A DNA stretch of 64,000 bases from Liolophura sinensis. Its lineage: Eukaryota; Mollusca; Polyplacophora; Chitonida; Chitonidae. Under the pieces are notes generated by a model that worked only from the letters and a program-made list of their open reading frames with translations, did not search any database and had not been told where the DNA came from. Position numbers and translations under genes: made by a program. Shown here piece by piece: positions 1-64,000 of this stretch. Position 1 is the first letter of the stretch. Each line of letters begins with the position of its first letter. Location of the stretch: assembly GCF_032854445.1 (NCBI RefSeq), contig NC_088299.1:6547001-6611000 (forward strand). Reading direction: 5' to 3'.

Positions 1-944
1 CAAAGTGCATTTTTAGAGGCGAATAAATGTCATATTTGGTGCTGAAACCTACACTGTTCCAGCAGGATATCATAAAACCTTCTGAACCATCAATAAAACA
101 CTTTTCTAGAATCATCAGAATTCTCAGAATACAGTCAAATGAGCAAAGTTAGTCATGGACGAAATTTTAGGTCATTAAAGGTATTCCAAAAAGTATATTG
201 AAACATACTAAATTAATAGTTAATAATATTAACATAATACATGTACCTGTATGTAAATCCAACACCATAAATCCAACATTATTAATCAAATGCCTTTTAC
301 ACTAAAAGGTCATCAAGTGTATACATCTTCAATGTGCCACCCACGCACATAAACACAAGTGTTGTTAATAAAGTTAGATTTACCCAGGTAAATATGTGTA
401 TATCTGCTTTAACAAAGTTATGAAGTTCTATTCAGGTGTGATTACATGTACAAGCGCTAAGTAGCTATAGTTCTCAGGCTTATACATTTACAAACATCAT
501 TACTCATATGCTTTAAGCATCTTGATTACAGGTAAGATAACTTACCTGTGAGGAATAATATACTACATGTATGTGTCTGAATGTCAGGTTACAACTATCA
601 GACAAGGACTTGTAAAGGTCAATCCTGAGCGGCTGAATGTTAATTAATGCCAAGACACATCTGGAGCTAAAATATTGTTATTGGCCTTACAATTAGATAC
701 AACAAATTTTGCATGTAACCAAGGTAAAAAACAACTTCACTTAAGTTATAAATTAGGATGTTCTGTTCAGCACATTTGCCAAGCAGCTATTAAAAGCACC
801 TGTTTTATATCAATTAGAGACTGATCAATTAATTGATCGGGGTTTAATAATGTCATGAGTCAAGAATGTTTCGCTCTATTACACATGGCTGTCAGGTTCA
901 TGGGTGGAGGAGGCGAGCACCCAGAGGAAGCCACAGACTGTCCC
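1..944. other. AT-rich non-coding DNA
   Basis: No supported exon, RNA gene or mobile element is visible. The stretch is AT-rich with scattered ACATGTA motifs. It lies downstream of the minus-strand spire exon, so it is probably intronic sequence of that gene, but this is inference from position alone. Confidence 0.4.
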
Positions 945-2330
945 TATGTACCTGTCAAACATCAGTTTTACCGCATTCAAGTCTGCGACCTCACTGGCCA
1001 TGGCCTGATGATTGCAGCTAGTCATCAGTTTTACCACTTTCAAGCCTTCGACCTCACTGGTCAATGGCCTGATGATTGCAGGAAGACATCAGTTTTACCA
1101 CATTCAAGCCTGCAACCTCACTGGTCAATGGCCTGATGATTGCAGCAAAACATCAGTTTTACCACATTCAAGCCTGCGACCTCACTGGTCAAGGGCCTGA
1201 TGATTGCAGCAAGTCACCAGTTTTACCACATTCAAGTCTGCGACCTCACTGGCCATGGCCTGATGATTGCAGCAAGACATCAGTTTTACCACACTCAAGC
1301 CTAAAACCTCACTGGTCAATGGCCTGATGATTGCAGCAAGACATCAGTTTTACCACATTCAAGCCTACAACCTCACTGGTCAATGGCCTGATGATTGCAG
1401 CAAGACATCAGTTTTACCACATTCAAGCCTGCGACCTCACTGGTCAAGGGCCTGATGATTGCAGCAAGTCACCAGTTTTACCACATTCAAGTCTGCGACC
1501 TCACTGGCCATGGCCTGATGATTGCAGCAAGACATCAGTTTTACCACACTCAAGCCTAAAACCTCACTGGTCAATGGCCTGATGATTGCAGCAAGACATC
1601 AGTTTTACCACATTCAAGCCTACAACCTCACTGGTCAATGGCCTGATGATTGCAGCAAGACATCAGTTTTACCACACTCAAGCCTACAACCTCACTGGTC
1701 AATGGCCTGATGATTGCAGCTAGTCATCAGTTTTACCACATTCAAGCCTGCGACCTCACTGGTCACGGCCTGATGATTGCAGCTAGTCATCAGTTTTACC
1801 ACATTCAAGCCTGCGACCTCACTGGTCACGGCCTGATGATTGCAGCTAGTCATCAGTTTTACCACATTCAAGCCTGCGACCTCACTGGTCACGGCCTGAT
1901 GATTGCAGCAAGACATCAGTTTTACCACATTCAAGCCTGCGACCTCACTGGTCAAGGGCCTGGTGATTGCAGCTAGTCATCAGTTTTACCACATTCAAGC
2001 CTGCGACCTCACTGGCCATGGCCTGGTGATTGCAGCAAAACATCAGTTTTACCACATTCAAGCCTACAACCTCACTGGTAAGGGCCTGATGATTGCAGCA
2101 AGACATCAGTTTTACCACACTCAAGCCTACAACCTCACTGGTCAATGGCCTGATGATTGCAGCAAGACATCAGTTTTACCACATTCAAGCCTGCAACCTC
2201 ACTGGTAAGGGCCTGATGATTGCAGCAAGACATCAGTTTTACCACATTCAAGCCTGCGACCTCACTGGTCAAGGGCCTGATGATTGCAACTAGTCATCAG
2301 TTTTACCACATTCAACCTCACTGATGACTA
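945..2330. repeat. 64-bp minisatellite, about 21 copies
   Basis: About 21 head-to-tail copies of a 64-bp unit that begins CCTGATGATTGCAGC and contains CAGTTTTACCACATTCAAGC and CTCACTGGTCA. Copies differ at a few sites (GCAAGACAT versus GCTAGTCAT; TGCGACC versus TACAACC). A block of four units (about 255 bp) recurs in direct succession around 1076-1582, so there is higher-order structure. Because 64 is not a multiple of 3 and frames stay open on both strands, the open frames here are by-products and not genes. It sits in the presumed first intron of the spire-like gene. Confidence 0.95.
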
Positions 2331-3785
2331 CGTTTTACCACATGACTTACATGTGTCGGAGTTGGTAAGGCACCTATCATCATTAAAGAGAACGTGACGC
2401 CCTGGTCATTTTAATGGACTGGATGCCATTCTGATATAAACATTCATAACAGACAAACCCCAAAATAGTTGCATTTTAATATCCCAGCTACAGGCCCCTA
2501 TATAAAAAAAAAATAATACTTGCTAGCTGATACAATTGTTTGCTTGTTTCTTGTTTGTTTTGTTTTTCATAACCTTGTTTTCATATTCTGTGTTTATTTA
2601 TGCTTAAATGACAACCAGAATTACAAATATAAAAAAAACAGAGGCAGTGTTTTCTATGCAAACTGACTGTAACTCCACGACAAATCAACCAATGGGTACT
2701 TGTTCTTCTCAACAAGAAGAGAGATGTACTGATAAATTATTTGTGCATTAATAACTTTGTTAATTGTGACTCCCAGTATATTAAATGCTGAGTGTAAACA
2801 TATATGTAAATAATATTACAGAAACACTTGTGCATGATGACATCTTAAAAGTTTATATGCAAACAATAACGTGTTACAAGGATGTTTTAACTAGTTATCT
2901 AAGCCAAAGGCCCAGCACTTCTTGTCCAAATTAAGATTTCTTGATCCAGACAACAAAAAAACCCCCAAAATTTACTTGTGTGTGGCTAACCACAACTAGA
3001 ATTGCTTAGTCTGGAACACTTGATCCATGGATTCAGCTTATTTAAATTTGGGCAACAAAAAATCCAGAAACAAATGAGCCGGTCACAACATTTCTCTCGT
3101 CTGTAGGCAATCTGGAAGTCTGAGATCCTTGTCGTTTACATCAACCAATCAACGTCTGTGGAAATGTCATGTGAGTACACATACAAAATGGAAGATGAGA
3201 CAAAATTTTTTGGGGTCACAGGACCTTGAACGTATCATGTCAGCATTTTTTTCTGCTGGAATCCTGAAAAAAATGGACAACAAATTTGGCTTGTGTGTGG
3301 GTAACCGATATTCAGGATCACCTGACACCGGGAATTGAAAATCTGATTTCTGACAACAAAAGTTGTCTGTGCCCGGCTTTATACATGGTGAATTACACTT
3401 ACATGTACTTACATTTACATGTTCATGTACAACTGTACATACATGTACAGACAATAACAAGCACTTAAGAGAGGATGTCATTGCAGACTTACAAGTAGGC
3501 CTTCCACAGAGGCAGGGTCATTTAAATGTAAGTTGAGTAACTTCAGTTGAGATGACAATTAACAATCAGGCATCAAGAAATGCCATGAGATTTCAGCAAA
3601 TCTGCTGTTTTGTTAAGCTTTAAATTACATGAAGTACAGATTTAATCAAAATTTCACAACAGGTTTATCTCTTTAATTAAGTTTCACATTTTTTTCTCAT
3701 CTTTTCCTTGTATCTCAATCTCCAATATTTATTTCATCAGAATAGGGTGTTTCAACAGCACTAAGGTACCCCCTGGCTTAACCAA
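2331..3785. other. Non-coding DNA, no feature recognised
   Basis: AT-rich sequence with short homopolymers. The open frames near 3129-3481 show no recognisable domain, and part of them overlaps ACATGTACA-type low-complexity sequence. Nothing else is supported. Confidence 0.4.
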
Positions 3786-4200
3786 CATGTACATGTATCT
3801 TCACCGAATACATGTAAATGTACTTTCACAGAATACATGTACACGCAATCTTCATAGAATACAGGAATACATGTACATGTATCTTCACAGAATACATGTA
3901 CATGTAATCTTCACAGAATACAAGAATACATATACATGTACATGTATCTTCACAGAATACATGTACATGTATCTTCACAGAATACATGTACATTTATCTT
4001 CACAGAATACATGTACATGTATCTTCACAGAATACATGTTCATGTACATGTATCTTCACAGAATACATGTTCATGTACATGTATCCTCACAGAATACATG
4101 TACATGTACATGTATCCTCACAGAATACATGTTCATGTTCATGTATCCTCACAGAATACATGTACATGTTCATGTATCCTCACAGAATACATGTTCATAG
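3786..4200. repeat. ACATGTACATGTATC-TTCACAGAAT tandem repeat
   Basis: Roughly 15 units of about 25 bp built from the palindromic ACATGTACATGT motif followed by ATCTTCACAGAAT. In the 3' half the unit gains a TTCATG step (about 31 bp) and changes to ATCCTCACAGAAT. This gradient of variants indicates local expansion of neighbouring units. The palindromes give inverted-repeat potential on both strands. Open frames over it read as Tyr/His/Val-rich low complexity and are not genes. Confidence 0.9.
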
Positions 4201-7200
4201 GCCCAGGCAGACTTTACATGTATACATACATGTATACCAGATCCATGTACTATATACATGTACATAATGGCAGCCTCAAAGTGACAAGGAAACCAGATAC
4301 CACCACATGTGAATGTAAATGTACCATTAAACCCAAGCTTTATCTACCAGGGCAGGAGTAAATTTTAGATCCTGCACAGTGTTAGGCCTCAGAGTCTGAT
4401 CAAACTGGCTGTCATTATCAATCACTAGAGATAAACGCAGCTATTTCTACTGCCTGAATGAATATATAACTTTATTACATGTATATGTGTGCCTTTTTTG
4501 ATGATTGTATGTGAATGTCTTGTACGTGTAGCATAATTTGTCTTTAAAATTCTTTTCAGCCCACCATAAGTTCTTATTATTTATAAAAGTTACAAAAAAA
4601 TTTGTTTTACAAATTTTTGTGAAAGTGGGCAGCCATGTATGTGTATCATGTATGCAAATTTATATATGTGGTACATACAGATAAAGGTCCACACTAAATA
4701 AACAAAAAATAAATGAAGGACATAAAAGCATCACCGCAGGAGTTAAAAATTGGCAGTTATTTGGTGCTGTACAGTGAATGCACACGCATCTCCTGACTGA
4801 AATGCTCAGTCTATAATGGCAATGGGTCAATGTGTCAGTATGTACCTGCTGGCTCAGAGTAAGTACATGTATATGTATATGTAAGGTGCGACGGGATACA
4901 TTGTCTTTTTGACATAGTGTTTCAGTGAGGCAGCACTACAATGTCAGCATTAAAATGGCACTCCTGCCACAAGGTGATACACTGGTGATGTGATCCTAAT
5001 TCTTTTGAAAATGATGTTGCAGAGAGTAAACAAACAACTGTTATAGCAGGCCAGCTCAGTTTGTAGAAACATATGTACAATGTATATTCTGGGTGTCGAT
5101 TTAAAAACTGCTTGCAAGGGATCTATATGTGATCTGCATACCTGTTACTGTATGACGCAGCAAACAACAGAAGCAGGTGTTGCATACAATTCAATGCATC
5201 TTTTATACCTTTATGCATACAAGTCCAATATCATATTTACATAGATTTATGTGTCAGGAATACATCCACATAATTTTGCACACAAATGTATTCAGATGGC
5301 TTTAATAATGTACATCAGACATTGACTACAGCATGCCTTCACTATCAGTCCTTCAATAAACAAGACATAAAATAACTGTCAAACATTTTTTCTTTTATAA
5401 CACAGTATATTAATACAATTAACATACATCTATCTCCACCTGTTAGTTCAGCATACACCAATTATCTGGTCGGACCAGCATAAAATTATCCTCCCACACA
5501 TAGAAACATATGTCGTAAATTTTTATGGGCAGAATGCAATCTCAATTATCATACATCTATGCAGTATAGCAAATGTTTACCATTCACAATGTGAAGTTTG
5601 CACATGTTTTGTCCCTGCCATAAAGCAAATGTGGACTCGTCACTCCCATAATAAACATGGGCAACTTTAACATGCATGATCAGTGTTTTATCATTACATG
5701 TAGATTTAATAAAATGGTTACAGGTGTACAGAACGTTCAGAAACTTTGCCTGCAGGCATACGTTACAATACACAGTAGATCTTGCAGATAGATCCTGTGT
5801 CCAACAGTGTTTTCTTTAGCAGGTGCAGAGTTGGTCGTCATTGCAAGTTGATACCGTCTCATTGTTTACTTACTGTATCTATGCTACGCCTATGCCCTTT
5901 TCTACAATGCCTTACTTCATAATAGAGCCCTGGTTGAGCAAGGCACAAATAAAAGGTCTGGCAATCAGCATGTGGGCGCCTGCCTTTTCTGCCCATTAAA
6001 ACGCCGACAAGACTGTCAAATACTATAACTACACTCTCTATAAAGATTACTTATTTTCAGTGCAGTTTTGTGTGAATCAATGGAACTTGTCCCACCCCAG
6101 TAATGCAACTAGCCCCAGCACAGGGGGACTTCATCAAGGTTCCTGCATTTAATGGTTAGACACCAGCATACATACATGTAGCTGAAATAAATAGAGTGGG
6201 TGACCTCCTTTGAAGGTAGCCCCAGGGAATGTAACACATTCCCCAGTTTATCTATCTCAATCACTCAAAAACTGGGTGTATTTCCATGTATGTCTGATAC
6301 AACTGATTCTGTGTCACATGCATGGCTGGCTCTGTTTATACTACTTGCACTCGATTATTTAAAAAACCAGTACTATGTAAACTCATTAAAAGCATAACCA
6401 TTCATTCATTCATTAAGAGTATAAACTGGAACTTACAGATTTAATTTACACTTCCAAGACAGCTCTTGTCTATTTTCTTCTCCTAAGTAATATTTAAGTC
6501 CATGACTGTAATCCTATGCAGTTCAGACAAATCTAGACATCGGTGATTTCTATCACAATCCAATAGGGAATATTTCCGTAATTAGATGAAAGGAAATTAA
6601 ATTCATGGTAGAATAAGCACTTTATTATAGAGCTACACGTATATAATTCTTGGTGTGAAAATGCCCCCGTACATATTTATACTGAAAAAATATAAAAAAT
6701 AAAATCTATATAAAAATGGAAGCATCAGAACTACACAGCAAGCATATCATGGCAGGGTGTTCAAAAAGGGCGGGTAACAGGGTTCAGACAGCTGTCTACT
6801 GCTGTCCCCATAGCCTTCTACTTTGGATATTCTGATCTTTTAAACCAACAGTAACTGTGACATAATTACTTTCATTTCAGCCGCCTACTTTGGACCTCTG
6901 ATCTCCTCCTCTAATTCTAAATGAAAACCCTGCATGGCAATCTTGTGATTCATTCATTGACAAAATTACCAACATCTACTATTGTATATCTTACAACCAT
7001 ACACTGTAAGCATGTAACGTCTCATGAAATGCTCCACCAACCATATAAAGCTATTTGAAGTTCACAGTATACCCACATGCATGGATAGTATTTAATATTA
7101 ACCTATCCAGCCTGAGAGTACATGTGTACAGCTGTATGCATGTGAATCTCTTTAATATTACTTTATTACCGAATACCTGGGAACATCAAATAATACACAC

Positions 7201-8820
7201 CACATATCTAGTGTATTGGTAATGTTTATATTTATTTATTAGAAACTATTTCTCTGAATGGTGTTTGATGACAAACTTAATCTTCGCGTAAATTATGATT
7301 CATAATATAAAAAAACTAAAATTTTAACTAGAGAGATATTTTCTGGTATCATTTTGCACTAATAATGTAAATATAGCTATTTATATATGTGTTCAGTTGT
7401 GAGCAAAAATGTACATACTTTTACCAGTAACTTTTAAAATCCATCAACAGAAAATGTGTTTCGTTCTGGTGACTAGGTGACCTTAATAATTCTCAACACA
7501 CATAAAAAAACATTGAATAAATAAATAATAATAATAATTCAATAGTTAATAAATAAGAATAATATAACTTCAGGAGTACATGTAAAAGTACTCCTGCATA
7601 GTCTGTTAACAAAATGTAAGAGAAATGCTTGTACTAAGTTGTTTTCACAATGGCTTTTAAACTTAATTGCCAGAATTATTGCTCAACCTTAATACTACTG
7701 GAGGCCCACATGCCTGGGGTGGTGATAAAGAGGGTGTGGAAGATCGGTGGGGGGGTGAGGTCTTTTAACAAATCTTAGGTTCCCACCATCTGCCCTGGCC
7801 CTGCTGTAGCTTCCTGTCTAAACATGGGTCTATCATGTCTATATATTCTCCTTAACTCATGCAGAGGACATTTCCTAGACACCTACATAGATGGCTGAGT
7901 TTAGGGAGCACTCTCTCCCCCCCCCCCACCCCCCCACGACTGCAAACTGCTGTTAAGGCCTTAAGCTGTGCAGACGCTCCTTTTCTTAAATCTTAAAGGG
8001 ACATGCAGGTATGTATATCAAAGAGACAGCCAAAACAGAGACCCCTTTCAAGGTTACAAGAGAATTACCTCAACAAAAGGGTTGACTGTGTCCATTCACG
8101 GTCATAGCTGCTGAGCATGGGACAATGTCTTGCTATCTAGTGTATGTTGGTAACTCACATAACATTTGACTTCTTGTTAATACAGTTGAATTTTTTCCCC
8201 TTTTTTGTTTCCTGCATTTGTAAAGAAGATGCATTCTGACTGGTGTTATTAACAAAATAATTGCAAACATCCCTTTTTATGTACAATAGTTATATTTATC
8301 CAAGTTTGCTATATTGCGACTTTTTTTTCAAGCTCATGAATAGCAATGCAAAAATCAAACTTTGATGGAGAACAACACAATTAACACAAACCAGATGACA
8401 CATGGAAATGTCGGAGCAACCTGATCAAAGCAGTCTTGATAGGGGAAAACTTTTGTTTTTCTGCTTAGAGATTTAGGCCTAAGCCATGTTTTGTCTTTTT
8501 TCCCCTCGTTAATGTGGTAATTTTAGATGACAGTTAGACTGTGGTTTGTTTCAGTTTTCTCAACCTAAGAGCCCTCAGCACTGGGTTGTTGTTGTCACAA
8601 CATACCATAACGCCCATTCCAACCCTCTGGAAAAGAAAACTGCACAAGTGGCCACAAATGCCCAAAACTAAATAAGTAATGAGATCGCTAAATAATCAAT
8701 TACCTCGTCAGGCCATAGCCTCATAACGATAGCTCAGCAACATTTGTCTTTAGGCTGAGCTCTGAGAATGTAAGAACAAATATTTGGTTAGGTAATTTAA
8801 AATTAAAAAGATATATTTAC
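4201..8820. other. Presumed spire intron 1, no exon recognised
   Basis: The stretch holds simple-sequence tracts (for example an A/T-rich stretch near 7500-7570 and a C-run near 7917-7935) but no recognisable exon, tRNA or SINE. Its right edge is the splice donor of the spire-like exon, so on the minus strand this is the start of an intron. Where that intron ends cannot be seen in the window. Confidence 0.4.
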
Positions 8821-9106
8821 CGTTTGTTGTTGATCTGTCTGGATGGGCTTTTCCAGAGCCGGAGCTCTCCACGGCGACAGTGCCGTCCCGGCATATGCGT
8901 AAAGCCCTCCCTCCATCCCGGCAGAAATCAGCATATTCCTGCTCAGAAACACCACGAATAAAACACTGCGTACACTGATAACACACTGCCCATGCCTGCT
9001 CTTCGTTAATGGGACTGTTAAACACCCTCACAACATCTGTCAGCGAGAAATCGTCGATTTCGTCCCCCCGTAATCCAACCGACGTTGCCTGGCCGCCTAA
9101 CGCCAT
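8821..9106 (-). CDS. spire: Spire-like actin nucleator, first coding exon (KIND domain start)
   Basis: This exon encodes about 95 residues starting at the ATG at 9104-9106, which has a good Kozak context (ACATGG). The motif PINEEQAWAVCYQC near residues 31-44 is characteristic of the KIND domain of Spire proteins, preceded by LTDVVRVF and followed by CRDGTVAVESSG. KIND of Spire binds formins, and the following WH2 repeats nucleate actin on vesicles. Only the KIND start is here. The minus strand runs into AACG|GTAAAT, a plausible splice donor at 8821/8820, leaving phase 1. The rest of the gene must lie to the left, and no further exon is visible in the remaining 8.8 kb, so the first intron is long. 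An upstream ATG at 9166 is in frame but has weaker context and adds residues of no evident homology. Other KIND proteins (PTPN13, FRMPD2) fit less well. Identification rests on recalled family motifs. Confidence 0.75.
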
Positions 9107-10785
9107 GTTTTTGCTGCATTGAAAATGTGCGCGCTGAGTCTTATTAGGAAGGGAGGTAACTCTCAACGACTTTCGTTAATTCTCCCACAAGGACTTCTGG
9201 CTTTGTATAGCATACAGGCACCTCAAACTGACGCAGTGGGGCGTAAATAAATCTGCCGGAGGCGTTAAAATAATCACCCTTGATGTCGCGTTCCCTTTCA
9301 CCTGTCAAGGTAAATCTTGTTATCGCATAGTCTTTGTAATAAAACAAAGCATTCCGATTTACAGTGCTAAGTGCCTCTATATAACTGTGGTAACTTCGTA
9401 GAGCTATACACGGGGCCTGCATACATTCCCATGTAGCCTACGTCTAGCCGTGGCTGAGTTGAGAAAAATTGCAGAGTATTGGCTACAAAAGCAAGCATCA
9501 GTTGCCATGGGTCAGAGGGAAAAAATCAACAATTCACGAAGTAACATTTACAATTTGAAAGAAATTGCCGACTTGAGAGGTAGTGTAAAAGTTACCCTAC
9601 CTGTATCGCTAATAACTTTCATACACCCAGCCACAGGTACCGGGTACATTTTCTTTCTAATGTTACTAACGAGTTAACTCCAGGACAGTTTTTAGTTCTG
9701 GAAGTGTCATTTTTTGTGGGTATAAAGTCAACCTTTGGCCCCATGCAGAACATCTATGTCAGTCCAAAAACTCGTAAGTATATACACGCCAGTAATGTGG
9801 CTAATGAGCTGAGGAAAGTGAAGGAGCAGCGACCGCGTAGGCTAATACTCTAGTGACAAATCTTCTCTTTTACAATAAAGTCTGCTGTGATGTGTCTGTT
9901 TGGGCTGCCGTACATTTTCCCGTGGATAAACAACTCTCCCTTGATTAAATTCCCAGACTCCAAAAAATAATCTGTTAATTTTGTCTGTATGAGTGATGCT
10001 ATAAGGTATGCTGCAAGCATATTATTGCAGGAGAGTATGCCGTAAAATATACATGATTCAACATGAAGATTCTATTAGGCTAGACGTAAAGGACGTTATG
10101 TTGAATATGACAGAATATTGTGTCATAATAACAGAATATATTCTAATATCACTTAGAAAACAGATTTTCTGTTTATATTAACAGACTGGTTTTTTTAGTG
10201 CAGCCAGTTTCTTAGTTAGATGTAGGCCCTATATAGGCAAGATGTATAGATATTCGTCTTTGTTGTTGTTGTTGTTTTCGCAGCCAGTTAAAGGTAATGT
10301 AAAGATTGGCCAGGTTCTTGAGACATTGAATTTGAATAGTTTTGCACACTTACAGCTGTAAGTGTAAATCAGACAAATCGGAGTAAATCGGGATTTCGAA
10401 CCCGGATACTGCCAGCTCGGTTACGGGCATCAATTTATTATATGAGATTTGTTTGTTACGGTTATCTGGCTAAGTTCGCAGAAACAGATGGATATTCCTG
10501 TAAAAAAAAAAAACAAAAAAAAAAAAAAAACACGCGAGTCAAATGCTCGCAATTCTACAAGAATGCACATTTTTAGCAGATGCAGAGCATAGGCTCACAC
10601 ATTTTAACCAAATAGATCTGCAAACGAGCAAGGGATAGGCGTATATAGAGCTAGAAGGTAAGGCTGGAATGCATATAAATAAAAGGAATCACACATATGT
10701 ATATAGATATGTACGCCCTGCACGTACATGTATGTCAAAGTGACATTCAGTGCATTGGTTATACGTGTATAAATCAATTGTTTCA
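9107..10785. other. Spire 5' flank and intergenic DNA
   Basis: This contains the presumed promoter and 5' UTR of the spire-like gene, though no TATA box is convincing. A plus-strand frame from 9450 to 9677 ends near a possible donor but opens with GTG and has no recognisable domain, so it is not called. A (TTG)n tract lies near 10260-10275. A hairpin with TTCGAA loop near 10390-10410 resembles a tRNA T-arm, but no other tRNA part is visible. A-rich tract at 10501-10530. Confidence 0.35.
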
Positions 10786-11049
10786 CGATGGGAGATGGTA
10801 AGCCGATATAGAGCAATGAACCGGGAGTAGTGAGTCCACCACATGCTGGCTTCCTCAGCGGTCGTACGGGATGAAGGTCTGTGGGCAGACCTTCCTCTGC
10901 GGTCGTACGTGGGAAAGTCTTGCAGCAACCTGCAGTTGGTTTCCCACGGGTTCTGCCCTGTTTCCTCCCACCATAATGCTGGCCGCCGTTGTATTAGTGA
11001 AATGTCCTTGGGTACAGCGTAAAACACCAATCAAATAAATAAATAAATG
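10786..11049 (+). mobile_element. SINE-A copy with 9-bp target duplication
   Basis: The 3' half matches the SINE-A body seen repeatedly in the window (CCACCATAATGCTGGCCGCC, then TAAAACACCAATCAAATAAA tail). The flanks carry ATTGTTTCA at 10777-10785 and 11050-11058, a target-site duplication that fixes the ends. The tRNA-related head is diverged and the middle has a partial internal duplication of the GGTCGTACG segment. It is non-autonomous and mobilised in trans by a LINE, judging from the TSD. Confidence 0.85.
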
Positions 11050-11058
11050 ATTGTTTCA

Positions 11059-11539
11059 AGCATTCACTACCTGAAAAGGGTTTTTAGCATACGCCTATAA
11101 AAATAAAGTACTTTACCTGAATGCAGCTCTTTTACAAGTAATTTAATGTTTGTATTGTAACTTTTAGCTTTACAGTACAATGCGTAAACTAATTCTAGTT
11201 TGAAGTCGCAAGTTACAAGTTTAACTGCGTAACGTCTAACTAAAGGTCTCGGCTGTTTAATATGATGGTTCTCAATTACGCTTATATACCCTGGGTTTTT
11301 TAAGGTCGGATATAAATCGTGTTATAATATCGCGACATTGGATATATACGAGCGGTTGCAATCAAAGCGCAATTGCCATAATTGACGATTGATATATCTT
11401 TGTTTCGACACCTAGGCCTATAGACAGTGTGCAGGGCTGCATTAACTGTGATAATGACATCAAACTGTACAAAATATACAGTCAAATGTAATCCGATTTC
11501 AGCAGATATGTGGGAACAACACATGTAGTAAAAGATCCA
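11059..11539. other. Intergenic DNA, nothing recognised
   Basis: AT-rich sequence between two SINE-A copies. No exon, RNA gene or repeat is supported. Confidence 0.35.
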
Positions 11540-11742
11540 ATGCGACCGCTGCTAGTTCCAGTCCAGCTCATGCTGACTTCCTCTCCGGCCGAACGTGTCA
11601 AGGTCTGCCAGCAACCTGCGGATGGTCGTGGGTTTCCCCCGGGCTCTGCCCAGTTTCCTTCCACCATAATGCTGGCCGCCGTCGTATAAGTGAAATATTC
11701 TTGAGTACGGCGCAAAACACCAATCAAATAAATAAATAAATA
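11540..11742 (+). mobile_element. SINE-A copy, head diverged or truncated
   Basis: The body from GTCCAGCTCATGCTG through CCACCATAATGCTGGCCGCC to the (AAAT)n tail at 11725-11742 matches the other SINE-A copies closely. The tRNA-like A-box part is missing or unrecognisable, so the left boundary is approximate. No clear target-site duplication was found. Confidence 0.8.
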
Positions 11743-11802
11743 TCAACATATGTCAATATAACATATACCATGCAATGGTCAATGGTTTACCCCCGGGCAT
11801 CC

Positions 11803-11878
11803 CGGCGTGCCCGGGGGTACGAACCCACGCGGACTACTGTCCATTGGAACTTGAATCCAACGCCCTAACCAATCGGGA
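11803..11878 (-). pseudogene. tRNA-Leu-like remnant, anticodon CAA
   Basis: On the minus strand the D-arm core TGGTTAGGGCGTTGGA is followed by loop TTCAAGT (anticodon CAA), TCCAATGGACAG, a long variable arm and GTGGGTTCGTACCCCC. This is a class II Leu body. The B box has an A-to-T change (GGTTCGTACCC), the D arm is shortened, and the acceptor ends do not pair, so it is a pseudogene. Confidence 0.75.
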
Positions 11879-12643
11879 ATTATCAAATGCTATCCAGTAA
11901 AATGCACACGATTCATTTATTCACAAATAAAATGATTATTTTGTAATGTGCAGGCGATACTTACAGAACTAATTATATTTAAGCTACGCATGGTATAATG
12001 TTAATTGCGGTACTTCCGTAACCCAATGGATATTATCAAATGCTATCCAGTGAATTGCAAGCTATCCATTTACTAACTCAAGTGGCGCAATCTCTGACAA
12101 ACATTTTATCACGCACTTCAAGAGAGGATTTTCTTCTGTTAATAGCTGTAATAATGTTAAACGTTGTCACCATATACCATTTAACACGAGTCATTCTCTT
12201 AATGAGGTGCAAGACGAAGACTTTTTGCAATTTCCAGTTTGGGTTGATTGTCTTTATTAAGTGACCGCGTTTTTGTATCGTCACATCTGCATTATTTCGT
12301 ATGGCCTGTAAGCCTGCTAGAGTTGTCTCCCTTGAACCGCGGGCTAAACGGGGGCACCCAAAGACTTCATAAAATGCAAATAAGTTACATCGGAATGTTC
12401 GGAGCGTACGGGTCTATTTTTTCAATTTACAATTGACAGCTCTCCAGTCTTAAAATGGCTTAGCGAGATAAATGTGTGAGATAAGCATAAAGTCAATACT
12501 TGTTGCGCAACTTCTATAGTATGCGTGGGTAAGTAAGGCCAGATGATGACAGGTCCTATTTTCAACATGTCATCAAGCACAGCTAAATCTTTGAATCTGA
12601 TTGATGATCTGGCTTAAAAAACTTAAAAGAACTTAAAAAAATT

Positions 12644-12712
12644 GTTAGAAGTCGGATTCGAACCCATACCTGGAAAACCAGGTAGCAACAGTACCTGGTC
12701 GCAACGTCATAT
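12644..12712 (-). pseudogene. tRNA-Leu 3' half remnant, close to the CAG type
   Basis: The minus strand reads TGGTTTTCCAGGTATGGG, then the perfect B box GGTTCGAATCC and GACTTCTAAC. The variable arm and T arm match the tRNA-Leu(CAG) array at 30-64 kb, and the left flank shares CTGGCTTAAA with that array's spacer. The 5' half is scrambled. This links the old repeat to the younger array. Confidence 0.7.
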
Positions 12713-12969
12713 ATATTTTTTTTCTTGACAATAACTTATTCCACAGTAATCCCGTCAATACACACATGGTAATATTAGGCTGCGCAATCAGCTCATTTAA
12801 AGATTTTTGAACAAATTAAGTTCCGTCGTTTCCAATATAACGAAGCGCACTTCACATTTGTACCCAGAGTGATTTAAACAAACATTTTGCAGGAACAAAC
12901 TCCCGTCTTAATAACATAACGTTTTATTATTTATTCAATGCAAACCTTGATATGGCTGAAATTATGTTA

Positions 12970-13007
12970 ATGAATCCAACGCATTATAAACCACTCGGCC
13001 ACAATAC
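12970..13007 (-). pseudogene. tRNA-Leu 5' half, broken in the anticodon loop
   Basis: The minus strand reads ATTGTGGCCGAGTGGTTTATAATGCGTTGGATTCA: A box and D arm intact in outline, then the match stops within the anticodon loop and unrelated AT-rich sequence follows. Only the 5' half exists. A SINE-A begins a few bases further right. Confidence 0.65.
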
Positions 13008-13018
13008 CCCGATACGTA

Positions 13019-13288
13019 TCCGTGGCTCAGATGGTTAGCGCGCTAGCAGAGCGTAATGACCAAGGAGTCTCTCACCCATGACGGTCGCTGTGAGTTCAAG
13101 GTCCAGCTCATGCTGTCTTACTCTCCGGCCGTACGTGAGAAGGTCTTTCAGCAACCTGCGGATGGTCGTGGGTTTCCCCCGGCTGTGCCCGGTTTCCACC
13201 CACCATAATGCTGGCCGCCGTCGTATAAGTGAAATATTCTTGAGTACGGCGTAAAACATCAATCAAATAAATAAATCAAATAAATAAA
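13019..13288 (+). mobile_element. SINE-A, near full length with tRNA head
   Basis: The copy starts with the tRNA-like CCGTGGCTCAGATGGTTAGC (A box) and GTGAGTTCAAGGTCC (B-box region), continues through the conserved body, and ends in AATAAATAAATCAAATAAAT. It lies in copy 1 of the old higher-order repeat and has no counterpart in copy 2, so it probably inserted after the duplication. Confidence 0.88.
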
Positions 13289-13399
13289 GATATCCAGTGA
13301 AATGCACACAATCCCTTATTAACTCAAGTGGCGCAATCCCTGAGAAACATTTCATCATGCACTTCAAGAGAGAAATTTTTTTCTTGACTTGAACTCACA

Positions 13400-13795
13400 G
13401 CGTATATCATATATACGTTTCTGTGATATCAGTCTGTTAGTACTCCCACACCAAACATGGTAATTTGTCATTGCAGAATTTCATGAGTGTGTTCAACTTC
13501 TGTTCCATGTGTACAATCATGTGTTCCCATCAACTAAATATTCAATTTGGCATTTTCACTTTATGAGAATAATTGTTGAATGTTTTAAATTGGATGAAAT
13601 ATAATAAGTTATAATAAAGCAGTCGCACGTGTTACTTTACTTTTTGTTTTGCCTATATATATATTTTTTATGTTTGTTTTATTATTTTTATTTTTATTTA
13701 TTTTTTTATTTTTGTTTTAATAACTTCGTTTATTCACATATCAAATGGTTATTGGGATACCAGTATTTACAAGCCTAATTACTTCGTAACAGTGA
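13400..13795. repeat. Part of the duplicated block, T-rich
   Basis: This non-coding segment matches 17235-17630 closely and includes a T-rich run (13635-13720). No gene is visible. It is the spacer between the SINE-A and the SINE-B head in copy 1. Confidence 0.7.
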
Positions 13796-13908
13796 CCGCT
13801 TTCGTGGCTTAATGGTTAGAGGGGCTGCCTCGAAGCCGGGAGACGTGGGATCGCATCCGGTTCGGGTCATACGAAAAACTTGAAAACTGGTACCTGTTGC
13901 TGCCTCCA
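13796..13908 (+). mobile_element. SINE-B head, 3'-truncated
   Basis: The tRNA-like head has A box TGGCTTAATGGTTAGAGG and a degenerate B box (GGATCGCATCC), followed by GGTCATAC and AAACTGGTACCTGTTGCTGCCTC. This matches the 5' third of the SINE-B copies at 15237-15931. The match then stops and a CATA microsatellite begins, so the tail was lost. The same truncated copy sits at 17630-17740, inherited by segmental duplication. Confidence 0.8.
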
Positions 13909-13920
13909 CAAGTATAGGCC

Positions 13921-14044
13921 TATATACATACATACGTACACACATACATACGACCCAGGCACAGGCTAGCACACACATACACACATGCATCCACACACGC
14001 ATGCACATACATACATACATACATACATACATACACAAATACAC
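13921..14044. repeat. CATA/CACA microsatellite
   Basis: Mixed (CATA)n and (CACA)n tract directly after the SINE-B head. It is split from its own right half (14288-14320) by a SINE-A insertion. The overlapping cysteine-rich open frame is low complexity and not a gene. Confidence 0.85.
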
Positions 14045-14287
14045 GGGGCCTCCGTGGCTCAGTCGGTTAGCGCGCTAGTGCAGCGTAATGACCCAGGAGC
14101 CTCTCACCCATGCGGTCGCTGTGAGTTCAAGTCCAGCTCATGCTGGCTTCCCTCTCCGGCCGTAAGTGGGAAGGCCTGTCAGCAACCTGCGGATGGTCGT
14201 GGGTTTCCCCACCATAATGCTGGACCGCCGTCGTATAAGTGAAATATTCTTGAGTACGGCGTAAAACACCAATCAAATAAATAAAAT
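14045..14287 (+). mobile_element. Full-length SINE-A with 11-bp target duplication
   Basis: The copy runs from GGGGCCTCCGTGGCTCAGTC to the AATAAATAAAAT tail, 243 bp. It is flanked by CACAAATACAC at 14034-14044 and 14288-14298. Copy 2 of the duplicated block keeps the empty site near 17941-17955, which proves insertion and gives its relative age. The head shows A box TGGCTCAGTCGGTTAGC and B-box-like GAGTTCAAGTCC, giving an internal Pol III promoter. This is the reference copy for the family in this window. Confidence 0.95.
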
Positions 14288-14324
14288 CACAAATACACAA
14301 TACATACATGTAGTCCTCCACATG

Positions 14325-14398
14325 TAGAAGCTGGCCGGCGTCGTATATGTGAAATATTCTTGAGTACGGCGTATAACACCAATAAAATTAATAAATAA
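14325..14398 (+). mobile_element. SINE-A 3' fragment
   Basis: Only the terminal part is present: GCTGGCCGGCGTCGTATATG, GAAATATTCTTGAGTACGGC and the AATAAATAAAC tail. It matches the fragment at 17965-18048 with the same 5' truncation, so it was inherited through the segmental duplication. Confidence 0.85.
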
Positions 14399-14541
14399 AC
14401 ATACATGTAGTAAAATTAACCATATCATAAATTCCGGTAGATCGTATTTAACACCTCATGCAAACCAAACATAATCCTGCCGTTTCGCAGCGCATATATG
14501 ACTTAACATGTAAATACACTGACTAGAAACTACAAAACTTT

Positions 14542-14600
14542 GTGACGAGTGGGGTTCGAACCCACGTGGCGATCTGATTCAAAACGCTGAACATACAGCC
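14542..14600 (-). pseudogene. tRNA-Leu/Ser-like 3' half remnant
   Basis: The minus strand ends in GTGGGTTCGAACCCCACTCG with a perfect T arm. The anticodon region is rearranged (GCGTTTTGAATCAGATCGCC), and no A box is recognisable. It corresponds in position to the tRNA-Leu(UAA) remnant at 18188-18249. Confidence 0.65.
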
Positions 14601-14813
14601 CCTAGCCTCTGCACGGGACACCCGTAAGATGCGTCGGTAAATAGGTAGAAATTTAACTCGGGCATTCTGCTTTCTCCACCCATGTATGAAACTGATCGCC
14701 ATGGTTTTAATAAATGGCGTTAAACATCAATCAAATATCGTACATCAATGAATAATACTGAGCTTAGTATCACACACACACCGATGTACACACAAAAACG
14801 ATGAGTATGGGTG

Positions 14814-14873
14814 GGGATTGAACCCAAGCGGACTGTTCTCCATTGCCAACGCCTTAACCACTCGGCCACCGTA
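14814..14873 (-). pseudogene. tRNA-Leu remnant lacking its anticodon
   Basis: The minus strand reads GTACGGTGGCCGAGTGGTTA then AGGCGTTGG directly joined to CAATGGAGAACAGTCC and GGGTTCAATCCCC. About 14 nt spanning the anticodon loop and part of its stem are missing. Both internal promoter boxes remain recognisable, so transcription is conceivable, but no decoding function is possible. Confidence 0.8.
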
Positions 14874-15236
14874 CATTGATGTGCACCGTCAAATGCTATC
14901 CAATGAAATGCGCATAATCCATTCATTAACCCAAGTGGCGCAATCTCTCACAAGCATTTCATAATGCACTTCAAGAGGGAATATTATTCTTTCTGTTAAT
15001 AGCTGTAATCATGTTCATAGATTAAATTTTTGACATCAAATACCATTAAACGTGACCCATTTACTTAATGAGGCACGATACGAAGTCGAGTTTTTGCCAG
15101 TATCACTTTTGATTATTTCCTATAAGTGATCACGTTTTTGCATTGTCACACCTATACCGCAAGGCCCGTACGCGTAATCCTGATAGAATGGTCTCCCTTG
15201 GGCCGTGGGGGCTAGATGTGAGCATCCACAATGTAT

Positions 15237-15562
15237 GTATTGATGCATAGTTGGGGTCTAAGGTCCTACTTGGCAATTTTGCAGTCATATGAGGACGAGG
15301 AGTCATTCGATGTGCACAGGCCTACGTATGTTGTGTCTTTTGTGGCTTTGCCGCCAAAGTGCTGCGGCCACTGAAGGATCATGCCAAAGACACCAGACAC
15401 CACACTCCACCCATGTAGTCACATGATACTGACACCTGACAAATCATTCCTGTTTCCTTCCTCTATCCCCTCAATGCTGCGCGCTAAATGAGGCAGCAAC
15501 AAGTACCATTTTTAAAGTTTTTGGTGTGGCCCGACCGGAGATTGATCCCAGGTGTCCCGACT
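15237..15562 (-). mobile_element. SINE-B copy, 5' end abutting a second copy
   Basis: On the minus strand it begins in the head at CGAAGTCGGGACACCTGGG, continues with GTCACACC-like and TACTTGTTGCTGCCTC, then ATTGAGGGGATAG and a decayed tail with CATATGACTGCAAAATTGCC. It is more diverged than its neighbour. The neighbouring SINE-B tail is joined exactly at its head, so it was either 5' truncated or disrupted by the second insertion. Confidence 0.8.
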
Positions 15563-15931
15563 TCGAGTGTATGAGTGCTTGGGGTTTAACGTTGTACTCA
15601 ACAATTTTTCAGTCATATGACGACGAAGGAATCCTTAGGGTGCATGTACGTGTAATGTGCCTCCTTGTTGCAGGACGGATTTCCACCGCTCTTTTATTTA
15701 GTGCTGCTCCACTGAGACGACTCACCGAAGGCAAGTAAGCCGCGCCGCCCGAGCCATTATACTGATACGGGTCAACCAGTCGTTGCACTATCCCCTTCAT
15801 GCTGAACGCCAAGCGAGGAAGTTACAATTTACTCTTTTAAAGTCTTAGGTGTGACTCGATCAAGGATTGATCCTGGATCGGCCGGTCTCCCGACTTCGAG
15901 GCGGACGTTCTAACCATTAGGCCGTCGGTGC
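15563..15931 (-). mobile_element. SINE-B, near full length
   Basis: The minus strand starts with the tRNA-like head (GACGGCCTAATGGTTAGAAC as A box; GGATCAATCC as B box), has the body GGGGATAGTGCAACGACTGG and ends with ATATGACTGAAAAATTGTTG and AGTACAACGTTAAACCCC, then (CACTCATA). About 370 bp. Its tail shares the TTGAGTACRRCGTWAAAC module with SINE-A, suggesting a common LINE partner. Confidence 0.88.
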
Positions 15932-16262
15932 AGTCTGAACTTCCACAAAGACGCGATAATGGGCAAATTAAGTTACATAGGAATGTGTGATGATGTTTGG
16001 AGTGCACGGGGCCGATGTAAATAATTTACAATTTGTTTAATAAGTCTTAACAAGGTTTAGTGATACAAACGGGTGACATGATCAATACTTGTTGCGCTCG
16101 TATGCATCTATAGGTAAGCATAAAGACTAAAGGAGATGAACATACAGATCCACTTTTCGACATGCCACCAACAATGGCTGAATGTTTTAATTAATGTAAT
16201 CGACGATCTGGTTTACTAGCCTTGAAAATAGGAATGAATTTAAAACAATAGATAAATTGTTA

Positions 16263-16310
16263 GGGGTAAGAATTGAACCCATGCCTCTGCCTAATCGCTC
16301 AGCTCAGTAA
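16263..16310 (-). pseudogene. tRNA-Leu 3' fragment
   Basis: On the minus strand GAGGCATGGGTTCAATTCTTACCCCTAAC preserves a degenerate B box and acceptor-like end. It corresponds to the remnant at 12644 in copy 1. Flanking sequence (GACGATCTGGTTTACTAG on the left) is also shared. Confidence 0.55.
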
Positions 16311-17104
16311 CTCTTGTGAAAACATAATTTGCCTGATATTTTCATGTTTTGAGACGAACTGTGCAATGTTTACATAATGAAAATTACAATATATGTACAA
16401 AGAAAAAGGTTAAGTACCCCTATTTTCCCAATGAAATATACAGTATTAATGAGTAACTGCCACAAGTTTAACTGTTAGAATTCCTGATGGCAAGCCGCTT
16501 TCAGTTCCTGCAGATTTTGTACAGGTGACGTCATGGCGATGGCGGAGCATATCCCAACGGATTTAAATCCGCGAGCAAGGATTCATGAGCTGATGCTGGG
16601 ATATGTATCCTGACACGTGGAAGGTACACCAGGTATTTAACTTTCGCCAATCCAAATGTGTTCTCTTCATTCAAGATGGCATTGTCTCCCCAGTATATTA
16701 AAAACAATTGATGCTGATAACATCAACATGCAGATAACATCAGTCACAGTTTCTCATTTCAACGTGTGGATTAGCCTGCCGTTTTTAACTTTACAAATAA
16801 ATGAGCGATTGCACTGGGTTCTCTCAAATGTGAGACTTTTAACCGTTGGGAAATCGACATAAACTTTTCATTCAAGATGACATTTTCACCACGTTTCCAC
16901 CTCATAAAGCTTTATACGAACTCGGCTGATCAACATTTACAAGGCCGATTTTTTTATTTTTTGATCTTTGGTGGGGTTTTTTTTGTATGGAAACCACCGT
17001 ACTCTGTACTATATTATTTGACAAGAGAATGCTTAAAAATTTTAATGATATTTGCGATTGGTCTCAAAACGTTCTAAATGAACTTTTTACAATACATGAC
17101 AGAT
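16311..17104. other. Non-coding DNA within copy 2, no gene
   Basis: AT-rich sequence without recognisable repeat or exon. The open frames at 16656-17077 have no domain and no splice context. A CG-containing stretch at 16520-16600 has no evident role. Confidence 0.35.
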
Positions 17105-17236
17105 GATGCAACAAAACTATGGGTAAAACCTCTGAGCCCGGGTAAAACCTCAGACCATCCGCAGGTTGATGTCATACCCTCCCACGTATACGGCCAGAAA
17201 GGAAGCCAGCATGAGCTGGACTTGAACTCACAGCCT
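17105..17236 (-). mobile_element. SINE-A internal fragment
   Basis: In minus orientation this carries GAGTTCAAGTCCAGCTCATG, CTGGCTTCC and ATACGTGGGAGGG followed by ACCTGCGGATGG, the central SINE-A body. Head and tail are missing and the left part is rearranged (two GGGTAAAACCTC repeats at 17132-17152). It sits at the left edge of the block duplicated from 13400. Confidence 0.75.
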
Positions 17237-17629
17237 ACATCATATATACGTTTTTGTGATATCAGTCTGTTAGTACGCTCACGCCAAACAAGGTCATTTG
17301 TCATTGCAGAATTTCAAGAGTGTGTTCAACTTCTGTTCTTTGTGTACATACATGTGTTCCCATAAAATAAATATTACGTTAGGCAACAAATTATGTTTGG
17401 CATTTTCATTTTATGAGAATAACAGTTGAATATTTTAAACTGGATTAAATATAATAAGTTGTCAAAGCAGTCGTAGGTGTTACTTTACTTTTTGTTTTGC
17501 TTATATATTTTTTTATTTTTGTTTTATTATTTTTTAAACTTTTTTTGGTTTAATAACTTCGTTTGTTCACAAATCAAATGGTTATTGCGATACCAGTATT
17601 TACAAACCTAATTACTTTGTAACAGTGAT
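17235..17629. repeat. Duplicated T-rich spacer, copy 2
   Basis: Matches 13400-13795, with the same T-rich run near 17495-17545. No gene is visible. Confidence 0.7.
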
Positions 17630-17740
17630 CGCTTCGGTGGCTTAATGGTTTGAGGGACCGCCTCGAAACCGGAAGACGTGGGATCGCACCCGGTTCGGGT
17701 CATGCCAAAGACTGTAAAATGGTACTTGTTGCTGCCTCCC
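17630..17740 (+). mobile_element. SINE-B head, 3'-truncated, duplicate of 13796-13908
   Basis: This has A box TGGCTTAATGGTTTGAGG and B-box-like GGGATCGCACCC, then GGGTCATGCCAAAGACTG and TACTTGTTGCTGCCTC. It ends at the same point as the copy at 13796, followed by CATA repeats. Shared truncation shows descent by segmental duplication. Confidence 0.8.
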
Positions 17741-17744
17741 CAAG

Positions 17745-17960
17745 TATGTATACATATACCTACATACCTACATACACGCACACATACATACAAACCTACG
17801 CACGCGCAGACGCTCACACACACATGCACCTACATACGAATACACATACATACAGACCCACGCAGACGCAGGCGCGCACACACAGTCACACATACACACA
17901 TGCAACCACACACGCACGCACCACATACATACATACATACACGAATACACAATACATACA
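17745..17960. repeat. CATA/CACA/CGCA microsatellite
   Basis: Long compound dinucleotide/tetranucleotide tract, expanded relative to its copy-1 partner (13921-14044 plus 14288-14320). Open frames on either strand here are low complexity and not genes. Confidence 0.88.
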
Positions 17961-17964
17961 TGTA

Positions 17965-18048
17965 GTCCTCCACCATAATGCTGGCCGCCGTCGTATACAT
18001 GAAATATTTTTGAGTACGGCGTAAAACACCAATGAAATTAATAAATAA
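17965..18048 (+). mobile_element. SINE-A 3' fragment, duplicate of 14325-14398
   Basis: It contains CCACCATAATGCTGGCCGCC, GAAATATTTTTGAGTACGGC and the AATAAATAAAC tail. It keeps slightly more of the body than its copy-1 partner. Confidence 0.85.
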
Positions 18049-18187
18049 ACATGCATGTACAAAAATTAAACATATCATAAATTCCGGTACATTGTATTTA
18101 AAACCTTCTCAGGCAAACCGAACATAATTCTGCCGTTTTGCAGAGCACATATGACTTAAATACATTGACTAGAGAAACTACAAAAAA

Positions 18188-18249
18188 GTACGAGTGGGGG
18201 TTCGAACCCACGTGGACTGTTGTCCATTGGAACTTAAATCCAACGCCTT
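18188..18249 (-). pseudogene. tRNA-Leu(UAA) 3' part, cut by a LINE at the A box
   Basis: On the minus strand the tRNA runs from GGCGTTGGA through loop TTTAAGT (anticodon UAA) and TCCAATGGACAACAGTCC to GGGTTCGAACCCCC and the acceptor CTCGTAC. A T6 Pol III terminator follows directly. The 5' part (acceptor, D arm) is missing: immediately before GGCG lies the A-rich tail of the LINE that occupies 18250-23850. The junction falls where the intact gene would read GGTTAA^GGCG. Confidence 0.85.
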
Positions 18250-18974
18250 TCTTTTTCTTTTGAAAAAAAATGTTATTTCCTTTCATACAGAAATACAGGA
18301 TAGCTCATACTCATATTCAAAATCGTGGCTATGGTTTTTAAAAAAAGAAATATCACATATATAACATAGGCAATGAAAGAGCGATATATCCAAAACATAT
18401 ACATCAAAATTATACACATAGATCACGCATATATATTACCACAGTTGCCTGACCATACAGATAACATGTATTTATAAAAGACCTGAACATCATCTGTGTC
18501 ATTTATTTTAACAAAATGATTGTATTTGATATATTTTGCAACGAAGTTGAATCCTGTTATTATGGTAAAATGTCTGCCTCTTTAACTTTTCTGTAAAGAA
18601 GAGCTTTGAAAATTTTTTCAACACACAGATCCGCTTGTTAGCAAGCACAAAATCCTCCGCTTCCATATCGCTAGTCCAGCACAGTTTAAGACAATGTTAG
18701 AAGAGAAAACAAGGTTTTGCATGTCGAAAAGGATACCCAAAGAGCAGCATACATTCAAAACTGACACTCATCGGCGTGTGTCTGAGCAACGTTTCAGTAA
18801 TATTACCAACATATTTTATAAATTGGGTTAACATAGGGCAATGGATCACTAAATGGATTCCATATGCGTTTTACAAATAAGACACAGATCACTATCCACA
18901 TACTCTATTTTTTAAAAGTTTCTTCACTGTATACACAGAATTATGACAAATTTTAAAATCCAACTGAGTACAAT

Positions 18975-19227
18975 TTATTTATTTATTTGATTGGTATTTT
19001 TACGCCGTACCCAGGAATATTTTCACTTATAGGACGGCGGCCAGCATTATGGTGGGAGGTAACCGGGCAGAGCCCGGGGGAAACCCACGACCATCCGTAG
19101 GTTGCTGGAAGACCTTCCCACGTAGGGCCGGAGAGGAAACCAGCATGAGTTGGACTTGAACTCACAGCGACCGCATGGGCCGAGAGGCTCCCGGATCATT
19201 ACGCTGCGCAAGCGCGCTAACCAACTG
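18975..19227 (-). mobile_element. SINE-A nested in LINE1, 11-bp target duplication
   Basis: In minus orientation it runs from CAGTTGGTTAGCGCGC at the right to the (AAAT)n tail at the left, 253 bp. CTGAGTACAAT flanks it at 18964-18974 and 19228-19238. The first few head bases are missing. Insertion into the LINE fixes the order of events: LINE first, SINE later. Confidence 0.95.
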
Positions 19228-21396
19228 CTGAGTACAATCATGTCCCTTTCCAGGTCATACAGTACAACTCCATAAATGATCGACATCAATGTAGGAAAAA
19301 CCCTTAACCAATGCCGAACTGAGGCAGGCTCTGCCAACGTTTCTGTGAATAGCTTGTAAAATTGCTTGGTTATCAAGTCTGAAGCTGACATACTACCTCC
19401 GTTAATATTTAGTTTCGGTTCGGGGCAGGTATTCCTGCTTGTTGTACAAGCAGTAGCACTTTTATCTACTATTCTGAACCATCGCTGTGGAATAGTCTCT
19501 TTAATAATTCTGTATATGGTGTCTCTCTGTGCAAGGTCAGCCTCAGGGAATGTCTAACACAATTTCGCTGATAGCTACCTCTGGCAGGAATCCGGAATGC
19601 ATTCATATAAAAAAAAATCACGCACACAGAAAAGCTTGAATTGATAAACAGTTTGAAAACAAAAGCCTACCATTAAGTTTCACACTGGCGTTTAAAATAC
19701 TGGTTGGCTAAGTACCTTTTTCCCGGCTATCAATACACAGTTTAACTCTTAATTTTGTCACGCTAAAATAACTCCTTGTAACCACTCTGATAAAACATCA
19801 AGCAAATATTTATCCCGAAAAATGCAGAAAAGTGAATAAATCTCTGACACGAAATACTATTTCGACAGAAAATATGCAAAAAACACTTTCCACAATGCTC
19901 GATAATTCTGATTACAAAAAAAACACCCAACATTTTGAGGCGAAAGGCCCCCACCTTGGTTTGCAATGTCTGGCATATGTAAGTCACAGTTTTTTTAAAA
20001 GAGTTAACAACAACCCCATACGCTATTAGATGTCCCCGGTGTGACCAGGAGGAAATCTACGCATACGGCTCTGACCTCATTAATCTGTTTCTCTAGAACT
20101 GGCAATACAGCCATACAATACCCACGATCTAGACATAAGTAAGGTCGTAATAACTGCGACTCTCTCCCATGTAAGCGATAGTCGTCTTTGTTTCCTTGGG
20201 TTTAAAATAGACTTGACTTCGTTTATTTTTCCGTTCCAGTTTTCGTCATAACATGCTGTTTTACCAGGCCCCAATTTGAACGCCCAGTACACAGATGCTG
20301 TGATTAACCACATGGATACCCTCAACTGTACGATCGTGGCGGTCTGTACACATAGGTAATATCTCTGACTTTAATTTTGCGTTAGACGCTTTACCACACA
20401 AAATAACAGTTTCTATATATAACATATTTAACACACTCTCGCTCATTTAAGGTTACCGTTGTGTCATCTGCATGTTGGGATATCAGACACTTTTCCGGGG
20501 AGCCCGGAAGCCCTTGATATTGTTTCTTATCATATCCCCAAAGGGTTCCACACTAAGTGCATACAACAAGGCAGGAATCAGACACCCTTGCCTAATTGAT
20601 TGTCCACTTGAAAAGTATATGGTGATATGACCATTACACTTCACAGCATCCCGCTAATCGGTATAAAAGATGGATATCCATTTGCGGAATTTCTTTCCAA
20701 AGCCAAATTGTAACAACACTCATGTAAATATTGGTGTGACACCATACAGAAAGCTTTTTCCTGTCTACCTTTATAAAATGGGATTCAACATCATCAATTT
20801 CCATATATTCTATGGCGTCCCTCAAACTAACAAATAGTATCAGCAATACCACGCCCAGGGATGATTACACATGTTTGCGACGGATCAACAACACTGGCGA
20901 TGACATTCGTGATCCCGTTGGCCATACAGCGGACAAAATCTTGTCATCCACATTTAAACGTGATATTGGCGTCTAGTTTTTTTAGATTACATTTTATCTC
21001 CTCGGTCTTTGTAGATCAAAGAAATTACGCCATTTTTAATGACTCGAGTTAATTCCCCTCTTCTGAATATGTCACCGTACGTCTCTAATAACAAGGTGCC
21101 CAACTCAGGCCAGATTAATCTGTAAAACTCGACAGTTAGACCGTCATTAACTGGACTTTTATTACATGCCATGCCGTCAAGTGATCTCTTTATCTCTTCT
21201 AAAGAGATATCTGCATCACAAAGTTGTGCGTCATTCTCTTCTATGGAGACATCAACACATGACAAAACTTTTTTGGAAGCCCCTTCGTCAATATCTTCTT
21301 TCTTAAACAAACTGGAGTAGTGCTTATAGACCACATGTGTTGTTTGAAGTCGCGCTTTCTCCACTATCGTCAATCAGGCTGGTGATAATTTTTTTT

Positions 21397-21590
21397 CCTT
21401 GTCTGTGTTTCTCTAAGTTTAGAAAATATTTAGTATTTGTATCGCTTTCATGAGTATATTGAGCTTTCGATGTTAGAATTGCCCCATTACATTTCCTTGT
21501 CTGTTTCTACGATTAGAAAATTCTGAGTATTTTTATCGCTTTCGTGAGTATACTGAGCTTTCGATGTTAGAATTGCCCCATTACATTTTT
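21397..21590. repeat. 98-bp tandem duplication inside LINE1
   Basis: Two adjacent copies start with CCTTGTCTGT at 21397 and 21495. Both contain GAGTATACTGAGC/GAGTATATTGAGC and CTTTCGATGTTAGAATTGCC. The duplication lies within the ORF2 linker. Confidence 0.88.
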
Positions 21591-21810
21591 CTTCTTCATA
21601 TATACTCAATCTATGTTCTAATTCAAAAATACGATCATGATTATAATTATCGATTACACTTGTTCTTCCATACCCACTTTCTAACTCTCTTTGCATCTTA
21701 TTAATTTTAGGGTACAGCTCTTTACTCCTTTTTACACCAAACTGCTGAGCCAAACTTTTCAGTTTGTATTTGAGATTATCCCACCATACACATACGTCGT
21801 TCTTATGTAA

Positions 21811-22268
21811 CGGACATGTTAACGGGTCATTTATACATCGTCTCTCCTTGGTGCAAAATTCAAAAACGATGCAGATCAGGACCGATTTCAGCCGGTGAAA
21901 AATCACACATCATATAGACTACAGCATGATCACCAAAGGACGAATTATTCACATATACAGATTTACAATTGACAACAATTTCCTTGGAGATTAACATGTG
22001 ATCTATGCGGCTCTGGCACAATGTATTGAAAAGACTTAGTATTTTTATCGCTTTAATGAGTATACTGAGACGGACATGTTAACTGCTCATTTATACATCG
22101 TTTCTCCTTGGTGCAAAATTCAAAACAATAAGACTTGGACCGATTTCAGCCGTGTGAAAAATCACACTTCATATAGAGTACAAGACGAATTATTCACATA
22201 CACAGATTTACAATTGACAACAATTTCCCTGGAGATTAACATGTGATCTATGCGGCTCCGGCACAATG
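21811..22268. repeat. 260-bp-period tandem duplication inside LINE1
   Basis: Copies begin at CGGACATGTTAAC at 21811 and 22071 and share CATTTATACATCGT, TTCACATA-ACAGATTTACAATTG and GAGATTAACATGTGATC. The join between copies reuses the TTTTTATCGCTTT segment of the 98-bp repeat, so the second duplication probably used that homology. Confidence 0.88.
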
Positions 22269-22899
22269 CATTCTCTACAGTTCTGTGCCACGTAAACATG
22301 ATTCTTCAGGGTTTTCTTTCACGCCAAATATCAACTAGGTTATGCCTTGACATCAACTCTTGTTATTTCCCCCTGGACTTATCATTTTCCAGGCGCTTAG
22401 ATGCCCTATCTATCGATCGGAAAACCACATTGCAATCCCCAACGCATATTTTCGCATTCCCTGTAAGAAATGCTTTTGTTAAAAAAATCATATCGCTCTG
22501 CTATTCTATTAGGAGCGTAAACATTTACAATATCTATGATTTTGTCTTCTATTTCCAAATTCAACTGATTAGAATTAATCGTCCCCTCATTATCAGATGT
22601 TACACCCATAACTTTGTCTATAAGGGATATGGCACTAATAATAGCAACCCCTTTTGTGCAGTCCAGCGGTTACTGGCATCGACTTTGCCTTCAGTTAACC
22701 GTTCTACTTTACTTACGAGTTCATCATCAAAATGAGTTTCTTGCAGGCAAATTCTCTCCATTCAGTCCGTTATACAGGCGCTGGAACTTATTTGCTGTTC
22801 GTTCACCTTAACAGTTGAGTGACGTAATCAGCACCATTATGGGACGGGAAGTTATTTTATTGCGCTCCATTGTTCGGCTTGTTGTAAGGCACAATTCTT

Positions 22900-23850
22900 C
22901 TTGAACGAGACAAATTCAGCACGGGTTTATTCTTACGTCGCCTTGTAGTAAACGATTGTAAAGTCTCAAAGTCTCAGAAGACTGGGAGCAAACCCAGGTG
23001 CGCTCGTTCTCACCTGTACCTTGCGTCAGTTCTCCTATGGCTAGGACCGCCCTCACAGTAGTTTCACCATTGATATTACGGCCAACTAGCTTTCCATTCT
23101 GTGGAATTCCTTTTCCTCTGATCCACACCATTGTTTATCTCGTCATCTGGCTTTACGTCGGCAGGTCGAAGGGGGCACTGACTGAAGGCTCTCCGTCTCT
23201 GCACACTCGTAGTATGCAGCCCACAGCGCCCACAAAGTCCAGAGTTCGTGTCACAGCTACAGTCCTCTGAATCGCAAACTTCACACAATGAGCAATGGCT
23301 CTTCCGTATTGGTGACAGCCAATACATCTGTCCGCATGGCATGCATGGGCTACATGCCCTCGCTCTCCGCACTGTAGCACTTAAAGTCCGGGCATTGGCG
23401 AAATATATGGTCCTCTGCCAAACACAATGAACACACCTTCTGATTATCATGGACAACTCAGAAATAATCCGCATTGTCTCCAGAAGAAAATTTCGAGGCG
23501 TATGATAGAGATTTTACATTCTGAGGGGACTTTTTGCCGTCAGTCACTTTGGTGTCAGGATAAAACTTCCTTTTAATATCCGAAAGGATTTCCACGCGAA
23601 ATTCATCCAGTTTCTTTACTATGTCATTATCATCCACATATGCAGATAGGTGCAAAAAACGACAAGAATTCTCCGTACACGCATTAAATTGACCGTCAAC
23701 TTCAAATCCATCACCCAGCAAATCACCCGATGCTTTGTCCACAATTGTTAGCTCGTATTTCTCAGCCCCTTTAGGTACACGGGCAAGTAAGGCGTTTAGT
23801 AGACACGCCTTTCTACGACTCAAAAACTTTCTCTGCAGAAATTTTTGCAT
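22900..23850 (-). pseudogene. LINE1 ORF1 remnant (nucleic-acid-binding protein)
   Basis: The fragment from 23850 to 23458 (about 130 codons, opening MQKFLQRKFLSRRKAC) is followed in another frame by zinc-knuckle motifs around 23380-23250 (CGERGHVAHACHADRCIGC, a CCHC pattern, then HCSLCEVC). This is the usual layout of ORF1 in Tx1-type LINEs: an RRM-like or coiled region followed by CCHC knuckles. Frame shifts separate the pieces. Function in the family is RNA binding in the retrotransposition particle. Confidence 0.7.
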
Positions 23851-24039
23851 CAGGTGTTTCTGTTAAAAAAAAGTGCATATAATAATAACCGGTGAAAGTA
23901 TCTGGTAAAAATGCCATTCCTGCATGTTGAAAACAGGCCAGGTTACAACGTAATCTTGGGTAGCTGAAAAACTTTAGTTATAAGAATGGTTTTAAATAGA
24001 TTGACTGCTACAAAAGGCAGGTAGTGTGACATACAATCT
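23851..24039. repeat. Partial monomer of the tRNA-Leu array, no tRNA
   Basis: This matches the array spacer from CAGGTGTTTCTGTTAAAA through AATAATAACCGGTGAAAGTA, an internal deletion, then AAACTTTAGTTATAAGAATG and GTGTGACATACAATCTGAAC. It lies between LINE1 and the LINE-tailed element at 24040, and is the leftmost piece of the large array. Confidence 0.85.
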
Positions 24040-24328
24040 GAACTCTCTTTTTTTTTGGAGAAAATAATAATTTATTTACAGTTGAACAAGGTACATACAA
24101 ATTGACTGTAAACAAAATCATGTCACAAAGCAGCATTTCAAACAACAATATCACAGACAAAATTTGATCTGCTTTTCTGAACATATATCCAGCTGTTTTA
24201 TCGAACACACAAGCTAGTTGTTAACACAAAAAAAATTTGCAGAACACATTATTTTTTTTTCTGGCGAGGTTCGGATTCGCGACCTCCTGCGAGCAAAGCA
24301 GACGTGATAACCACTACACCACAGAACC
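24040..24328 (-). mobile_element. Probable SINE: tRNA-Val-like head plus LINE-family 3' tail
   Basis: On the minus strand a tRNA-Val-like body (see 24257-24328) is followed by an A-run, about 130 bp of unknown sequence, and a 3' segment with TTTTGTCTGTGATATTG and CTGTAAATAAATTATTATTT, then poly-A at 24040-24055. That 3' segment resembles the 3' ends of the LINEs at 24423, 30261, 44804 and 51992 (TCTGTGATAT ... AATAAATT ... poly-A). This is the architecture of a SINE mobilised by a partner LINE through a shared tail. Alternatively a 5'-truncated LINE landed beside a tRNA-Val pseudogene. No target-site duplication was found. Confidence 0.5.
24257..24328 (-). pseudogene. tRNA-Val-like sequence, anticodon loop altered
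   Basis: The minus strand reads GGTTCTGTGGTGTAGTGGTT, then ATCACGTCTGC, loop TTTGCTC, and GCAGGAGGTC. The D arm and anticodon stem match animal tRNA-Val closely, where the loop would be TTTACAC (anticodon UAC). Here positions 34-36 read UGC. The T loop is altered (GAATCCGAACC) and the last two acceptor pairs are replaced by an A-run. It is a pseudogene or SINE head. Confidence 0.7.
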
Positions 24329-24821
24329 AATACGTGTTTATTTGTGTATATAGCTTACCAGTGTAGAAGTGTTTGCCTTGTCATGAGAAATCGATATGTC
24401 CACAAGCAAAACGTGGTAAGAGTTTTTTTTTATTATTTTTTTTTTGAAGAATATAATTTATTCACAGTTCAACAATATCAGGAATTACAAATACACATTG
24501 AGGTCTAACAGATATAATGCATAACCCACAAAGCTATTTACGTTAAAATAAACATATCACAATATCTATAGCTTTGTGAGATATCACAGTCAAAATCACA
24601 GGATTGAATTATTCATCAGAAATATAAGTTTGCCATAAGTTTGTCAAAAGACATTGATTTTACACCAACGTGTTGACTGTTAACTATTTGTAAGTCAACA
24701 TGTTTACGACTTTTGATAATACCCTTAACAGTTCTAATGATTAAAGTTCACGTCCCCTATTTTTTGTCATCGAACACATTGTCATTTTTGGTGCACCATA
24801 CAGAAAACTGAATGACACTTA

Positions 24822-27800
24822 TCAGGTACAAACATACTGGTAAATCTTGCTTGTCAATGTGGCCATCAAATAATCTGTATATAATGTGTTTTGTATTCTA
24901 AACGGGAAGCAATTTGCGTGCAGGAAAAACACTCGCACAAAATGATCAATCACTTGTTGCATCACCTGACATTCCACAAATAAATGGATTTCAGTCTCTG
25001 AGTGCTGACAAAATACACACGAGTCGTCGGTGACCACATTCCTTCTCAGCAATCTCTCTTTTACAGGTAAGATATCGTGGACTAACTTATAACCGAAGTT
25101 AACTAAGTTGGGATCAAGAACAAGTGAAAACCCGTCTCCCATACAACCCATACAACGCCCAGTCCAACTGGGGGAACTTAATTGCTCTAGGCAATTCGAC
25201 ATACTTTTTAATTAAGTTCCCATAGATATATTTGGTGCTATACATAACGAGAGGAAGGTGTTGCCCCGTATAAAATAACCTCCAGGCATTCAGTGCAAAT
25301 GTGTAGAACAGTGGGGCAGTTTCTAATGTGACATATTGGGTCTTCCGAACTCTGGTTTTACATTCTTTAAAGATAACCTTAACCAGTATATTGCAAAGTA
25401 TGTCCAATCTGCTGCACACCCATATACTAATTTCAAAATATGTTTAATTGCTAAAACCTTAAATTTACATTCTATATGTTGGATATTCAAGCCGCCAGCG
25501 GCAAATGTATTACAAACAACTGATCTATTTAAACATTTCGGCTTGTTATTCCATAAAAATCTAAACACAGTTTGGTTACACTGGGCTAAAATTTTTGTAG
25601 GTAAAATAGTACACTGTGCTGCAAACCATAATGCAGCTAATGCCACTGTGTTGATTAACACTGACTTGCCACTTAAAGTTAAAAATCTATTATTCCACGA
25701 GATTACATTCTTGTTTACCTTTGTAAAAATACGTTCCGAACTGAGTTCAGCATGGTCAATCACCAAACTATAAACCACAAATCTTCGCATTCTTACGGTC
25801 TTTAATCCAACCTCTGGAGAGTGGTAGCCTATCATTCCATTTACCAGTTGGAAGAGCCACACTTTTTGAGAAGTTCAGCTTCGCACCAGATGCTTTACCA
25901 TACATTTCATCAACAACCTATAACCTCAGGAATGAAACTCTCGTCAAAAAAAATTACTGTGGAGTCATCAGCAAAAGCAGACACCTTAGCCTGTTTGTAC
26001 CCCGTGGATGTTAGCGTTATCCCTAACTGCAGCTATTAAACGGTTCCCGAGATAACACGTATAATGAAGTCTTAACGGACACCACGTGATAAACTAAATG
26101 AGTCAGTCATATGGCCGTTTACAATAACACTACTCGATATAACCGTATATAATAGTTTTACCCAGTTACAAGAATCTGGTCCAAAATTAAACTTTTAAAG
26201 AAATTTAAATAAAAAACACCAGTCTACTCTATCGAAGGCCTTTTCCTGATCTAAATTTATAAAACAATCCTTCGGGTCTTTCTGTTCAATGAAATCATAT
26301 GTATTACGTAAAAAAATAAGGGTTATCAAATATACTCCTACCCGGAATGTCACATGTTTGAAACACATGCAAAACCATAGATTCAATAACACCTTTAAGG
26401 CGATTGCATAAAGCCTTTGACACAGTCTTATAGTCAACATTTAATAAGCTAATAGGTCTCCAATGTTTAATGATTTCTGAATTATTTGGATCTTTACACA
26501 ATAACGTTATCAATCCAGATCGTTGAGACGCACTTAATAACGCAGAGCTAAAACAAGAATTAATAACGCGAGTATACATTTCACCAAACACTGGCCAGAA
26601 CTGAACATAAAACTCCGATGGCAAACCATCGTTTCCCGGTGAGCGATACTTGCACATATTTTTGACAGCGCATAATAATTCCTGCTCCGTTAACACCTTC
26701 ACACAGTTCCTTAAAATCATCGCTTATTTCCGGTAATCCGAATAAAAACAATTCTCGCTCAGCAGGATATAAAATTTCAATGGTCTACAAACCCTCATAA
26801 CACGAACGTATACAACTACCAATATCACGTTGACATTTATGGGCAACAGAACAATCCTTATGACATGTAATATTTTTAATCATTTTCTTTTTAGCTCTGC
26901 CCACTTCCCGTCTAATAAAGTATCTAGTGGGTTTCTCCCCCTGATTAAAATACGTAGCTTTAACCCTAATAAGAGCCCCCTCACGAGATGCGTTATGTAA
27001 CGCATTTATTGCCTTTTTTTACATCAGCAATTTTATTACAGTTACTCACCGGATCACCATTTAACTCATTCAACTCTTTCTCTAAATCAATGAGTTGACC
27101 CTTCTTTCTTTTGGCAACAATACCACAATGAATTCGAATAGCCTCCTTACAGGCACTCTTAAACTTATCCCATGTATTGGTAAGATCTTCATCAGTAACA
27201 CTTTCGCAGTTGACAAACAGGTCATCGTATACATTTTTAATTCTGACAACAAGGCCTTCATTTGAAAGAACAGAAACATTGCATTTCCAATGAAAAAGCC
27301 CCCGTGAAATGACATCTTTAAAGGATACATCAAAATAGGCACAAGAATGATCAGAAAATAAGTGAAGTAAGTCACAAGAGGTTACATAATCTTTCACAGT
27401 AACAGGCATATAAAACCGATCAAATCTACAAGCGGCTTGGCCTCCAGACCAAGAGTACTTTCTCTTATCAGGATAAAGTTTTCTAAAAATGTCACATATC
27501 CCGAAATCAGTTTTTAAAGCATTAATTTCACGAAAACCATCATTTCTGGCTTGACTATTGACACCAGATTTATCTAATGTATTATTTTCAATAAAATTAG
27601 TCTCCACCAAGAATCACAAGGTCACTACCAGACATTAACACATTTAGACTAGAGATAAAATCCTTTCTTTCTTTTGCATTATTCGGGGCGTACACACATA
27701 TCAAGATAATCGCTGTATTATTAATGCCCACCTTGAATGCTAAATAACGCCCAAAAGGACACCTCGTAACTTTCTTAAAATCGCAGTCAACAGTATACCT

Positions 27801-28061
27801 CATAATTATGCCCACCCCACATCTCCTGTTCGATCCGTAGGCCCATCTCGAACCTCCAGGTATAGTCAAACATTTAGTATCATTATAATTATGAAAATGA
27901 GTTTCCTGTAGAAGCAGGACATCAATACCATTATCAAGCATGGATGATTTAACATATTCTTGTTTAGCAACATCACACAAACCGTTTACATTCAGAGTAC
28001 CGAAGTGAATTGAACTAAGACCTGATATTACAACAAATAGAAAAAAGACGTACCTACCCAT
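24822..28061 (-). pseudogene. LINE2 ORF2 (endonuclease-reverse transcriptase), frameshifted
   Basis: The endonuclease at 28061-27380 shows FGTLNVNGL, LLQETHF, VYAPNNAKERKDF and LVILGGD, continuing with FSDHSCAYFDVSF. The linker and RT at 26720-25860 show GNDGLPSEFYVQFWP, LITLLCKDPNN, WRPISLLNVDYK and NLDQEKAFDRVDW. The FADD-bearing segment around 25950 is damaged. The C-terminal region at 25860-24822 includes the CVFCQHSETEIHLFVEC zinc finger. At least six frame changes make it inactive. Protein role in the family: nick target DNA and copy LINE RNA there. Confidence 0.9.
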
Positions 28062-28284
28062 TGGTAGAATGTATGATGTTCAATGACCATAGTCTTAGTC
28101 TCTGGACAAACGTCTTCTCCCACGGGAGGCAATGGACTATTTTCGATGATATTCCAACAACATGTTGGAACATTCCTGGTTGGAACATTATCATCTAAGC
28201 ACAATGTCTCCTCACCTGACTCACTGGAATCCAGATTAGCATCAGAAACTATTTCACCGTCTGGACCCTCCTTTGAATCCTTCT

Positions 28285-29450
28285 CTATCCGGGCTTTCTT
28301 CTGTTGCCCAGCTCGGGAGATAGTACGTTATGTACTTCAGCCTGAACCTCCACTTGGACAGGGCCACCTAGCACGGGAATCGAACCCTCGTCACCAGCAC
28401 CCTCATTGTCCGCCGAAACTGACGTATTGGCAGATGCCTCTGGCCCCACTTCCTCCTGTCCGTCATTCCATGTTATCGTCTCTGGATGCCGTGTGATCCG
28501 AATCGCCATCTCTGTCAATGTCAACATCAACTTCAGAAACATCGACGTCAGATCTGTCCCCATAGGAGATGTCATGAACATCATAATCTTCATGTCCAGT
28601 GTTATCATTCTCTGAGTTTGTTTTCCGCTGCAGACCACCTTTAACCCACCCAGCGCAGGACCACGCACGCGCACAACACTCACTTGCGGTATGCTGAGAT
28701 GAGCCACACATACGACAAAGCTCGCCACAGTGGTTCTCCATTTGTGGGTTCTCGTGAGGAGAAACCCCGTCACAGTTATTAGAATATATCGCCTTACACT
28801 CCAAAAACGTGTGGCCTTTCTGAACGCACTTTCTGCACTCATACACCTGTCCTGGGTAGATAAACATAACGTCTCCGTCGAAGTATGTGAATTCGGGGAC
28901 ATAACGACTCTCATGGCATCTAAACCGGAAAATCCGTATGCCTGTCCGAACGTGGGACAACTCAGAATCCGAAAATACAGGGTTTTTTTAACCCCCAGCC
29001 ACTGCCCATAGGGTTTTAGGGCCTCCCTTATTGTTTCATCTGACATTTCGTCAAGTGCCCAATGAGCAGTTAGGTTCGAATGAAAAGACGTAGCCGGTAC
29101 AGTATTCCATACAACACCAGTCATCTCGCCCCTTTATTCAGAAGAGCATTGTGAGGCGCTAAAGAAGCCACACGAATGCAAAAAAAAAAAAATTTCAAAT
29201 AATTCTTTTGGAAGCTGACTAAATCAGCCTTAATGTTTATGACACTGGCTGGAAAACCAATAAAGTCCCTCTGGACCGCCGTAGAAAATGCGGTACTGGA
29301 CTTTGTCGAGATTGCAACGGATAATGTTCTTACAGGCCTGTTTGCAGGCGTAAATGACACTGGTTTGGACATACCTGTGACAGTAGGTCAAGGGCCCACC
29401 ATAATCTCCACGAGGATCACTTTAAATCACTGTTTTGAAGCAGGAACCAC
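28285..29450 (-). pseudogene. LINE2 ORF1 (RRM-like plus CCHC), frameshifted
   Basis: The N-terminal part at 29372-29121 (opening MSKPVSFTPANRPVRTLS) is followed, one frame away, by NLTAHWALDEMSDETIREAL from 29124. Then come GIRIFRFRCHESRYVPEFTYF and two knuckles (CRKCVQKGHTFLEC; LCRMCGSSQHTASEC) around 28960-28680. An acidic region (DVDVSEVDVDIDRDGDSD) and a C-terminal tail end near 28285. Two frame changes are visible. This is a gag-like nucleic-acid-binding protein. Confidence 0.85.
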
Positions 29451-29530
29451 ACAGTAAATCGACAAAATAAATACGTTGTTGTTGCACACAGGTGTAAACA
29501 ACGGAGATCTTCAATCTCTGAAGGCTAGCA

Positions 29531-29573
29531 TGAACTCCGAACATAGCGCCGTAGACCGCTCGGCCATCCAGAC
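29531..29573 (-). pseudogene. tRNA-Leu 5' half at the LINE2 junction
   Basis: The minus strand reads GTCTGGATGGCCGAGCGGTC, then TACGGCGCTATGTTCGGAGTTCA, and then LINE2 begins. Acceptor, D arm and the A box are kept. The match ends within or just after the anticodon loop. The 3' half is not found at the other end of LINE2. Confidence 0.8.
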
Positions 29574-30112
29574 TCCTATGATAGCAAGTGACAATTCAGT
29601 AGCGTGACTGACGTTTCAAAGTTAAGCAATACAATTTTTGCAAACTGCATGGAAAAATTTGTTTGGATTTTTACAATACTGAAAACTCAGGTGTTTCCGT
29701 TAAAAAAGGGCATAGAATAATAACGGGTGAAAGTACCTCATGAGCGTCGAGTCCGGAGGGTTTTGGCCACAGTTAGATCAGCATAGATTTTTGGCCTTTC
29801 GTTTATCGGCAACATGGCATGTACCAACCGGAAGGAAAAACTGAGCACATTTATGGTCTAAAATGGATGGATTAAAGTTTTTCAAATGTCATTCCTTCAT
29901 GCTGAAAAGAGGCCAAGTTATAACATAATCCTGGCCAGCTGAAAAACTTTAGTTATAAGATTGGTTTTAAATAGATTGACTGCAACACACGGTGGGTGGT
30001 GTGACATACAATCTGAACTGATTAGGGATCTGGCTTAAAGGTGTTTAAAATACTTCGAAGCGTTCCTTGTGTGACAGGCACACAAATATTTTTGTATTTC
30101 CCAAAAATAAGT

Positions 30113-30195
30113 GTCAGAAGTGGGATTCGAACCCACGCCTGGAGAACCAGACTGCGACCTGAACGCAGCGCCTTAGACCGCTCGGCCATCCTGAC
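30113..30195 (-). tRNA. tRNA-Leu(CAG), consensus copy
   Basis: This 83-nt class II tRNA has acceptor GTCAGGA/TTCTGAC, A box TGGCCGAGCGG, anticodon loop TTCAGGT (anticodon CAG), long variable arm and B box GGTTCGAATCC. It is identical to the array consensus and close to animal tRNA-Leu(CAG). A T5 run lies about 6 nt downstream as Pol III terminator. The right flank is cut by LINE3 about 65 bp upstream of the gene. Confidence 0.88.
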
Positions 30196-30479
30196 TCACA
30201 TGATAATAAATGACAATTGAGGAGCGTGAATGACGTTTCAAAGTTAAGCAATTCAATTTTTTTTTTTTTTTTGAGTAAGAAGTAATTTATTTACATCATT
30301 CAATTCAACAGATTTATACAGTAGAATTTACATTATTACGTATATCCTCACGCGCAGTCCATTTTAAAAATACAATATCACAGACTTATTTAGATTGGCG
30401 TAAGAAAAACCACAAATTACTTTAGCATAAAGATTAACTTTTCATCTCTGACTTTACAAATAGTGCCATTCCTGCACTA

Positions 30480-33400
30480 AAGTCTAGTAAAACTGCACCT
30501 ATCAAGTCGCAGGAAATCGACATGAACAATTGTGCGTATCATGTTTTTAGCGGCGGCTACAATGCTGGTGACATCTCTTTGCTTTGAATTAAATATAACG
30601 TCATTCCTTGCACGCTAAATACAAAACTGAAGCACACTGAATATATATAAGGTTACGCTCTTTACACCCTCATTGACGCTAACGTCAAGTAACTTGAACA
30701 TTAATGTTCTCTTACCTAGACTGGGCAGAAACCCAGCGTACAAGATAAAAAACACGACTGAATTCACTGAAAACATCTTGTACTATTCTGCATTGAACGA
30801 ATAAATAATGCTGGGTCTCGGAACAAATCATTAGTTACATGTCACATGTCGCCTTAATAATCGCTCTTTTACAGGTAAAATATCATGTACCAATTTAAAG
30901 CAAAAATGAACTAAATTGTGGTCCAGAAATGTATGAAACACATTTCTCCAAATAATATCCCAGCTTTAACTGAGGCGAAGCAAACATAACACGAGGAATC
31001 TGAACAACTGAATCAATAATCAGTAATCAATACATTGTAAATAATTTTGCTGCATTACACTGCACTTGGTAGCTGTTGACCGCAATAGAACTCCTTCCAA
31101 GCACTTATGGCAAACCTGTGAAATAGTGGCACATTTTCTGAGTGGGGAATGTTTGGTCTTGCAAACTCTGGACAAACGGATCTTAGAGATAAACCTAACC
31201 AGTAAATCGCAAAATATTTCCAGTCAGCGGCTGTTCCATAAATCAACTTTAGGATGTGACGAATAGCCAAAGTTTTAGTTTTACACTCAACATTGTGCAC
31301 ATTTAATTCCCCACATGAGTATTTGTTATGAACCACATCTCTCTTTAAACTTTGTTGTCCCATAGAAACTTGAACACAGTACCTGAACACAATGTTGTAC
31401 ATTTCGTTGGTAATAACATACACTGTGCCGTAAACCACAGCACTGCAAGAGCTACAGTATCGATAAGTACTGAGCGACCTCTTAGGGTAAGATGTCTACC
31501 ATTCCAAGAAGAGACATGTTTCTTTACTTTGCCTAAGTCACGCTCAGAGTTCAAGGTTGCACTCTTTTCCCCGAAATGAACTCCACATATTTTTGCGTTC
31601 TTCACCATCTTAATGCCGACATCGGATGTGGCGTTTGTTACCCACTTACCAATCATTAGTCCTACAGTTTTTGACAAATTTAATTTTGCCCCTGACGCCC
31701 TACCGTACTTCTCGGCCAAATCTAGAAAGGACGACAATGACTTTTCTTCCGACAGTATTGGCGTCGTGTCATCTGCAAATGCTTCGCTCCTTTTTCCGTT
31801 CCAGGCACACCTGTATCTCAGTAATGTTTCGAATTGCAGTTATAAAAGGTTCTAAGGATAATACATATAATAACGGTGACAAAGAACAACCTTGACGCAC
31901 ACCTCTACTCAAAGGAAATTCCTCAGTGATGTGTCCATTTACAATAACATTACTCGAAATATCTGTATAAAGCAAAGCAATCCATTTACAAAAAAATCAG
32001 GCCCAAATTTAAACTGCTTCAAAACCTTAAACAGAAACGACCAATCAACTCTGTTAAAAGCTTTTTCCTGGTCTAAGTTCGCAAAGCATGCCTTTAAATC
32101 TTTTTGCTCTACATAATCATAAACATTCCGTAATAAATGCAAATTATCAAAAATACTCCTCCCAGGAATGCCACATGTTTGATTGGGTAAAACAACTGAA
32201 TTAATTACATTCTTCAAACGATTACACAATGCCTTGGACACTTTTTGTAATTCACATTAAGCAAACTGATCGGTCTCCAATTCTTAATGTACTGTGAATC
32301 GTCAGGGTCCTTACAAAGAAGTGTAATTAATCCTGATCGCCGTGAGGAACTTACCGACTCTAAAACAGCAACCTGCGGATGGTCGTGGGTTTCCCCCGGG
32401 CTGTGCCCGGTTTCCACCCACCATAATGCTGGCCGCAGTCGTATAAGTGAAATATTCTTGAGTACGGCGTAAAGCACCAATCAAATAAATAAATAAATCT
32501 AAAACAGCAGTTAACAACTTTTGTAAATAACTTCCCCATTACAGAGCAAAATTTCACATAAAACTCGGCTGGTAAACCATCATGACCAGGGGAGTGGTAT
32601 TTAGACATGTGTGAGACCGCATGAAACAGGTCTTGCTCTGTTAGAAGACCTTCACATGACAATCTACAATCTTGTTTTAACTGCGGCAAGTTAGAGAAAA
32701 ATTCATCCTGACAATCAAAATCGGTCGCTTGTTCAGAATACAACTGCATGTAATACGTTCTAACACAATCAGCTATATCATTTTGATGGACATGAGAAGC
32801 AGAACCATTCTTGTGACAAATAACGTTTTTAATCATCTGTTTTTCCCTCTGCCAATTTCCCTCCTAATAAAATATTTCGCCGGCTTTGGATGAAGTTTGC
32901 GGAAAATATCATTTATACCAAAATCTTTTTCTAAATTGTTGATTTCGTCTATACCCTCGTTTCGGGAATTTACACCAGAGCTACCTCTATCTAGGGCAAT
33001 GTTTTCTACAGAATTAAAATCACCACCGAGAATTATAACTTCACTCCCTCTCATTACACTATCTAAATTAGAACTCTTTCCTTTCTTTTCCATTATTGGG
33101 AGCATAACTACAGATAAGATTTAAAGCTGTATTATTTACATCAGCCTTAACACTGATAAAACGCCCAACAGGACATCTAATTACATTTTTAATAGCGCAA
33201 TCTACACTGTACATAATGATAATTCCCACCCCACAATTTCTGGCAGATCCGTAAGATATCCATTTCGCATCCCCAGGAATTTGCAAATTCTTAGCGTCAT
33301 TAAAATATTGAAAATGAGTTCCCTGGAGAAACAAAATATCAATATTATTCTCAAAAACCAACTTTTTCAGCTGTTCTTGTTTAATACAATCGCGCAAACC

Positions 33401-33508
33401 ATTAACATTTAAGGACGCCAAGCGAATACTACTTAACATCACCATAATCAAAAAGGGAAATAATGTAACGTACATGCCCATCGTGAACGTATGAAATAGC
33501 AAACTCAA
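30480..33508 (-). pseudogene. LINE3 ORF2, in-frame deletion and SINE insertion
   Basis: The endonuclease start (33508-32880; LASLNVNGL, LFLQGTHFQ with Glu replaced by Gly, CSYAPNNGKERKEF, ILGGDFNSVE) runs to FRKLHPK. It is then joined in frame to PAKYFIRREIGRG, removing about 180 residues relative to the 52-kb copy. RT motifs follow (SPGHDGLPAEFYVKF; LITLLCKDPDD; NLDQEKAFNRVDWSF; RQGCSLSPLLY), broken by a SINE at 32371 and further shifts. The C-terminal region continues to about 30480. It is inactive. Confidence 0.88.
32371..32497 (+). mobile_element. SINE-A 5'-truncated copy with 12-bp target duplication
   Basis: It starts at ACCTGCGGATGGTCGTGGG and ends in the AATAAATAAA tail. TCTAAAACAGCA flanks it at 32359-32370 and 32498-32509. 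Insertion is into the RT coding part of LINE3, between ITLLCKDP and the upstream finger motif. Confidence 0.95.
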
Positions 33509-34592
33509 TCCTTATTCATCTGCCTCCTTCGAGAGGCAAATGCCTTCCTTTTCCTAAACTCTAATAACGTAGTGTCATTTCCCTTGGACGGGGTGGGCAT
33601 CATTTGGGTAGACTCATCAGCATCAATGTCATTGTCATTCCGATAATCAGACGAAAGAGAACTGGAGAGAACCGATGAAATGGCCTGTCCTGTGTCAGGT
33701 AAGCTCCCTTTGTCCCGTTTGGGCCTCTTTTCTTCCAGTGGCGGTGGCACGTCCGGACGCTCCTTAGCCACGTGGATTCCAGCCGTAACCACCGTTGTTA
33801 AAGGTCCACCTTCTTCACGTGACAATAGCGCACCAATCACCGGAATATCATCTTCTCTTTCAGGGTCAATATTCAGGGCATCCCCTTTGTCAGCGCTAAT
33901 CTTCATGGCTACGTCACTATCGTCCTTTACGTTGCTGACGTCATATTCCGACTCGTCATCATTGACATCCTCGACATCATCATCTTCTCCTACATACGTT
34001 CGCTCCATGGCAAGGGCGGATCAAAAACCAGGGCCTCATCATCGCTGTCAGAGGATATATCGCCGTCAACGTTTAAAACGTCAACGTCCTCATGACCAGT
34101 TTGCTGATCGACTTGGCTCGTTGGCTCTCGTGAAATGTCACTGACGTTACTTTTAATGTGAGCCCCGTACGACGCCGTCATAGCGCAACATTCGCTCATT
34201 GTATGTTGAAAGGAACCACACCTTTGACATGCTTCTCCGTAATCTGTTTCCGTATGTGGAGCATCGTGCGGAGAAAATCCATCACAGTTTGTACACCACA
34301 CAGACCTACAATCGGCAGCCTTGTGACTTTTTTCCCACATTTCCGGCACTCGTCCGTCTGACCCGGGTAGGTGAACATGATAACATCACCCCCAAAATTA
34401 AAAAAGTTCGGGAAATACCGAACTTTGTGACACCTAAAACGATATATCCTGATCCCTGTTCGCACATAGGACAAGTCCGAATCGGAAAATTTAGGTTTAG
34501 TCACACCAAGGCAATCACCATAAGGTTTCAACGCGGACGCAATAAGGTCATTAGACATTTCATCGGGAGCCCAGTGGGCGGTCAAGTTAAGG
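33505..34592 (-). pseudogene. LINE3 ORF1, truncated at the tRNA junction
   Basis: Coding starts inside the RRM-like region (YLNLTAHWAPDEMSNDLI). GIRIYRFRCHKVRYFPNFF, knuckles CRKCGKK...CGVQTVM and CQRCGSFQHTMSECC follow, then an acidic domain and the basic end RKRKAFASRRRQMNKD at 33505. There is one frame change near 34300 and another near 34000. The open frame continues upstream by chance through the tRNA-Leu sequence (MSQDGRAV), which is not LINE protein. Confidence 0.85.
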
Positions 34593-34614
34593 TAGACCGC
34601 TCGGCCATCCTGAC
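34593..34614 (-). pseudogene. tRNA-Leu 5' fragment cut at the A box by LINE3
   Basis: Only GTCAGGATGGCCGAGCGGTCTA remains (acceptor, D stem, A box), directly followed on the minus strand by the LINE3 ORF1 sequence. The break is at TCTA^AGG of the intact gene. Confidence 0.85.
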
Positions 34615-35086
34615 TCACATGTTAACAAGTTACAATTCAGAAGCGTAATTGAAAGCTCAGGTGTTTCCGTTAAAAAAATGGATACATTAATAACCGGAAA
34701 AAGTATCTCATCAACGTCGAGTCCTGAGATTTTTGGCCACCGTTACATTAACCTAGATTCTTGGCCTTTCGTTTCTCGGAAACATGGCGTGTAGGCTACC
34801 AATGGGAAAGAAAAACTGAGCACACTGTGGTCTAAAATGGATGTATTAAAGTTTTTCAAATGATATTCCTGCATGCTGAAAAGAGGCCAGGTTATAACAT
34901 AATCCTAAGCAGCTGATAAATTTTAGTCATAACAATACTTTTAAATAGATTAACTGCAACACACTGCAGGTGGTGGGACATACAGCCTGAACTGATTAGG
35001 CGTCTGGCTAAAAGGTGTTTAAAATAGTTTGAAGTGTTCATTCTGTGACCCGCACAAAAACACTTTTGTACTTCCCAAAAATAGTT

Positions 35087-35169
35087 GTCAGAAGTGGGAT
35101 TCAAACCCACACCTGGAGAATCAGACTGCGACCTGAACGCAGCGCCTTAGACCTCTTGGCAATCCTGAC
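35087..35169 (-). pseudogene. tRNA-Leu(CAG) pseudogene
   Basis: Length and anticodon are kept, but the A box region reads TTGCCAAGAGG and the B box GGTTTGAATCC. Both promoter changes and a D-stem mismatch suggest an inactive copy. Confidence 0.8.
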
Positions 35170-35400
35170 TCAGCTGATAACAAGTGACAAATGAGGAGCG
35201 TGACTGATGCTGTAATATTCAGTAATACAATTTTACCAATTGCAAAAAAAATTGTGTTTTTACAATACTAAAAAAAGGTGTTTCCATTAAAAAAATGGCA
35301 TAGAATAATAACCGGTTAAAGTGTCCCAACAACGTCTAGTCCTGAGTTTTTAATCACCGTTAGATCAGCCTAGATTCTTGGCCTTTCGTTTATGAGCAAC

Positions 35401-35532
35401 ATGGCGTGTACCAACCAGAAGAGAAAACTAAGCACACTGTGGTCTAAAACCGATGGATTAAAGTTTTTAAAATGCTGCATGTGGAAAAGAGGCCAGGTTA
35501 TAACATATTCCTGGGCAGCTGAAAATCTTTAG
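35401..35532 (+). CDS. Recurrent array mini-ORF, 43 codons
   Basis: Starts AACATGG (strong Kozak) and begins MACTNQKRKLSTLWSK, then TDGLKFLKCCMWKRGQ, ending before TAG. Relative to the copy at 36686 it lacks 6 nt, which keeps the frame. The product would be short, basic and Cys-containing. It matches no family I recognise. It lies on the strand opposite to the tRNA genes and points away from them. Nothing shows that it is translated. It may be a relic of a longer captured coding region. Confidence 0.22.
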   Translation: MACTNQKRKLSTLWSKTDGLKFLKCCMWKRGQVITYSWAAENL

Positions 35533-35650
35533 TCATAACAATGGTTTAAAATAGGTTGACTGCAACACACGGCGGGTTGTGTGACATACAGTCTGAACTG
35601 ATTAAGCTTCTGGCTTAAAGGTGTTTAAAATAGTTCGAAGCGTTCACTTC

Positions 35651-35690
35651 AACATGGATGCAGCGTCTTAGAACGCTCTGCCATCCTGAC
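35651..35690 (-). pseudogene. tRNA-Leu 5' fragment
   Basis: GTCAGGATGGCAGAGCGTTC then TAAGACGCTGCATCCATG is a 5' half that stops at the anticodon stem. The 3' half is deleted together with the adjoining spacer. Confidence 0.7.
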
Positions 35691-36074
35691 TAAGATAAGA
35701 ACAAGTGACAATTGAGGAGAGTGACTGGCATTTTAAAGAAACGCGATACAATTTTAGCAAATTGCATGAAAAAGTTTGTCTGTATTTTCACAATATTGAA
35801 AACTCCGGTGTTTCCGTTAAATAGGTCCATAGAATAACAACCGGTAAAAGTATCTCATCAGAGTCGAGTCCGGAGTTTTTTAGCTACAGTTACATTAACC
35901 TAGAATCTTGGCCTTTCGTTTATCGGAAACATGGCCTGTACCAAACGGAAGGGAAAACTGAGCACATTGTGGTCTAAAATTGATGGATTCAAGCTTTTAG
36001 AAAACCATTCCCGCGTGTGGAAAAGAGGCCAGATTATAACATAATTCCGAGGAGCTGAAAAACTTTAGTCATAA

Positions 36075-36530
36075 CAATGCTTTTATCTCTGGCGATCTGC
36101 ATTGTGATCAACCACATAGACGGCGATGTTATCCCTATGTAAATCTCTATCACGTACATGGTATTTAACAACATAGATGGCGCTGGTTGCCCAGTGTAAC
36201 CGTCTATCCTGTTTGTCATGTGTAACGTCATAGATGGCGCCTCTTGTAGCATGAGATCTTTACATATTAATGGGAAAGACGTAATCGTCCGTTACTTTTG
36301 AATCACAATCTGATCGGTTAGGGTCTGTAACGCTCGTCATTTTCAAACTGTATCTAATACTGCTTAACCTGGGGCTAGGGGCCGTAAAGGTAGCCATGCT
36401 AATTACATCAGCATGATGCCTTTATGAACAGTTGCAATTAAAGCGCGACTGAGATACTTGTTTAATTGTTTTTTGACATGGAACTCATTCACGGACTACG
36501 AATTTGAACTTTGATATGGAATTTATTTGT
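36075..36530. other. Foreign segment replacing a tRNA-bearing part of a monomer
   Basis: Array identity stops after ACAATGCTTTTA and resumes at TTTGTATTTTTGCATTTTTA. The intervening about 450 bp is not array sequence. It carries three imperfect CATAGA(T/C)GGCG repeats at 36114-36240 and no coding signal. It replaces the end of one monomer and the tRNA of the next. Origin unknown. Confidence 0.6.
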
Positions 36531-36685
36531 ATTTTTGCATTTTTACAATACTAAAAATTCAGGTGTTTCTGTTAAAAAAATGCATTGAACAATAACCGGT
36601 AAAAGTTTCTCATCAACGTCGAGTGCTGAGATTTTTGGCCACCGTTACATTAACCTAGATTCTCGACCTTTCGTTTATCGGCAAC

Positions 36686-36823
36686 ATGGCGTGTACCAAT
36701 GTGAAAAGAAAACTGAGCTCATTGTGGTTTAAAATGGATGGATTAAAGTTTTTCAAATGTCATTCCTGCATGCTGAAAAGAGGCCAGGTTATAACATATT
36801 CCTGGGCAACTGAAAAACTTTAG
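36686..36823 (+). CDS. Recurrent array mini-ORF, longest copy (45 codons)
   Basis: The frame opens at AACATGGCG and reads MACTNVKRKLSSLWFKMDG, then LKFFKCHSCMLKRGQVITY and SWATEKL before TAG. The N-terminal part is Lys/Arg-rich and the centre has CHSC, which could bind metal if expressed. Most other monomers keep the same ATG and 26-37 codons. Function unknown; expression not shown. Chance conservation as part of a young tandem repeat is the simplest alternative. Confidence 0.22.
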   Translation: MACTNVKRKLSSLWFKMDGLKFFKCHSCMLKRGQVITYSWATEKL

Positions 36824-37071
36824 TCCTAAGAATGGTTTTAAAAAGGTTGACTGTAACACACTGCAGGTGGTGTGACATACAATGTGAAATGATTTTTTTT
36901 TCTTTAAAGATTGAATTTATTCCCAATAAACGTTTACGAAAACATACATACACAATGACATATCAGTAACAGAGTAATATTGAGATTCACAGCACAGACC
37001 AGTTAAAAACAAAACATATCACAGACAAGTTGGGACTGCTGTGTGACACTTGTAATCATCAAATCACTTTT

Positions 37072-40000
37072 TTAGCGGAGTAAATAAAATAGCTTGTCAT
37101 TGTTTACTCTACAGAAGATTTTGTTGTGACACCAATACTTTTGAAACATTGACCGATTTAACCGATAAAAATCAACATGAACTCTTGTCTTAATTATACC
37201 TTTAGCCACGGCAACGATCGTAGTTGCATCTCTTTGCTTATTCTGAAACACCACTTCGTTTCTTGCACACCAAGTACAAAACTGTAACACTGTAATTATA
37301 TATAACACAACAGCCCTCACTTCCGGACTAAGAGGAAAATTAACTGATTTGTAAATTAGTGTGTCCTTGTCAAGATTCGGCAAAACGCAACCGTAAAGAA
37401 CAAACACCCGGCTGAATTCCTGGAACACCTGAGAGACAATATGACATTGAACAAACAAATGGTGATGTGTTTCCAAACCAGAACAAAATACACAGGAGCC
37501 GTCAGTGGCGATATTACGCCTCAGTAGTCTTTCTTTGGCGGGCAAATATCATGAACGAGCTTAAAACAGAAATTGATCAAGTTATGATCTAAAAACTTGT
37601 GGAACACCGTTTTCCAAACAACACCCCATCTCAACTGCGGAGATGTTAGCATCAACCGTGGCGCCTGTAAGGCTTTCGTGATAAGCTGATCATAAATAAC
37701 TTTACTAGGGTACATCACAGAAGGTAACGTTTGAACACTATAGAATTCCTTAAAAGCATTTATCGCAAACTGGTAGAAGGGTGTGTTACGTTCTGAGTGT
37801 GGGACACTGTGTCTGGCAAATTCAGGACAAACACTCCTCAAAGATAAACCTAACCAATAAATCGCAAAATATTTCCAGTCAGCCTCAGTACCATAAACCA
37901 ATTTTAATACATGTCGTACGTCTAAAGCTTTCGCTTTGCACTCAACATTATGAACATTTAAACCTCCACTCTTAAATTTATTGTGTACAACAACCCGCTT
38001 TAAAACTCTCAGGCTTATTATTCCACAAAAATTTAAATACTATCTGCGTACATTGAGTGACACATTTAGCAGGCAACAAAGTACATTGCCTGCTACCCTA
38101 AGAGTTAAATATCTTCCACACCAAGAAGTTACATTCTCTTAACTTTATTCAAGACACGAGTACAGTTGAGTTTCCGCCTGGTCTTTCCCAAAAAAATTCC
38201 ACAAATTTTGGAATTCTGAACAGTATTCAACCCTAAATCAGGCACTAACGAACTATCCCAATTTCCAATGGTAGGACAGTGGTCTTGGACAGATTCAGTT
38301 TTGCCCCAGATGCCCTGCCGTAATTTTCTGTCAAAGTAACAACTTCTTGCACGGAACTGTCATCTGAGAGAATTGCCGTAGTGTCATCCGCAAAGCAGAA
38401 ACCTTAGCCAGCTTAGCTGTTCCCCTGGCGGACTCCTCTGTTTAAACTAAATTGTTCACTATGTGTCCATTACAATCACACTGCTGGATATATTTGTGTA
38501 CAGTAATTTAACCCATGCACAAAATTCGGGCCCAAAATTAAACATCTCTAAACATTTGAACAAAAAGGACCAATCATCCCTGTCAAAGGCCTTCTCCTGA
38601 TCTAAATTTAAAAAGCATGCCTTCAAATCTTTTAGTTCCACGTAATCGTGGACATTACGTAAAAGATGTAAATTGTCGAATATACTACGACCTGGTATTC
38701 CACAAGTTTGGTTCTGATTAACCACGTTGTCAATAACAGATTTTAAACGATTACATAAAGCTTTTGACACAATTTTGTAATCTACGTTGTTAACTATAGG
38801 CCTCCAATTCCTATGTCCGTTGCATTATTGGGGTCCTTACATAGCAATGTGATAAGACCACTCCGCTGGGACGGACTTAAACTGCCGGAGCGAAAACAAC
38901 AATTGACAACTTCAGTAAATACATTGCCAATCAGAGGCCAGAACGTTACAATAAAACTCGACCGGTAAGCCATCACAACCAGGCGAATGGTATTTACACA
39001 TACTATTTACAGCAAACAAGAGCTCTTGTTCCGTCAATGCGCCTCTCACAAAGAGCTTTACAATTATCATTTAACTTGGGTAATTCTGATAGAAACGCGT
39101 CTTGACACACAAAATCAGTATCCTGCTTGCTGTACAATTGTTTGTAATATGACCTGATACATTTACCCAATTTCATGCTGGGATTTATGGGACTTGAGAC
39201 TCATTCCCATGACACCTAATTTCCTTTATCATTTCTTTTTCCCCCTCCCCACTTCCCTCCTAATAAAATACTTCGTAGGCTTTTCCCCCCTTATCAAAGT
39301 GAACAGCCTTAGCCCTAATAACCGACCCCGCATGTCTGTCTCTATTTAAACAATTAATAGTCTTCTTTACATTATCAATCTTATCACTATATACAGCAGG
39401 GTCTGTCTTTAATACATTCAATTCATCTTGTAGATCCAACAACTGGCTCTTTTTCCTGAATGAAACTTGGGAACAATAATTACGTATTACATCTTTACAA
39501 TCCTTTTTGAAAGCTCCCACCTGTCCACTAAAGTATCATCACAAATGTCACAATCAGAAAAAATTCTTACAAAGACATCATTTTATTTGTACAGCAAGTT
39601 CATCGTCATTCAAAACAGAAGTGTTACATTTCCAATAAAACGGACCCCAAGTAATTACAATCCGTAAAATTTACATCAACAATAGGACAAGAATGATCAG
39701 AAAAGGAGACATGTTTAACATCACAAAAGGTTACATAACTCGAACAAGCATTAGGAAGGTAGAATCTACCAAGCCGACTAGCGCATTGGCATCTTGACCA
39801 AGTGTAGCACCGTTTGTCCAGATGAAACTTCCTAAAAATATCTCACAACTCAAAATCATATTTAATACTATTAATCTCATCAATACCAACATTTCTCAGA
39901 CCGAATTCTATCCACTATAATATTTTCAAAGCAGTTAAAATCCCCACCAAGAATGACTAATTCACTCCCACGCATTACACTAAGTTAGAAATGAATTCTT

Positions 40001-40391
40001 TCCTATCCTGTGGATTATTAGGAGCATATATACATATCAGATTAAGAGCCGTGTCATTAATTGTCACTTTAACACTTATGTAACGCCCGTTAGGACATCT
40101 AACGACATTACGTATTACACAGTCAACAGTGTATCTAATCACATTCCCTACCCCACAACTTTTACTTGACCCCTATGCACACCTAGCATCCCCTGAAATT
40201 TTAAAATTCCTAGCGTCCTTATAATCTTGAAAATGTGTTTCTTGTAAGAACAAAATATCAATATTGTTATCAAAAACAAATTGTTGTACCTTTGTAACAG
40301 CACGCAGGCCATTAACATTTAAAGTGCCAAAACGTATGTTAGATACAAGAGACATAAAACCGATAAGAAAAATATGAAGGTACATATCCAT
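37072..40391 (-). pseudogene. LINE4 ORF2, many frameshifts
   Basis: Endonuclease start at 40391 (IRFGTLNVNGLRAVTKV; LFLQETHFQDYKDARNF) ends early. Fragments at 39520, 38976, 38770, 37901 and 37545 supply linker, RT (NLDQEKAFDRDDWSF; QTCGIPGRSIFDNLHLL) and the C-terminal finger CVFCSGLETHHHLFVQC. A deletion near 38095 removes part of the RT thumb, and the FADD region (38380-38440) is damaged. It is inactive. Confidence 0.88.
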
Positions 40392-40433
40392 TGTTCATGT
40401 GGGAGCATATCCATGTCCGTGTTCTAGTAAAAT

Positions 40434-41160
40434 CTATTCATTGTCTTTACGCGCTCTCGAACGAGAGGCGAAAGATTTCCTACGCCGGTACTCTAATAAC
40501 ATTTTATCAGTACCTTGAGAGGGAGTGGGTGTCATGATTTCAGATATGTCCGAGTCCCCCTGCATTACGCAATCCGACGGTAGAGTGCTCCATAATTCCG
40601 ATGACTTCCCCTCCGGTTCATTGTCCAGTCTTGCTCTCTTTCGTTCAACGGGCTCTGGAGATCGCACGCAGTGGACATCCGCCTCGACTTTTATCGCACC
40701 AGACAAATCTCTGGTCACACCATCGCGGTCTTTGGTGACATTAGGTACAACTCGCGTACCTCTGTCACACTCCATGTCACCCACTGGATCATCCTCCGCT
40801 CTGGTAGCGTCAATCTAGTTTCGTCATCTGCGCCCATTTCTTCGTTATCATCATCCTCACCATCACCACTATCACCATCATCATCACTATCTACGTCAAC
40901 ATCATCATCATCATCGTCTCCTTCGGTGTCAATTGTGTTGTTGTCCTTGTCCAGTTTAACCATTTCAATGGCAGGAGGAGGAAACTCTAAGTCATCATCG
41001 TCGCTACCGCCCCCAACAACGTCAACGTCAGTTGTGACGTCCTGATCGGGGCCCTGTACACTCGCTGTATTCTGCACAGAATTCTTCACTTTGGACGCAT
41101 ACGTTAAAGCCCAAGCACAGCAATTACCACATGTATGCTCCATCGAGCCACATATACGAC
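40434..41160 (-). pseudogene. LINE4 ORF1, truncated and frameshifted
   Basis: The sequence starts in CRICGSMEHTCGNCC, continues through an Asp-rich run (40850-40920) and ends in the basic tail RRRKSFASRSRARKDNE at 40434. A one-base change near 40815 splits the frame. The Asp run is encoded by GAT repeats and is shorter than in the duplicate at 48475. Confidence 0.88.
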
Positions 41161-41244
41161 AAAGGTATTAAAATAGTAAAAGCGTATCGTGTGAGGTATC
41201 GTGTGAGGTGCACACGAATATTTTTGTACTTCCCAAAAATAGTT

Positions 41245-41327
41245 GTCAGAAGTAGGATACGCACCCACGCCTGGAGAACCACACTGTGACCTGAACGTTG
41301 CGCCATAAACCGCGCGGCGATCCTGAC
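41245..41327 (-). pseudogene. tRNA-Leu pseudogene
   Basis: The B box is degenerate (GGTGCGTATCC), the D arm reads GATCGCCGCGCGG, and the anticodon stem is weakened (AACGTTCAGGTCACAG). It shares its mutations with 49287-49369, which marks the duplicated block. Confidence 0.85.
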
Positions 41328-41564
41328 TCACATGTTAACAAATTACAATTCAGGAGCGTGACTGACGTTTCTAAGTTAAGCAATTTTACCTAACTGCAGA
41401 AAAAAATTTGTTTGAATTTTTACAATACTTAAAACTCAGGTGTTTACCGTAAAAAAAACTTTATCAAATAACAACCGTTAAAAGCATCTCATTGGTGTCG
41501 AGTCCGGAGTTTTTGGGCCACCGTTACATCAGCCTATGTTCTCGGTTTATCGTTTATCAGTTAC

Positions 41565-41678
41565 ATGGCATGTACCAACCGGAAGAGAAAACTGAACACA
41601 TTTTGGTCTAAAATGGGTGGATTTAAGCTTTTTAAATGTCATTTATGCATGTTGAAAAGACGCCAGATTATAATATAA
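41565..41678 (+). CDS. Recurrent array mini-ORF, 37 codons
   Basis: Opens ACATGGCATG and reads MACTNRKRKLNTFWSKMGG, then FKLFKCHLCMLKRRQIII and TAA. The CHLC pair is kept. It belongs to the second spacer type, whose frame ends at the same TAA in several copies. No expression evidence. Confidence 0.2.
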   Translation: MACTNRKRKLNTFWSKMGGFKLFKCHLCMLKRRQIII

Positions 41679-41862
41679 TTCCGGGCAGCTGAAAAACTTT
41701 AGTTATAAGAATGGTTTTAAATATATAGACTGCAACAAACGGCAGATTGTGTAACATACAATCTAAAATGATTAAGCATCTGGCTTAAAGGTGTTTAAAA
41801 TACTTCGAAGCGTTCAAAGTGTAATACGCACAAAAATAGTTTTGTACTTCCCAAAAATAATT

Positions 41863-41945
41863 GTCAGATGTGGGATTCGAACCCACGCCCGAAGAACCAG
41901 ACTGCGACCTGAACGCAGCGCCTTACACCGTTCGGCCATCCTGAC
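41863..41945 (-). tRNA. tRNA-Leu(CAG), slightly diverged
   Basis: A and B boxes are recognisable (TGGCCGAACGG; GGTTCGAATCC) and the anticodon is CAG. Changes sit in the acceptor stem (ACATCTGAC), variable arm and D loop (TGTAAGG). Possibly functional, but weaker than the consensus copies. Confidence 0.55.
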
Positions 41946-42194
41946 TCAAACGATTAACATGTGCAAATTACAATACAGTATCGTGACTGACGATTCAAAG
42001 TTAAGAAATACAATTTTAACAAATTGCATCAAAAAATTTGTTTGTATTATTACAATACTGAAATCTCAGGTGTTTACCGTAAAAAAACTTCATAAAATAA
42101 CAACCGCTAAAAGCATCTCATTGGTGTCGAGTCCGGAGTTTTTATGGCCACCGTTAGATCAGCCTATTTTCTTGGCCTTTCGTCTATCAGCTAC

Positions 42195-42308
42195 ATGGCA
42201 AGTACCAACCGGAAGAGAAAACTGAGCACATTGTGGTCTAAAATGACTGGATTTGAGCTTTTTAAATGTCATTTATACATGTTGAAAAGACGCCAGGTTA
42301 TAACATAA
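42195..42308 (+). CDS. Recurrent array mini-ORF, 37 codons
   Basis: MASTNRKRKLSTLWSKMTG then FELFKCHLYMLKRRQVIT before TAA. Cys3 has become Ser and the second Cys of CHxC has become Tyr here, which argues against strong constraint on a metal site. The frame itself is open. Confidence 0.2.
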   Translation: MASTNRKRKLSTLWSKMTGFELFKCHLYMLKRRQVIT

Positions 42309-42492
42309 TTCGGGGCAGCGGAAAAACTTTAGTTATAAGAATGGTTTTAAATATATAGACTGCAACAAACGGCAGATTGTGTAACATACAATCTGAAATG
42401 ATTAAGCATCTGGCTTAAAGGTGTTTAAAATAGTTCGAAGCATTCAAAGTGTAATACGCACAAAAATAGTTTTGTACTTCACAAAAATAGTT

Positions 42493-42574
42493 GTCAAAAG
42501 TGGGATTCGAACCCACGTCTAGAGACCAGACTGCGACTTGAACGCAACGCCACAGACCGCTCGGCCATCCTGAC
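42493..42574 (-). tRNA. tRNA-Leu with anticodon CAA
   Basis: The anticodon loop reads TTCAAGT, giving CAA instead of CAG, still a leucine anticodon (UUG codons). The variable arm has lost one nucleotide, the D loop reads GTCTGTGG and the 3' acceptor strand has a mismatch (TTTTGAC). Function is uncertain; the B box is perfect. Confidence 0.45.
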
Positions 42575-43122
42575 TCACATGTTAGCCAATTACAATACAA
42601 GAGCGTGACTGACGTTTCAAAGTTAAGCAATACAATTTCACCTAATTGCATCAAAAAATTTATCTGTATTTTTACATTACTGAAAAAAATTACTGAAAAG
42701 GGTTTTCCGTTAAAAAAAATGCATATAATAATAACCGATAAAAGTGTCTCATCAACGTCGAGTTTTGAGCTTTTGGCCACTGCTTCATTAACCTAGATTC
42801 TTGGCCTTTCGTTTATGAGCAACATGGCATGTACCAGTTGGAAAAGAAAACTGAGCACATTTTGGTCTATAATGGATGGATTAAGGCTTTTCAAATGCCA
42901 TTCCTGCATGTGGAAAAAGGCCATTTTATAGCATAACTCTGGGCAACTGAAACACTATAGTTATAACAATGGTTTTCAATAGGTTGACTGCAACACACGG
43001 CAGATTGTGTGACATACAGTCTGAGATGATTAAGCATCTGGGTTAAAAGTGTTTAAAATAGTTCGAAGCGTTCACCGTGTGACGCGCACACAAAATATTT
43101 TTGTACTTCCCAAAAAAAAGTT

Positions 43123-43205
43123 GTCAGAAGTGGGATTCGAACCCACGCCTGCAGAATCAGACTGCGACCTGAACGCAGCTCCTTAGACCGGTCGGCCATC
43201 TGGAC
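43123..43205 (-). tRNA. tRNA-Leu(CAG), slightly diverged
   Basis: Anticodon CAG, A box TGGCCGACCGG and perfect B box. The acceptor 5' strand is altered (GTCCAGATGG) and the variable arm has two changes. Stability of the acceptor stem is reduced, so activity is doubtful. Confidence 0.45.
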
Positions 43206-43689
43206 TAATATGTTAGCAAATTACAATACAGGAGCGTGACTGACGTTTCAAAGTTAAGCAATACAATTTCACCTAACTGCTTCAAAAAATTAGTCTGTAT
43301 TTTTACTGTAATCCCAGGTTTTTCCATTAAAAAAAATGCATATAATAATAACCGATAAAAGTGTGTCATTAACGTCGAGTTTTGAACTTTTTGGCCACCG
43401 CTACATTAACCTAGATTCTTGTCTTTATTTTTTTAGAGTAACATGTCTTGTACCAGTTGGAAAAGAAAACTGAGCACATTTTGGTCCAAAATGGATGGAT
43501 TAAGGCTTTTCACATGCCATTCCTGCATGTGGAAAAAGGCCAGGTTATAACATAACTCTGGGCAACTGAAACACTTTAGTTATAACAATGGTTTTCAATA
43601 GGTTGACCGCAACACACGGCAGATTGTGTGACATACAGTCTGAAATGATTAAGCATCTGGGTTAAAGGTGTTTAAAATATTTCGAAGGT

Positions 43690-43740
43690 TTCACTGTGTG
43701 ACCCGCACAAAAATATTTGATGTTAACCAATGACAATTGA
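43690..43740. other. tRNA-less monomer junction
   Basis: GCACAAAAATATTT is joined directly to GATGTTAACCAATGAC, skipping the roughly 105 bp that hold the tRNA and its terminator. The same deletion recurs at about 59700, 61470 and 63230. Confidence 0.85.
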
Positions 43741-44259
43741 GGAGCGTGACTGACGTTTTAAAGTTAAGAAATACAATTTTACCAAATTGCATCAAAAAAC
43801 TTGTTTGTATTATTACAATACTGAAATCTCAGGTGTTTACCGTAAAAAAAACTTCATAAAATAACAACCGCTAAAAGCATCTCATTGGTGTCGAGTCCGG
43901 AGTTTTTTTTGGCCACCGTAAGATCAGCCTATTTTCTCGGCCTATCGTTTATCAGCTACATGGCATGTACCAACCGGAAGAGAAAACTGAGCACATTGTG
44001 GTCTAAAATGGGTGGATTTGAGCTTTTTAAAATGTCATTTATTCATGTTGAAAAGATGCCAGATTATAACTTAATTCCGGGCAGCTGAAAAACTTTAGTT
44101 ATAAGAATGGTTTAAAATATATAGACTGCAACAAAACGGCAGATTGTGTAACAAACAATCTGAAATAATTAAGCATCTGGCTTAAAGGTGTTTGAAATAG
44201 TTCGAAGCGTTCAAAGTGTAATACGCACAAAAATAGCTTTGTACTTCCCCAAAATAGTT

Positions 44260-44342
44260 GTTAGAAGTGGGATTCGAACCCACGCCTGGAGAACCAGACT
44301 GCGACCTGAACGCAGCGCCTTAGACCGCTCGGCCATCCTGAC
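44260..44342 (-). tRNA. tRNA-Leu(CAG), one acceptor mismatch
   Basis: Identical to consensus except for one base near the 3' end (TTCTAAC for TTCTGAC), which breaks one acceptor pair. Both internal promoter boxes and the anticodon are intact. Confidence 0.65.
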
Positions 44343-44973
44343 TCACATGTTAGCAAATTACAATTCAGGAGCGTGACTGAAGTTTCAAAGTTAAGCAATA
44401 CAATTTCACCTAACTGCATCAAAAAATTTGTCTGTATTTTTACCATACTGTAATCCCAGGTTTTTCCGTTAAAATAAATGCATATAATAATAACCGATAA
44501 AAGTGTCTCATCAACTTCGAGTTTTGAGCTTTATGGCCACCGCTACATTAACCTAGATTCTTGGTCTTTTTATTTTAGATTAACATGGCTTGTACCAGTT
44601 GGAAAAGAAAACTGAGCACATTTTGGTCTATAATGGATGGATTAAGGCTTTTCAAATGCCATTCCTGCATGTGGAAAAAGGCCAGGATATAACATAACTC
44701 TGGGCAACTGAAAAATTTAGTTATAACAATGGTTTTCAATAGGTTGCCTGCAACCCACGGCAGGTGATGTGATATACAGTCTGAGATAATTAAGCATCTG
44801 GGTTTTTTTTTCTTCAAAGATTGAATTTATTCCCAACAAACGTTTACGAAAACATACATACACAATGACATATCAGTAACAGAGTAATATTGAGATTCAC
44901 AGCGCAGCCCAGTTAAAAACGAAACAGATCACAGACAAGTTGGGACTGCTGTGTGGCACTTGTAATCATCAAA

Positions 44974-47640
44974 TCACTTTTTGTCTACCCTACAGAAGAT
45001 TTTGTTGTGACACAAATACTTTTGAAACATTGACCGATTTAACCGATAGAAATCAACATGAACTCTTGTCTTAATCATACCTTTAGCCACGGCAACGATC
45101 GTACTTGCATCTCTTTGCTTATTCTGAAACACCACTTTGTTTCTTGCACACCAAGTACAAAATTGTAACACTGTAATTATATATAACACAACAGCCCTCA
45201 CTTCCGGACTTAGAGGAAAATTAACTGATTTGTAAATTAGTGTGTCCTTGTCAAGATTCGGCAAAACGCGACCATAAAGAACAAACACCCGGCTGAATTC
45301 CTGGAACACCTGAGAGACAATATGGCATTGAACAAACAAATGGTGATGTGTTTCCGAACCAGAACAAAATACACAGGAGTCGTCAGTGGCGATATTACGC
45401 CTCAGTAGTCTTTCTTTGATGGGCAAAATATCATGAACAAGCTTAAAACAGAAATTGATCAAGTTATGATCTAAAAACTTGTGGAACACCGTTTTCCAAA
45501 CAACACCCCATCTCAACTGCGCAGATGTTAGCATCACCCGTGGCGCCTGTAAGGCTTTCGTGACAAGCTGATCATAAATAACTTTACTAGGGTACATCAC
45601 AGAAGGTAACGTTTGACCACTATAGAATTCCTTAAAAGCATTTATCGCAAACTGATAGAAGGGTGTGTTACGTTCTGAGTGTCGGACACTGTGCCTGGCA
45701 AATTCAGGACAAACACTCCTCAAAGATAAACCTAACCAGTAAATCGCAAAATATTTCCAGTCAGCCTCAGCATCATAAACCAATTTTAATACATGCCGTA
45801 CGTCTAAAGCTTTCGCTTTGCACTCAACATTATGAACATTTAAACCTCCACTCTTAAATTTATTGTGTACAACAACCCGCTTTAAACTCTCAGGCTTATT
45901 ATTCCACAAAAATTTAAATACTATCTGCGTACATTGAGTGACACATTTAGCAGGCAACAAAGTACATTGTGTTGTGAACCATAAAACCGCTAGGGCGACA
46001 GTGTTAATTAGTACAGCCCTCCCCCTAAGAGTTAAATATCTTCCACACCAAGAAGTTACATTCTTCTTAACTTTATTCAAGACACGAGTACAGTTGAGTT
46101 CCGCCTGGTCTTTTCGAAAAAAAATTCCACAAATTTTGGAATTCTGAACAGTATTCAACCCTAAATCAGGCACTAACGAACTATCCCAATTTCCAATAGG
46201 TAGGACAGCGGTCTTGGACAGATTCAGTTTTGCCCCAGATGCCATGCCGTAATTTTCTGTCAAAGTAACCACTTCTTGCACGGAACTTTCATCTGAGAGA
46301 ATTGCCGTAGTGTCATCCGCAAAGGCAGAAACCTTAGCCTGCTTAGTTGTTCCCGGCATGACAACACCATTAATCACACTGGACTTCCTAAGCGCCCATA
46401 TAAACGGCTCTAACGATAAAACGTACAACAGTGGAGATAGGGAACACCCCTGGCGGACTCCTCTATTTAAACGAAATTGTTCACTTATGTGTCCATTTAC
46501 GATCACACTGCTGGATATATTTGTGTACAGTAGTTTAACCCCTGCACAAAATTCGGGCCCAAAATTAAACATCTCTAAACATTTGAACAAAAAGGACCAA
46601 TTAACCCTGTCAAAGGCCTTCTCCTGATCTAAATTTAAAAAGCATGCCTTCAAATCTTTCAGTTCCACGTAATCGTGGACATTACGTAAAAGATGTAAAT
46701 TGTCGAATATACTACGACCTGGTATTCCACAAGTTTGGTTCTGATTAACCACGTTGTCAATAACAGATTTTAAACGATTACATAAAGCTTTTGACACAAT
46801 TTTGTAATCTACGTTCAGTAAACTAATAGGCCTCCAATTCCTTATGTCCGTTGCATTATTGGGGTCCTTACATAGCAATGTGATAAGGCCACTCCGCTGG
46901 GACGGACTTAAACTGCCGGAGCGAAAACAACAATTGACAACTTCAGTAAATACATTGCCAATCAGAGGCCAGAACGTTACATAAAACTCGGCCGGTAAGC
47001 CATCACAACCAGGCGAATCGTATTTACACATATTATTTACAGCAAACAAGATCTCTTGTTCCGTCAATGCGCCTTCACAAAGAGCTTTACAATTATCATT
47101 TAACTTGGGTAATTCTGATAGAAACGCGTCTTGACACACAAAATCAGTATCCTGCTTGCTGTACAATTGTTTGTAATATGACCTGATACATTTACCAATT
47201 TCATGCTGGGATTTATGGGGCTGAGACTCATTCCCATGACACCTAATTTCCTTTATCATTTTCTTTTTCCCCCTCCCCACTTCCCTTCTAATAAAATACT
47301 TCGTAAGCTTTTCCCCCTTATCAAAGTGAACAGCCTTAGCCCTAATAACCGATCCCGCATGTCTGTCTCTATTTAAACAATTAATAGTCTTCTTTACATT
47401 ATCAATCTTATCACTATTTACAACAGGGTCTGTCTTTAATACATTCAATTCATCTTGTAGATCCAACAACTGGCTCTTTTTCCTGAATGAAACTTGGGAA
47501 CAATAATTACGTATTACATCTTTACAATCCTTTTTGAAAGCCTCCCACCTGTCCACTAAAGTATCATCACAAATGTCACAATCAGAAAAAATTCTTACAA
47601 AGACATCATTTATTTGTACAGCAAGTTCATCGTCATTCAA
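44974..47640 (-). CDS. LINE5 ORF2 3' two-thirds: linker, reverse transcriptase, C-terminal finger (888 codons open)
   Basis: This is the longest open frame in the window. It begins inside the post-endonuclease linker (MNDDELAVQINDVFV, equivalent to about residue 270 of the 52-kb ORF2), so the ATG is not the native start. RT motifs: CDGLPAEFYVTFWP, LITLLCKDPNN, NWRPISLLNVDYKIVSKAL, NLDQEKAFDRVNWSF (catalytic Asp), RQGCSLSPLLYVLSLEPF and SAFADDTTAIL (catalytic Asp pair near residues 442-444). The C-terminal zinc finger CVFCSGSETHHHLFVQC starts at residue 756 and the frame ends in CHNKIFCRVDKK. These are hallmarks of Tx1/L1-type ORF2. Upstream stops disconnect it from the endonuclease, so the element as a whole is not autonomous. 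Product if made: RT without endonuclease. Confidence 0.9.
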   Translation of the reverse strand: MNDDELAVQINDVFVRIFSDCDICDDTLVDRWEAFKKDCKDVIRNYCSQVSFRKKSQLLDLQDELNVLKTDPVVNSDKIDNVKKTINCLNRDRHAGSVIRAKAVHFDKGEKLTKYFIRREVGRGKKKMIKEIRCHGNESQPHKSQHEIGKCIRSYYKQLYSKQDTDFVCQDAFLSELPKLNDNCKALCEGALTEQEILFAVNNMCKYDSPGCDGLPAEFYVTFWPLIGNVFTEVVNCCFRSGSLSPSQRSGLITLLCKDPNNATDIRNWRPISLLNVDYKIVSKALCNRLKSVIDNVVNQNQTCGIPGRSIFDNLHLLRNVHDYVELKDLKACFLNLDQEKAFDRVNWSFLFKCLEMFNFGPEFCAGVKLLYTNISSSVIVNGHISEQFRLNRGVRQGCSLSPLLYVLSLEPFIWALRKSSVINGVVMPGTTKQAKVSAFADDTTAILSDESSVQEVVTLTENYGMASGAKLNLSKTAVLPIGNWDSSLVPDLGLNTVQNSKICGIFFRKDQAELNCTRVLNKVKKNVTSWCGRYLTLRGRAVLINTVALAVLWFTTQCTLLPAKCVTQCTQIVFKFLWNNKPESLKRVVVHNKFKSGGLNVHNVECKAKALDVRHVLKLVYDAEADWKYFAIYWLGLSLRSVCPEFARHSVRHSERNTPFYQFAINAFKEFYSGQTLPSVMYPSKVIYDQLVTKALQAPRVMLTSAQLRWGVVWKTVFHKFLDHNLINFCFKLVHDILPIKERLLRRNIATDDSCVFCSGSETHHHLFVQCHIVSQVFQEFSRVFVLYGRVLPNLDKDTLIYKSVNFPLSPEVRAVVLYIITVLQFCTWCARNKVVFQNKQRDASTIVAVAKGMIKTRVHVDFYRLNRSMFQKYLCHNKIFCRVDKK

Positions 47641-48432
47641 AACAGAAGTGTTACATTTCCAATAAAACGGACCCCAAGTAATTACATCCGTAAAATTTAC
47701 ATCAACAATAGGACAAGAATGATCAGAAAAGGAGACATGTTTAACATCACAAAAGGTTACATAACTCTGAACAGCATTAGGAAGGTAGAATCTGTCAAGC
47801 CGACTAGCGCATTGGCATCTTGACCAAGTGTAGCACCGTTTGTCCAGATGAAACTTCCTAAAAATATCTCACACTTCAAAATCATATTTAATACTATTAA
47901 TCTCATCAATACCAACATTTCTCACATTATTTGCAGACCGAATTCTATCCAATATAATATTTTCAAAGCAGTTAAAATCCCCACCAAGAATGAGTAATTC
48001 ACTCCCACGCATTACACTGTCTAAGTTAGAAATGAATTCTTTCCTATCCTGTGGATTATTAGGAACATATATACATATCAGATTAAGAGCCGTGTCATTA
48101 ATTGTCACTTTAACACTTATGTAACACCCGTTAGGATATCTAACGACATTACGTATTACACAGTGAACAGTGTATCTAATCACAATCCCTACCCCACAAC
48201 TTTTACTTGACCCCTATGCACACCTAGCATCCCCTGGAATTTTAAAATTCCTAGCGTCCTTATAATCTTGAAAATGTGTTTCTTGTAAGAACAAAATATC
48301 AATATTGTTATCAAAAACAAATTGTTGTACCTTTGTAACAGCGCTAAGGCCATTAACATTTAAAGTGCCAAAACGTATGTTAGATACGAGAGACAATAAA
48401 CAGATAAGAAAAATATGAAGGTACATATCCAT
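47641..48432 (-). pseudogene. LINE5 endonuclease part of ORF2, stop-containing
   Basis: FGTLNVNGLSAVTKVQQF and LFLQETHFQDYKDARNF end at a stop after DARCA near 48214. The frame resumes at MIRYTVHCVIRNVVRYP and reaches LILGGDFNCFEN and IKYDFEV before another stop near 47869. LDRFYLPN and SFSDHSC motifs follow in the same sense. The APE-type catalytic motifs are recognisable, but the chain is broken at least twice. The first stop is shared with LINE4. Confidence 0.88.
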
Positions 48433-48474
48433 TGTTCATGTGGGAGCATATCCATGTCCATATTCTGGTAAAAT

Positions 48475-49205
48475 CTATTCATTGTCTTTACGCGCTCTCG
48501 AACGAGAGGCGAAAGATTTCCTACGCCGGTACTCTAATAACATTTTATCAGTACCTTGAGAGGGAGTGGGTGTCATGATTTCAGATATGTCCGAGTCCCC
48601 CTGCATTACGCAATCCGACGGTAGAGTGCTCCATAATTCCGATGACGTCCCCTCCCGTTCATTGTCCAGTCTTGCTCTCTTTCGTTCAACGGGCTCTGGA
48701 GATCGCACGCAGTGGACATCCGCCTCGACTTTTATCGCACCAGACAAATCTCTGGTCACACCATCGCGGTCTTTGGTGACATTAGGTACAACTCGCGTAC
48801 CTCTGTCACACTCCATGTCACCCACTGAATCATCCTCCGCTCTGGTAGCGTCAATCTCAGTTTCGTCATCTGCGCCCATTTCTTCGTTATCATCATCCTC
48901 ACCATCACCACTATCACCATCATCATCACTACCTACGTCAACATCATCATCATCATCATCATCATCTTCTCCTTCGGTGTCAATTGTGTTGTTGTCCTTG
49001 TCCAGTTTAACCATTTCAATGGCAGGAGGAGGAAACTCTAAGTCATCGTCGTTGCTACCGCCCCCAACAACGTCAACGTCAATTGTGACGTCCTGATCGG
49101 GGCCCTGCACACTCACTGTATTCTGCACAGAATTCTTCACTTTGGACGCATACGTTAAAGCCAGAGCACAGCAATTACCACATGTATGCTCCATCGAGCC
49201 ACATA
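48475..49205 (-). CDS. LINE5 ORF1, N-terminally truncated, otherwise open (239 codons)
   Basis: Open from MEHTCGNCCALALTY at 49194 (preceded by in-frame LCRICGS) to the end at 48475. The RRM-like region and first knuckle are missing because of 5' truncation. A long acidic tract (48880-48970, mostly GAT-encoded Asp) and a basic C-terminus RKSFASRSRARKDNE remain. It cannot act as a full gag-like protein. Confidence 0.85.
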
Positions 49206-49286
49206 TACGACAAAGGTATTAAAATAGTAAAAGCACATCACCGTGTGAGGTGCACAAGAATATTTTTGTAATTCCCAAAAATAGTT

Positions 49287-49369
49287 GTCAGAAGTAGGAT
49301 ACGCACCAACGCCTGGAGAACCACACTGTGACCTGAACGTTGCGCCATAGACCGCGCGGCGATCCTGAA
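49287..49369 (-). pseudogene. tRNA-Leu pseudogene, duplicate of 41245-41327
   Basis: Carries the same B-box (GGTGCGTATCC) and D-arm (CGCCGCGCGG) changes as its partner plus two more (TTGGTGCG; first base pair lost). This supports joint duplication of LINE and tRNA. Confidence 0.88.
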
Positions 49370-49760
49370 TCACATGTTAACAAGTTACAATTCAGAAGCG
49401 TGACTGACGTTTCTAAGTTAAGCAATTTTACCTAACTGCAAATAAAAATTTGTTTGTATTTTTACAATACTGAAATCTCAGGTGTTTACCGTAAAAAAAA
49501 CTTCATAAAATAACAACCGCTAATAGCATCTCATTGGTGTCGAGTCCGGAGTTTTTTTTGACCACCGTTAGATCAGCCTATTTTCTTGGCCTATCGTTTA
49601 TCAGCTACATGGCATGTACCAACCCGAAGAGAAAACTGAGCACATTGTGGTCTAAAATGGGTGGATTTAAATGTCATTTATTCATGTTGAAAAGACGCCA
49701 GGTTATAACATAATTCCGGGCAGCTGAACAACTTTAGTTATAAGAATGGTTTTAAATATA

Positions 49761-51289
49761 CTATCCAAAAAAAGAAACGCATAACCCGGTTTTTTGCGGA
49801 GGTGATGCAGTCTTTTCAATTATGCATAACTAAATAAGAATTGCTATTCTGCAAAAAATTTTTGACACAGATTAAGGAAGGGTCCATATCTAGACAACAA
49901 GGCCATCAACTTGAGGTAAGACACTCACAATGAGTCTCCCACTTGAGTGGAATGTCAGTATCTGTTGTGACCACCACGGGCACGAATAACAGTTCTGACA
50001 CGCCTTGTCATGGACTGGATGAGACGCTGGATAGAGGCCTGGGGAATGTTCTGCCACTCCTCCTGCAAACATGCAACTTGCTCTTGAAGCGTTTGGGGTT
50101 GAGGTTGACGTTGGCGTAGACGTCGATCAAGTTCATCCCACAGATGCTCAGTTGGGTTAAGATCCGGGGAACGGGACGGCCAGGGTAGCACATTTACATT
50201 GTTTTCAGCGAGGAAGTCCCTTGTGACACGTGCCGTGTGCGGTCTGGCGTTGTCCTGCTGGAACAACTCCCGCTGAACGTCAATGACAGGTAAGAGATGT
50301 GGCTGCAGGATGGTGTCTCGGTAGCGTACGCCCGTAAGATTTCCCTGAACGTGGACAAGATTTGTACGACCAGTATACGATATTACTGCCCACATCATCA
50401 CACTCCCTCCACCAAATCTGTCCACTTGGCGTACGCAGTTAGGGGCATAACGTTCGTGAGCACGTCTGTAAATCCGGTTTCTACCATCACGTCTCTGCAA
50501 TAGGAATCTGGACTCATCACTGAACCAAATGCGTCGCCAGTTGCGTAGATTCCATGCAGTCACGTTGTTACACCATCGGAGGCGATTGGCGCGATGGTGA
50601 GGACGCAGCATGATCCCAACATAGGGCCTCCTGGCTCTCAGTCCATGTTCCCTCAGCCTGTTCCGCACTGTCTGACCTGATATCCTCCTCAGTCCCGGTA
50701 TGCTGGCTGCTGTGCTTTCAGCTGTAGCACAACGGTCACGCAAATGGAGGACCCTTATGTAGCGATCTTGGGCTGCTGTAGTGACACGTGGTCGACCTGA
50801 ACGCCGGCGGTCATTTGTTGTCCCAGTAATGTTGTAGTGGGCAGCAAGCCGTGAAATCGTGCTCTGGCTGACGTGTAGACGCCTAGAAATGGACGATTGG
50901 GACTCTCCAGCTTGAAGTCTTCCAATGGCAATATTTCTTGTGACAGTGTCAAGACGTGGCATGTTGAATCAGCTTGAAAACACCACTTGAAAGACGCCGA
51001 TTTCCGGCCCGAAGTTGCGGTTTTATAGTCACACACTGCATGCTTTCCATGCGTAAGTTCGGCGTGTAAGACTGCACGTGATGCAGTGTGGTGCTGTATT
51101 TTTTACTTCTTCCAAAAACGGCCTCCAAACTCAACATTTTCAACCAAGAAATGTTTTGAGGAATAAAATGTGTGCTAACTGTGATTATTAACAATATTAA
51201 AACACATTTTGTTCATGAAATGAAGACAAAATGTATTTATTTCATTTTAAAATAAAACAAAACACCTATGCGTTTCTTTTTTTGGATAG
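49761..51289 (-). mobile_element. Tc1/mariner element, 1529 bp, apparently intact
   Basis: Ends are inverted copies of CTATCCAAAAAAAGAAACGC followed by ATA (23 bp perfect). It is flanked by TA on both sides (49759-49760 and 51290-51291). Removing it restores the uninterrupted array sequence GGTTTTAAATATATAGACTGC. It encodes one transposase on the minus strand with no stop or frameshift. Perfect TIRs and an open transposase indicate recent insertion. Confidence 0.97.
49955..50962 (-). CDS. Tc1-type transposase (DD34E), 335 aa
   Basis: Cut-and-paste transposase acting on the element's own inverted repeats and integrating at TA. N-terminal paired-type HTH around residues 20-45 (SISRRLHVSQSTISRLA), a GRPR-like link at about 56-59 (SGRPRV), a second HTH at 95-110, then the catalytic core. 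D149 lies in WFSDESRF, D237 in QQDNARPH and E272 in PDLNPTEHLWD, with exactly 34 residues between the last two. The glycine-rich RFGGGSVMMW segment (about 182-191) is typical of Tc1. Length 335 is within the normal 330-350 range. The ATG at 50962 gives the expected N-terminus. No inactivating change is visible. Confidence 0.96.
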   Translation of the reverse strand: MPRLDTVTRNIAIGRLQAGESQSSISRRLHVSQSTISRLAAHYNITGTTNDRRRSGRPRVTTAAQDRYIRVLHLRDRCATAESTAASIPGLRRISGQTVRNRLREHGLRARRPYVGIMLRPHHRANRLRWCNNVTAWNLRNWRRIWFSDESRFLLQRRDGRNRIYRRAHERYAPNCVRQVDRFGGGSVMMWAVISYTGRTNLVHVQGNLTGVRYRDTILQPHLLPVIDVQRELFQQDNARPHTARVTRDFLAENNVNVLPWPSRSPDLNPTEHLWDELDRRLRQRQPQPQTLQEQVACLQEEWQNIPQASIQRLIQSMTRRVRTVIRARGGHNRY

Positions 51290-51432
51290 TATATATAGAC
51301 TGCAACAAACGGCAGATTGTGTAACATACAATCTGAAATGATTAAGCATCTGGCTTAAAGGTGTTTAAAATAGTTCGAAGCGTTCAAAGTGTAATAAGCA
51401 CAAAAATAGTTTTGTACTTCCCAAAAATAGTT

Positions 51433-51515
51433 GTCAGAAGTGGGATTCGAACCCACGCCTGGAGAAACAGACTGCGACCTGAACGCCACGCCTTAGACCG
51501 CTCGGCCATCCTGAC
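51433..51515 (-). tRNA. tRNA-Leu(CAG), minor changes
   Basis: Promoter boxes and anticodon are intact. One change in the variable arm and a two-base change in the anticodon stem (GTGGCGTTCAGG) weaken the fold. It lies between the mariner and LINE6. Confidence 0.55.
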
Positions 51516-51952
51516 TCACATGTTAACAAATTACAATACAGGAGCGTGACTGACGTTTCAAAGGTAAGCAATACAATTTCAACTAATTGAATCAAAAAAT
51601 TTGTCTGTATTTTTAGAATACTGTAATCCCAGGTTTTTCCGTTAAAAAAAATGCATATAATAATAACCGATAAAAGTGTCTCATCAACGTCGAGTTTTGA
51701 GCTTTTTGGCCACCGCTACATTAACCTAGATTCTTGGCCTTTCGTTTATTGGCAACATGGCGTGTACCAGTTGGAAAAGAAAACTGAGCACATTTTTGGT
51801 CTATAATGGATGGATTAAGGCTTTTCAAATGCCATTCCTGCATGAGGAAAAAAAGGCCAGGTTATAACATAACTCAGCGCAACTGAAAAACTTTAGTTAT
51901 AACAATGGTTTTCAATAGGTTGACTGCAACACACGGCAGGTGATGTGACATA

Positions 51953-51991
51953 CAGTCTGAGATGATTAAACATCTGGGTTTAAAGGTGTTT
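51953..51991. repeat. LINE6 target-site duplication, left copy
   Basis: CAGTCTGAGATGATTAAAC... to GGTTTAAAGGTGTTT corresponds to 57126-57163 (CAGTCCGAGATGATTAAGC... to GGTTAAAGGTGTTT), with three differences over about 38 bp. The nick site would be TTT^AAAA. Confidence 0.8.
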
Positions 51992-52167
51992 TTTTTTTTT
52001 TTTTTTTTGAAAATTGTTGAATTTATTCCCAGATTGTCATCAAATACACAAGATTTCACAATACCCGGCTATCACAAACTTTTGAAATCACAAGGCAGTC
52101 TTAATTAAAATAAAATATCACAGAAAAGATGACTGCTTTGTGAATAGAACAATTGCACATTAGCTGC

Positions 52168-52975
52168 TCATTTCAATAAATACACTAATTTATCATTCCG
52201 TAATGTACAGAAGACTTTGTTTATACACCAGATTTTCTCGAAAGATGGCCTGTCTAGTCGAAAAAAGTCAACATGAATACGGGTTTTAATTATTCCTTTG
52301 GCGGCCTTAACAATAGCAACAGAATCCCTGTTTTTTTTCTGAAATATTATGTCGTTGCGTGCACACCAAATACTAAACTGAAGAACACATATGACATACA
52401 CCATCACAGCTCTAACTTCCTGGTTAAAGGTGGAATACCTTGTAAATTAATGTTTCCGAGTCCATATTTGGTAGGTAGTTCGCAAACAAAACAAATATCC
52501 GGTTAAAGTCATTAAACACATCCTGAACGATTTTACATTGTACAAACAGATGTTGCCGAGTTTCAGACAGGGAGCAAAAAACACACAAGTCATCGGTGGC
52601 TACATTTCTCCTAAGAAGTTTTTCCTTAACGGGCAAAATGTCATGAACCAACTTGTAACTGAAGTTGACCAAGTTGTGATCTAAGAATTGATGAAAAACA
52701 GTTTTCCATATTCTAACCCAGTCCACATGCGGCATAGACACCATTGCTCTTGGACAATGTACTATTTTTGTTACAAAATATTCATAAATATACCTGCTTG
52801 AACACAATGTTACAGGTTGCTGTACACCTTCTAAATTGGTAAATTCTCTCCAGGCGCTCAAGGCCAGTCTATAAAAAGGTGGAATGTTTTCAGAATGTGG
52901 GACATTGGAACGACAGAATTCACGACAAACATGTCTTAGGGGTAAACCCACCAATAGATGGCAAAGTATTTCCAT
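52168..52975 (-). pseudogene. LINE6 ORF2 C-terminal region, two frameshifts
   Basis: After a one-base loss near 52955 (IYW|WVYP instead of IYWLGLPLRHVC) the frame continues to 52424. It carries the zinc finger CVFCSLSETRQHLFVQC. A second shift near 52435 leads to the last 79 codons (VLQFSIWCARNDIIFQKK to VCTLRNDKLVYLLK-like end) at 52168. Confidence 0.88.
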
Positions 52976-55662
52976 TCCGCTGTTGTTCCATGAATTAATT
53001 TTAAAACATGCCGAGTAACAAGTGCTTTTATTTTACAATCTATATTATGTACGTTTAGACCTCCATTCCCTATTTTATTATGTACGACAACTCTCTTCAA
53101 ACTTTCGGGTTTGTTATCCCACAAAAATCTGAACACAGTTTGGGAACATTGATTGACACATTTAGGTGGCAACAGAGTACACTGTGCAGAAAACCATAAA
53201 ACAGCTAAAGCAACTGTATTAATTAAGACAGACCTCCCCCGTAGGGTCAAATATCTTCCATTCCATGTTGATACATGTTTCTTTGCCTTACTTAAAACAC
53301 GCTCAGAATTGAGTTCTGTTTGATCTGGTCCAAAAAATACCCCACAAATCTTTGAATTTGTAGTGATGTTAAGCCCACCACTGTGCACGTTAGTTTCGTC
53401 CCAGCTACCAATGGGAAGAACCGTGCTTTTCAACAAGTTGAGTTTTGCTCCTGAGGCTTTTCCATAACTTTCTGCTAGTTTAATTACATGCGGAACAGAA
53501 CTCTCTTCAGATAAAATTGCAGTCGTATCATCTGCAAATGCCGACACTCTCGTTTCCTTATTTGTGCCGGGTAACCGTACACCATTAATTTCGTCATTGT
53601 TTCTAATGGCGGCTATAAAGGGCTCTAAGGACAAAACATACAATAATGGTGACAAAGAACAACCCTGTCGGACACCTCGACTCAGTTTAAATTCTTCTGT
53701 TATGTGCCCGTTCACAATAACACTACTTGTAATGTCAGTATATAATAATTGCACCCACTTACAAAAGTCGGGTCCGAAGTTAAATTTCTCTAAACATTTG
53801 AACAAAAATGACCAGTCTGCTCTGTCAAAGGCTTTCTCCTGGTCTAAGTTAAGAAAGCATCCTTTTAAATCTTTTTGTTCAACATAATCATATGTATTTC
53901 GTAATAAGTGAAGGTTGTCAAAAATACTTCGGCCTGGTATTCCACATGTCTGATTCTGAAGTACAATTGTATCGATCACATTTTTTAACCGATTGCACAA
54001 AGCTTTAGAAACAATCTTATAATCTACATTTAGTAAGCTAATTGGCCTCCAGTTTTTTATGCTTTCGGCATTGTCGGGGACCTTACATAATAGTGTGATT
54101 AACCCAGAACGCTGTGAATTACTTAATCTACCCAAGTTAAAACAGTGATTAACTACATCCGTAAACACACCCGAAAACAGTGGCCAAAATTGTACATAAA
54201 ACTCTGCTGGCAAACCGTCGCATCCCGGCGAACGGTTTTTAGACATATTTTTTAGTGCAAAAAACAACTCCTGTTCAGTCAAAAGGCCTTCGCAGGCAGT
54301 TTTACAATCGTCATTTAACATCGGAAGCGATGACAAGAACTCATCTTGAATGGAGGAGTCAGTATCTTGTTCAGTATACAATTTCATATAATACGACCTT
54401 ATACACTTAGCAATGCCTTCCTGAGATTCATGGGATATTGAAGAATCACTATGACAAGTAATACTTTTGATCATCTTCTTTCTGCCCCTACCAACTTCTC
54501 GTCTAATGAAATATTTGGTTGGTTTTTCTCCCTGATCAAAATGAACAGCTTTAGCACGGATAACCGCTCCCGCATGATTCGACTTATAAAGGGCATTTAG
54601 AGTCTTTTTCACATTGTCAATACGCTCACAGTTAATGATTGGACTAGATTTCAACGCATTTAATTCTTGTTCAAGTACCAACAAATCACGTTTTTTGTTC
54701 ATAGATTTTTCCTTACAGTAACTCCGAATCCTATCTTTACATTCCCCTTTAAATGTCTCCCATCTGTCTATTAGATCTGCATGACCAGTTGTACAAACAG
54801 AGAAAATATCATGGAAGACGGATTTAATATCATCAACAAGCTCCGTGTCATTTAACACAGAAGTATTACACTTCCAGTAGAACGGCCCCCATGAAATGAC
54901 ATCTTCAAAAGAGATATCAAAAAACAAACACGAATGATCAGAAAAAGACACATGTACAGCATCACACTGGGTTACATACTTAAACACAGCGTTAGGGATA
55001 TAAAATCTATCCAATCTACTGGCACACTGGCGCCTAGACCACGTGTAACAATTCTTATCCGGATGCAGTTTCCTAAAAATATCACAAATACCAAAATCTC
55101 TTTTCAAATTATTAATTTCGTCCACTCCATCATTCCTTACATTAGTGGCACAGCCAGTTCTATCTAATTCAATGCTCTCAACACAATTAAAATCCCCACC
55201 CATAATAACCAACTCACTGCCCTGCATCACATTATCTAGATTAGAAATAAACTCTTTTCTTTCCTTTGGATTATTAGGGGCATATACACAAACAAGGTTT
55301 AAAGCAGTGTTGTTGAGCTCAACCCTAAGGCTTATGTAGCGACCGTTAGGGCACCTCTGTATTTTCCGTATAAAGCAGTCTACCGTATACCTAATAATTA
55401 TTCCCACCCCACAACTTCGATTTGACCCATACGCCCACCTTGCATCGCCTGGGATTTGCAAATATTTAGTGTCATTATAGTTTTCGAAGTGTGTTTCCTG
55501 TAAGAATAGTACATCAATTCCTTTATCGAAAACAAATTGCTTGACATGTTCTTGTTTAGACGGATCCCGTAAACCATTAATGTTTAAAGTCCCAAAACGA
55601 ATATTATTTAAGCTCATTATACAAGTAAGTAAAGGTAGAGCGTACATACCCATTGTGGTCAA
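52936..55662 (-). CDS. LINE6 ORF2: APE endonuclease and reverse transcriptase (908 codons open)
   Basis: Starts at the ATG at 55662 (MTTMGMYALPLL). Endonuclease about residues 20-265: FGTLNINGL, LFLQETHF (Glu56), GGDFNC (155-160), SDHS (241-244). Linker 270-470 with IRRE. RT 470-760: SPGCDGLPAEFY, LITLLCK, NWRPISLLN, NLDQEKAFDR (Asp607), RQGCSLSPLLY, SAFADDT (Asp711/712). It is cut short by a frameshift before the C-terminal finger. In the family this protein nicks T-rich/A-rich target sites and primes reverse transcription there. All catalytic motifs of both enzymes are present, so only the C-terminal frameshifts and those in ORF1 stand between this copy and an intact one. Confidence 0.93.
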   Translation of the reverse strand: MTTMGMYALPLLTCIMSLNNIRFGTLNINGLRDPSKQEHVKQFVFDKGIDVLFLQETHFENYNDTKYLQIPGDARWAYGSNRSCGVGIIIRYTVDCFIRKIQRCPNGRYISLRVELNNTALNLVCVYAPNNPKERKEFISNLDNVMQGSELVIMGGDFNCVESIELDRTGCATNVRNDGVDEINNLKRDFGICDIFRKLHPDKNCYTWSRRQCASRLDRFYIPNAVFKYVTQCDAVHVSFSDHSCLFFDISFEDVISWGPFYWKCNTSVLNDTELVDDIKSVFHDIFSVCTTGHADLIDRWETFKGECKDRIRSYCKEKSMNKKRDLLVLEQELNALKSSPIINCERIDNVKKTLNALYKSNHAGAVIRAKAVHFDQGEKPTKYFIRREVGRGRKKMIKSITCHSDSSISHESQEGIAKCIRSYYMKLYTEQDTDSSIQDEFLSSLPMLNDDCKTACEGLLTEQELFFALKNMSKNRSPGCDGLPAEFYVQFWPLFSGVFTDVVNHCFNLGRLSNSQRSGLITLLCKVPDNAESIKNWRPISLLNVDYKIVSKALCNRLKNVIDTIVLQNQTCGIPGRSIFDNLHLLRNTYDYVEQKDLKGCFLNLDQEKAFDRADWSFLFKCLEKFNFGPDFCKWVQLLYTDITSSVIVNGHITEEFKLSRGVRQGCSLSPLLYVLSLEPFIAAIRNNDEINGVRLPGTNKETRVSAFADDTTAILSEESSVPHVIKLAESYGKASGAKLNLLKSTVLPIGSWDETNVHSGGLNITTNSKICGVFFGPDQTELNSERVLSKAKKHVSTWNGRYLTLRGRSVLINTVALAVLWFSAQCTLLPPKCVNQCSQTVFRFLWDNKPESLKRVVVHNKIGNGGLNVHNIDCKIKALVTRHVLKLIHGTTAEWKYFAIYWWVYP

Positions 55663-55689
55663 ATAAGAGAGTCCTAATTACGCTACAAA

Positions 55690-57001
55690 TCATTTGTCTC
55701 TTTTCATTCGCTGCCTCGCACGAGAAGCAAGCGATTTTCTTTTCCTGTATTCCAGAAGCATGGTGTCCCCCTCCTGAGATGGGGTCGGCGTCATACAGTC
55801 TGACGACTGATCGGCATCAACACCATCATAATCAGTAGGATGGGAACTGGGCGGGATAGATGACGCTGCCTCTTCGGCTCTACTGCCATTGTCCAACTTC
55901 GCTCGCTTTTCCTCGACTGGGACTGGTGAACGCACGTCGGGAGCGTGCACGTCAGCCACGACCACATTCTTCACCCTTGGGACAGCTGATGACGTTTCAT
56001 TATCACCAACATCCACTTCTTCGGTGTTCTTAGTATTCTCCCGGACGTCCATCTCCTTATCAGACTCGCTGTCGTCGCTGACGTCTTCATCGGCGCTGTC
56101 GTCACCATTCCCGTCGATTTCGTCTTCGTTCTCCTCGCTGTCTTGAACCAGTTCCATAGCAGGTGCGTTGAATGGGTCTTCATCGTCGCTGACGTCAACA
56201 TCAATGTCATCTTGTTTTACGGCGTCTTCCTTATTATCTTATTCTTCCTTATTATCACTGACCGTATGAAGCCCTGAGTCACACATTCGGCATGGATTTG
56301 TACAGTCCTTCTCTGTATGAGGATTCTCATGGGGGAGAAACCGTCGCAGTTAGAACACCACAGTGCTCTACACTCTGCCGCCTTGTGTGATTTTTGGCCA
56401 CACTTCCGACATTCATAAGTTTGCCCGGGGTAGGTAAACATAACAATGTCACCACCGAAATTAATAAAATTTGGTACATAACGAACTTTGTGACACCTAA
56501 ATCTGTAAATCCGAATACCTGTCCGAACATGTGAGAGCTCCGGGTCTGAAAATCTGGGTTTCGTCACACCCAGGCATTCACCATAGGGTTTCAAAGCTGC
56601 CTCGATAGTGTCATCTAACATTTCATCCGGTGCCCAGTGGGCCGTCAGATTCAGGTAAACTGACGACGCGGGCATAATGGACCACGTCGTTCCATTTATA
56701 ACAACATTGGATTTACTAGGGCATTATGCCCAGCCACTGTAGACACGCGGAGATAGAAGTGTTTCTTTAAATAATTCTTCTGAAAACTTATTAGCTCTGT
56801 CTTGATATTTAACACACTTGACAGAAAAGGAATAAAGTCCCTCTGGACAGACGTAGAAAATGCCAGGCTGCTTCGTGTAGAGATTGACACAGACAAAGTT
56901 CTGCTTGGCCTGTTTACAGGCGAAAACGACACGGGCTTGGACATACCTGATCCAACGGGGCACACGCCCTTCACCAAACAGTAACCACTGGCCAAACTCA
57001 A
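55690..57001 (-). pseudogene. LINE6 ORF1 (RRM-like plus CCHC), frameshifted
   Basis: The N-terminal piece (MSKPVSFSPVNRPSRTLSVS, about 56944-56696) is followed after a shift by VYLNLTAHWAPDEMLDD (56675). Then come GIRIYRFRCHKVRYVPNF, knuckle CRKCGQKSHKAAECR, LWCSNCDGFSP, a shift near 56330, and an acidic domain with the end RKRKSLASRARQRMKRDK at 55690. The layout equals LINE2 and LINE3 ORF1: N-terminal region, RRM-like fold, knuckles, acidic tract, basic tail. Confidence 0.87.
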
Positions 57002-57125
57002 GCTCTGTGGGCTCCCAGATCACCAAAAAATCAGTCTCAAAAACAAGCGTTGTTGTTGCACAAATGTGTAAACAGCAGAGAATAACCGACACGTCCGTTC
57101 ACTTCGGCGTCTAGCACACTCTCCC
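57002..57125 (-). other. LINE6 5' leader
   Basis: Sequence between the target duplication and ORF1. A short frame from 57092 overlaps it but has no recognisable motif. In this class of LINE the leader would hold an internal promoter; none can be demonstrated by eye. Confidence 0.55.
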
Positions 57126-57230
57126 CAGTCCGAGATGATTAAGCATCTGGGTTAAAGGTGTTTAAAATAGTTCGAAGCGTTCACCGTGTGACGCGCACAA
57201 AATATATTTTTGTTCTTCCCAAAAATAGCT

Positions 57231-57312
57231 GTCAGAAGTGGAATTCGAAGCCACGCCTGGAGAACAAGACTGCCACCTGAACGCAGCGCTTTGACCGTTC
57301 GGCCATCCTGAC
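57231..57312 (-). pseudogene. tRNA-Leu(CAG) pseudogene, 82 nt
   Basis: The B box is GGCTTCGAATTCC-like with a broken T stem, the anticodon stem has a mismatch (GTTCAGGTGGCAG), and one base is lost in the D loop (GTCAAAGC). Probably inactive. Confidence 0.75.
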
Positions 57313-57847
57313 TCAGGTGATAGCAAGCGATAATTGAGGAGCGTGACTGACGCTTTATCATTACGCAAGACAATTTTACCAAATTGCATAAAAAAATTGG
57401 TATTATTACAATACTAAAATCTCTGGTCTTTTCGTTAAAAAAATGCATAGATTAATAACCGGTAAAAGTGTCTCATCAACGTCAAGTCCTGAGATTTTTG
57501 CACACCGTTACATTAACCTAGATTCCAGGCCTTTTGTTTATCGGGAACATGGTGTGTACCAGTTGGAAAAGAAAATCGAGCACATTTCGGTCAAAATTAG
57601 ATGGATTATAGTTTTTAAAATGCCATTCCTGCATGTGGAAAAAAAGGCCGGGTTATAACATAATCCTGGGCAACATAAAAACTCTAGTTATCAGAATGGT
57701 TTTAATTAGGTTGACTCCAACACACGGCAGATTGTGTGACATACAGTCTGAAATGATTAAGCATCTGGGTTAAAGGTGCTTAAAATAGTTCGAAGCGTTC
57801 ACCGTGTGAAGGGCACAAAAAATATTTTGTACTTCCCAAAATTATTT

Positions 57848-57930
57848 GTCAGAAGTGGGATTCGAACCCACGCCTGGAGAACCAGACCTCGACATGAACG
57901 CAGCGCCTTAGACCGCTCGGCCATCCTTAC
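57848..57930 (-). pseudogene. tRNA-Leu body with anticodon CAU
   Basis: The anticodon loop reads TTCATGT, which would give a methionine anticodon in a leucine body. The anticodon stem 3' side (CGAGG) no longer pairs fully and the first acceptor pair is altered (GTAAGGATGG). The changes most likely reflect decay; a recoding role would need expression and charging data. Confidence 0.65.
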
Positions 57931-58470
57931 TCACATGTTAGTAAATTACAATACAGGATCGTGACTGACGTTTCAAAGGTAAGCAATACAATTTCACCAA
58001 ATTGAATCAAAAAATTTGTCTGTATTTTTAGAATACTGAAATCTCAGGTGTTTCCGTTCATAAAAATGCATATAATAATAACCGATAAAAGTGTCCCATC
58101 AACGTCGAGTTTTCAACTTTTTGGCCACCGCTACATTAACTTAGATTCTTGGTCTTTCGTTTATGAGCAACATGGCGTGTACCAGCTGGAAAAGAAAACT
58201 GAGCACATTTTTGGTCTATAATGGATGGATTAAGGCTTTTCCAATGCCATTCCTGCATGCGGAAAAATTCCAGGTTGTAACATAACTCAGCACAACTGAA
58301 AAACTTTAGTTATAACAATGGTTTTCAATAGGTTGACTGAAACACACGGCAGGTGATGTGACATACAGTCCGAGAGGATTAAGCATCTGGGTTAAAGGTG
58401 TTTAAAATTGTTCGAAGCGTTCACCGTGTGACGCGCACAAAATATATTTTTGTACTTCCCAAAAATAGTT

Positions 58471-58553
58471 GTCAGAAGTGGGATTCGAACCCACGCCTGG
58501 AGAACCAGACTGCGACCTGAACGCAGCGCCTTAGACCGCTCGGCCATCCTGAC
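58471..58553 (-). tRNA. tRNA-Leu(CAG), consensus copy
   Basis: Identical over 83 nt to the copies at 30113 and 60240. Followed on the minus strand by ACTATTTTTGG, giving a T5 terminator. A good candidate for an active gene. Confidence 0.9.
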
Positions 58554-59100
58554 TCACACGTTAGTCAATTACAATTCAGGAGCGTCACTGACGTTTCAAA
58601 GTAAAGCAATACAATTTTACCAAACTTACTAAAAAAAAAATTGTCTGTATTTTTACAATACTGAAATCTCAGGTTTTTCCGTTAAATAAAATACATATAA
58701 TAATAACAAACGATAAAAGTGTCTCATCAACGTCGAGTCCTGAGCTTTTTGGCCACCGCTACATTAACCTAGATTCTTGGCCTTTCGTTTATTGGCAACA
58801 TGGCGTGTACCAGTTGGAAAAGAAAAGTGAGCACATTTTGGTCTATAATTGATGGATTAAGGCTTTTCAAATGCCATTCCTGCATGTGGAAAAAAGGCCA
58901 CGTTATAACAGATATCTGGGCAACTTAGAAACTTTAGTTATATAACAATGGTTTTGAACAGGTTGACTGAAACTCACGACAGGTGATTTGACATACAGTC
59001 TGAGATGATTAAGCATCTGGGTTAAAGGTGTTTAAAATACTTTGAAGCGTTCACCGTGTGACGCGCACAAAAAATATTTTTGTACTTCCCAAAAATAGTT

Positions 59101-59183
59101 GTCAGAAGTGGGATTCGAACCCACTCCTGGAGAACCAGACTGCGACCTGAACGCAGCGCCTTAGATCGCTCGGCAATCCTGAC
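59101..59183 (-). tRNA. tRNA-Leu(CAG), three changes
   Basis: Changes in the D arm (ATTGCCGAGCGATC) and at the variable/T-arm border (GGAGTGGG). Anticodon and B box intact; the A-box change may lower transcription. Confidence 0.6.
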
Positions 59184-60239
59184 TCACACGTTAGCAATTT
59201 ACAATTCAGGAGCGTGACTGACGTTTCAAAGTTAAGGAATACATTTTTACCAAACTCAACAAAAAAAAATTCTCTGGATTTTTACAATACTAAAATCTCA
59301 GGTGTTTCCGTCAAAAAAAATGAATATAAAAATAACCGATAAAAGTGTCTCATCAACGTCGAGTCCTGAGCTTTTTGGCCACCGTTACATTAACCTGGAT
59401 TCTTGGCCTTTCGTTTATCGGCAACATGGCGTGAACCAGTTGGAAAAGAAAACCGAGCACGTTTTGGTCTATAATGAATGGATTAAGGCTTTTTAAATGC
59501 CATTCCTGCATGTGGAAAAAAGCCAGGTTATAACTGAACTCTGGGCAAGTTAGAAACTTTAGTTATAAGAATGGTTTTAAATAGGTTGACTGATACACAC
59601 GGCAGATCGTGTGACATACAGTCCTGAAATGATTAAGCATCTGGCTTAAAGGTGTTTAAAATTGTTCGAAGCGTTCACTGTTTGACGCGCACAAAAGTCT
59701 TTTATCTTAACAAATGACAATTGAGAAGCGTGACTGACGTTTTAAAGTTAAGAAATACAATTTTTCCAAATTGCATAAAAAAATTTGTTTGTATTTTTAC
59801 AATTCTGAAATCTCAGGTGTTTACCGTAAAAAAAACTTCATTAAATAACAATGGGTAAAAGCATCTCATTGGTGTTGAGTCCAGAGTTTTTTTGGCCACC
59901 GTTAGATCAGACTATTTTCCTGGCCTATCATTTATCAGCTACATGGCATGTACCAACCGAAAGAGAACAATCAGCTCATGGTGGTCTAAAATGGGTGGAT
60001 TTAAGCTTTTAAATGCCATTTATGAATGTTGAAAAGACGCCAGGTTTAAACATAATTAAGGGCAGCTGGAAAACTTTAGTTATAAGAATGGTTTTAAATA
60101 TATAGAGCGCAACAAACGGCAGATTATGTAACATACAATCTGAAATGATTAAGCATCTGGCTTAAAGGTGTTTAAAATAGTTCGAAGCGTTCAAAGTGTA
60201 ATAAGCACAAAAATAGTTTTGTACTTCCCAAAAATAGTT

Positions 60240-60322
60240 GTCAGAAGTGGGATTCGAACCCACGCCTGGAGAACCAGACTGCGACCTGAACGCAGCGCCT
60301 TAGACCGCTCGGCCATCCTGAC
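60240..60322 (-). tRNA. tRNA-Leu(CAG), consensus copy
   Basis: Exact consensus in all arms, with the same T5 terminator. It is the first tRNA-bearing monomer of the first higher-order unit. Confidence 0.9.
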
Positions 60323-60867
60323 TCACATGTTAGCCAATTACAATTCAAGAGCGTGACTGACGTTTCAAAGTTAAGCAATACAATTTTACCAAACTCAATA
60401 AAAAAAATTGTCTGTATTTTTACAATACTGAAATCTCAAGTTTTTCCGTTAAATAAAATGCATGTAATAATAACAGCCGATAAAAGTGTCTCATCAACGT
60501 CGAGTCCTGAGCTTTTTGGCCACCGCTACATTAACCTAGATTCTTGGCCTTTTGTTTATTGACAACATGGCGTGTACCAGTTGGAAAAGAAAAGTGAGCA
60601 CATTTTGGTCTATAATGGATGGATTAAGGCTTTTCAAATGCCATTCCTGCATGTGGAAAAAAGGCCAGGTTATAACAAAAATCTGGGCAACTTAGAAACT
60701 TTAGTTATATAACAATGGTTTTGAATAGGTTGACAGCCACGCACGACAGTTGATTTGACATACAGTCTGAGATGATTAAGCATCTGGGTTAAAGGTGTTT
60801 AAAATAGTTGGAAGCGTTCAAGGTGTGACGCGCACAAAAAATATTTTTGTACTTCCCAAAAACAGTT

Positions 60868-60950
60868 GTCAGAAGTGGGATTCGAACCCACGCCTGGAGA
60901 ACCACACTGCGACCTGAACGCAGCGCCTTAGACCGCTCGGCCATCCTGAC
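60868..60950 (-). tRNA. tRNA-Leu(CAG), one variable-arm change
   Basis: A single difference from consensus (AGTGTGGTTC in the variable arm). All stems, boxes and anticodon intact, so likely functional. Downstream terminator T-run is interrupted (ACTGTTTTTGG), still T5. Confidence 0.85.
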
Positions 60951-62008
60951 TCACACGGTAACAATTTACAATTCAGGAGCGTGACTGACGTTTCAAAGTT
61001 AAGCAATACAATTTTACCAAACTCAACAAAAAAAAATTGTCTGCATTTTTACAATACTGAAATCTCAGGTTTTTCCGTTAAAAAAAATGACTATAAAAAT
61101 AACCGATAAAAGTGTCTCATGAACGTCGAGCCCTGAGCTTTTTGGCTACCGCTACATTAACCTAGATTCTTGGCCTTTCGTTTATTGGCAACATGGCGTG
61201 TACCAGTTGGAAAAGGAAACTGAGCACATTTTGGTCTATAATGGATGGATTAAAGGTTTCCAAATGCCATTCCTGCATGTGGAAAAAAAGGCCAGGTTAT
61301 AACTGAACTCTGGGCAACTTAGAAACTTTAGTTATAAGAACGGTTTAAATAGGTTGACTGATACACACGGCAGATTGTGTGACATACAGTCTGAAATGAT
61401 TAAGCATCTGGCTTAAAGGTGTTTAAAATTGTTCGAAGCGTTCACTGTTTGACGCGCACAAAAATATTTTATGTTAACAAATGATAATTGAGGAGCGTGA
61501 CTGACGTTTTAAAGTTAAAAAATACAATTTTTACAAATTGCATAAAGAAAATTTCCTGTATTTTTACAATACTGAAATCTCAGGTGTTTACCGTAAAAAA
61601 AACTTCATCAAATAACAACCGCTAAAAGCATCTCATTGGTGTCGAGTCCAGAGTTTTTTTGGCCACCGTTAGATCAGACTATTTTCTTGGCCTATCATTT
61701 ATCAGCTACATGGCATGTACCAACCGAAAGAGAAAACTGAGCTGATCGTGGTCTAAAATATGTGGATTTAAGCTTTTTAAATGTCATTTATGCATGTTGT
61801 AAAGACGCCAGGTTATAACATAATTCCAGACAGCTGAAAAAACTTTAGTTATAAGAATGGTTTTAAATATATAGACTGCAACAAACGGCAGATTGTGTAA
61901 CATACAATCTGAAATGATTAAGCATCTGGCTTAAAGGTGTTTAAAATAGTTCGAAGCGTTCAAAGTGTAATAAGCACAAAAATAGTTTTGTACTTCCCAA
62001 AAATAGTT

Positions 62009-62091
62009 CTCAGAAGTGGGATTCGAACCCACGCCTGGAGAACCAGACTGCGACCTGAACGCAGCGCCTTAGACCTCTCGGCCATCCTGAC
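62009..62091 (-). tRNA. tRNA-Leu(CAG), altered 3' end and A box
   Basis: The last base of the acceptor is changed (TTCTGAG), removing the first pair, and the A box reads TGGCCGAGAGG. It corresponds to 60240 in the preceding higher-order unit. Confidence 0.6.
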
Positions 62092-62633
62092 TCATGTGTT
62101 AGTAAATTACAAATACAGGAGCGTGACTGACGTTTCAAAGGTGAGCAATACAATTTCACCTAATTGAATCAAAAAAATTTGTCTGTATTTTTACAATACT
62201 CAAATCTCAGGTGTTTCCGTTAATAAAAATGCATATAATAATAACCGATAAAAGTGTCTCTTCAACGTCGAGTTTTGAGCTTTTTGGCCACCGCTACATC
62301 AACCTAGATTCTTGGCCTTTCGTTTATGAGCAACATGGCGTGTACCTGTTGGAAAAGAAAACTGAGCACATTTTTGGTCTTTAATGGATGGATTAAGGCT
62401 TTTCCAATGCCATTCCTGCATGCGGAAAAATTCCAGGTTATAACATAACTCAGCGCAACTGAAAAACTTTAGTTATAACAATTTTTTTGAATAGGTTGAC
62501 TGAAACGCACGGCAGGTGATGTGACATACAGTCTGAGATGATTAAGCATCTGGGTTAAAGGTGTTTAAAATAGGTCGAAGCGTTCACCGTGTGACGCGCA
62601 CACAAAATATTTTTGTACTTCCCAAAAATAGTT

Positions 62634-62716
62634 GTCAGAAGTGGGATTCGAACCCACGCCTGGAAAACCAGACTGAGACCTGAACGCAGCACCTTAGACC
62701 GCTCGGCCATCCTGAC
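62634..62716 (-). tRNA. tRNA-Leu(CAG), three changes
   Basis: Changes in the anticodon stem (GTCTCAG), variable arm (GGTTTTCC) and D-stem border (AAGGTGC). Boxes and anticodon are kept. Corresponds to 60868 in the preceding unit. Confidence 0.6.
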
Positions 62717-63768
62717 TCAGCAGACAACAATTGATAATTGAGGAGCGTGACTGACGCTTTATCATTACGCAAGACAATTTTACCAAATTGGATAAAAAAT
62801 TGGTATTATTACAATACTAAAATCTCTGGTGTTTTCATTAAAAAAGGGTATAGAATAATAACCAGTAAAAGTGTCTCATCAAGGTCGAGTCCTGAGATTT
62901 TTGCACACCGTTACATTAACCTTGATTCCTGGCCTTTCGTTTATGAGCAACTTGGCGTGTACTAGTTGGAAAAGAAAATCGAGCACATTTGGGTCTAAAA
63001 TGGATGGATTATAGTTTTTAAAATGCCATTCCTGCATGTGGAAAAAAGGCCAGGTTATAACATAATCCTGGGCAACTTAGAAACTTTAGTTATCACAATG
63101 GTTTAAAATAGGTTGACTGCAACACACGGCAGATTGTGTGACATACAGTCTGAAATGATTAAGCATCTGGCTTAAAGGTGTTTAAAATTGTTCGAAGCGT
63201 TCACTGTGTGACCCGCACAAAAATATTTTATGTTAACAAATGATAATTGAGGAGCGTGACTGACGTTTTAAAATTAAAAAATACAATTTTTCCGAATTGC
63301 AGGAAAAAAAATTTTCTGAATTTTTACAATACTGAAATCTCAGGTGTTTACCGTAAAAAAAAACTTCATCAAATAACAATCGGTAAAAGCATCTCATTTG
63401 TGTCGAGTCCAGAGATTTTTTGGCCACCGTTAGATCAGCCTATTTTCTTGGCCTATCGTTTATCAGCTACATGGCTTGTACCAACCGGAAGAGAAAACTC
63501 AGCTCATCGTGGTCTAAAATGGGTGGATTTAAGCTTTTTAAATGTCATTTATGAATGCTGAAAAGACGCCAGGTTTTAACATAATTCCGGGCAGCTGAAA
63601 AACTTTAGTTATAAGAATGGTTTTAAATATATAGACTGCAACAAACGGCAGATTGTGTAACATACAATCTGAAATGATTAAGCATCTGGCTTAAAGGAGT
63701 TTAAAATAGTTCGAAGTGTTCACCGTGTAATACGCACAAAAATAGTTTTATACTTCCTAAAAATAGTC

Positions 63769-63851
63769 ATGAGAAGTGGGATTCGAACCCAAGCCTGGAG
63801 AACCAGACTGCGACCTGAAAGCAGCGCCTTAGACCGCTCGGCCATCCTGAC
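63769..63851 (-). tRNA. tRNA-Leu(CAG), diverged acceptor
   Basis: The 3' acceptor strand reads CTTCTCAT rather than CTTCTGAC, and one anticodon-stem base is changed (GCTTTCAGG). Promoter boxes intact. Last tRNA before the window end; array continues. Confidence 0.5.
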
Positions 63852-64000
63852 TCACATGTTAGCAAATTACAATTCAGGAGCGTGACGGACGTTTCAAAGT
63901 TAAGCAATACAATTTTACCAAACTGAATAAAAAAAATTGTCTGTATTTTTACATTACTGAAATCTCAGGTTTTTCCATTAAAAAAAATGCATATAATAAT

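Follow-up and report, generated by a model that had tools for sequence, protein, structure and literature searches.

A LINE lineage beside tRNA and 7SL genes in the chiton Liolophura sinensis and its probable guidance to Pol III genes

Among the mobile elements that occupy multicopy RNA genes, Keno (in U2) and Mutsu (in 5S) are LINEs, the former with an APE-like endonuclease (PMC4640811, PMC3706591), and Dewa of zebrafish, named alongside R2, Mutsu and Keno, is a mobile element of the tRNA-Leu spacer (PMC3706591). The NeSL-related NeSL-1_TV, LIN15_SM and LIN25_SM are specific for tRNA-Pro, tRNA-Arg and tRNA-Glu (PMC4640811), and Dada DNA transposons target tRNA genes, those for tRNA-Leu included (PMC3706591). 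Guidance by the Pol III machinery has been described for yeast and amoebal elements; in a comparison of yeast with dictyostelids, insertion downstream of the gene is given for dictyostelids only (PMC5911963). In the excerpts of these sources available to us, the animal examples Mutsu, Keno, Dewa and the NeSL-related LINs are each bound to one gene kind, and the accessible portion of the open-access PMC literature yielded no report of an animal LINE directed to Pol III genes in general. Here we describe a LINE lineage of the L1/Tx1 type, which is probably guided to Pol III genes in a manner like that of the amoebal element TRE3.

The window, a stretch of 64,000 nt of the Liolophura sinensis genome, holds a tRNA-Leu array with a unit of about 628 bp, into which five LINE blocks and one old LINE are set (Table 1); the array continues past the window as far as C5:6658001.

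Table 1. Features of the window (positions counted from its first letter). The blocks LINE6, LINE5, LINE4, LINE3 and LINE2 are also called A, B, C, D and E.
Feature	Position	Strand	Basis or remark
tRNA-Leu(UAA) remainder containing the 3' end of old LINE1	18188..18247	-	sequence read; isotype by eye against the tRNA-Leu(taa) of L018
LINE1, old, broken LINE	18248..23816 (limits approximate)	-	tblastn; ORF pieces
Array piece downstream of LINE2 (E)	23817..24042	-	
LINE2 (E)	24043..29519	-	
Array piece, tRNA-Leu(CAG) at 30111-30195	29520..30260	-	
LINE3 (D)	30261..34592	-	
Array piece, unmatched stretch 36086-36500	34593..36894	-	
LINE4 (C)	36895..41160	-	
Array piece, five tRNA-Leu genes or near-genes	41161..44804	-	
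LINE5 (B)	44805..49211	-	
Array piece, decayed tRNA	49212..49760	-	
Array piece downstream of LINE6, tRNA-Leu(CAG) at 51432-51515	51277..51991	-	
LINE6 target duplication, 3' copy	51953..51991	-	imperfect, 38-bp
LINE6 (A), full-length element of the young family	51992..57125	-	starts GGGAGAGTGTG, poly(A) end
LINE6 ORF2 part, APE endonuclease and reverse transcriptase	52936..55662	-	
LINE6 target duplication, 5' copy	57126..57163	-	66-104 bp beyond tRNA 3' end
LINE-free tRNA-Leu array	57126..64000	-	

The ORF2 of the lineage combines Exo_endo_phos (APE), RVT_1 and zf-RVT domains and, when compared with solved structures, is closest to human L1 ORF2p (E 2.8e-86), with R2 at 1e-17; in one copy, L018, ORFs of 435 and 1164 aa are still open. 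Copies carry a poly(A) 3' end in their 3' flanks, and seven aligned copies have target duplications, both being traits of the L1/Tx1 group. On these sequence features the LINE6 lineage belongs to the L1/Tx1 group of APE LINEs; the narrower name, Tx1 clade, is that of an earlier sequence-only reading of this DNA. The APE domain probably stands in place of a restriction-like endonuclease of the NeSL/R2 type, and sets the lineage apart from NeSL, which is counted among the restriction-like-endonuclease clades (PMC4640811).

The sequence-only reading had placed the LINE junctions in tRNA-Leu sequence or nearby spacer, and this is borne out at each site it named (LINE1, 2, 3, 4/5 and 6). The RT pieces of LINE1 show 26-38% identity to LINE6 (tblastn), and its 3' end joins a tRNA-Leu(UAA) remainder beginning GGCGTTGGATTTAAG at window position 18247. 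LINE2 starts in the anticodon loop of a tRNA, at position 35, and has its 3' junction about 81-94 bp beyond the tRNA position of the unit; comparison of its flanks revealed no target duplication. LINE3 starts at tRNA position 22, directly after GGTCTA; its 3' junction, at position 560 of the unit, is ~68 bp ahead of a tRNA and forms an exception off the hot spot. LINE5, whose ORF2 is 70% identical to that of LINE6, starts 74 bp beyond a tRNA 3' end. As LINE4, LINE5 and C5:6628985 have in common their 5' junction and a flank with a decayed tRNA, they descend from one original insertion, which rules out LINE4 and LINE5 as separate insertions; the 3' flanks of LINE4 and LINE5 differ by some 14 bases, that of LINE4 resembling C5:6628985. 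The 3' junctions of LINE4, LINE5 and LINE6 fall in the spacer at unit positions ~174, 161 and 151, and thus ~90, 77 and 66 bp downstream of the 3' end of the tRNA, close to the ~85 bp of the earlier estimate. Farther along the C5 array there are two additional insertions of the LINE6 family with target duplications of their own, the nicks lying 38 and 135 bp downstream of the tRNA. Taken over the C5 array, the 3' junctions of 5/6 independent insertions lie within ~100 bp of the 628-bp unit (LINE6, L023, L028, the LINE5 event and LINE2 in, LINE3 out, LINE1 uncounted), a stretch picked after the data were seen; other arrays show the same clustering. A single sequence hot spot shared by the sites, as postulated earlier, finds no support in the nick contexts of seven copies.

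A search of the host genome (609 Mb), which has animal-type 7SL genes (Metazoa_SRP), returned at least 57 matches to the LINE6 family, merged into 49 copies, from the best 50 of 1532 candidates scored. All shares of copies given here apply to the matches listed; other searches scored the best 40 of 90, 40 of 64 and 63 of 76031. Excluding the query, 19 of the best 20 copies are 93-99% identical. Collection of genomic copies with their flanks, as the earlier reading had recommended, showed that at 23 of the 34 loci L016-L049 a Pol III gene, whole or in part, lies no more than about 440 bp from a junction, contradicting the prospect that copies elsewhere have unrelated flanks. The letters read held no gene at the other 11 (L019, L021, L027, L029, L031, L034, L035, L040, L041, L043 and L045), nine of which were read without the upstream side. 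The neighbors within 0.5 kb of copies are tRNA genes of 13 kinds and 7SL: other than Leu, these are Pro, Ser, Ile, Ala, Asp, Asn, Arg, Trp, Thr, Phe, Gln, initiator Met and 7SL. Hence, of the earlier idea of a tRNA-Leu-directed lineage, the directed insertion is retained and the tRNA-Leu specificity is not, tRNA-Leu as the only target being ruled out by the 12 other tRNA kinds and 7SL. On the downstream side of L022, L026 and L046 there is an opposite-strand tRNA-Ser at 82-101 bp. The spacers at C7:10-22 kb, located in an initiator-Met array, are similar to those of the tRNA-Ser/Ile and tRNA-Ala arrays; the LINE read there has no gene immediately upstream. Among the matches listed, C8:4.36-4.40, C10:31.08, C10:36.09, C6:11.24 and C13:24.06 have no Pol III gene nearby, and Rfam at E up to 1 gave no match for 11 sources whose flanks lack an explanation. 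Of the 49 listed copies, none lies in the arrays at C1:70.4 (tRNA-Lys), C1:39.94 and C9:19.6 or, among the 5S matches listed, in the 5S arrays of C4 and C238.

The upstream side is known for 22 insertions (LINE4, LINE5 and C5:6628985 counted once, L048 omitted), of which 14 begin 23-161 bp past a Pol III gene and on its strand, with gaps of 23, 33, 50, 74, 76, 92, ~98, 99, 104, 117, 126, 133, 134 and 161 bp. This computation drew on part of the known gene coordinates, with approximate places for a few genes of C5 and for two gene fragments; the gaps of C5 copies were determined separately and not from those positions. The eight misfits include LINE2 and LINE3, which start within a tRNA, and three copies without a gene in the upstream letters: L018 (some 180 bp of non-LINE sequence), L027 (154 bp) and L031 (155 bp, with an initiator Met at 475 bp). 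The remaining three misfits, C7:25420279, C3:10667262 and C12:24458103, have no Pol III gene near among the matches listed. The more distant copy L048 has a decayed tRNA-Pro, recognized by eye, some 170 bp upstream. The nick could be located relative to the gene in 11 cases, eight of them past it, at 38, 62, 66, 67 (7SL), ~77, 81-94, 122 and 135 bp, and three elsewhere. L024 and L032 have the 3' junction within a tRNA. Gapped alignment of seven copies, chosen for available and promising-looking flanks on both sides, gave a target duplication for each, no two alike: three are at tRNA-Leu and one each at tRNA-Ile, tRNA-Pro, 7SL and a further flank with no named gene; the leading As of the duplications may come from the poly(A) tail. 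LINE4, LINE5, LINE2 and L049 have no clear target duplication, and that of LINE3 is uncertain.

These positions may resemble those of Dictyostelium TRE3, an L1-type element that inserts 40-150 bp downstream of its gene in the same orientation: 11 of the 22 chiton insertions have a 5' gap in that range and 14 one of 23-161 bp, on the strand of the gene, and eight do not fit. We posit that the targets would be Pol III genes that carry A and B boxes internally, namely genes of many tRNA kinds and for 7SL RNA; the nick would mostly be made some 40-135 bp downstream of the gene, reverse transcription would be primed there from the poly(A) end of the element, and the new copy would land in the orientation of the gene, in many cases flanked by a target duplication of 12-65 bp. 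Given that position and strand are shared and a sequence word is not seen, our inference is a contact between a protein of the element and the Pol III transcription complex (TFIIIC or TFIIIB) or its chromatin, and the A and B boxes may be relevant to targeting; flanks, distances, strand, duplications and enrichment over other RTs are direct observations. The LINE6 family may, therefore, follow the Pol III transcription machinery and not one DNA word. It differs from TRE3 in residing in a 609 Mb animal host with tandem tRNA arrays and in targeting 7SL too. Dewa sets a precedent for an animal element in the tRNA-Leu spacer, as in the Liolophura window, but unlike Dewa, reported for that spacer, the LINE6 family also adjoins other tRNA kinds and 7SL. 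Keno and Mutsu are described for one gene kind each, whereas the LINE6 family keeps a loose distance from many genes and, unlike Mutsu, is absent from 5S arrays among the listed copies. Dada comprises DNA transposons inside the gene with one tRNA per family, in contrast to a LINE with many tRNA kinds. If our reading is true, a young Pol III-guided animal LINE would make the reading of the transcription complex by a LINE protein testable, would point to a route to DNA insertion at redundant sites, and would mean that Dewa, whose likely source is Kojima and Fujiwara 2004, merits re-examination.

An unlikely alternative is that LINEs insert anywhere and survive in redundant tandem arrays as a passive safe haven, as suggested by their occupancy of such arrays and by the presence there of a Tc1/mariner element and two other RTs. 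Among 150 listed reverse transcriptases, however, 30/35 of the LINE6 type are no more than 60 kb away from a known Pol III cluster as opposed to only 4/115 others, and 13/35 versus 2/115 lie inside clusters; in this comparison the span of the RT profile served as a proxy for the lineage, and the clusters used take in 5S and those found through LINE flanks. With clusters found without LINE flanks, 7/49 listed copies are inside against 0.024 expected. The bias is already present in the young copies, strand and offset are shared in the 14/22, and the 5S arrays lack listed copies, all of which speak against passive survival. Several Pol III clusters were discovered by way of LINE flanks.

It is very improbable that a sequence-specific endonuclease reads a word common in spacers: at the LINE6 and LINE5 sites a run of T precedes an A, and in arrays of one kind the junctions of L022 and L046 are ~3 bases from each other, but the seven nick contexts, compared by eye, have no common word. 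Array dynamics, in which a few insertions were multiplied by unequal crossing over and inter-array exchange, does account for part of the copies, as seen in the single event behind LINE4, LINE5 and C5:6628985, in copies at C11:22.21-22.24 that recur each 6-7 kb (best 40 of 64 scored), and in tails at C12:1.90 that repeat together with their tRNA-Gln (best 40 of 90 scored). It is not the sole cause because the target duplications are separate, seven in seven aligned copies, and as the main explanation we regard it as the least probable. Guidance to Pol III genes is our preferred reading. In a broader form, which we favor only slightly over its negation, an animal lineage several families deep, comprising the young LINE6, LINE5 (70%), further families (55%) and the relatives of the old LINE1, would find any A/B-box Pol III gene through its transcription complex and insert downstream, as an independent counterpart of TRE3 with 7SL and tRNA targets and 5S spared. 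Among the old LINE1 kin, 15/24 matches of at least 35% identity lie within 60 kb of clusters, as against 1/38 below 35%.

A genome-wide search with the ORF2 of LINE6 (P0001; E up to 1e-60; best 50 of 1532 candidates scored) recovered at least 57 matches, merged into at least 49 copies, and those among the matches listed are spread over contigs C1-C8, C10-C13 and C23; besides the query, 19 of the 20 best matches show 93-99% identity and one shows 90%. We read the letters around 34 of the 49 listed copies (L016-L049); at 23 of these loci a junction has a Pol III gene, or a piece of one, no more than about 440 bp away. The sequence-only reading had proposed a lineage directed to tRNA-Leu arrays: the flanks are indeed non-random, but the neighbours at the 34 loci include Ser(aga), Ile(aat), Ala, Asp, Arg, Thr, Trp and Pro genes besides Leu, as well as 7SL. 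By coordinates, Phe, Gln and initiator Met are added within 0.5 kb, Gly genes lie 1.6-6.8 kb from copies, and three tRNA-Pro arrays hold copies inside or nearby. L047 sits in an array of 7SL genes, which in this genome match Metazoa_SRP, an animal type; its nick lies 67 bp past the gene and its 65-bp target duplication contains mismatches. The target range is wider than proposed, and the targeting principle probably differs. Set against the tRNA-Asn pattern, a 140-base flank at C11:22.225 reads as what we take to be a decayed tRNA-Asn. The tRNA of L032 (L032:27-117), Leu(taa) according to ARAGORN, looks more like tRNA-Lys(UUU) carrying an insert of about 18 bases; one LINE copy has a 3' flank that starts inside such a gene. 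Arrays of differing tRNA kinds (Ser/Ile, Ala, initiator Met; L021, L031, L046, L049, L025) have spacer sequence in common at about 78-85% identity. One repeat in the genome is reminiscent of mollusc SINEs and hints at a mollusc host.

In an RVT_1 profile search of the genome (best 150 of 3268 candidates scored, 150 matches), with this lineage picked by profile span, 30 of 35 such RTs lie within 60 kb of known Pol III clusters and 13 inside them, as against four and two of the 115 other RTs; the intervals concerned cover 1.2% and 0.12% of the genome. As some clusters came to light through LINE flanks, the control was repeated with independently found clusters: seven of the 49 listed copies lie inside (0.024 expected) and ten within 60 kb (0.285 expected), copies sharing one array being counted separately and not all independent. 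None of the 49 lies in the 5S arrays or in those at C1:39.94, C9:19.6 and C1:70.4; kin of the older LINE1 occur within 26 kb of C1:39.94 and C1:70.4. Matches to the LINE1 piece, a few of them fragments of one element, lie within 60 kb of clusters in 15 of 24 cases at 35% identity or more, versus one of 38 below it. A distantly related LINE, 30-34% identical to the RT piece of LINE1 and with ORFs of up to 1308 aa, is repeated in many places at intervals of about 6.1 kb, always on the one strand, as if forming its own head-to-tail arrays.

Positions of LINE blocks (w, window position), same-strand insertions and the distant LINE
Feature	Position	Strand	Upstream gene	Upstream gap (bp)
LINE2 (E)	w 24043-29519	minus, as array
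LINE3 (D)	w 30261-34592	minus, as array
LINE4 (C)	w 36895-41160	minus, as array
LINE5 (B)	w 44805-49211	minus, as array; same as gene		74
LINE6 (A)	w 51992-57125	minus, as array; same as gene		104
L049		same as gene	Ala	23
L037		same as gene	Leu(tag)	33
L023		same as gene		50
L046		same as gene	Ile	76
C11 copy		same as gene	Asn	92
L020		same as gene		about 98
L044		same as gene	Trp	99
Copy	C3:10659338	same as gene	Phe	117
L030		same as gene		126
L047		same as gene	7SL	133
L017		same as gene	Pro	134
L028		same as gene		161
Distant LINE	G000:C2:9947544-9965767
Distant LINE	C1:91016647-91047177
Distant LINE	C5:297461-310019
Distant LINE	C11:10.01 Mb
Distant LINE	C13:7.88 Mb
Distant LINE	C7:21.80 Mb
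Distant LINE	C8:10.90 Mb

Among 22 insertions whose upstream side is known from letters or coordinates, 14 have a same-strand Pol III gene ending 23-161 bp before the LINE. The eight misfits are D and E, with 5' starts inside tRNA, L018, L027 and L031, and C7:25420279, C3:10667262 and C12:24458103, the last three judged against an incomplete gene list; outside this set of 22, the 3' junctions of L024 and L032 fall within tRNA. No common word was found across the seven nick contexts compared. Since distance and strand are shared and no word is, we infer that the Pol III complex may guide the element to its site, by analogy with TRE5, for which PMC5911963 lists an ORF1-TFIIIB interaction. TRE3 (PMC5911963) would be the functional match of this lineage, and Dewa, in a zebrafish tRNA-Leu spacer, provides an animal precedent (PMC3706591). 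ORF2 combines an APE endonuclease, an RT and a zinc-binding tail, with L1 ORF2p nearest among solved structures; the ORF1 of L018 shows cysteine-histidine clusters by eye and no Pfam match. The element would insert by target-primed reverse transcription, which fits the poly(A) ends and target duplications.

The window (C5:6547001-6611000 of the 609-Mb assembly) contains a minus-strand tandem tRNA-Leu array of about 628-bp units, which starts at w 23817, extends as far as C5:6658001 and is broken up by blocks A-E. To its left lies LINE1, whose 3' end falls within a tRNA-Leu(UAA) remainder, as the earlier reading had it. A is bounded by an imperfect 38-bp target duplication (w 57126-57163 and w 51953-51991), its nick 66 bp past the tRNA. 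L023 and L028, two more A-family copies in this array, each carry a separate exact duplication, of 12 bp in L023 and 26 bp in L028; their nicks lie 38 and 135 bp beyond the tRNA, respectively. B, C and the copy at C5:6628985 go back to one original insertion, as they share a decayed tRNA and the 5' junction. Flank comparison revealed no clear target duplication in B, C or E; the flanks of D overlap by about 90 bp, which could stem from array recombination as an alternative to target duplication.

The array also harbors a Tc1/mariner-type element (w 49761-51276) with an open transposase frame of 335 aa, and a 415-bp stretch (w 36086-36500) without a match to the array unit. Two members have altered anticodons, CAT (w 57847-57930; called tRNA-Met) and CAA (w 42492-42574), reflecting either decay or recoding inside the array. 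At w 959-2315 a 64-bp unit is repeated in tandem about 21 times; periods of 127 and 255 also fit this stretch.
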